Of a stretch of 21,929 bases of DNA, positions 1-21,929 are shown piece by piece; positions within the stretch are counted from its first letter, which is position 1, and every line of letters starts with the position of its first letter. Made by a program: the position numbers and the translations under genes. The notes below the pieces were generated by a model, which did no database searches, was not told where the DNA came from, and saw only the letters and a program-made list of their open reading frames with translations. Where the stretch lies: the IMG/VR virus record IMGVR_UViG_3300030061_004132, positions 1 to 21,929 of that record; one strand, 5' to 3'. The DNA comes from a virus.

Positions 1-1129
1 ACTCTTGTTCAACACAAGTATCTATAGTACTTTCAGTTGATGTAAATAATTGTTCCTCGTCACAATCAGCAGTATTTATTCCTGCTGCAACCAGAGTGTC
101 CCCAAGTATATCTTCTTCAGTTGGTTCTTCGAGGCCTTCTAGGACCTCATCTCCATACCAATATAATGAATCATTTGCAGTCGCCCTAGTTATATAATTA
201 CCTCTCGCCTCATACCACGCCACAACAGGTTCCTCGACATCGTATAAATTATCACGCAAAGTAAAAGACCATGTTGGATCAAAGAAAGCTTCGTATACCC
301 GCCTCTCTAAATCATCTAAATAGTCCTGGGCGATTTCAACAGCCTCTTGCCAGTACTCAGTTCTCTCCTCGCTTCCAGGAAGTTGTCCGGTTGCAACTTT
401 AAGAAGGTAATTCGACTGGCCTTCTAGGAGCATGGTAACAACGCCTTGCTGCTCAGAAATCGCTATAAGTATATCTGTTCTTAATTGTTCAGGGCCACTT
501 CTTTCACCGCCCAGACCGACCGGGAAAATACCAACCGGATATAGCCGCCCGCCTCGCTGCTTACGCGTTCCAGCGCCAGCGACCATTATCACTCCATCTT
601 CTAGGGGCCAGGACTTTTCTGTTCTGTCGAGATACCCACCCCAAGATCTTGGAGGATCAGCGGCATCAAAAGCTTGTGTTGCTCGCGGATCGATACCATA
701 AAATGGGCCACCATCCTGATATGACTCTTCGCTTCCCATCCCCCACTCTAAAAATCCATAAGTAAAAGCATTTATGCGTGTGGCGATGCTCGGGTCGCGA
801 TCTGGATCTAGAAACCCGCAACCAAAAGAATTAGGGTCGCTCAAGACTGCGTGATCGTAGGGTGCAAAATCTGTGAAAACATCACACGGATATAATTCTT
901 CTATCGGATCGTCGGGTGTATCGTCGCCACCGCTTCCGCCGCTTCCGCCGTCCGTCAAAAGCTCGGGAACACACTCTCCCAACACGCAGACATAACCATC
1001 AGCACAATCGCTACTATCACTGCAAGGTGAGCCGCCGCCTGCTCCATCTACACCACCGAGGCCACCGTCACCGGTGTCTTCGCCTTCCTCGGTCGCGTCT
1101 TCTGCTGGGCCTGAGTCTATACCATTCAT
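1..1129 (-). CDS. Partial phage protein with Gly-rich linkers and a four-cysteine knot-like module (C-terminus off the window)
   Basis: The minus frame is open from ATG at 1129 to the window edge, giving 376 residues with no stop, so the C-terminus is missing. An AAGGAG ribosome site (1140-1145) lies 10 bases upstream and overlaps the stop of the preceding structural gene. Residues 1-35 are acidic and Gly-rich. Residues 36-53 hold a compact cysteine module, C36-x5-C42-x5-C48-x4-C53, resembling the Cys-rich repeats annotated as Dickkopf-like or EGF-like in bacterial surface proteins. A second Gly/Ser/Asp linker (about 60-75) leads to a large body rich in Asp, Glu, Trp and Tyr with no family I recognise. 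Position after two baseplate/spike-like genes suggests a virion or tail-associated protein; that is inference. The competing ATG at 1134-1136 is in another frame. Confidence 0.8.
   Translation of the reverse strand, partial: MNGIDSGPAEDATEEGEDTGDGGLGGVDGAGGGSPCSDSSDCADGYVCVLGECVPELLTDGGSGGSGGDDTPDDPIEELYPCDVFTDFAPYDHAVLSDPNSFGCGFLDPDRDPSIATRINAFTYGFLEWGMGSEESYQDGGPFYGIDPRATQAFDAADPPRSWGGYLDRTEKSWPLEDGVIMVAGAGTRKQRGGRLYPVGIFPVGLGGERSGPEQLRTDILIAISEQQGVVTMLLEGQSNYLLKVATGQLPGSEERTEYWQEAVEIAQDYLDDLERRVYEAFFDPTWSFTLRDNLYDVEEPVVAWYEARGNYITRATANDSLYWYGDEVLEGLEEPTEEDILGDTLVAAGINTADCDEEQLFTSTESTIDTCVEQE
971..1024 (-). other. Cysteine-rich mini-domain coding segment
   Basis: These codons encode residues 36-53 of the partial protein, four cysteines spaced C-x5-C-x5-C-x4-C around a Ser-Asp-Cys-Ala-Asp-Gly core. 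Low-complexity Gly/Asp/Ser linkers flank it on both sides. The pattern resembles small disulfide-bonded extracellular modules. The fold is not proven, and metal binding is an alternative. Confidence 0.55.
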
Positions 1130-1143
1130 CCGTCATTAACTCC

Positions 1144-2133
1144 TTAATTTGACCTATTGTGGCGCGAGCCAATCCACCGGCCACCGCTTGGTTTCATATA
1201 TTTATTAACCACAGAAAGCTGGTTTGCTTTAAAGACATGAAGCTGTGTCTTAACTAGAGCTAAATCGTTTATTAATGTATTAAAACTTTTTATAATTAAG
1301 TTTGGATCTGGGGCTGTCGGGGACCCGAATCCTGGGGCTATGTGAGTGTGGAATCCTATGTAGCTAAAGAGGTCCATGCTGTAAGTAACAAAGTTATCAA
1401 TGATGCCTGCTAGCTGACCTATAAGACCGTCAGCGGGGTCAGCAACCTCCACAAGACAATCTGCAAGTTCAAAGGCCTTCGTGATCGGCTGAAGCCTCAT
1501 CTGTGTCACAGGGGCTCCATCCACTAAATAATTATCAACATTGTCATCATTACCCGCTATAAGATCAATACCATAAATAGTACTTATATCACCGCCTTGA
1601 GAGTTAGAATCACCAACAGGGGAAGTAGTTAATTTTATACCCTCTCTGCCAACAATTCTAATCGCATCTGCCTTCATGCCTATGGCTGACCTAGCCTTAG
1701 AGAGGCCAACAGTGCCCCTTGGCAAACCCAGATAACCATCTATGTCTGCCTTTTGACTTATATAAATTCGCGCTGCGTCAGATATAAAGTTAGGGTTTGC
1801 AAAAGTGTCTGTGTCTGCACCAGCTCCCATCCTTCCGACCACCATATCGATCATGCCCGCTTGGGTGTGTCCATCTCCGCCATAGCCACTTGCCCTACTG
1901 CCAAACCTATCCCTACCGAAAACAATCCATTGATTGTTTTCATGACTTATAACCTTTTCGCACTCTGCTCTGTTCAAACGCGGAATTGGCTCAGTGAGCT
2001 TTGTACAATAATAGCCCTGTTTACCAATTGAAGCTTCAACCTCTTTAGCAGCCTTGTTCCACGCTCTGCTTAGCTTTTTATTAAGTTTTTTGTGGTCTCT
2101 AGACTCATTATTTTTACCTATTCCTAATGGCAT
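1144..2133 (-). CDS. Baseplate/central spike-like structural protein
   Basis: This 329-residue protein starts at ATG 2133 behind an AAGGAT-like ribosome site, 12 bases after the preceding OB-like gene. The N-terminus (about 1-35) is Lys-rich and helical. Residues 70-180 contain Gly-rich segments and short beta-like repeats ending in a KADAIRIVGREGIKL stretch, of the kind found in phage spike or gpV-type baseplate proteins. An HTH tripeptide at 262-264 is followed by GFGSPTAPDP. Similar His-x-His plus Pro/Gly stretches occur in spike proteins of contractile tails, where such histidines can bind metal at the tip. Here about 65 helical residues follow the motif, so it is not the extreme C-terminus. 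Placement next to an OB-fold candidate supports a baseplate hub or spike role. Family assignment is from pattern only. Confidence 0.55.
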   Translation of the reverse strand: MPLGIGKNNESRDHKKLNKKLSRAWNKAAKEVEASIGKQGYYCTKLTEPIPRLNRAECEKVISHENNQWIVFGRDRFGSRASGYGGDGHTQAGMIDMVVGRMGAGADTDTFANPNFISDAARIYISQKADIDGYLGLPRGTVGLSKARSAIGMKADAIRIVGREGIKLTTSPVGDSNSQGGDISTIYGIDLIAGNDDNVDNYLVDGAPVTQMRLQPITKAFELADCLVEVADPADGLIGQLAGIIDNFVTYSMDLFSYIGFHTHIAPGFGSPTAPDPNLIIKSFNTLINDLALVKTQLHVFKANQLSVVNKYMKPSGGRWIGSRHNRSN

Positions 2134-2145
2134 ATATCTTATCCT

Positions 2146-2760
2146 TTACCCGTTACTACCAAGCGGTTGTGCGGTATTTTCAGATTTTGAAAATAAATCT
2201 TTCGCAGGCTCGCAGATACTTCTAGATGACCCTATGGCTTTTCGCAAAAATTTTAAATATTTACCGAAAACCATATTTTTTTGATCTTCAAAATCAACCT
2301 CAATTTTATCGCCGGGATTGGGGAACACCATGTCGGGACTTTCAGCATAAAAGACAGGGTACATGGCATATATCATCCTGTCTTGAATACCCTTTTCAGT
2401 CTTAAGAGCCTCTGGGTCAGTGATGCAAGGGACGGGCAGGTCAGGGAATAAGCCGTGAGGTTTTGCTATGACCTTTATTATGGGTCTGGGGTCTGCTGCT
2501 CTACAGAACTTGCCCATCATTGGCACAGTCCCGGTTGGATCCACATAGGATAGTAGACATGTGGCCTGATAGGGCCCCTCCTTTAAACCAGCCTTGAGGG
2601 CATCCGAGTATACTTTCTCGATAGCCATCTTGACGGTGTCTAAAGTTCCGGCTGAACCGGGGTCAAGTTTTAAACCAAACCTTTCAAAATTGATATTTTG
2701 AAAATTTTCTAAATCTACATCATTTAATATAGTAGTCAGGTCATCGCTTAAATCAGCCAT
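2146..2760 (-). CDS. OB-fold-like baseplate hub protein (gp5-like N-terminal domain candidate)
   Basis: The protein is 204 residues from ATG 2760. I prefer this start to the upstream in-frame ATG (2790) because an AGGAGG site (2770-2775) sits 9 bases before it, and it gives an 8-base overlap with the preceding gene. Residues 60-175 look like an OB-type beta domain: a Tyr-Val-Asp-Pro-Thr-Gly-Thr-Val-Pro turn near 72-80, and NPGDKIEVDFEDQKNMVFGKYL at about 148-169. The latter matches the 'PxxGDxVxVxFEDG...G.YLG' signature of phage baseplate hub and VgrG/gp5 OB domains. There is no lysozyme domain, unlike T4 gp5 (575 residues). The next gene is the spike-like protein. A baseplate role is likely, but the exact homologue is not identified. 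Confidence 0.55.
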   Translation of the reverse strand: MADLSDDLTTILNDVDLENFQNINFERFGLKLDPGSAGTLDTVKMAIEKVYSDALKAGLKEGPYQATCLLSYVDPTGTVPMMGKFCRAADPRPIIKVIAKPHGLFPDLPVPCITDPEALKTEKGIQDRMIYAMYPVFYAESPDMVFPNPGDKIEVDFEDQKNMVFGKYLKFLRKAIGSSRSICEPAKDLFSKSENTAQPLGSNG

Positions 2761-3049
2761 CGTCTGCCGCCTCCTGTTGAATGAGGTCAAACAACTCTTC
2801 CCTGTCCTGCGACGACAGTATCTCCGACTCGTTTTGTTTTTTATGAATTATATTACTAACTTTCACTAATTGTTCATTCGAGCGCTGCAATGTTTCGACA
2901 TACTTAGAAGCTATGAGCCCCACTTCTTTGTGATGCTCCTCACTTCTTGCTATATAAGACATGACATCATCGAGAAGCTGTCTTGTAATGGAGCGGTCGC
3001 TTTCTATGTTGCTGATTGCTTTTTCTAAATAGTGATCTAATTTTTTCAT
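2753..3049 (-). CDS. Conserved phage coiled-coil protein next to the late sigma factor
   Basis: This is 98 residues from ATG 3049, whose ATGA overlaps the sigma-factor stop. An earlier in-frame ATG at 3067 would add six residues and is less likely. The protein is nearly all helical and charged, with heptad-like runs (about 5-75) such as YVETLQRSNEQLVKVSNII, so a coiled coil is expected. The C-terminus is acidic with hydrophobic residues (DREELFDLIQQE), somewhat like the short clamp-interaction tails described for T4 late-transcription proteins gp33 and gp55. Small proteins of this type occur beside gp55 in marine T4-like phages as far as I recall. A co-activator role is speculation; a structural chaperone role is equally possible. 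Confidence 0.7.
   Translation of the reverse strand: MKKLDHYLEKAISNIESDRSITRQLLDDVMSYIARSEEHHKEVGLIASKYVETLQRSNEQLVKVSNIIHKKQNESEILSSQDREELFDLIQQEAADDG
2770..2775 (-). promoter_or_regulatory. Ribosome binding site AGGAGG deciding the start of the OB-like gene
   Basis: A perfect AGGAGG lies 9 bases before ATG 2760 and inside the end of the upstream coiled-coil gene. It favours the internal start over the upstream in-frame ATG at 2790. Confidence 0.7.
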
Positions 3050-3741
3050 ATGTCGCCTTGATTCCATTTAAACCTAAAGGACCTGTACTTAAGCCTAATT
3101 TTATTTAAGTTATTTACAACTTGTTTTGTGTTTAAGCCAGTGGCCTCTCTAATATATAAGTAAATAGCTTTCTTGTTAAAAATTTCTATTTTATCACTTG
3201 CATCCATCAGGTCCTTGACGGCATTGAGAACCTTCAATTCATTAACCTTCATAGAACCTGTGTCCCAGCTTTCTATCTCATACCAGAGCGAAGACCAGAA
3301 TTCATTTTTTTCTCTGTCCTCGTCATAAAGATTAAAAGTAGCTAGATATTTTATCTCCAAATCTTTTGGAACATCCTCTAGTTCTACTTCTCTCTTGGTC
3401 TTTTGATTATTCTTTTTGACCTTGTGGATAAACCAATTCTTAGTTATAACACTAAAATATGAAAAAGCCTTCGACCCCTTTGAGGGATCAAATTTTTCAA
3501 GAATGGTAGTCAGCCATATCTTGCACTCCTCCCTGAGGGAATCAATATTTGGCAAGTTTGTAAATTTATACGTAAAAACAATTTTATCAACCAGTTCACT
3601 AAACGCCGGTTCTATATGTTCAACATACAACTGGGTCCTTTCTCTAGGGTCCATGGAGGAGTTGTACCTTATAATGGCACCTTCAGTTACAGAAGTAAAA
3701 TAACTTTTCCCCTTTTTTCTACGCCGTCTCCGAGTCGCCAT
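3046..3741 (-). CDS. 55: T4 gp55-like late-transcription sigma factor
   Basis: This 231-residue protein directs host RNA polymerase to phage late promoters. I chose ATG 3741 because AGGAGG lies 6 bases ahead of it; the ATG two codons earlier (3747) directly abuts that site. The N-terminus is strongly basic (a run of five Arg then Lys-Lys at 4-10). Residues 80-112 contain the gp55/sigma region-2 core: LEKFDPSKGSKAFSYFSVI, then KNWFIHKVKK. The C-terminal part (about 190-225) resembles a helix-turn-helix with a basic end. T4 gp55 is 185 residues; marine myovirus versions are longer, consistent with this one. It overlaps the upstream membrane-protein gene by 23 bases and couples by ATGA to the coiled-coil gene. 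This is the best marker that the window is from a T4-like phage. Confidence 0.85.
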   Translation of the reverse strand: MATRRRRRKKGKSYFTSVTEGAIIRYNSSMDPRERTQLYVEHIEPAFSELVDKIVFTYKFTNLPNIDSLREECKIWLTTILEKFDPSKGSKAFSYFSVITKNWFIHKVKKNNQKTKREVELEDVPKDLEIKYLATFNLYDEDREKNEFWSSLWYEIESWDTGSMKVNELKVLNAVKDLMDASDKIEIFNKKAIYLYIREATGLNTKQVVNNLNKIRLKYRSFRFKWNQGDI

Positions 3742-4036
3742 CGTCATCCTCCTCTATTTCTTCTTCAACCTCGGTCAACAAGAGGATTGACTCATAATCA
3801 TCAAATAATTCTGCTAGACCCCTTGCGTGTCTCAGTAGAGCCTTCAGTGTTTCGTCCCCATAAAACATCTCCAGCCCATACACTTTATTTAAATGATTTC
3901 CAAACTTAAGCACTTCATCATATAAGTCATTTAGATTCTCAGAAATATATAATAAATTAGACAAAAGTTTTCTTGTATACCAGAACAAGAAAATATTTAG
4001 CGAAAAAGATACAGCCAATAAAAAGTATTCTACCAT
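3719..4036 (-). CDS. Small phage membrane protein with one N-terminal helix
   Basis: The protein is 105 residues. Residues 3-20 form one hydrophobic helix (FLLAVSFSLNIFLFWYT), likely an inner-membrane anchor. A predicted helical cytoplasmic part follows, containing LYISENL and LEMFYGDETLKALLRHARGL, which I recognise as a recurrent motif in small hypothetical proteins of T4-like marine phages. The tail (about 88-105) is extremely acidic, a Glu/Asp run. The start shares one base with the zinc-ribbon stop (TAATG), and the 3' end overlaps gp55 by 23 bases, so translation with the sigma factor is coupled. No function is known to me. Confidence 0.8.
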   Translation of the reverse strand: MVEYFLLAVSFSLNIFLFWYTRKLLSNLLYISENLNDLYDEVLKFGNHLNKVYGLEMFYGDETLKALLRHARGLAELFDDYESILLLTEVEEEIEEDDDGDSETA

Positions 4037-4302
4037 TAAATTTTATGCCCCTTCTTAAGCGTCTGCTTTTCTTTTTTGATCTCTCCCCTTGTGTCCTCTA
4101 TAAATTCCTTTACAAGGTCCCCAGGGCTACCTCCACCCTGGGGGGCATCAGACTTAGTCGTAAATATAGCCGGCTCTCTAGCAAGCGAACCATAGGTGCT
4201 ACAAGCCGAACATTTATCGTCGGCTCCCAGAATAGAAGTCATAGAGTGAACATAAGTTTGAGTCGCCATACATTCAAGGCACCTATAAATGTATCTAGGC
4301 AC
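4036..4302 (-). CDS. FmdB-type zinc ribbon protein (GTG start)
   Basis: This 88-residue protein starts at GTG 4302, giving MPRYIYRC, the typical opening of FmdB-like zinc ribbons (MPxYxYxC). An AGGA site (4309-4312) is 6 bases upstream. The alternative TTG 24 bases earlier lacks this spacing. Cysteines C8-x2-C11 and, after a spacer, a Cys-x2-Cys pair (DKCSAC) form the presumed zinc knuckles, followed by a short Arg-Glu-Pro segment. The C-terminal half is Gly-rich then highly charged (GDLVKEFIEDTRGEIKKEKQ), as in zinc-ribbon proteins near gp55 in marine myoviruses. It overlaps the upstream gene by 8 bases. A nucleic-acid or polymerase contact is plausible, but no function is established. Confidence 0.78.
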   Translation of the reverse strand: MPRYIYRCLECMATQTYVHSMTSILGADDKCSACSTYGSLAREPAIFTTKSDAPQGGGSPGDLVKEFIEDTRGEIKKEKQTLKKGHKI

Positions 4303-4540
4303 CGGAATTCCTATCTGCGTCTGCAATCATATCTGCTACCCATGAGTCGGCCTCATCTGTCTCAGGTTTATCATCAAACTTTATGATCGGAGGGTTTTTA
4401 ATAATCAGACCCTGATCGGAGTTTTCTATAACAAAACTTTTTAAAACAGGTACAATGTCTGTTTGTTCCATGAGTGACCTTTGAAGGGCCATCATTACGG
4501 CTCCAAGAGCCTGGTCTGATAAGTGATACGTCGATTTCAT
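4295..4540 (-). CDS. Short conserved phage protein of unknown function
   Basis: This 81-residue protein starts at ATG 4540 behind AAGGAG with 7-base spacing. The N-terminal half reads YHLSDQALGAVMMALQRSL then TDIVPVLKSFVIE, a pattern I associate with a small conserved protein in T4-like marine phages (LSDxALGxxxxxLQxxLxxxTDIVxxLR). The C-terminal half is acidic (Asp/Glu-rich, 55-77) and probably disordered. It is the first gene of the phage block, only 12 bases after the last sugar gene, with no visible terminator between. No enzymatic motif, membrane segment or cysteine pattern is present. Confidence 0.75.
   Translation of the reverse strand: MKSTYHLSDQALGAVMMALQRSLMEQTDIVPVLKSFVIENSDQGLIIKNPPIIKFDDKPETDEADSWVADMIADADRNSGA
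4309..4312 (-). promoter_or_regulatory. Ribosome binding site for the GTG-started zinc ribbon gene
   Basis: AGGA lies 6 bases before GTG 4302, inside the end of the preceding gene. It decides the GTG start, which also gives the family-typical N-terminus. Confidence 0.6.
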
Positions 4541-4552
4541 TTTATTTCTCCT

Positions 4553-5524
4553 TTACCATCTAAAACGAATTTTGCAATCATTAACAATTTTATCAATTTC
4601 TTGATCAAATATTTTTTTAGGCTTCCAGCCTAAATCTCTAAGTTTTTTATCATCTATTGAATACCTGACGTCTTGCCCTTTCCTGATGTAAGAGAAATCC
4701 AGAAGATCTAAGTATTCGCTATATTCTTCCTCGTGGTTGCCGTTGAAAAATGAATTTATTATTTTTCTTGTTGTGTCTATATTTTTTTGTTCAAAGCCGC
4801 CCGCTACATTAAATATTTCGTTTACGACACCAGATTCAATTATTTTAATTACAGCTTGTGCTGTGTCTTCCACATGAAGCCAATTCCTATAAGGTTCGCC
4901 ATGATCGTGTAACCTAATTTTTCTCCCCCTTTGAAGCTGTTTAACAACAAGAGGAATAAGTTTTTCTGGGTATTGGCCCACGCCGTAGTTATTTGTCGGT
5001 CGCAGGATTACATAGTCTAAGCCATAAGTTCTTGCCCAGGCATTTATCAACATGTCAGCAGAAGCTTTAGAGGCCGAGTAGGGGTTGCTAGGTAGCAGAG
5101 AAGCGCTTTCATCATGCGAGCCTTCCTCAATGTCCCCATAAACCTCATCGGTACTAAAATGAAATAAGACCGGTTTCTTGGTAACATTTTTTGGTTTATG
5201 TTTTAAAATATCCAGTAGGTTTTTTACGCCGACGATATTACTCTTAATAAAGTCACTACTGTCTATAATACTGTTACCAACATGTGTCTCCGCAGCAACG
5301 TTAATTATATAATCGCAATCAGGTATGTGTTTTATATCGGCTATATCTGCGTTTAGAAAAGTAAAATTGTAAGTATTGGGCATACGCTCCAGGAACGACA
5401 TATAATTGCAAGCAGCGTATGTCTTACTGTCTATACCATAAACCTTCCACCCTTTTTTTAAACAAGCCTTGGTGACCTCAGAGCCGATAAAACCAAGACA
5501 ACCAGTTACAACTACAAGCTTCAT
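4553..5524 (-). CDS. RmlB-like NDP-sugar 4,6-dehydratase (extended SDR)
   Basis: This 323-residue protein would convert an NDP-hexose or related NDP-sugar to its 4-keto-6-deoxy form using bound NAD. The Rossmann motif TGCLGFIGS is at 7-15. The dehydratase signature STDEVYG (124-130) carries the Asp-Glu pair that distinguishes 4,6-dehydratases from plain epimerases. The Tyr-x3-Lys pair is Y149/K153. RPTNNYG (175-181) and RNWLHVED (213-220) match the substrate-binding part of dTDP-glucose dehydratases (RmlB/RfbB). The length is close to, slightly below, the usual 330-360. The start overlaps the RfbH-like stop by ATGA, so product flow to that 3-dehydrase is likely. The nucleotide (CDP, dTDP, GDP, ADP) cannot be told from sequence by eye. 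It is last in the sugar island. Confidence 0.85.
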   Translation of the reverse strand: MKLVVVTGCLGFIGSEVTKACLKKGWKVYGIDSKTYAACNYMSFLERMPNTYNFTFLNADIADIKHIPDCDYIINVAAETHVGNSIIDSSDFIKSNIVGVKNLLDILKHKPKNVTKKPVLFHFSTDEVYGDIEEGSHDESASLLPSNPYSASKASADMLINAWARTYGLDYVILRPTNNYGVGQYPEKLIPLVVKQLQRGRKIRLHDHGEPYRNWLHVEDTAQAVIKIIESGVVNEIFNVAGGFEQKNIDTTRKIINSFFNGNHEEEYSEYLDLLDFSYIRKGQDVRYSIDDKKLRDLGWKPKKIFDQEIDKIVNDCKIRFRW

Positions 5525-6876
5525 TTTTTAAACTCCTCAAAAAAATTATCTACTGTTGTTTTGATGTAATTGATCTTTTCATCCGTAAGCCCCAAATATG
5601 TACCAAGAAACACTGAGCCCTTTGTGGCTAGGTCTGCATTGGGGAATTTAGATTTTAGATCACTGTAATTAGAGGCAAAAGATTTATAAGCCGGATGATA
5701 GAGAGCATTACCTGTAAAATAGGCTCTTGTTTGGATCTTATTTGCCTCCATATAGTTAACAAATTCTTGCCTACTAAATGGGGCCGTAGGCTTTACAATT
5801 AATAAAAACCCAAACCAACAGGGGTCTGATTTTTCGGTTGCCTCTGGCAGCAAGAAATAATCATTATATTTTTTGAATATGTTATATATCTTTTCAAAAT
5901 TATCTCTGCGAGCTTGTTCCATCCTGGGAAGTTTTTTAAGTTGGGTCAGGCCTAGCGCTGCTTGCATATCTATGGGCTTGAGATTGTATCCAACTTCATC
6001 AAACACATACCTATGGTCATAAGTTATCTCTTGACATCCCGGTAGCCAGTTCTTGAATCTGTCGCCACATGCAGTGCCTCCAGTTACGTCCCCTGGCTTT
6101 TTAACATTACAATAACAAGCGCGACCCCAATCTCTAAAACTAGCTAGGGACATTTTTAGTCTAGCCTTATCAGTTGCCACAAAACCACCTTCACCCATTG
6201 TCATATGGTGGGCAGGATAAAAAGAGCACGTTGACATGACTCCGAAGGAGCCTAGTTTTTTACCATCGTAAAACGAACCCAACGCATCACATGCATCTTC
6301 AAGAAATATCAGATCATATTTGTCTACAATAGCCATTAATCGATCCATATCCGGCGGATTACCCAAAACATGAGCGAACATGATCGCCTTAATTTCTTTA
6401 TTTTTATCGTTAGATAAGACTTCCTCAACCGCGTTTAGATCGATATTTAAGCTAGGCATTTCGACATCCACAAATACCGGTACCAAGTTGTTTTGTATTA
6501 TTGGGTTGATAGTTGTAGGGAAACACACAACGGGTGTAATAACCTTGTCGCCATCTTTTAGGCGGTATTTCTCCGGAGTTTTGTTTTCCGATTTTAAACA
6601 TGAGACCATTAATAAGTTAGCAGAACTGCCAGAGTTAGTTAAAATTCCCTGCCTCTTACCAAGGTATCTCGGAAATAAAAATTCAAATTCAGCCGCATTC
6701 TTACCAAACACAAGCCATTCACTTAGTAAGGACTCTATAGCTCTTTGATATTCTTCGGCATCATAGCTTGGACCAGAGTATTTGACCCAGTCACCAGGAG
6801 ACCATGTATCCCCAAGCCTTTTGTCATCGATATACTCGCCGACCAAGTCTAATATCTGTTTTAATTTACCTTCCAT
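5521..6876 (-). CDS. rfbH: RfbH/E1-like NDP-4-keto-6-deoxysugar 3-dehydrase (PLP plus [2Fe-2S])
   Basis: This 451-residue DegT/StrS-fold protein removes the C3 hydroxyl rather than aminating it, by family inference. At the Schiff-base Lys position the sequence is SFYPAHHMTMGEGG with His223 in place of Lys, exactly as in the E1 enzyme of ascarylose/abequose synthesis. The Fe-S cysteines follow the E1 pattern: C196 (in EDAC), then 57 residues, C254, one residue, C256. The fourth, C270, is 13 residues on rather than the E1 spacing of seven, so there is a six-residue insertion. NSGSSANLL (81-89) binds cofactor phosphate. E1 needs an RfbI/E3-type reductase, and none is visible in this window. It overlaps the nucleotidyltransferase by 11 bases and the 4,6-dehydratase by 4. 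Confidence 0.88.
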   Translation of the reverse strand: MEGKLKQILDLVGEYIDDKRLGDTWSPGDWVKYSGPSYDAEEYQRAIESLLSEWLVFGKNAAEFEFLFPRYLGKRQGILTNSGSSANLLMVSCLKSENKTPEKYRLKDGDKVITPVVCFPTTINPIIQNNLVPVFVDVEMPSLNIDLNAVEEVLSNDKNKEIKAIMFAHVLGNPPDMDRLMAIVDKYDLIFLEDACDALGSFYDGKKLGSFGVMSTCSFYPAHHMTMGEGGFVATDKARLKMSLASFRDWGRACYCNVKKPGDVTGGTACGDRFKNWLPGCQEITYDHRYVFDEVGYNLKPIDMQAALGLTQLKKLPRMEQARRDNFEKIYNIFKKYNDYFLLPEATEKSDPCWFGFLLIVKPTAPFSRQEFVNYMEANKIQTRAYFTGNALYHPAYKSFASNYSDLKSKFPNADLATKGSVFLGTYLGLTDEKINYIKTTVDNFFEEFKK

Positions 6877-7267
6877 CTTGGGTTCCTTTTAATACACTAG
6901 TTGTAGAATATCCGACTAATCTTTTAAAATATAACTTATTATCAACTAAATGGCCACCAATTATTTTTTTATTTTTCCAATCATCCCCAACAACCATCAC
7001 CTGGGGTTTTGCTAGCTCTATCTGGGCTTCCAGCTCATTATCTGTACCAAAGCACACAACCTCATCGATATATTTTATAGACTGCAAAAGAAATATTCTG
7101 TCTTCCAGTTTATTCACAGGCCTGGAGTCCCCTTTACTTTTAGATACTCTATCGTCCTCGTCTACTCCAACCACTAGATAGTCCCCTTGTGATTTCGCAT
7201 ATTTAAATAACTCAATATGACCCCTATGAAGAACGTCGAAGCAACCGTTTACCCATACTTTTTTCAT
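6866..7267 (-). CDS. HldE/RfaE domain II-like nucleotidyltransferase
   Basis: This 133-residue protein would transfer a nucleotide to a sugar-1-phosphate. The start at ATG 7267 gives MKKVWVNGCFDVLHRGH and a 4-base overlap with the kinase; a longer in-frame start (7309) lies inside the kinase gene. GCFDVLHRGH is the cytidylyltransferase-superfamily nucleotide motif. KSKGDSRPVN, VVGDDW and the C-terminal YSTTSVLKG match the HldE adenylyltransferase domain (ISTT-x-I motif). In enterobacteria this domain is fused to the kinase; here the two are separate adjacent genes, as with HldA/HldC. The family normally makes ADP-D-glycero-D-manno-heptose. With RfbH and RmlB-like neighbours a different nucleotide or sugar is possible. 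Confidence 0.82.
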   Translation of the reverse strand: MKKVWVNGCFDVLHRGHIELFKYAKSQGDYLVVGVDEDDRVSKSKGDSRPVNKLEDRIFLLQSIKYIDEVVCFGTDNELEAQIELAKPQVMVVGDDWKNKKIIGGHLVDNKLYFKRLVGYSTTSVLKGTQDGR

Positions 7268-7998
7268 AGAGTACTGACTCCTCTCTTTTGGACTACCACT
7301 GTAGCGCAATTGTTGGCATGTTCAATCGCTTGTTCTATATTACCTTTCTCTAAGAACTTTACAACCAAGCCAGAGATAAACGTATCACCAGCCCCAGAAG
7401 AGTCTTTCATTTCTACACTCTTAACCGGATAAGTCGTACCTTTAAATAAACACCCACCCTCGCCAAGAGTTATAATAAGTTTTTCCATCATTTCGTCGCT
7501 AACTGTATGCCTTGTTTTATTTAATTCATAAATATTTATTTTTATATACAAAGCATTCTTGCACCAATCTCCAAGTGTTTTCTTTGTATCCAAAAAGACG
7601 CATTTGTGTGAATCACATATTTTTTTAATTACCTCTTCGGATATAAAACCCTTGTTGTAGTCTGATATAATTACTGCGTCATAGTCGTTTATGTTTCTTA
7701 GTCCATAAGTGTCTATTTTGGTATACCCGTCGCCCTCAAAATCAACTCTAATAAACATTTGATTTCTCTTCTCGTCAACGTATCTAACTTTTTCAATCAA
7801 CTCCCATTTAGAATTTGTTATGATATCACAATCTACAGACATTGAACTAATATTATTATGCACATTCATTGCCATTCCACCATTTTCAGTTTTGTGCGTA
7901 GGATTAAACACTGGGACTGGTGCCTCCGGACACAGCCTGTGGCACGAACCATAGTGAAAAACGTCTTTGCAACTTTCCCCTATAACCAATACTCTCAT
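7264..7998 (-). CDS. HldE/RfaE domain I-like PfkB-family sugar kinase
   Basis: This 244-residue ribokinase-like protein starts at ATG 7998 behind AAGGGG. It begins MRVLVIGESCKDVFHYG, followed by CPEAPVPVFNP and a GGMAMNVHNN segment, as in heptose-7-phosphate kinases (usual GGAANVA). The catalytic signature is DSSGAGDTFISGL, with the GAGD aspartate as general base. Usual HldE kinase domains are about 310-320 residues. This one is short, with the middle lobe trimmed, so activity is likely but not certain. It couples by ATGA to the nucleotidyltransferase, and the pair would make a sugar-1-phosphate and then an NDP-sugar. No GmhA isomerase or GmhB phosphatase is visible here; the host or another phage region would have to supply them. 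Confidence 0.8.
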   Translation of the reverse strand: MRVLVIGESCKDVFHYGSCHRLCPEAPVPVFNPTHKTENGGMAMNVHNNISSMSVDCDIITNSKWELIEKVRYVDEKRNQMFIRVDFEGDGYTKIDTYGLRNINDYDAVIISDYNKGFISEEVIKKICDSHKCVFLDTKKTLGDWCKNALYIKINIYELNKTRHTVSDEMMEKLIITLGEGGCLFKGTTYPVKSVEMKDSSGAGDTFISGLVVKFLEKGNIEQAIEHANNCATVVVQKRGVSTL

Positions 7999-7999
7999 T

Positions 8000-9160
8000 T
8001 TAACCCCTTATCAAATCGCATATAAAATCTATTTCGTGAGCCTCCAACTCAGGATAGTTTGGAACAAAAAAACCACAAGAATGTATTTTATTACTCATCT
8101 CGTCATCAAATCTTCCATATCTCTCCACCCAAAAAGGGTGTAATCCAAGGTTACCAGCACTAAAAATTCTTGTTTCAACGCCATTTTCTACAAGACGAGA
8201 TACAATTTCTTTTCTGTGTTCAATATTGTCAGCGATAGCGCCAAAAGATATGGAAACGGGGTTGTTGTCTCCCCAGTCCTGGAAACTCACCACGCCAGAA
8301 AGGTTTTCCGCGTATCTTTTATGGTTCCTATTCCTAAGAGCTTTAATCTCCTCTGCGCGGTCAATCTGCCTAAGTCCTAGAAAAGCCTGTAGATCCGTGG
8401 ACCTCAGATTGAAACCAGGCACAAAAAATGTGAATGGCTTATGAAAATCATCAACATTGTTTTTTTCTATGAGATGATCATAAGATTCTTGATCCAAATC
8501 CTTGCCCCAACCGTGACTTCGCAGCATTAAAAGCATATCATATAATTCTTTATCGTTCGTGTTTACCATGCCACCCTCGATAGTTGACAACTGGTGACCG
8601 AAATAGAATGAAAATGATGACATATCTCCGATTGTACCAACCATAGAGCCATCAGAGTACGAAGCGCCAAGAGCAGCACACGCATCCTCTAGTAGACAAA
8701 AGCCATACTTTTCTTTTAATTCAAGCATTCTTTTTTTATAATGAGGAACTCCAAGAACTTGAACAAAAATAACAGCGTCAGGTTTTTCTTTCTTGCAAAC
8801 CTCTTCCAATTGATCTAAATCAATACCGTATGTTTTAGGATCCGCGCCGACCATGATTGGAGTTAACCCTAGTTGGATAGCTGGGGATATTGTGGTCACC
8901 CAGCCAACTGATGGGACGACAATTTTCTTGTTTTCTATCCTCCCCGACATCATAGCAGTGGCCACCATAAGCAAGTTAGCAGAGGAGCCAGAATTGTTAA
9001 AAACAGCGTGTTTTGTGCCAATAAATTCAGCCCATTTGTCCTCTACATCCCAGGTGAGATTTCCCTTTGTGAGCCTGGGGTATGTCTTTAACCAGTCACA
9101 AAGCGCGTTAATATCTTCATCATTAATTGTTTCTTTAGCTAATGGATATTTAATATTCAT
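8000..9160 (-). CDS. ColD-like PLP sugar 3-dehydratase (His in place of active-site Lys)
   Basis: This 386-residue DegT/StrS-fold protein has NSGSSANLL (56-64) for phosphate binding and LEDACAALG (157-165) with Asp159 facing the pyridine nitrogen. In the active-site loop SFSFYFGHQLSTIEGGM, His189 replaces the Schiff-base Lys. This is the mark of GDP-4-keto-6-deoxy-D-mannose 3-dehydratase (ColD, catalytic His188, FGH-x-STIEGG), which uses PLP/PMP and glutamate without an Fe-S centre. The E1 cysteine set is absent, so it is not a second RfbH. It starts behind AAGGAGG, overlaps the RmlC-like gene by ATGA and sits one base before the kinase. An aminotransferase role seems excluded unless an unusual lysine substitutes. 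The substrate nucleotide is unknown. Confidence 0.85.
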   Translation of the reverse strand: MNIKYPLAKETINDEDINALCDWLKTYPRLTKGNLTWDVEDKWAEFIGTKHAVFNNSGSSANLLMVATAMMSGRIENKKIVVPSVGWVTTISPAIQLGLTPIMVGADPKTYGIDLDQLEEVCKKEKPDAVIFVQVLGVPHYKKRMLELKEKYGFCLLEDACAALGASYSDGSMVGTIGDMSSFSFYFGHQLSTIEGGMVNTNDKELYDMLLMLRSHGWGKDLDQESYDHLIEKNNVDDFHKPFTFFVPGFNLRSTDLQAFLGLRQIDRAEEIKALRNRNHKRYAENLSGVVSFQDWGDNNPVSISFGAIADNIEHRKEIVSRLVENGVETRIFSAGNLGLHPFWVERYGRFDDEMSNKIHSCGFFVPNYPELEAHEIDFICDLIRG

Positions 9161-9696
9161 AGTCTAACCTCCTTTAATTTAATTCCATGTTTATCTCTGT
9201 CCGACAATATTGGTGATTTTATAGCCCAATCCACGCCAAGATCGGGGTCATCCCACGCAACTGTCACTTGATTTTCCGGGCCGTTATATTCCTTTGACCA
9301 TTTATAGTAAAATACGCACTTATCTGATAGACATAAATGTGCATTCACACACCCGGCTGGGACTACTACGACCGTAGGCTCGTTGTCCGAAACCAGATAA
9401 GTTTGTACATTCCCATATGTCTCTGAGCCTTTTCTCGTGTCCGCGACTGCAAACTGAAACTGCCCGCTCAAACACGAGACCAATTTTGCCGTGTAGGGAT
9501 CGCCGTGGAACCCTCTAAGAACTCCGAATCTTGAGATAGTAATTTTATCGGCAACAAACTTATGGTCGCAAAATTCATCTTCTCTTTCAGAATATAATGT
9601 CCATATTTCACCCCTAAAGTCTTGAAATGTATCTAAGGTTATCTTGCATAAACCATTTATTTTGTCAGAGTGATCATATCTTTTAATAACATTCAT
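9157..9696 (-). CDS. RmlC-like NDP-sugar 3,5-epimerase (cupin fold)
   Basis: The protein is 179 residues, the typical RmlC size. DFRGE (26-30), then FGVLRGFHGDPY with His64 as the presumed catalytic base, Lys71, and VPAGCVNAHLCLSD with His120, align with RmlC His63, Lys73 and His120. YYKWSKEYNGPE follows, holding the tyrosine(s) used as acid, and WDDPDLGVDW matches the C-terminal 'W-x-DP-x-L-x-I-x-W' signature. RmlC normally epimerises dTDP-4-keto-6-deoxyglucose at C3 and C5. RmlC-like enzymes also act on GDP-6-deoxy-4-keto-heptose in Campylobacter. Given the kinase/nucleotidyltransferase pair, such a heptose substrate is a reasonable alternative here. It starts after GGAGC and overlaps both neighbours by four bases. 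Confidence 0.85.
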   Translation of the reverse strand: MNVIKRYDHSDKINGLCKITLDTFQDFRGEIWTLYSEREDEFCDHKFVADKITISRFGVLRGFHGDPYTAKLVSCLSGQFQFAVADTRKGSETYGNVQTYLVSDNEPTVVVVPAGCVNAHLCLSDKCVFYYKWSKEYNGPENQVTVAWDDPDLGVDWAIKSPILSDRDKHGIKLKEVRL

Positions 9697-10670
9697 CCTA
9701 GCTCCTTACAAAATTCAACAACCTTGCCGCATATATCATCAGAGGATAATCCATTATTATCAATATGGTGGTCCCTATTGCCATTTTCAAAAATATATCT
9801 TTCCGGGAGTCCGATTCTAAGAACATCTTTCTTTAAACCAGCATCTGACAGGGCCTCTAGGACCGAAGAGCCGAATCCGCCAGATAATGTTTGTTCTTCT
9901 ACTGTGACAATAACGTCATATTCTTTCACCGTATTGTGGAACAATTTAGTATTTATAGGCTTTATTCTCCACATATCCACAACAGATACCTCATAACCCC
10001 CAAAACTTAAAGCCTTCTGCGCCTCGCACACCCTGCCTAGCATATAACCACTAGACAGAATACATATTTTAAGTTTATCAGGGTTTCTTGGCTCGGAAAG
10101 TCCGGGTTTGGCGATCCGAATACCAGTTTTTATAGCGTGGCTCCCAGAAAGCCAAGAGGGGTAGGCTGACTCCATAACCTCGGCGTGTTTCCTCTCAAGT
10201 CTTATGTACCTAAGTTTTGGTTCTTCGCACGTTAAATTAACCAGATCTTTGACCATGGTGTTGTTGCTAGGAGAATATATCTCTATACCGCACAAGGATT
10301 TCATATATGCCATGTCCTCGTTGGGACAATGTGCAGGGCCTGCTGGCGAGTATCCGAGGGCGACACCATTTCCCAAGATTGTAATAGGATTATCAGCCAT
10401 AGCACAAGAATATCTAATTTGCTCAAAGCATCTGGCTACCCAGCAGGCCATGAAATATACATAGGCCTTTTTACCATTAGCTGCCAGACCGGCTGCAAAG
10501 TTTATGGCGTTCTGTTCCGAAATGCCAGCGGCGAAAAATTGCTCCGGTAAATCGCTTCTCCAGCGGTCCAAGGATGGAGCACCCATATCAACTGATATTA
10601 GACAAATATCTTTATCCAATTTCGCTCGTTCAAAAAGGTTAGAAATAAATGTATCTCTTTGTGACATCAT
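9693..10670 (-). CDS. Split transketolase, C-terminal subunit (Pyr and C-terminal domains)
   Basis: This 325-residue protein provides the cofactor-activating glutamate: FFAAGISEQNAINFAAGLA (45-63) with Glu52, the transketolase/DXS Pyr-domain signature. GPAHCPNEDMAYM resembles the GPTHHSxEDxA substrate loop, with one His changed to Cys. The C-terminal half contains the transketolase-C fold (ILSSGYMLGRVCEAQKAL, and VTVEEQTLSGGFGS). Two ATGs in a row begin it, both served by GGAGGAG. It overlaps the N-terminal subunit gene by four bases. Separate N and C subunits are common in archaea and in sugar-biosynthesis clusters. The pair could move two-carbon units to make sedoheptulose-7-phosphate, or could build a branched sugar as discussed under findings. 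Confidence 0.85.
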   Translation of the reverse strand: MMSQRDTFISNLFERAKLDKDICLISVDMGAPSLDRWRSDLPEQFFAAGISEQNAINFAAGLAANGKKAYVYFMACWVARCFEQIRYSCAMADNPITILGNGVALGYSPAGPAHCPNEDMAYMKSLCGIEIYSPSNNTMVKDLVNLTCEEPKLRYIRLERKHAEVMESAYPSWLSGSHAIKTGIRIAKPGLSEPRNPDKLKICILSSGYMLGRVCEAQKALSFGGYEVSVVDMWRIKPINTKLFHNTVKEYDVIVTVEEQTLSGGFGSSVLEALSDAGLKKDVLRIGLPERYIFENGNRDHHIDNNGLSSDDICGKVVEFCKELG

Positions 10671-11428
10671 GATAGCTCCTCCAATCCCTTTTTAAGCAGT
10701 TCTTCCTCTTTAGGGATTATAGTGTGATATTGCCACACACCTTCCATATAGCTTACTCCCTTACCTTTAATAGTGTCTGCTATGGTAACGGTGGGCTTGT
10801 CGCTAATTTTAAGGGTGTTGGCCAGATCATCAAAATCATGGCCGTTCACCACCCTGGTCTCAAAGCCAAAACTCTCAAACTTGTCTTTAAGGGGCTCTAG
10901 ACCAAGCAATTCTTCAGTTTCTCCCAAGATTCCCATTTTATTTCTATCGATTATCAAGTGGATATTATTAATATTGTGATGAGCAATAAACATAAGACTT
11001 TCCCAAACAGATCCTTCGTATAACTCCGCGTCACCTAACAAAACATAAACGTTTTTATCGTTACCGTATGCTAAGCCCGCAGCATATCCTATTCCGTTTC
11101 CAAGTGAACCACCAACAAAACTACATCCGGGGATCGATTGGTCAGCGTGCAGCCTAAGAATGCCCTCTGGGGTGCAATATTTTTCTAGTTCTTCCGCTTC
11201 GACAAAACCCAGATCAACCAATATCGGGTATACAGCAGGCGAGCCATGCCCCTTGCTATAGATAACAACATCTTTGTTGGGGTCAAAATCAGTTTTTTTA
11301 TCAAAATAAAGCGAAACTAATATATCCACACACGAAAGGCAGCTAGCTAGATGCCCTGCTCCCGACCTAGTTTTAAACTCAAAAACTCTTCTTCTCACTG
11401 ATTTTGCTATTGTTTCTAGTTCGCTCAT
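10667..11428 (-). CDS. Split transketolase, N-terminal TPP-binding subunit
   Basis: This 253-residue protein supplies the diphosphate-binding (PP) domain for the next gene. SGAGH (22-26), KGH (59-61) and GGSLGNGIGYAAGLA match transketolase substrate and cofactor positions. The thiamine motif is GDAELYEGSVWE...IIDRN (132-163), with Ala where GDG is usual. This Gly-to-Ala change is conservative and is seen in some split transketolases. It starts at ATG 11428 behind GGGGGA and shares one base with the radical SAM stop (TAATG). Adjacent N and C genes imply a heterotetramer. Substrate identity cannot be read from the sequence. Confidence 0.87.
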   Translation of the reverse strand: MSELETIAKSVRRRVFEFKTRSGAGHLASCLSCVDILVSLYFDKKTDFDPNKDVVIYSKGHGSPAVYPILVDLGFVEAEELEKYCTPEGILRLHADQSIPGCSFVGGSLGNGIGYAAGLAYGNDKNVYVLLGDAELYEGSVWESLMFIAHHNINNIHLIIDRNKMGILGETEELLGLEPLKDKFESFGFETRVVNGHDFDDLANTLKISDKPTVTIADTIKGKGVSYMEGVWQYHTIIPKEEELLKKGLEELS

Positions 11429-12972
11429 TAATCCCCCAATATTTTTCTTTTTAATTTTATTTTTGTCATTTCCAAAATATCTTCCCTTGCTTTTTTTCCG
11501 CTCTTATCTTCTATAAGTTGCAAGAATGGCTCGTATGTATGGTATTTTGTCCAAGCCTCATCTCTAAACTTTAATATTTCTGCCGGCGATAAATCCTCCG
11601 TTGGAAGAGGCAATGTTTCGTATGAGTGAAAAGAGTAACCAACGTAATCATCGGGAAGGGCCAGCCCATCATCTAGAGCATCTCTATATAGCCTACTTCC
11701 AGGCAATGCCATAGCTGCATACATATTCCAACCTCTAGTACATAATTCCATGCTTAGGTCTAGTGTTTTCTGCATCGACTCGTGAGTGTCTCCCGGTAGG
11801 CCTACTAGGTAATTGGCCATTATGTCTATGTCGGCGTCGTGTACCATATCAATTATGTAATTGATATCCACGTCCTTGAATTTGCCCTTAGAGGCCTCCA
11901 AACGAACCTTAAGGTCACCACTTTCTATACCAAGGCACAACCATTTAATGCCAGCTTCTCTTATCAACTTTAGATTCTCGGGTCTTTTCACTGTGTCTAC
12001 TCTAGAGTAGGCCCACATATTTAGGAATTCCCCATAGCCCCTTTCTTTTATCATATTACACAATGGTACATAATACTTTCTATTTAATAAAAACATTTCA
12101 TCGCTGATCCTTAGAGTCTTCACACCTAAGGCAACCAATTTATCTATTTCTTTAATAATGAGTTCAGGGGACCAAAACCTCATCCCAGAGTAATTTGATG
12201 CAACACCAATTGGTTGATTGTCGTTTCTGTTTACCACGTTAATCATACAGAAGGAGCATTTAAACATACAGCCAAGAGAGGTGTATATTGCCGCATATGG
12301 GGCTCTGTCCTCTTCAATATAATTTGCGTGCCACATAGGAGATCTGTAAAGATCCAGAGGCTGCTCTTTATATGGTAAAAGATCCCAAGCATACCCAGGT
12401 AGGTCTATATCCATCCTGTTCTGGGGCACGGGCCTCTCGGGAGGAGTCAAGAACGGAACTCCGTTCTGCTTAAACCCTATACCTTTAATCTTTTCTAGAT
12501 TCTCATGAGCAAAATTATCACAAGACAATAAACTCCACAGAGCATAGACTCCATCATTGGTTAGAATCATATCAATGCTATCTTCTTTTTCTAAGGTTTC
12601 ATAAGGAAGGGCAGACATATGTGAGCCCACAAAACATATTGGGTTTCTCACTCCGTAATTCTTTACAGCCTTGGACAACCGAACTGCTCCACTCATGTTC
12701 ACAGTTCCGGCATTTACATTTTGTCCATAAACAACAAAGCACACAAGCCTGGGGTTCAGCTTGGCTATCCTTTCGGCACTTTCTTGGTCGCTTAAATTCT
12801 CAGCAGTGGTGTCCATAATAGCCACGTTGTAACCCACAGATCTGCACGACTGTGCCAACAATAGACACCACGTTGGCGTTTCTATTGCTGAATATTTGTT
12901 TGAGAGGCCCTGATATATTTTACCACTGTTATTCGGCCTAACGAATAATACATCTAAGGTTTTGTTGTTCAA
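11428..12972 (-). CDS. B12-binding-type radical SAM enzyme (TTG start)
   Basis: The start is TTG 12972, with AAGGAG (12980-12985) 7 bases ahead, giving 514 residues; an earlier TTG at 13002 lies inside the preceding gene. Residues 5-150 form a Rossmann-like cobalamin-binding-type domain (LDVLFVRPNN, NVAIMDT, PICFVGSHMSALPYE) without the classic DxHxxG ligand, so cobalamin would bind base-off without a protein His. The radical SAM cluster is TSLGCMFKCSFC, C235-x3-C239-x2-C242. DEMFLLNRKY and VGLPGDTHESM follow as in B12-dependent rSAM methyltransferases and related enzymes. The flanking genes are all sugar-nucleotide enzymes, suggesting C-methylation or a radical rearrangement of a sugar. The reaction is unknown. 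Confidence 0.82.
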   Translation of the reverse strand: MNNKTLDVLFVRPNNSGKIYQGLSNKYSAIETPTWCLLLAQSCRSVGYNVAIMDTTAENLSDQESAERIAKLNPRLVCFVVYGQNVNAGTVNMSGAVRLSKAVKNYGVRNPICFVGSHMSALPYETLEKEDSIDMILTNDGVYALWSLLSCDNFAHENLEKIKGIGFKQNGVPFLTPPERPVPQNRMDIDLPGYAWDLLPYKEQPLDLYRSPMWHANYIEEDRAPYAAIYTSLGCMFKCSFCMINVVNRNDNQPIGVASNYSGMRFWSPELIIKEIDKLVALGVKTLRISDEMFLLNRKYYVPLCNMIKERGYGEFLNMWAYSRVDTVKRPENLKLIREAGIKWLCLGIESGDLKVRLEASKGKFKDVDINYIIDMVHDADIDIMANYLVGLPGDTHESMQKTLDLSMELCTRGWNMYAAMALPGSRLYRDALDDGLALPDDYVGYSFHSYETLPLPTEDLSPAEILKFRDEAWTKYHTYEPFLQLIEDKSGKKAREDILEMTKIKLKRKILGD

Positions 12973-12979
12973 AATAAAA

Positions 12980-12985
12980 CTCCTT
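12980..12985 (-). promoter_or_regulatory. Ribosome binding site AAGGAG for the TTG-started radical SAM gene
   Basis: AAGGAG overlaps the stop of the preceding epimerase gene and lies 7 bases before TTG 12972. No ATG or GTG in that frame is as well placed, so it decides the TTG start. Confidence 0.65.
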
Positions 12986-13913
12986 AATAGTTCGCATACC
13001 AAGGCGATTCAATAATACTATACGCCTTTATAAGCTGCTCAATACCAACATCAAGATTGTATTGGCAGTCAAAACCTTTATCATAAAATTTTTGACTGCT
13101 CACAATATAATCTCTCTTATCGAGGTCCTGGGTAAACTCTGCGAAAATAACCTCTAGAGGAACATGTTGTTTAATTTTCTCTGATAACTGTAGTTTGTTC
13201 ATATTAAGAGCGTCGTTCCCAACATTATAAGTTTCGTTTTTACAGTGCTCCCAATTATCGATTACAAACTTAAAGGCCCTGCACACGTCGTGCAGGTGAA
13301 CATAATTTCTCATGTATTTGTGTTCGTATAAAACTAAGATCTTCTCCCTAAGTGCCTTCAAAACAAAATTATTAACCAATAAATCCGTTCTCATCCTAGA
13401 GGATGGCCCATAGACCGTAGCCAGTCTAAAGGTTACATGATTTTCAACATTTTGATATTCTTCCTCAGCAGCCACTTTGGTCACGCCGTAGAGGGATATT
13501 GGTTTGAGGGGAGATTCTTCGGTACAAAATTTGCCGCTCTCTCCTACACCATATCCTGAGTTGGTGCAGGGGTATATAACCTTTTGGTCACTGCGCTTGT
13601 TTTGGGCAATCCAGCGGTTAACCTCGTGGTTTACCTCGGTTGCTTCGCGTGGATTATCTCTACATAGCGGAAATCCGACTAGGGCAGCGAGTGGAATTAT
13701 AATGTCCGCTTCTTCAACATATTTTTGTAGATGATTTATATTACGGACATCGCCTTTAACAAAAAAGAAGTTTGGGTTAGTCGTATACCGCAACAGGGAA
13801 TCGGGCCCAAACATAAGCTTATCATAAACGGTGACCTTGTGGCCATCATCAAGAAAATATTGGGCGAGTTCGCTGCCGATGTACCCAGCGCCTCCAGTTA
13901 TCAGTATGTTCAT
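12984..13913 (-). CDS. NAD-dependent nucleotide-sugar epimerase/reductase (extended SDR)
   Basis: This 309-residue protein has the Rossmann motif TGGAGYIGS (6-14), the acidic NAD-ribose contact DKL near 31, LAALVGFPLCRDNP (75-88), TNSGYG (117-122) as the Ser/Thr catalytic segment, and the Tyr-x3-Lys pair Y142/K146. YGPSSRMR and RNYVHLHDV follow, as in GalE-like and lipopolysaccharide-cluster epimerases. The dehydratase Asp-Glu pair is absent, so epimerase, reductase or decarboxylase chemistry is more likely than 4,6-dehydration. The ValGlyPhePro-x-Cys-x-Asp segment belongs to a subgroup often seen in O-antigen clusters whose substrates are mostly undefined. It is coupled by ATGA to the DUF962-like gene and precedes the radical SAM gene. 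Confidence 0.8.
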   Translation of the reverse strand: MNILITGGAGYIGSELAQYFLDDGHKVTVYDKLMFGPDSLLRYTTNPNFFFVKGDVRNINHLQKYVEEADIIIPLAALVGFPLCRDNPREATEVNHEVNRWIAQNKRSDQKVIYPCTNSGYGVGESGKFCTEESPLKPISLYGVTKVAAEEEYQNVENHVTFRLATVYGPSSRMRTDLLVNNFVLKALREKILVLYEHKYMRNYVHLHDVCRAFKFVIDNWEHCKNETYNVGNDALNMNKLQLSEKIKQHVPLEVIFAEFTQDLDKRDYIVSSQKFYDKGFDCQYNLDVGIEQLIKAYSIIESPWYANY

Positions 13914-14200
13914 ATGGAGATCCTCCCAAGCAGTATATCTTTAAACATTAACCAATCACATAATTTTGCCTTTAAAGGGGAAGAAAAAGCCGCAGGGGTG
14001 TTCTTCTCATAAAAGTAATGACCAGCCCATGCAAATGGGTAAATTATAAATGGTACAATAGGTATAAACCACCAATACCATTTATATAGTATTGCAATCG
14101 TAAATATTATTGTAACCCATTGCCCCATAAAATGCAAGCGTCTACAATATTTATTTTGGTGCAAAGATAAATAATACCTATAATATTCTTTAATTGTCAT
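13910..14200 (-). CDS. DUF962/Mpo1-like small membrane protein
   Basis: The protein is 96 residues from ATG 14200. I chose this start because the recognisable domain begins there, GGGAG lies upstream, and the longer form (14320) would run far into the previous gene. YYRYYLSLHQNKYCRRLHFMG (6-26) and WAGHYFYEKNTPAAF (58-72) match the DUF962 pattern (H-x-N-x2-N/C-R-x2-H-x2-G ... GH-x-x-FE-x-N-x-P). Conserved His14, His23, His61 and Glu65 are present. Two hydrophobic stretches (about 27-39 and 43-58) make it a membrane protein. Yeast Mpo1 of this family is an Fe(II)-dependent dioxygenase of 2-hydroxy fatty acids. A lipid role in the phage-modified envelope is therefore possible but inferred. It is unusually short for the family (typically 100-200). 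Confidence 0.7.
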   Translation of the reverse strand: MTIKEYYRYYLSLHQNKYCRRLHFMGQWVTIIFTIAILYKWYWWFIPIVPFIIYPFAWAGHYFYEKNTPAAFSSPLKAKLCDWLMFKDILLGRISI

Positions 14201-14597
14201 CCCAGCTAATCTCCCAATCCTTAAACTCAGCCGCCAGACAATCAATTTTATAATCCTTGCGACCACCGACAACTTCTTGTATTTTATTTTTTGCCGTGTT
14301 GCGTATGCCATTGAGTCCATGGGTTAATTCAAGATTGTTACCATCTTTTATACCTTTTCTATAGTTTGATTCATTGTGCCATATATGCAAGTTCATTTGT
14401 GATAAAACAACGACTGACCTTATGAAGTTTGCATCTATACCTTCCGAGTCAGGAAGAAGCAAATTAATGTCATGGCATATTTCTTCTATCTCTTTGGCGT
14501 ATTCCTCTTTGTGGTCTGGTATAAATACCTCTTTGAGTTGCGCGATGGTGAGTCTATCGATAAGTTCAGACAAGGTTGGTAAATATTTCCTAAGCAT
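14190..14597 (-). CDS. Conserved unknown, weakly DUF4254-like helical protein
   Basis: This 135-residue protein starts at ATG 14597 behind GGGAGG. It opens PTLSELIDRLTIAQLKEVF and is all-helical, polar and soluble. A central LSQMNLHIWHNESNYR segment and ELTHGLNGIRNTAKNKIQE resemble the N-x-x-x-W-H-x-E-D ... IDxLNxxRND arrangement of DUF4254 proteins found in bacterial polysaccharide clusters. I regard this resemblance as weak. The 5' end overlaps the glycosyltransferase by 8 bases and the 3' end overlaps the DUF962-like gene by 11, so it belongs to the glycan island. No catalytic motif or function can be assigned. Confidence 0.65.
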   Translation of the reverse strand: MLRKYLPTLSELIDRLTIAQLKEVFIPDHKEEYAKEIEEICHDINLLLPDSEGIDANFIRSVVVLSQMNLHIWHNESNYRKGIKDGNNLELTHGLNGIRNTAKNKIQEVVGGRKDYKIDCLAAEFKDWEISWDDN

Positions 14598-15504
14598 TAT
14601 CTTGGCCTCCCTGTATAGACGCCATTATCGCGCCAATAACATTGTCATCCAATTGTGTATGATTAACAGCTAAATGATAATTTTCTTCCACATATGGAAG
14701 CATTTGTTTATATTTTTCAAAAGACAGGCTTTTTAAAATATCATAAAGCTCTGTGGGCGAATTGAATCTAAGGACACCCTTCTCATTAAAGTAATCACCT
14801 AAATTTTCACATCCCCAAAATATAGGGACTGTACCACATCTAAAAGCATCAATAAGGGTTTCAGTAAAGTAATTATTATTTTTTGCATTCATTACGGTTA
14901 TACTAAAGCAGTAATCTTTTAAACACAAATATTTATCTTTTTTATCGAACTCTTTAAATGCACTTCCCCAAAAATCCACCTCAACCTTATCTTTAATTAA
15001 ATTTGTTATTATGTGCCTAAGCTGGTGGCCTGGGGCCCAGTTTTTATTTGAAGCTATGTGGGACAGTAATTTGTTTTTCTGATATAGTTTGGCCTTCTCA
15101 TCGGATATCCATGTGCTACCAGTTGATATTTTTACATACTTTGGCCCTCTAGCTAGCAGCCCTTCATCATGAGTTACAATAAGATCAAAATCATCCTCAA
15201 GTGATAAAATAAATTTGTACGCAAACGGGTGTATTTGTTTGCATTCATGCAGAAAAGCAACTTTGTAATCACTCTCCACTTGTTTTACTAGTGGGGACAT
15301 AATGTCTTTATCAGTAAAAACAGTTATTCTTTGCTTCTCATCTGGGAGAACTGCTGGGGATATGGCGCAGTCCTGCGCCCCTCCGTAGTATTTCCAATTT
15401 ACACTTGTAGGTGCAATAGCAGCACCAGTGAGACTCCAGTTATCTCCTATTTTATTTAACGGCGTCATTAGACTGTCATAAAGAGCAACTTCAACCTTCT
15501 CCAT
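14590..15504 (-). CDS. GT10-like (alpha-1,3-fucosyltransferase-type) glycosyltransferase
   Basis: The protein is 304 residues. The C-terminal nucleotide-sugar domain shows VDFWGSAF (176-183) and the GT10 core at 199-240, CFSITVMNAKNNNYFTETL then IDAFRCGTVPIFWG, corresponding to the FxxxxENS...YxTEKxxDAxxxGxVPIxxG signature. KLLSHIASNKNW (145-156) and GHQLRHIITNL fit the conserved linker 'K-x-x-x-x-S-x-x-x-S'. In this copy the usual Glu-Asn-Ser is replaced by Met-Asn-Ala, so donor binding may differ. GT10 enzymes use GDP-fucose or similar donors. It is the only recognisable glycosyltransferase in the window, so it is the candidate to attach a sugar made by its neighbours. No membrane anchor is present. 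Confidence 0.72.
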   Translation of the reverse strand: MEKVEVALYDSLMTPLNKIGDNWSLTGAAIAPTSVNWKYYGGAQDCAISPAVLPDEKQRITVFTDKDIMSPLVKQVESDYKVAFLHECKQIHPFAYKFILSLEDDFDLIVTHDEGLLARGPKYVKISTGSTWISDEKAKLYQKNKLLSHIASNKNWAPGHQLRHIITNLIKDKVEVDFWGSAFKEFDKKDKYLCLKDYCFSITVMNAKNNNYFTETLIDAFRCGTVPIFWGCENLGDYFNEKGVLRFNSPTELYDILKSLSFEKYKQMLPYVEENYHLAVNHTQLDDNVIGAIMASIQGGQDNA

Positions 15505-15796
15505 TAAAGAAATCCTCCGTATTTATCGCCTTATCACAAATAAATAAATCATAATGTGGTTTACCAACCTTTACCTCTGTATGTTTAACTCCCCACTCCA
15601 CCAATTGGCTCTTGGTTAGCGGTAGATAATCTACCATTGATACAGAACCTCTAGCAGTCCAGTAAGTAACTGTGTGGCCTTGATCATACAATTTATTCAT
15701 TTTTTCGATGTTTTCTTTTATCGGAATTGCATCAGCGTAATTTCTTTGCCCTTCATATTTGCAAATGGTTTCATCTATGTCAACATAATATATCAT
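15491..15796 (-). CDS. Small HAD-superfamily phosphatase of polysaccharide clusters
   Basis: This 101-residue protein has the HAD nucleophile motif YYVDIDETI with Asp6 and Asp8 (DxDxT), motif II as TARG (47-50), the Lys79-Pro80 pair as motif III, and YDLFICDKAIN (82-92) supplying the Mg-binding acidic residue. This minimal capless form is often annotated as a capsular-biosynthesis or hydrolase protein in surface-sugar clusters. It could dephosphorylate a sugar-phosphate intermediate, for example a nonulosonate-9-phosphate made by the NeuB-like enzyme; that is inference. It shares one base with the cupin gene (TAATG) and overlaps the glycosyltransferase by 14. Confidence 0.8.
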   Translation of the reverse strand: MIYYVDIDETICKYEGQRNYADAIPIKENIEKMNKLYDQGHTVTYWTARGSVSMVDYLPLTKSQLVEWGVKHTEVKVGKPHYDLFICDKAINTEDFFNGEG

Positions 15797-16161
15797 TAGT
15801 CCCCCTTTAGGATTCTGTAGCTGTCGCTGTCAAAGTGCTGGGTAGAGAATTCGAATAGCTCCGTGTCCTCTAGGGCCTCCATTTGATGACGCAGGCCTCT
15901 AAAAACGTGGAAGTTGTCGCCCTTGGTCAAAACTCTCTCTGCGGCCCTGCTTAAATCGTCTCCAGTCGAGTATCTCACTAACATTTTACCCGACTGAATA
16001 TAGAATACTTCATCTTTTAATTTGTGATAGTGCCAAGAACACTTCTTACCTTTTACGAAATAAAGAAGTTTACCACAATACTCATCACAATTAACAATCC
16101 ACTTCTCAAAACCCCAGCCTTTTGGCACAAAATTCATGGGTAGCTGAATATCACTTACCAT
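15796..16161 (-). CDS. Single-domain cupin (sugar isomerase/epimerase-like)
   Basis: The protein is 121 residues. It begins with GWGFEKWIVN, then YCGKLLYFVKGKKCSWHYH and DEVFYIQSG. Metal ligands are probably His44, His46, Glu51 and His92, the standard cupin set, as in mannose-6-phosphate isomerase type II C-terminal domains and stand-alone lipopolysaccharide-cluster cupins. The GWG-x-E-x-W opening is typical of this stand-alone group. It may isomerise or bind a sugar phosphate. It lies between an SDR and a HAD phosphatase, overlapping them by 7 and 1 bases, and has a strong GGGGG ribosome site. Confidence 0.78.
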   Translation of the reverse strand: MVSDIQLPMNFVPKGWGFEKWIVNCDEYCGKLLYFVKGKKCSWHYHKLKDEVFYIQSGKMLVRYSTGDDLSRAAERVLTKGDNFHVFRGLRHQMEALEDTELFEFSTQHFDSDSYRILKGD

Positions 16162-16973
16162 ATTGTTTTACCCCCATCAATTATAAGATTGGTGCCAGTC
16201 ATATAACTACTCGCGTCAGAGCACAAGAAAGCAATCGCCCCCTTATATTCATCAATATCTGCCATCCTTCCCATGGGAATAATATTGGATAATTTTTCAA
16301 CAAAGTCTTCAGGGTGGTTGTTGTATACTCCCGTAGGACTAAGACAATTAACTCTAATCCCCCTTTTTGCAAAATAAACAGCCAGATATTTAGTCATACC
16401 AATAATTGCCCACTTTGCGGCTGAGTATGTGACGGGTTTGACATTTTGCGCCTCCTCGGCAACACCATCTTTTCTATAGATCCTCTGATCCGGGGCGATA
16501 ACACCGAGATCGGAAGAAATATTTAAAATTACGCCGCCGCCTGTAGCCAGCATTTTATTAGCCACCGCTTGAGAACAGAAAAAAGTTCCATTTATGGCGG
16601 CGTCAATACCCTCAAACCAATATTCTTTTGTCATTGTTTCAAATCTGCTAGTAGGTGACAGGCCATCCTCTTTCTTCACCTTGGGGTCTTTTGCCGCATT
16701 ATTAATTAATATGTCAATCTTGTCATAACAATCCAAAACTTTTTGGATTGATTCAGGATCAGTAACATTCATGTGATGCCAAGTAGCAGAACCATCCCCA
16801 TACTTTGAGTTTAGGTTATTCGCTTTTTCCAAAGCTCTATCAACATGGTGATCTGTTATAATAACATTACCGCCAAATTCAATTATTGCCTCGGCATGCT
16901 TTGGGCCTAAAAGCCCGCCTGCGCCGGTTATGAGAGCTGTTTTGCCCTCTAGATTAAAAATATCACGCCCCAT
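16155..16973 (-). CDS. PtmA-like short-chain dehydrogenase
   Basis: This 272-residue classical SDR starts at ATG 16973 (an 11-base overlap with the isomerase gene, AGGAG six to eight bases ahead). The start at 17093 would fall inside the upstream gene. TGAGGLLG (16-23) binds NAD(P). The NNAA motif is at 91-94, catalytic Ser near 153-154, and Y183-x3-K187. The NNAAKDPKV segment and the C-terminal TGTNLIIDGG resemble PtmA-type proteins of Campylobacter flagellin-glycan loci, which occur near CMP-legionaminate genes. It could reduce or oxidise a sugar precursor. The exact substrate is unknown. Confidence 0.82.
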   Translation of the reverse strand: MGRDIFNLEGKTALITGAGGLLGPKHAEAIIEFGGNVIITDHHVDRALEKANNLNSKYGDGSATWHHMNVTDPESIQKVLDCYDKIDILINNAAKDPKVKKEDGLSPTSRFETMTKEYWFEGIDAAINGTFFCSQAVANKMLATGGGVILNISSDLGVIAPDQRIYRKDGVAEEAQNVKPVTYSAAKWAIIGMTKYLAVYFAKRGIRVNCLSPTGVYNNHPEDFVEKLSNIIPMGRMADIDEYKGAIAFLCSDASSYMTGTNLIIDGGKTIW

Positions 16974-17739
16974 TATACATCTCCTGTAAAATGTCTCTAT
17001 GTCTAAGAACAGTGGGGACCTCCTCTCCGGATGGACCCCTAGCTGTTTGTAGAGTATATAAGTTGTTATAACCAAGTTCTTTAAGTATGGCAAATATTAA
17101 CTTAAAATTTGTTTCCCCTTTTCCTGGGGGATATGACATGCTGCCGCCATGTCGGATTCTATCTTTAAGATGAACATTGTTAATCTTATCAAAAATAAGA
17201 TCAATATAATTCTCATGATTTACAAACATGCTTGTCATATTACCGGTATCGTAAGTTGCGTAAAACTTATCCGAGGCTTCAAGAACTTCCATAAGGGGTC
17301 GAGCAGCCATTTCTGCCTCAAAAGAAAATTTTAAACTAGGAAATCTGTTCGATATTGATAATATATTTTTTTTGAAATACATTCTTAATTCGTCATCCAC
17401 CAACGAACTTTGCTCTAATAATGGTATAGTAACAAAGTCGATGTCGTGTCTTACGGCAGCATCGCATATAGGAATAAGATTACTCTCCAAAAAAGGTAGA
17501 GTGAAAATTCTTTTATCAACAAGATTGTCAGCACATATTGAACTAATTGGTAAATCTTGCTTATTAAAATTTAAATTTAATATTGGATTTGTTGAAAAGG
17601 AGTTTTTTGTTACAATCCATTCAATATGATTAAAATTATGTTGCTGTAGTAAATCGAATTCCCTTCTCCATTGCATAGGGGTGTCTTGGAACCCTTCCAG
17701 CGGCGGCGAGAATCTGCCTTGAATAATTCCTAGATCCAT
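16963..17739 (-). CDS. TIM-barrel sugar isomerase/epimerase-like protein (AP endonuclease 2 family)
   Basis: This 258-residue protein starts at ATG 17739 behind AGGAG and abuts the VOC gene stop. It opens DLGIIQGRFSPP, then FNHIEWI, SSICADN, a SFEAEMA stretch, ATYDTGNMTS and NNVHLKDR, consistent with strands of a xylose-isomerase-like TIM barrel. Candidate metal ligands are the Glu in SFEAE, Asp in YDTGN, His in NVHLKD and a Glu near the C-terminus (GEE). The family includes hydroxypyruvate isomerases, sugar epimerases and myo-inositol pathway enzymes. The same family appears in surface-sugar clusters next to SDRs. The substrate is not deducible. Confidence 0.75.
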   Translation of the reverse strand: MDLGIIQGRFSPPLEGFQDTPMQWRREFDLLQQHNFNHIEWIVTKNSFSTNPILNLNFNKQDLPISSICADNLVDKRIFTLPFLESNLIPICDAAVRHDIDFVTIPLLEQSSLVDDELRMYFKKNILSISNRFPSLKFSFEAEMAARPLMEVLEASDKFYATYDTGNMTSMFVNHENYIDLIFDKINNVHLKDRIRHGGSMSYPPGKGETNFKLIFAILKELGYNNLYTLQTARGPSGEEVPTVLRHRDILQEMYNGA

Positions 17740-18174
17740 TTATAACTCCTCAACAATTTCTAAAAACACTCCGCCAAGTGCCTTGGGGGTTCGTGTAAAA
17801 AACACCTTTACCTTCCCTCCGGGAGGTTCTAGGGGCAAATTTACATTAATACAACCACTATTTTGAAGCTGTGTGAACAACTCCTCGGCGTCTGAGACCG
17901 TGAACGCTGCGTGGGAGCAACCAAAATCTGTCAGTTTCCAGAAAGATTCTTCAAAAACTTGAGGCAAATCATAAAACTTTAGCAACTCCAGTAAACCGCC
18001 CTTAGAGTCGGCCAATTTAACTGTCCGTACCTTAGCTCCCGGTACACCGAGCATAGTACTAATATACGAGCCCTCCTCAAGCATATCCTTTGTTACAACC
18101 AAATTAAAATTTTTACTATAAAAATTTATGGATTGGTCGATATCATCTACAACTATACCAGTGTGTCTAATCAT
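17740..18174 (-). CDS. VOC/glyoxalase-superfamily protein
   Basis: The protein is 144 residues. It has the paired beta-alpha-beta-beta-beta module layout. HTGIVVDDIDQSINFYSKNF (4-23) starts the first module and HAAFTVSDAEELFTQLQNSG (about 88-107) the second, with candidate metal ligands His4, Glu in GLLELLKF, His88 and the terminal Glu in VFLEIVE. This is the usual H/E...H/E arrangement of metal-dependent VOC enzymes. Members include glyoxalase I, methylmalonyl-CoA epimerase and dioxygenases. A sugar or ketoacid epimerase role would fit the neighbours, but no assignment is possible. It overlaps the methyltransferase by 8 bases; its own ribosome site is weak, so coupled translation is likely. 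Confidence 0.78.
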   Translation of the reverse strand: MIRHTGIVVDDIDQSINFYSKNFNLVVTKDMLEEGSYISTMLGVPGAKVRTVKLADSKGGLLELLKFYDLPQVFEESFWKLTDFGCSHAAFTVSDAEELFTQLQNSGCINVNLPLEPPGGKVKVFFTRTPKALGGVFLEIVEEL

Positions 18175-18877
18175 TTTGTTTACTCACATATGCCAGCAAC
18201 ATAACTTCGTTCGAAAATCTAATAAATTTATTAATTGAGTTAGGTAACCAAGATCTCTTAAAAGGTCTAAACGGAATAGGAAAAATAGATATAATCTTTG
18301 GTATAATTTTTAGTATAGAATTCCTCCAGACAAAAGGCAATTGATAAAAATATTCTACTTTTACATCTTGAAATCCTGACATTTTCAGGGCCTCTTCTAA
18401 CGAGTGTCTGGTGAAGGGTGTGACGTGCGTGTGGTCTATGTAAAACGGCCCCCAATAGCTATGCTCCCAACTTGGTGTCATTATTACAGCTTTACCTCCG
18501 GGCAATAAAACTCTGTGTGCCTCACTCATAAGATTCAAGGGGTTGTTCATATGTTCTATGACAGATTTACTAAAAACAAAATTTATTGACCCATCCTTAA
18601 AAGGTAGTTTATCAATTTCCAAATCAGCCTTGTGTATTTCATAATCACTATCAGCAGGGCTAATATCTACGCCCATGGCTTCAAATCCTAAATTAGAAAA
18701 AACGTTTAAAAATTCACCATCGCCACAGCCAATATCTAAAATTTCTAAACCTAAACCCTTGGGTCCAAAAAAGTTTTTAGTTAAAAACACACCAAGTTTG
18801 CTTGGATAATCAGAGTCTCTTTTTCCGTAAGTGAACTCAAGGTATTTCTTATCTTTTAGAATATCTTTAGATGCCAT
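18167..18877 (-). CDS. Class I SAM-dependent methyltransferase
   Basis: This is 236 residues from ATG 18877; the longer open frame (18958) extends into the aminotransferase and is not needed. SAM motif I is ILDIGCGDGEF (46-56), motif II acidic residue Asp71 in GVDIS, motif III KADLEIDKLPFKDGSINFV (83-101), and post-motif VIEHMNNP. The middle LLPGGKAVIMTPSWEHSYWGP is typical of the UbiE/COQ5-like type 11 family. The C-terminal region (about 170-215) contains several hydrophobic stretches with Ile-Pro repeats, which may contact the membrane. It probably methylates a sugar or lipid-linked intermediate. It overlaps the aminotransferase by 11 bases and the VOC gene by 8. Confidence 0.83.
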   Translation of the reverse strand: MASKDILKDKKYLEFTYGKRDSDYPSKLGVFLTKNFFGPKGLGLEILDIGCGDGEFLNVFSNLGFEAMGVDISPADSDYEIHKADLEIDKLPFKDGSINFVFSKSVIEHMNNPLNLMSEAHRVLLPGGKAVIMTPSWEHSYWGPFYIDHTHVTPFTRHSLEEALKMSGFQDVKVEYFYQLPFVWRNSILKIIPKIISIFPIPFRPFKRSWLPNSINKFIRFSNEVMLLAYVSKQND

Positions 18878-20126
18878 CGTTCTCTTGCTCCAGACATGTT
18901 TTAACAACAAGTGCAGATTCAACAATCGCATCCTTTGAAATTGTAAGCGGGGGCCCAAATTTGATTGAGTTTCTACCAGTATACACAGGTAGAACGCCGT
19001 TTTGAATACATCTCTTGGCTACATTTGTTGCTGTCTCTGTGTCATGAAAAATAACGCCCGCAACCATCCCACGACAATTTACATCAGCAACAAGTGGTGA
19101 CTCTAGTAGTTCTTCAAAATAACTTTCAAATACAGGTATTTTGTCTTGTAAATCTTTTTGAAATTTGTCGCTTGTTAAAAAATTAATATTTGCCAATGAA
19201 GCGGCAGAACACAATGCATTTCCAGCATGTGTTCCCCCAACAACTGCTTTTTTATCAACATCTATAATCTCTTTGGTTCCCAGTAAGGCAGACATGGGTA
19301 ATGAGGAAGATATCCCCTTGGCCAAACATATAAGGTCTGGCTTTATGTCGCTTGTGTAGGACATGTATCCGTATAGAGTACCCATCCTATAAAAACCAGC
19401 CTGTATTTCATCAAAACAAATCAATATACCGTGTTCTTTGGCAAAATCATAAAGGTCACGAATATATTGGTCCGGGTACATTAAAGCTCCCCAACCTTGG
19501 TATGTTTCAAGAAAAAAAGCAGCTATATCTTTAGGGTCTGGCAGAGCCGTGGGGTCGAAAACACAGTTTTTAGTCGGAAAGTCTATAAATTTGATACTTT
19601 CATCCTTAAAACCACACCACTCAGTTGTGGTTTCATCACCACAAAGTAAATCAGACCCAAGTGTCCTGCCATGATAGCTACCCCTGAATGATATTGTATA
19701 TTTTCTATCATTCTTCGCGGCCCAAAATTTAATTAATTTTATTGCTATGTCTGTTACTTCTGAACCAGAGTTTAACAAAACTGCCTTTTCAAAGTGATCA
19801 GGCGATATTTCCAACAATCTATCAATAAAATCTGCCTTAGCTTGGTTGTTATAAAGGAAGGAAAACCACATATCCTTGTTAAGTTGTTGTTGAATAGCAC
19901 TTTTGATCTCTGGGTTTGCATGTCCAGCGTTAGCCACAAATATCCCCGCTGTCATATCGATGTATTTATTACCGTAAGTGTCCCAGACACTAAAATCTTT
20001 AGCTCTTTCCCAATCTATAAGCTGCTGGCTCAGCGCTACTGACTCCCGGTCGCTTTTCTTTTTTGATAGCGTAGTTGGCGCAAACATCACCTTGCTAAGT
20101 ATGTCTCTATTATTTGTCTTTATCAT
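18867..20126 (-). CDS. Class III PLP aminotransferase (glutamate-1-semialdehyde aminomutase-like)
   Basis: This 419-residue protein starts at ATG 20126, sharing one base with the NeuA-like stop (TGATG) behind GAGGGGG. VLLNSGSEVTDIAIK (about 116-130) binds phosphate, ICFDEIQAGFYRMG holds the pyridine-nitrogen Asp, LICLAKGISSSLPMSALLG carries the Schiff-base Lys, and GGTHAGNALCSAA the phosphate-binding Thr from the other subunit. It therefore keeps the catalytic lysine, unlike the two PLP dehydrases in this window. GSA-type aminotransferases occur in many surface-sugar clusters and may aminate a keto-acid or sugar. It follows the NeuB/NeuA pair directly, suggesting amination of a nonulosonate-like intermediate. 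Confidence 0.85.
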   Translation of the reverse strand: MIKTNNRDILSKVMFAPTTLSKKKSDRESVALSQQLIDWERAKDFSVWDTYGNKYIDMTAGIFVANAGHANPEIKSAIQQQLNKDMWFSFLYNNQAKADFIDRLLEISPDHFEKAVLLNSGSEVTDIAIKLIKFWAAKNDRKYTISFRGSYHGRTLGSDLLCGDETTTEWCGFKDESIKFIDFPTKNCVFDPTALPDPKDIAAFFLETYQGWGALMYPDQYIRDLYDFAKEHGILICFDEIQAGFYRMGTLYGYMSYTSDIKPDLICLAKGISSSLPMSALLGTKEIIDVDKKAVVGGTHAGNALCSAASLANINFLTSDKFQKDLQDKIPVFESYFEELLESPLVADVNCRGMVAGVIFHDTETATNVAKRCIQNGVLPVYTGRNSIKFGPPLTISKDAIVESALVVKTCLEQENDGI

Positions 20127-20911
20127 CAAGTAATCCCCCTCGACATCCAGTCTGACATGTCGCTAGTTTTTAGTAAATACCTCAGAACATCAGGTGGAGA
20201 CCCGCTTCTCATCATTGCTTGTATTGTATCTAATTGGTAACCGGTGTCTATTTCCAATGTATAATCAGTTACTAAAGGAAATACTTTACTACCAAATGCC
20301 TGTCCGTGAGCGGACAAAGTTTCTGGTTTTACTAAATCGATGTAGCCATTCGGCTGATATGCTTTTGGGAAGACTTGTCGAGGAAGATTTGTGTAATTTT
20401 TATTCCCGTTAAAATCCTCAAAAAATCCCTTAAAGTATTTTTGTCCTAATTTTAAACACTTGTACGGGGACTCTGGAAGCTCGTGTGCAGACCTAGCTGC
20501 CGTAGACTCGGCGTACTCAGCGCTGTTTTGATATAAATCTATGTAATCATCTATTTTTTTTGGATCTCTAATCGGTGTGGTGGGCCTAATAAAGGCTATA
20601 CACTCTTCCTCCCCTCCCCCTTCATAGTAGCCCTGCTTTGTCAAAAAATGATTAATAACATCAAAATCGGTGGATGTGTCGGTTGCATATCTTGCGGGTC
20701 TCATAAATGGAACTTCAGCACCATATTTTATTGCTTCCCTTGCTATTTCATCACTATCCGTAGATACAACTATCCTATCTATTCTTTTTGACATTTTACA
20801 GGCAGCTATGGAATACGCTATTAGCGGAAACCCTACCACCTTTGCGATATTCTTTCTAGGGACGCCCTTGCTGCCGCCCCGTGCAGGAATAAGGGCTGTT
20901 ATTCCGGCCAC
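20126..20911 (-). CDS. neuA: CMP-nonulosonate synthetase-like cytidylyltransferase (GTG start)
   Basis: This 261-residue protein starts at GTG 20911, with TTAGGA (20919-20924) 7 bases ahead. IPARGGSKGVPRKNI (8-22) is the CTP-binding signature of CMP-sialate synthetases, and VSTDSDEIAREA the second conserved segment. FIRPTTPIRDPKKID corresponds to the 'LQPTSPLR' loop with Phe-Ile-Arg in place of Leu-Gln, and DTGYQLD lies near the C-terminus. It would charge the NeuB-type product with CMP. The length is close to the standalone enzyme without the hydrolase domain. It overlaps the NeuB-like gene by 13 bases. The actual sugar could be sialic, legionaminic, pseudaminic, or another 2-keto acid. Confidence 0.85.
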   Translation of the reverse strand: MAGITALIPARGGSKGVPRKNIAKVVGFPLIAYSIAACKMSKRIDRIVVSTDSDEIAREAIKYGAEVPFMRPARYATDTSTDFDVINHFLTKQGYYEGGGEEECIAFIRPTTPIRDPKKIDDYIDLYQNSAEYAESTAARSAHELPESPYKCLKLGQKYFKGFFEDFNGNKNYTNLPRQVFPKAYQPNGYIDLVKPETLSAHGQAFGSKVFPLVTDYTLEIDTGYQLDTIQAMMRSGSPPDVLRYLLKTSDMSDWMSRGIT

Positions 20912-21738
20912 TGATGATTCCTAAGTTTATCTCTGACCGGAACTTCCGACTCTTGCACAGTCTTTGTGGGGCTGCCAAGGGACAGTTCTACTGTCCTAAT
21001 ATCTTTAACCAGTCTCGTTAGATCATCTAATTCAATAGACGCAGGCTGGTCCGAGCCATACATGGTTTTATCAAGTGTAATGTGCCTCTCGATACAGGTA
21101 GCGCCCATGGCGGCTGCCGAGACGGATACAATACGGCCAGTCTCATGGCCACTATAACCAGCGGCACACTTAAATACATCCCTAAGCGTCCACATAGCCC
21201 TTAAGTTAGCGGCCTCATTCTTCATAGGATAAGTGCTATTACAATGCATTAATGTAAATGGACAATCGTGATGATTAAATGTGTTTACAACACGCTCAAT
21301 TTCTTCCATAGTGCTCATGCCTGTGGAAATAAATGTGTGCCTGCCTTCCCTAGCAATTTCCTCAACCAGTTCCTTATATGTTAGAAGCGCCGAAGCGATC
21401 TTGTTGTGTTTCAGATTGTACTGCTTTAAAAAGTCTTGACTTTTTAAATCCCAAGCAGAGGCAAACCAATCGATTCCCACCGCTTTACAATACCGATCAA
21501 TTTCATCATATTCTTGCTTTCCAAATTCGAGCCCAAGTTTTTGCTCTCTATTGGTTGTCCCCCAGGGGCTTTCTCTCGGTCTGTCCAAATCAGCTTTCGT
21601 ATAGACTTTTTCTACACACCTCTTTTGAAATTTAACAGCGTCACAGCCTGCTCTGACCGCACCATCAATCATCTTCTTAGCGATGTCTAAATCGCCATTA
21701 TGGTTAATACCAATTTCTGCTATAATATAAACACTCAT
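20899..21738 (-). CDS. neuB: NeuB-type nonulosonate synthase catalytic domain (no SAF domain)
   Basis: This 279-residue protein condenses phosphoenolpyruvate with an aldehyde sugar, by family inference. AEIGINHNGD (7-16) is the NeuB signature, followed by AVKFQKR, STGMSTMEEI, LMHCNSTYPM, GYSGHETG and IERHITLDKTMYGSDQPASIE, the metal- and PEP-binding parts of the TIM barrel. Bacterial NeuB is usually 335-350 residues and ends in an antifreeze-like SAF domain that closes the partner's active site. Here the protein stops just after the barrel (…VPVRDKLRNHQWPE). No frameshift-rescued SAF domain appears in the next gene. It starts behind AGGAGT with its own sigma70-like promoter. It is the first gene of the island. 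Confidence 0.85.
   Translation of the reverse strand: MSVYIIAEIGINHNGDLDIAKKMIDGAVRAGCDAVKFQKRCVEKVYTKADLDRPRESPWGTTNREQKLGLEFGKQEYDEIDRYCKAVGIDWFASAWDLKSQDFLKQYNLKHNKIASALLTYKELVEEIAREGRHTFISTGMSTMEEIERVVNTFNHHDCPFTLMHCNSTYPMKNEAANLRAMWTLRDVFKCAAGYSGHETGRIVSVSAAAMGATCIERHITLDKTMYGSDQPASIELDDLTRLVKDIRTVELSLGSPTKTVQESEVPVRDKLRNHQWPE
20919..20924 (-). promoter_or_regulatory. Ribosome binding site TTAGGA for the GTG-started NeuA-like gene
   Basis: TTAGGA sits inside the end of the NeuB-like gene, 7 bases before GTG 20911, and supports the GTG start. Confidence 0.55.
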
Positions 21739-21753
21739 AATAACTCCTAATGT

Positions 21754-21782
21754 ATACTAACTCTTAACAACAATAATGTCAA
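21754..21782 (-). promoter_or_regulatory. Sigma70-type promoter driving the glycan island
   Basis: On the minus strand, TTGACA (21777-21782) is a perfect -35 box. A 17-base spacer separates it from TAGTAT (21754-21759), a fair -10 (4 of 6). The -35 begins within the last codons of the upstream partial gene, whose TGA is part of it. About 15 bases lie between the -10 and the neuB-like start, so the 5' leader would be very short, with AGGAGT as ribosome site inside it. This fits early or middle transcription by host RNA polymerase. It is the only clear promoter I see in the window. Confidence 0.6.
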
Positions 21783-21929
21783 GGCAATTCTCCTTTTACA
21801 AAAACATCGTGCCAAGAGCTTCTGTCTAAATTGATAATTTCAATATCAAGCTTCTCGGCACTCTCCTTTATAATTTTCATATCGTCTAATATAAAATCCC
21901 TAAAAACGTGCTTCCAGTGGCCAACGTTT
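21779..21929 (-). CDS. C-terminal fragment of an upstream gene (N-terminus off the window)
   Basis: The minus frame from 21928 to TGA at 21779-21781 encodes 49 residues, NVGHWKHVFRDFILDD...SSWHDVFVKGELP. The piece is polar and helical with several Trp/His residues. No family can be named from so short a stretch. Its stop codon is embedded in the -35 box of the promoter that follows. It runs in the same direction as all other genes, so it is probably a further member of the glycan cluster. Confidence 0.65.
   Translation of the reverse strand, partial: NVGHWKHVFRDFILDDMKIIKESAEKLDIEIINLDRSSWHDVFVKGELP

Follow-up and report, generated by a model that had tools for sequence, protein, structure and literature searches.

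A Conserved Hotspot of Interchangeable Sugar Genes beside the gp55-like Sigma Gene in a Clade of T4-like Phages

The sugar genes found in virus record IMGVR_UViG_3300030061_004132, whose first 21,929 nucleotides (the window) were analyzed, lie in a conserved hotspot whose borders are fixed while its contents are swapped between phages, a feature absent from the initial annotation of this DNA. The phage carrying the island is T4-like, and the hotspot of its clade is interpreted, with slightly better than even confidence, as an exchangeable glycan cassette acting in the cytosol and most likely decorating virion proteins.

Extent of the Island and Integrity of the Join

The initial annotation described 22 consecutive minus-strand genes for sugar chemistry, and inspection of positions 4553-21738 bears this out: 22 minus-strand ORFs abut the phage genes, and Pfam matches 20 of these ORFs at E ≤ 0.001. 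The proposed extent of 17 kb and 22 genes proved too small, as the island continues past 21738 to 27305; the full operon comprises 28 genes over 22.75 kb, ends at 27,305 of the 93.7 kb record and is flanked by phage genes at both ends. The window stops at a scaffold gap of 10 N (21930-21939) that lies within the island and interrupts its 23rd gene, the C-terminal part of which occupies 21779-21929; the five genes beyond it, up to 27305, are three glycosyltransferases and two genes without assignment. Three ORFs start with TTG (at 7309, 17093 and 18958) and are probably overextended, as indicated by overlaps and internal ATG codons.

The 12 bases that separate the island from the adjacent phage gene were confirmed (4541-4552), and a scan of 2000-21929 likewise agrees with the reported lack of a visible terminator, giving no terminator-like site at this join. 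A chimeric assembly joining phage and bacterial DNA, which the initial annotation named as a possible refutation at 4540-4553, can practically be dismissed. Apart from the scaffold gap inside the island, no support for it was found. A second record (G001), which represents the same phage as the window record (G000), matches it across both island borders with >99.8% identity, agrees over the whole of G000 and has no gap at 21930-21939; because the two overlapping assemblies agree over both borders, the join is not chimeric. Moreover, the breakpoints of the two records differ, and the same borders recur in many relatives.

The Hotspot in Related Phages

A Gp23-type major capsid protein (PF07068) passes the cut-off in 13/15 records, with E 3e-62 in G001; it was not matched in G000, which covers about half of the genome, nor in G013 (112.7 kb, perhaps partial). 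The gp55-like sigma factor named in the initial annotation (3046-3747, minus strand) is corroborated by a match to PHROG 234, "late sigma transcription factor", at E 2.5e-4, and anchors the hotspot. At least 596 relatives of this factor were found in viruses, 80 of which were kept. The neighboring genes, also on the minus strand, recur in most of the 82 related loci: a phage gene without assigned role at 1144-2133 (match in 79 loci, on the side of the sigma gene), a 104-aa conserved gene adjoining the sigma gene at 2753-3067 (81 loci), two small border genes at 3719-4036 (one hydrophobic segment; 77 loci) and 4036-4326 (51 loci), and an 81-aa gene at 4295-4540 (75 loci). The late-promoter motif TATAAATA occurs 12 times versus 6.7 expected.

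The 81-aa gene is the inner border in all 17 records that retain both borders, G001 included. The border order is fixed in 17/17: a PD-(D/E)XK nuclease and two glycosyltransferases on one side, then the variable DNA, followed by the 81-aa gene and the gp55-like sigma gene on the other. The length of the variable part ranges from 18 to 24,316 bp, and 294 of the 297 ORFs in the hotspot are codirectional. Most of its protein clusters (152/197) occur in one phage only, and sugar families lead the variable content (150/167 cluster representatives scanned, the 167 being the 197 clusters minus 26 that the window phage also has and four that were skipped). In two records (G012 and G017) nothing is kept but the two border glycosyltransferases, so the large cassette is dispensable. 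Matches to the sugar genes of the window lie upstream of the sigma gene in 65/66 loci and downstream in none, a count that leaves out L008, L088, L089 and 13 loci with <5 kb of upstream sequence. In seven locus pairs the cores are near-identical, and each pair probably represents a single phage; among less similar pairs the sharing of upstream genes falls, and few are close enough for swaps to be dated.

In the few usable pairs of island genes, dN/dS is low. The median dN/dS is 0.11 for the 31 usable island pairs (those not saturated among 573) and 0.13 for 67 core pairs, with 3000 of 5040 pairs run, and none of the 31 exceeds 0.5.

Gene Content of the Island

All genes described here lie on the minus strand. 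Farthest from the sigma gene among the 22 genes, a NeuB-like nonulosonate synthase of 279 aa (20899-21738; PF03102, E 6e-71) adjoins a NeuA-like CMP-sugar synthetase (20126-20911; PF02348, E 8e-19). The NeuB/NeuA assignment of the initial annotation thus holds at the level of families, but NeuB does not reach that of equivalogs: with 260 bits versus a cut-off of 400 (TIGR03569) and 188 bits versus 340, it passes neither the sialic-acid (N-acetylneuraminate) nor the pseudaminic-acid synthase model. The sugar can consequently be called only NulO-like, and standard sialic acid is an unlikely product, judging from these scores. The pair is followed by a block assigned by Pfam, consisting of a class III aminotransferase (18867-20129), a SAM methyltransferase (18167-18958, likely ATG start ~18877), a glyoxalase-fold protein (17740-18174), a xylose-isomerase-like TIM barrel (16963-17739), an SDR oxidoreductase (16155-17093, likely ATG start ~16973) and a cupin (15796-16161).

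At the opposite end, a dTDP-glucose 4,6-dehydratase-like SDR (4553-5524; TIGR01181, E 4e-83, below cut-off) precedes an RfbH-type PLP 3-dehydrase (5521-6876), which reaches 474 bits versus the cut-off of 423 of NF011936. The two PLP dehydrases initially reported are both DegT-family proteins; the second, DegT/RfbH-like enzyme (8000-9160) remains below the RfbH cut-off with 203 bits, and only the first passes it. Between them lie HldE-like genes, namely a domain II-like nucleotidyltransferase (6866-7309; TIGR02199, E 3e-33, below cut-off; likely ATG start ~7267) and a domain I-like PfkB sugar kinase (7264-7998; TIGR02198, E 1e-36, below cut-off). An RmlC-like 3,5-epimerase follows (9157-9696; PF00908, E 9e-37; TIGR01221 below cut-off), along with four genes assigned by Pfam: the pyrimidine-binding and C domains of a transketolase (9693-10670), its N (thiamine diphosphate) subunit (10667-11428), a B12-binding radical SAM enzyme (11428-13002) and an NAD-dependent epimerase/dehydratase (12984-13913). 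The central part holds an Mpo1-like protein with one hydrophobic segment (13910-14320; PF06127, E 1e-27), a conserved 135-aa protein (14190-14597) with no Pfam match at E ≤ 0.001, of which five further related loci carry homologues at 80-85% identity, a GT10 (fucosyltransferase-like) glycosyltransferase (14590-15504; PF00852, E 1e-11) and a short HAD-type phosphatase (15491-15796), which has no Pfam match at E ≤ 0.001 and is named only by PHROG 1238 (E 7e-26) and a sub-cut-off match to TIGR01689.

A Predicted Maf/GT42-like Transferase beside NeuB

The gene cut by the window edge (C-terminus at 21779-21929, minus strand; whole in G001, 309 aa) was missed by the initial annotation and is predicted to encode a transferase with a Maf/sialyltransferase-like fold. 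Its product matches PF01973 with 50 bits versus a cut-off of 34.6, the match spanning only positions 119-169 of the 171 in the profile. The predicted model (pLDDT 87) has its best fold match in Maf 5MU5 (Z 13.7, rmsd 3.9, 204 residues aligned), followed at Z 11.3 by Cst-I and Cst-II, sialyltransferases of family GT42. These are tied, 2.4 below Maf, with the HPPK of Methanocaldococcus jannaschii (8sd5), a pterin enzyme of the kind that gives PF01973 its present name (MptE-like). Foldseek retrieves CstII at E 2e-5, but with low TM-scores (0.36-0.39 on the query). In a PDB profile search with the family, the top nine matches are all sialyltransferases (E 0.0068 to 0.07); the single G000 protein gave nothing up to E 1, and an earlier model from three sequences (pLDDT 52) had no fold match at E ≤ 0.001 and was discarded.

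The gene occurs in 20 viral loci, with NeuB within two genes in 19 and within three in all 20, and it sits between the borders in 16/16 other records that keep both. This constant neighbor favors a sugar role. Relatives of RfbH and of the dehydratase lie upstream of it in 13 of the 20 module loci, the dTDP-glucose dehydratase relative directly so.

Distribution in Other Phages and in Bacteria

The combination had been called unusual, and this is upheld for NeuB, relatives of which occur in 3 of 50,697 phage records (one named Moritella viscosa), and for the B12 radical SAM enzyme, whose sole match is 22% identical, in Streptomyces phage SF3. It does not extend to the RfbH-like gene, which has relatives in 81 phage records, 54 of them Synechococcus phages.

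As for islands confined to bacterial chromosomes, no near-identical island was found in one bacterial-genome scan with the Maf-like gene or in 249 genomes of one phylum. The scan gave 11 matches with the Maf-like family, the best being a contig of a "Maricaulis" MAG; no other match shows synteny with the module. This contig has 34.6% GC; among four other contigs sampled from the bin, one has 63% and three have 33-36%, and Maricaulis DNA is GC-rich. The contig is likely mis-binned. In the search of the 249 genomes of the MAG's phylum there were three matches, one of them to this MAG and the other two with an E of only 5e-4. The sigma gene was not matched in the MAG, a negative that carries no weight. 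Inspected by eye, the long ORFs of the three 33-36% GC contigs resemble phage structural and replication proteins.

Proposed Function and Alternatives

In the proposed mechanism, the constant part is the two GT4-type glycosyltransferases at one border, kept even when the rest is gone, and the variable part would supply enzymes for the synthesis and attachment of unusual activated sugars. A nonulosonic-acid-like sugar activated with CMP may be the product of NeuB/NeuA and the aminotransferase-methyltransferase-glyoxalase-TIM barrel-SDR-cupin block, and at least one deoxy or branched sugar that of the RfbH, HldE-like and transketolase genes. Transfer in the cytosol would then fall to the Maf/GT42-like enzyme together with the glycosyltransferases, the most likely acceptors being structural proteins of the phage that are yet to be assembled, with the outcome of a virion glycan that differs between phages. 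What is inferred here is which sugars are made, what accepts them and what selects for the cassette, be it receptor choice, shielding or superinfection. Among the three functions initially suggested (glycosylation of virions, remodeling of the host surface or a precursor for the host), virion glycosylation is favored as a prediction from genes and models. A bolder version is advanced more tentatively, somewhat short of an even chance: the site may be a viral serotype locus, at which the clade swaps self-contained glycan cassettes and a Maf-type transferase has been rewired from flagellin to virion proteins, so that the particles are coated in phage-specific nonulosonic-acid glycans. Such phages would have self-made "serotypes", like O-antigens yet built wholly in the cytosol.

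The acceptor is the point on which the readings divide, a virion protein having about an even chance and host lipooligosaccharide, the main rival, a lower one. In the latter case, the enzymes would extend or cap the host lipooligosaccharide core through host export, blocking superinfection or progeny readsorption. Such host-surface remodeling is considered the less likely reading overall, although the sialyltransferases Cst-I/Cst-II, which act on lipooligosaccharide, nearly equal Maf as fold matches, a relative (9c08) is named lipooligosaccharide sialyltransferase in the PDB, and the HldE-like and RfbH genes bear LPS-type names. The authors of PMC7029224, in the available text, prefer this function for pelagimyophage glycosyltransferases. 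Against it, the nearest predicted fold is that of the protein glycosyltransferase Maf, and several sugars made de novo would be costly if LPS merely needs blocking. The lack of export genes also speaks against it, yet capping the host core requires none: a crude hydropathy count found no polytopic protein (≥3 hydrophobic segments) among 290 island proteins, the E. coli O16 controls giving 6 segments for Wzy and 9 for Wzx, and the initiating phosphosugar transferase PF02397 is absent from 18 records, its control being positive in 9/14 genomes. On these two results the locus is not of the Wzx/Wzy type. An ABC-type O-antigen or capsule locus was likewise rejected, as no polytopic flippase, polymerase or ABC-2 exporter was found.

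Hypermodification of DNA, in which the glycosyltransferases would act on modified bases in the phage DNA, is improbable. One border glycosyltransferase does match PF20706, "GT4 in conflict systems", above cut-off (E 7e-9), and virus glycosyltransferases that hypermodify DNA were reportedly described by Pyle in 2024; but thymidylate synthase (PF00303), the family to which T4 dCMP hydroxymethylase belongs, was found in 0/12 records, with a control positive in 9/14 genomes, and NeuB, NeuA and Maf-like genes are not known to have a DNA role. PF12851 (Tet/JBP) was matched in 0/18 records, but its positive control likewise gave no match. Neutral "stuffer DNA" for headful packaging, which Sullivan et al. 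considered for cyanophage LPS clusters (PMC3037559, available text), would fit the highly variable island length and the nearly empty sites; it is very improbable in view of the low dN/dS, the conserved gene order of the module, the fixed site and the single strand.

Whether cyanophage glycan genes work or are filler was left open in the available text of PMC3037559, and according to that of PMC11360552 a global ocean survey kept its conservative set free of LPS-island contigs, which might have come from hosts. The hotspot suggests that phages of this clade carry such islands regularly and under selection, and it puts forward a mechanism, naming the transferase, that can be tested. Were these glycans present on virions, current views of receptor recognition and of shielding among phage populations would have to be rethought.

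Comparison with Known Systems

With its unbroken run of nucleotide-sugar and glycosyltransferase genes within phage DNA, the locus is a variant of the known phage LPS/glycan islands. In titles and abstract openings of open papers, no description was found of the hotspot or of a NeuB-Maf module in phages. Bacterial O-antigen and capsule loci, E. coli O16 being the one compared here, also combine constant flanks with exchangeable sugar genes; the hotspot differs from them in having neither a Wzx/Wzy-like polytopic protein nor PF02397.

Close precedents in T4-like phages are the LPS gene clusters of the cyanophages P-SSM2, S-SM2 and S-SSM7, which, in the available text of PMC3037559, are large, of questioned function and in one case near phoH. 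Those clusters were reported from the larger genomes, close to hli03 and/or phoH and to tRNAs, whereas the island here, in another clade, uses one fixed slot with a constant pair of glycosyltransferases. The border glycosyltransferase matches 10 of 50,697 phage records, P-SSM2 being absent, three Synechococcus records matching weakly and Microcystis phage Mel-JY01 showing 33% identity. The pelagimyophage host recognition cluster is likewise a hypervariable, fixed site with glycosyltransferases in T4-like phages, but it lies between vrlC and gp14, holds tail fibres and has GT8 as its commonest glycosyltransferase family, and its description does not contain the word "sialic" (PMC7029224, available text). 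The present hotspot, in contrast, is bounded by the PD-(D/E)XK nuclease on one side and the sigma gene on the other, and sugar families lead its content.

With regard to the transferase, Maf flagellin clusters also place a PF01973 enzyme next to NeuB and a CMP-sugar synthetase, and Maf enzymes O-glycosylate flagellin with nonulosonates through a PF01973 domain that resembles Cst-II, flanked by N- and C-terminal domains (PMC11339370, available text). The predicted phage transferase lacks both flanks: it is a single-domain protein of 309 aa that aligns to residues 260-510 of 5MU5.

A cultured counterpart of the border is found in Flavobacterium phage immuto (NC_055915), in which a PD-(D/E)XK gene, a small gene and two glycosyltransferases are followed by 11 genes, 8 of them sugar-type by annotation. 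Unlike in the hotspot, this glycan block is separated from the sigma gene by ~18 kb of other genes, most of them hypothetical, and no NeuB match was found in immuto. Its identity is 28-31% at three border genes and 30% for the sigma relative, and with the same border genes this cultured relative makes the function directly testable.

Assembly Integrity and Extent of the Island

The initial annotation had described a glycan-synthesis island fused directly to T4-like phage genes, and this junction is borne out by a second IMG/VR record of the same phage (G001, 183 kb). Identity between G001 and the record that holds the window (G000; 93,723 bases in IMG/VR, the window being its bases 1-21929) is 98.5-99.99% along the full G000, and at least 99.8% over the island and both borders. 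Since the two records agree over both borders and have different breakpoints, the island is joined to the phage genome and is no chimera. Furthermore, G000 crosses the junction of the two ends of G001 (overlap of about 98 bp), and G001 therefore appears to be circular and complete at about 182.9 kb, despite its linear class in IMG/VR. The phage is T4-like: 13 of the 15 records tested, G001 among them, carry the Gp23 capsid protein.

All 22 open reading frames in 4553-21738 lie on the minus strand, and for 20 of them Pfam gives a match, in nearly all cases to a family of sugar metabolism or sugar transfer or to an enzyme fold typical of such clusters. The window ends at the start of a 10-N scaffold gap (21930); G001 has no gap at this place and carries there an intact 309-aa PF01973 (Maf-like) gene. 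Past the gap, the operon encodes this PF01973 protein, then a GT2 glycosyltransferase between two unassigned proteins (a small one before it and one of 277 aa after it) and finally two glycosyltransferases of GT4 type, ending at 27305. The first GT4-type protein falls slightly under the Pfam cut-off, and the cultured Flavobacterium phage immuto (NC_055915) has a match to it that is annotated as a glycosyltransferase. A PD-(D/E)XK nuclease gene comes next, with PhoH a few genes further. Because the operon continues across the gap to 27305 and is then followed by phage genes, the whole island amounts to 28 genes in 22.75 kb, flanked by phage genes at both ends.

Among the sugar genes, an Mpo1-like gene (2-hydroxy fatty acid dioxygenase family, 13910-14320) is the odd one; its relatives are matched in 12 of 82 related loci. 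The split transketolase pair (9693-11428), which could serve branched-chain sugar synthesis, adjoins RfbH-type dehydrases; in three further phage loci (L129, L131 and L132), relatives of the pair stand upstream of the NeuB module.

A Conserved Hotspot with Variable Content

Relatives of the gp55-like sigma gene number at least 596 in viral contigs, and the best 80 were kept. Of the 66 loci that extend 5 kb or more on the upstream side of sigma, 65 are matched there by sugar-gene queries from the window (238 places in 622 kb); on its other side these queries have no match in 635 kb. The border glycosyltransferase is present in 18 of the 20 long records queried, its relatives sharing 53-65% identity; in the remaining two, G011 and G019, it was not found within the DNA present. 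In all 17 records with two borders, G001 included, the order is constant: nuclease, two glycosyltransferases, variable DNA, an 81-aa gene and sigma. The variable part ranges from 18 bp (G017) and 71 bp (G012) to 24,316 bp (G013), and 294 of its 297 open reading frames run in the same direction. Its 290 proteins of at least 70 aa form 197 clusters at 40% identity, 152 of them confined to a single phage; the most similar islands, those of G006 and G013, have 82% of clusters in common. Among 150 cluster representatives, the Pfam tally is led by epimerases/dehydratases, GT2 and GT1/GT4 glycosyltransferases, methyltransferases, UDP-sugar dehydrogenases and cytidylyltransferases, followed by DegT enzymes and NeuB.

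The NeuB-NeuA-Maf-like Module

NeuB and NeuA are immediately preceded by the PF01973 gene, which a profile search finds in 20 viral loci, that of the window phage counted and near-duplicates included (L125/126/127/140; L136/137). NeuB follows within three genes downstream in all 20 and within two in 19, and RfbH plus a 4,6-dehydratase stand directly upstream in 13. With losses and some rearrangement, the recurring block is NeuB-NeuA-class III aminotransferase-methyltransferase-glyoxalase-TIM barrel-SDR-cupin. Among the 19 records besides the window phage, the gene lies between both hotspot borders, on the same strand, in all 16 that have two; the other three show one border, correctly placed. 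Every copy from the profile scan is thus in the hotspot, as far as visible. NeuB itself is nearly missing from the named phage collection (3 of 50,697 records).

Proteins of about 685 aa adjoining NeuB at L100:3778-5835 and L117:9446-11509 combine a GT4-type domain with a PF01973 match below the cut-off of 34.6 bits (at 28.6 and 22.3 bits, respectively). Another lineage with clustered homologues (NeuB 41%, SDR 51%, RfbH-like 26% and HAD 39% identity) is represented by Marine virus AG-345-L05 (MH319754.1), recorded as Kyanoviridae; as it comes from a single-cell source, the source cell could reveal the host.

A model of the Maf-like protein built from 16 homologues (pLDDT 87.1, pTM 0.90) gives the CstII sialyltransferase as top Foldseek matches in the PDB (E 2.4e-5 and 7.2e-5, TM-scores 0.36-0.48). 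With a second structural aligner, the top match is 5MU5, the flagellin glycosyltransferase Maf (Z 13.7, rmsd 3.9 Å, 204 residues), followed by Cst-I, Cst-II and a pterin enzyme, the Methanocaldococcus jannaschii HPPK, all three at Z 11.3. The nine top sequence-profile matches among 177,635 PDB sequences are all sialyltransferases, although weak (best E 0.0068). In PMC11339370, the central PF01973 domain of Maf is likened to Cst-II and Maf enzymes are described as O-glycosylating flagellin with nonulosonic acids. On these matches, that account and the constant adjacency of NeuB, we conclude that the protein is a predicted CMP-nonulosonate transferase of the Maf/sialyltransferase group, whose modelled fold would fit a protein or a glycolipid acceptor alike.

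Role and Origin of the Island

The possibility that the island is filler DNA is argued against by its fixed site, its module order and its low dN/dS: the median is 0.11, with none above 0.5, in the 31 pairs with unsaturated synonymous change, and core genes give 0.13 in 67 pairs. These values come from 3000 of 5040 pairs, with 542 of 573 island pairs saturated and the pairs not independent. As for the product, a simple count of hydrophobic segments stays below three for all 290 island proteins and reaches 6 in Wzy and 9 in Wzx of the E. coli O16 locus; the initiating transferase PF02397, whose controls were positive, was not found in any of 18 records. An exported, lipid-linked polymer is accordingly unlikely, which leaves cytosolic transfer to protein, lipooligosaccharide core or DNA. 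T4-type DNA glucosylation is disfavoured, as PF00303 was not found in 12 of 12 records. We favour virion proteins, onto which the sugars would be added in the cytosol; here we infer the final step, on the grounds that the enzyme ranked first by fold glycosylates protein and that making rare sugars de novo would suit a permanent particle coat more than a transient host change. A transient change of the host surface, with lipooligosaccharide core as acceptor, stands as the main alternative to virion proteins.

Neither one scan of the bacterial collection nor a search of 249 genomes of one phylum turned up a bacterial donor. The only syntenic copy found in that collection sits on a contig of 12.7 kb and 34.6% GC, binned in a "Maricaulis" MAG; among four further contigs taken from this bin, one has 63% GC and three have 33-36%. 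The syntenic contig is probably mis-binned and perhaps of viral origin. Two contigs of the MAG (L143 and L158) carry variants of an RfbH-dehydratase-Maf-like stretch, 85% identical over 2.2 kb; two variants in one MAG of uneven GC suggest mis-binned viral or foreign contigs.

Other Features of the Phage Genome

Beyond the window, eleven proteins of 105-634 aa, encoded at G000 44579-55361 (plus strand) and 81741-84408 (minus strand), share a near-identical N-terminal peptide, in most of them M-K/N-x-L-x-E-N-W-R/K-x-Y/F-L/I-x-E. It has no match in a reversed-sequence control, nor in the loci of relatives (1.46 Mb, from a different genome region); of a few looser cases, one (50774) precedes a HAD-like domain, judged by eye. 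The peptide resembles a capsid-targeting peptide of the T4 type, which ends in a protease site of the form [L/I]-x-E, an analogy which suggests that the tagged proteins may be packed in the head and injected. The open reading frame at 86927-88573 is GroEL-like by eye; GroES and GroEL are annotated in immuto. The 60-80 kb stretch has 48.5% GC vs 39-43% elsewhere, with mostly small open reading frames in its first 10 kb, and a 10 kb query taken from it matches G001 with full identity and none of 8 other related records.

Comparison with Known Glycan Islands

Glycan islands of T4-like marine phages are described for cyanophages, as lipopolysaccharide clusters (PMC3037559), and for pelagimyophages, as a host recognition cluster (PMC7029224); a marine source for the present phage is an assumption of the initial annotation. 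In immuto, the three border genes recur in unchanged order, and a glycan block comes after them. Within the openly accessible literature searched, the new elements are the fixed slot with its constant glycosyltransferase pair, the near-empty and filled states of that slot, and the NeuB-NeuA-Maf-like module.
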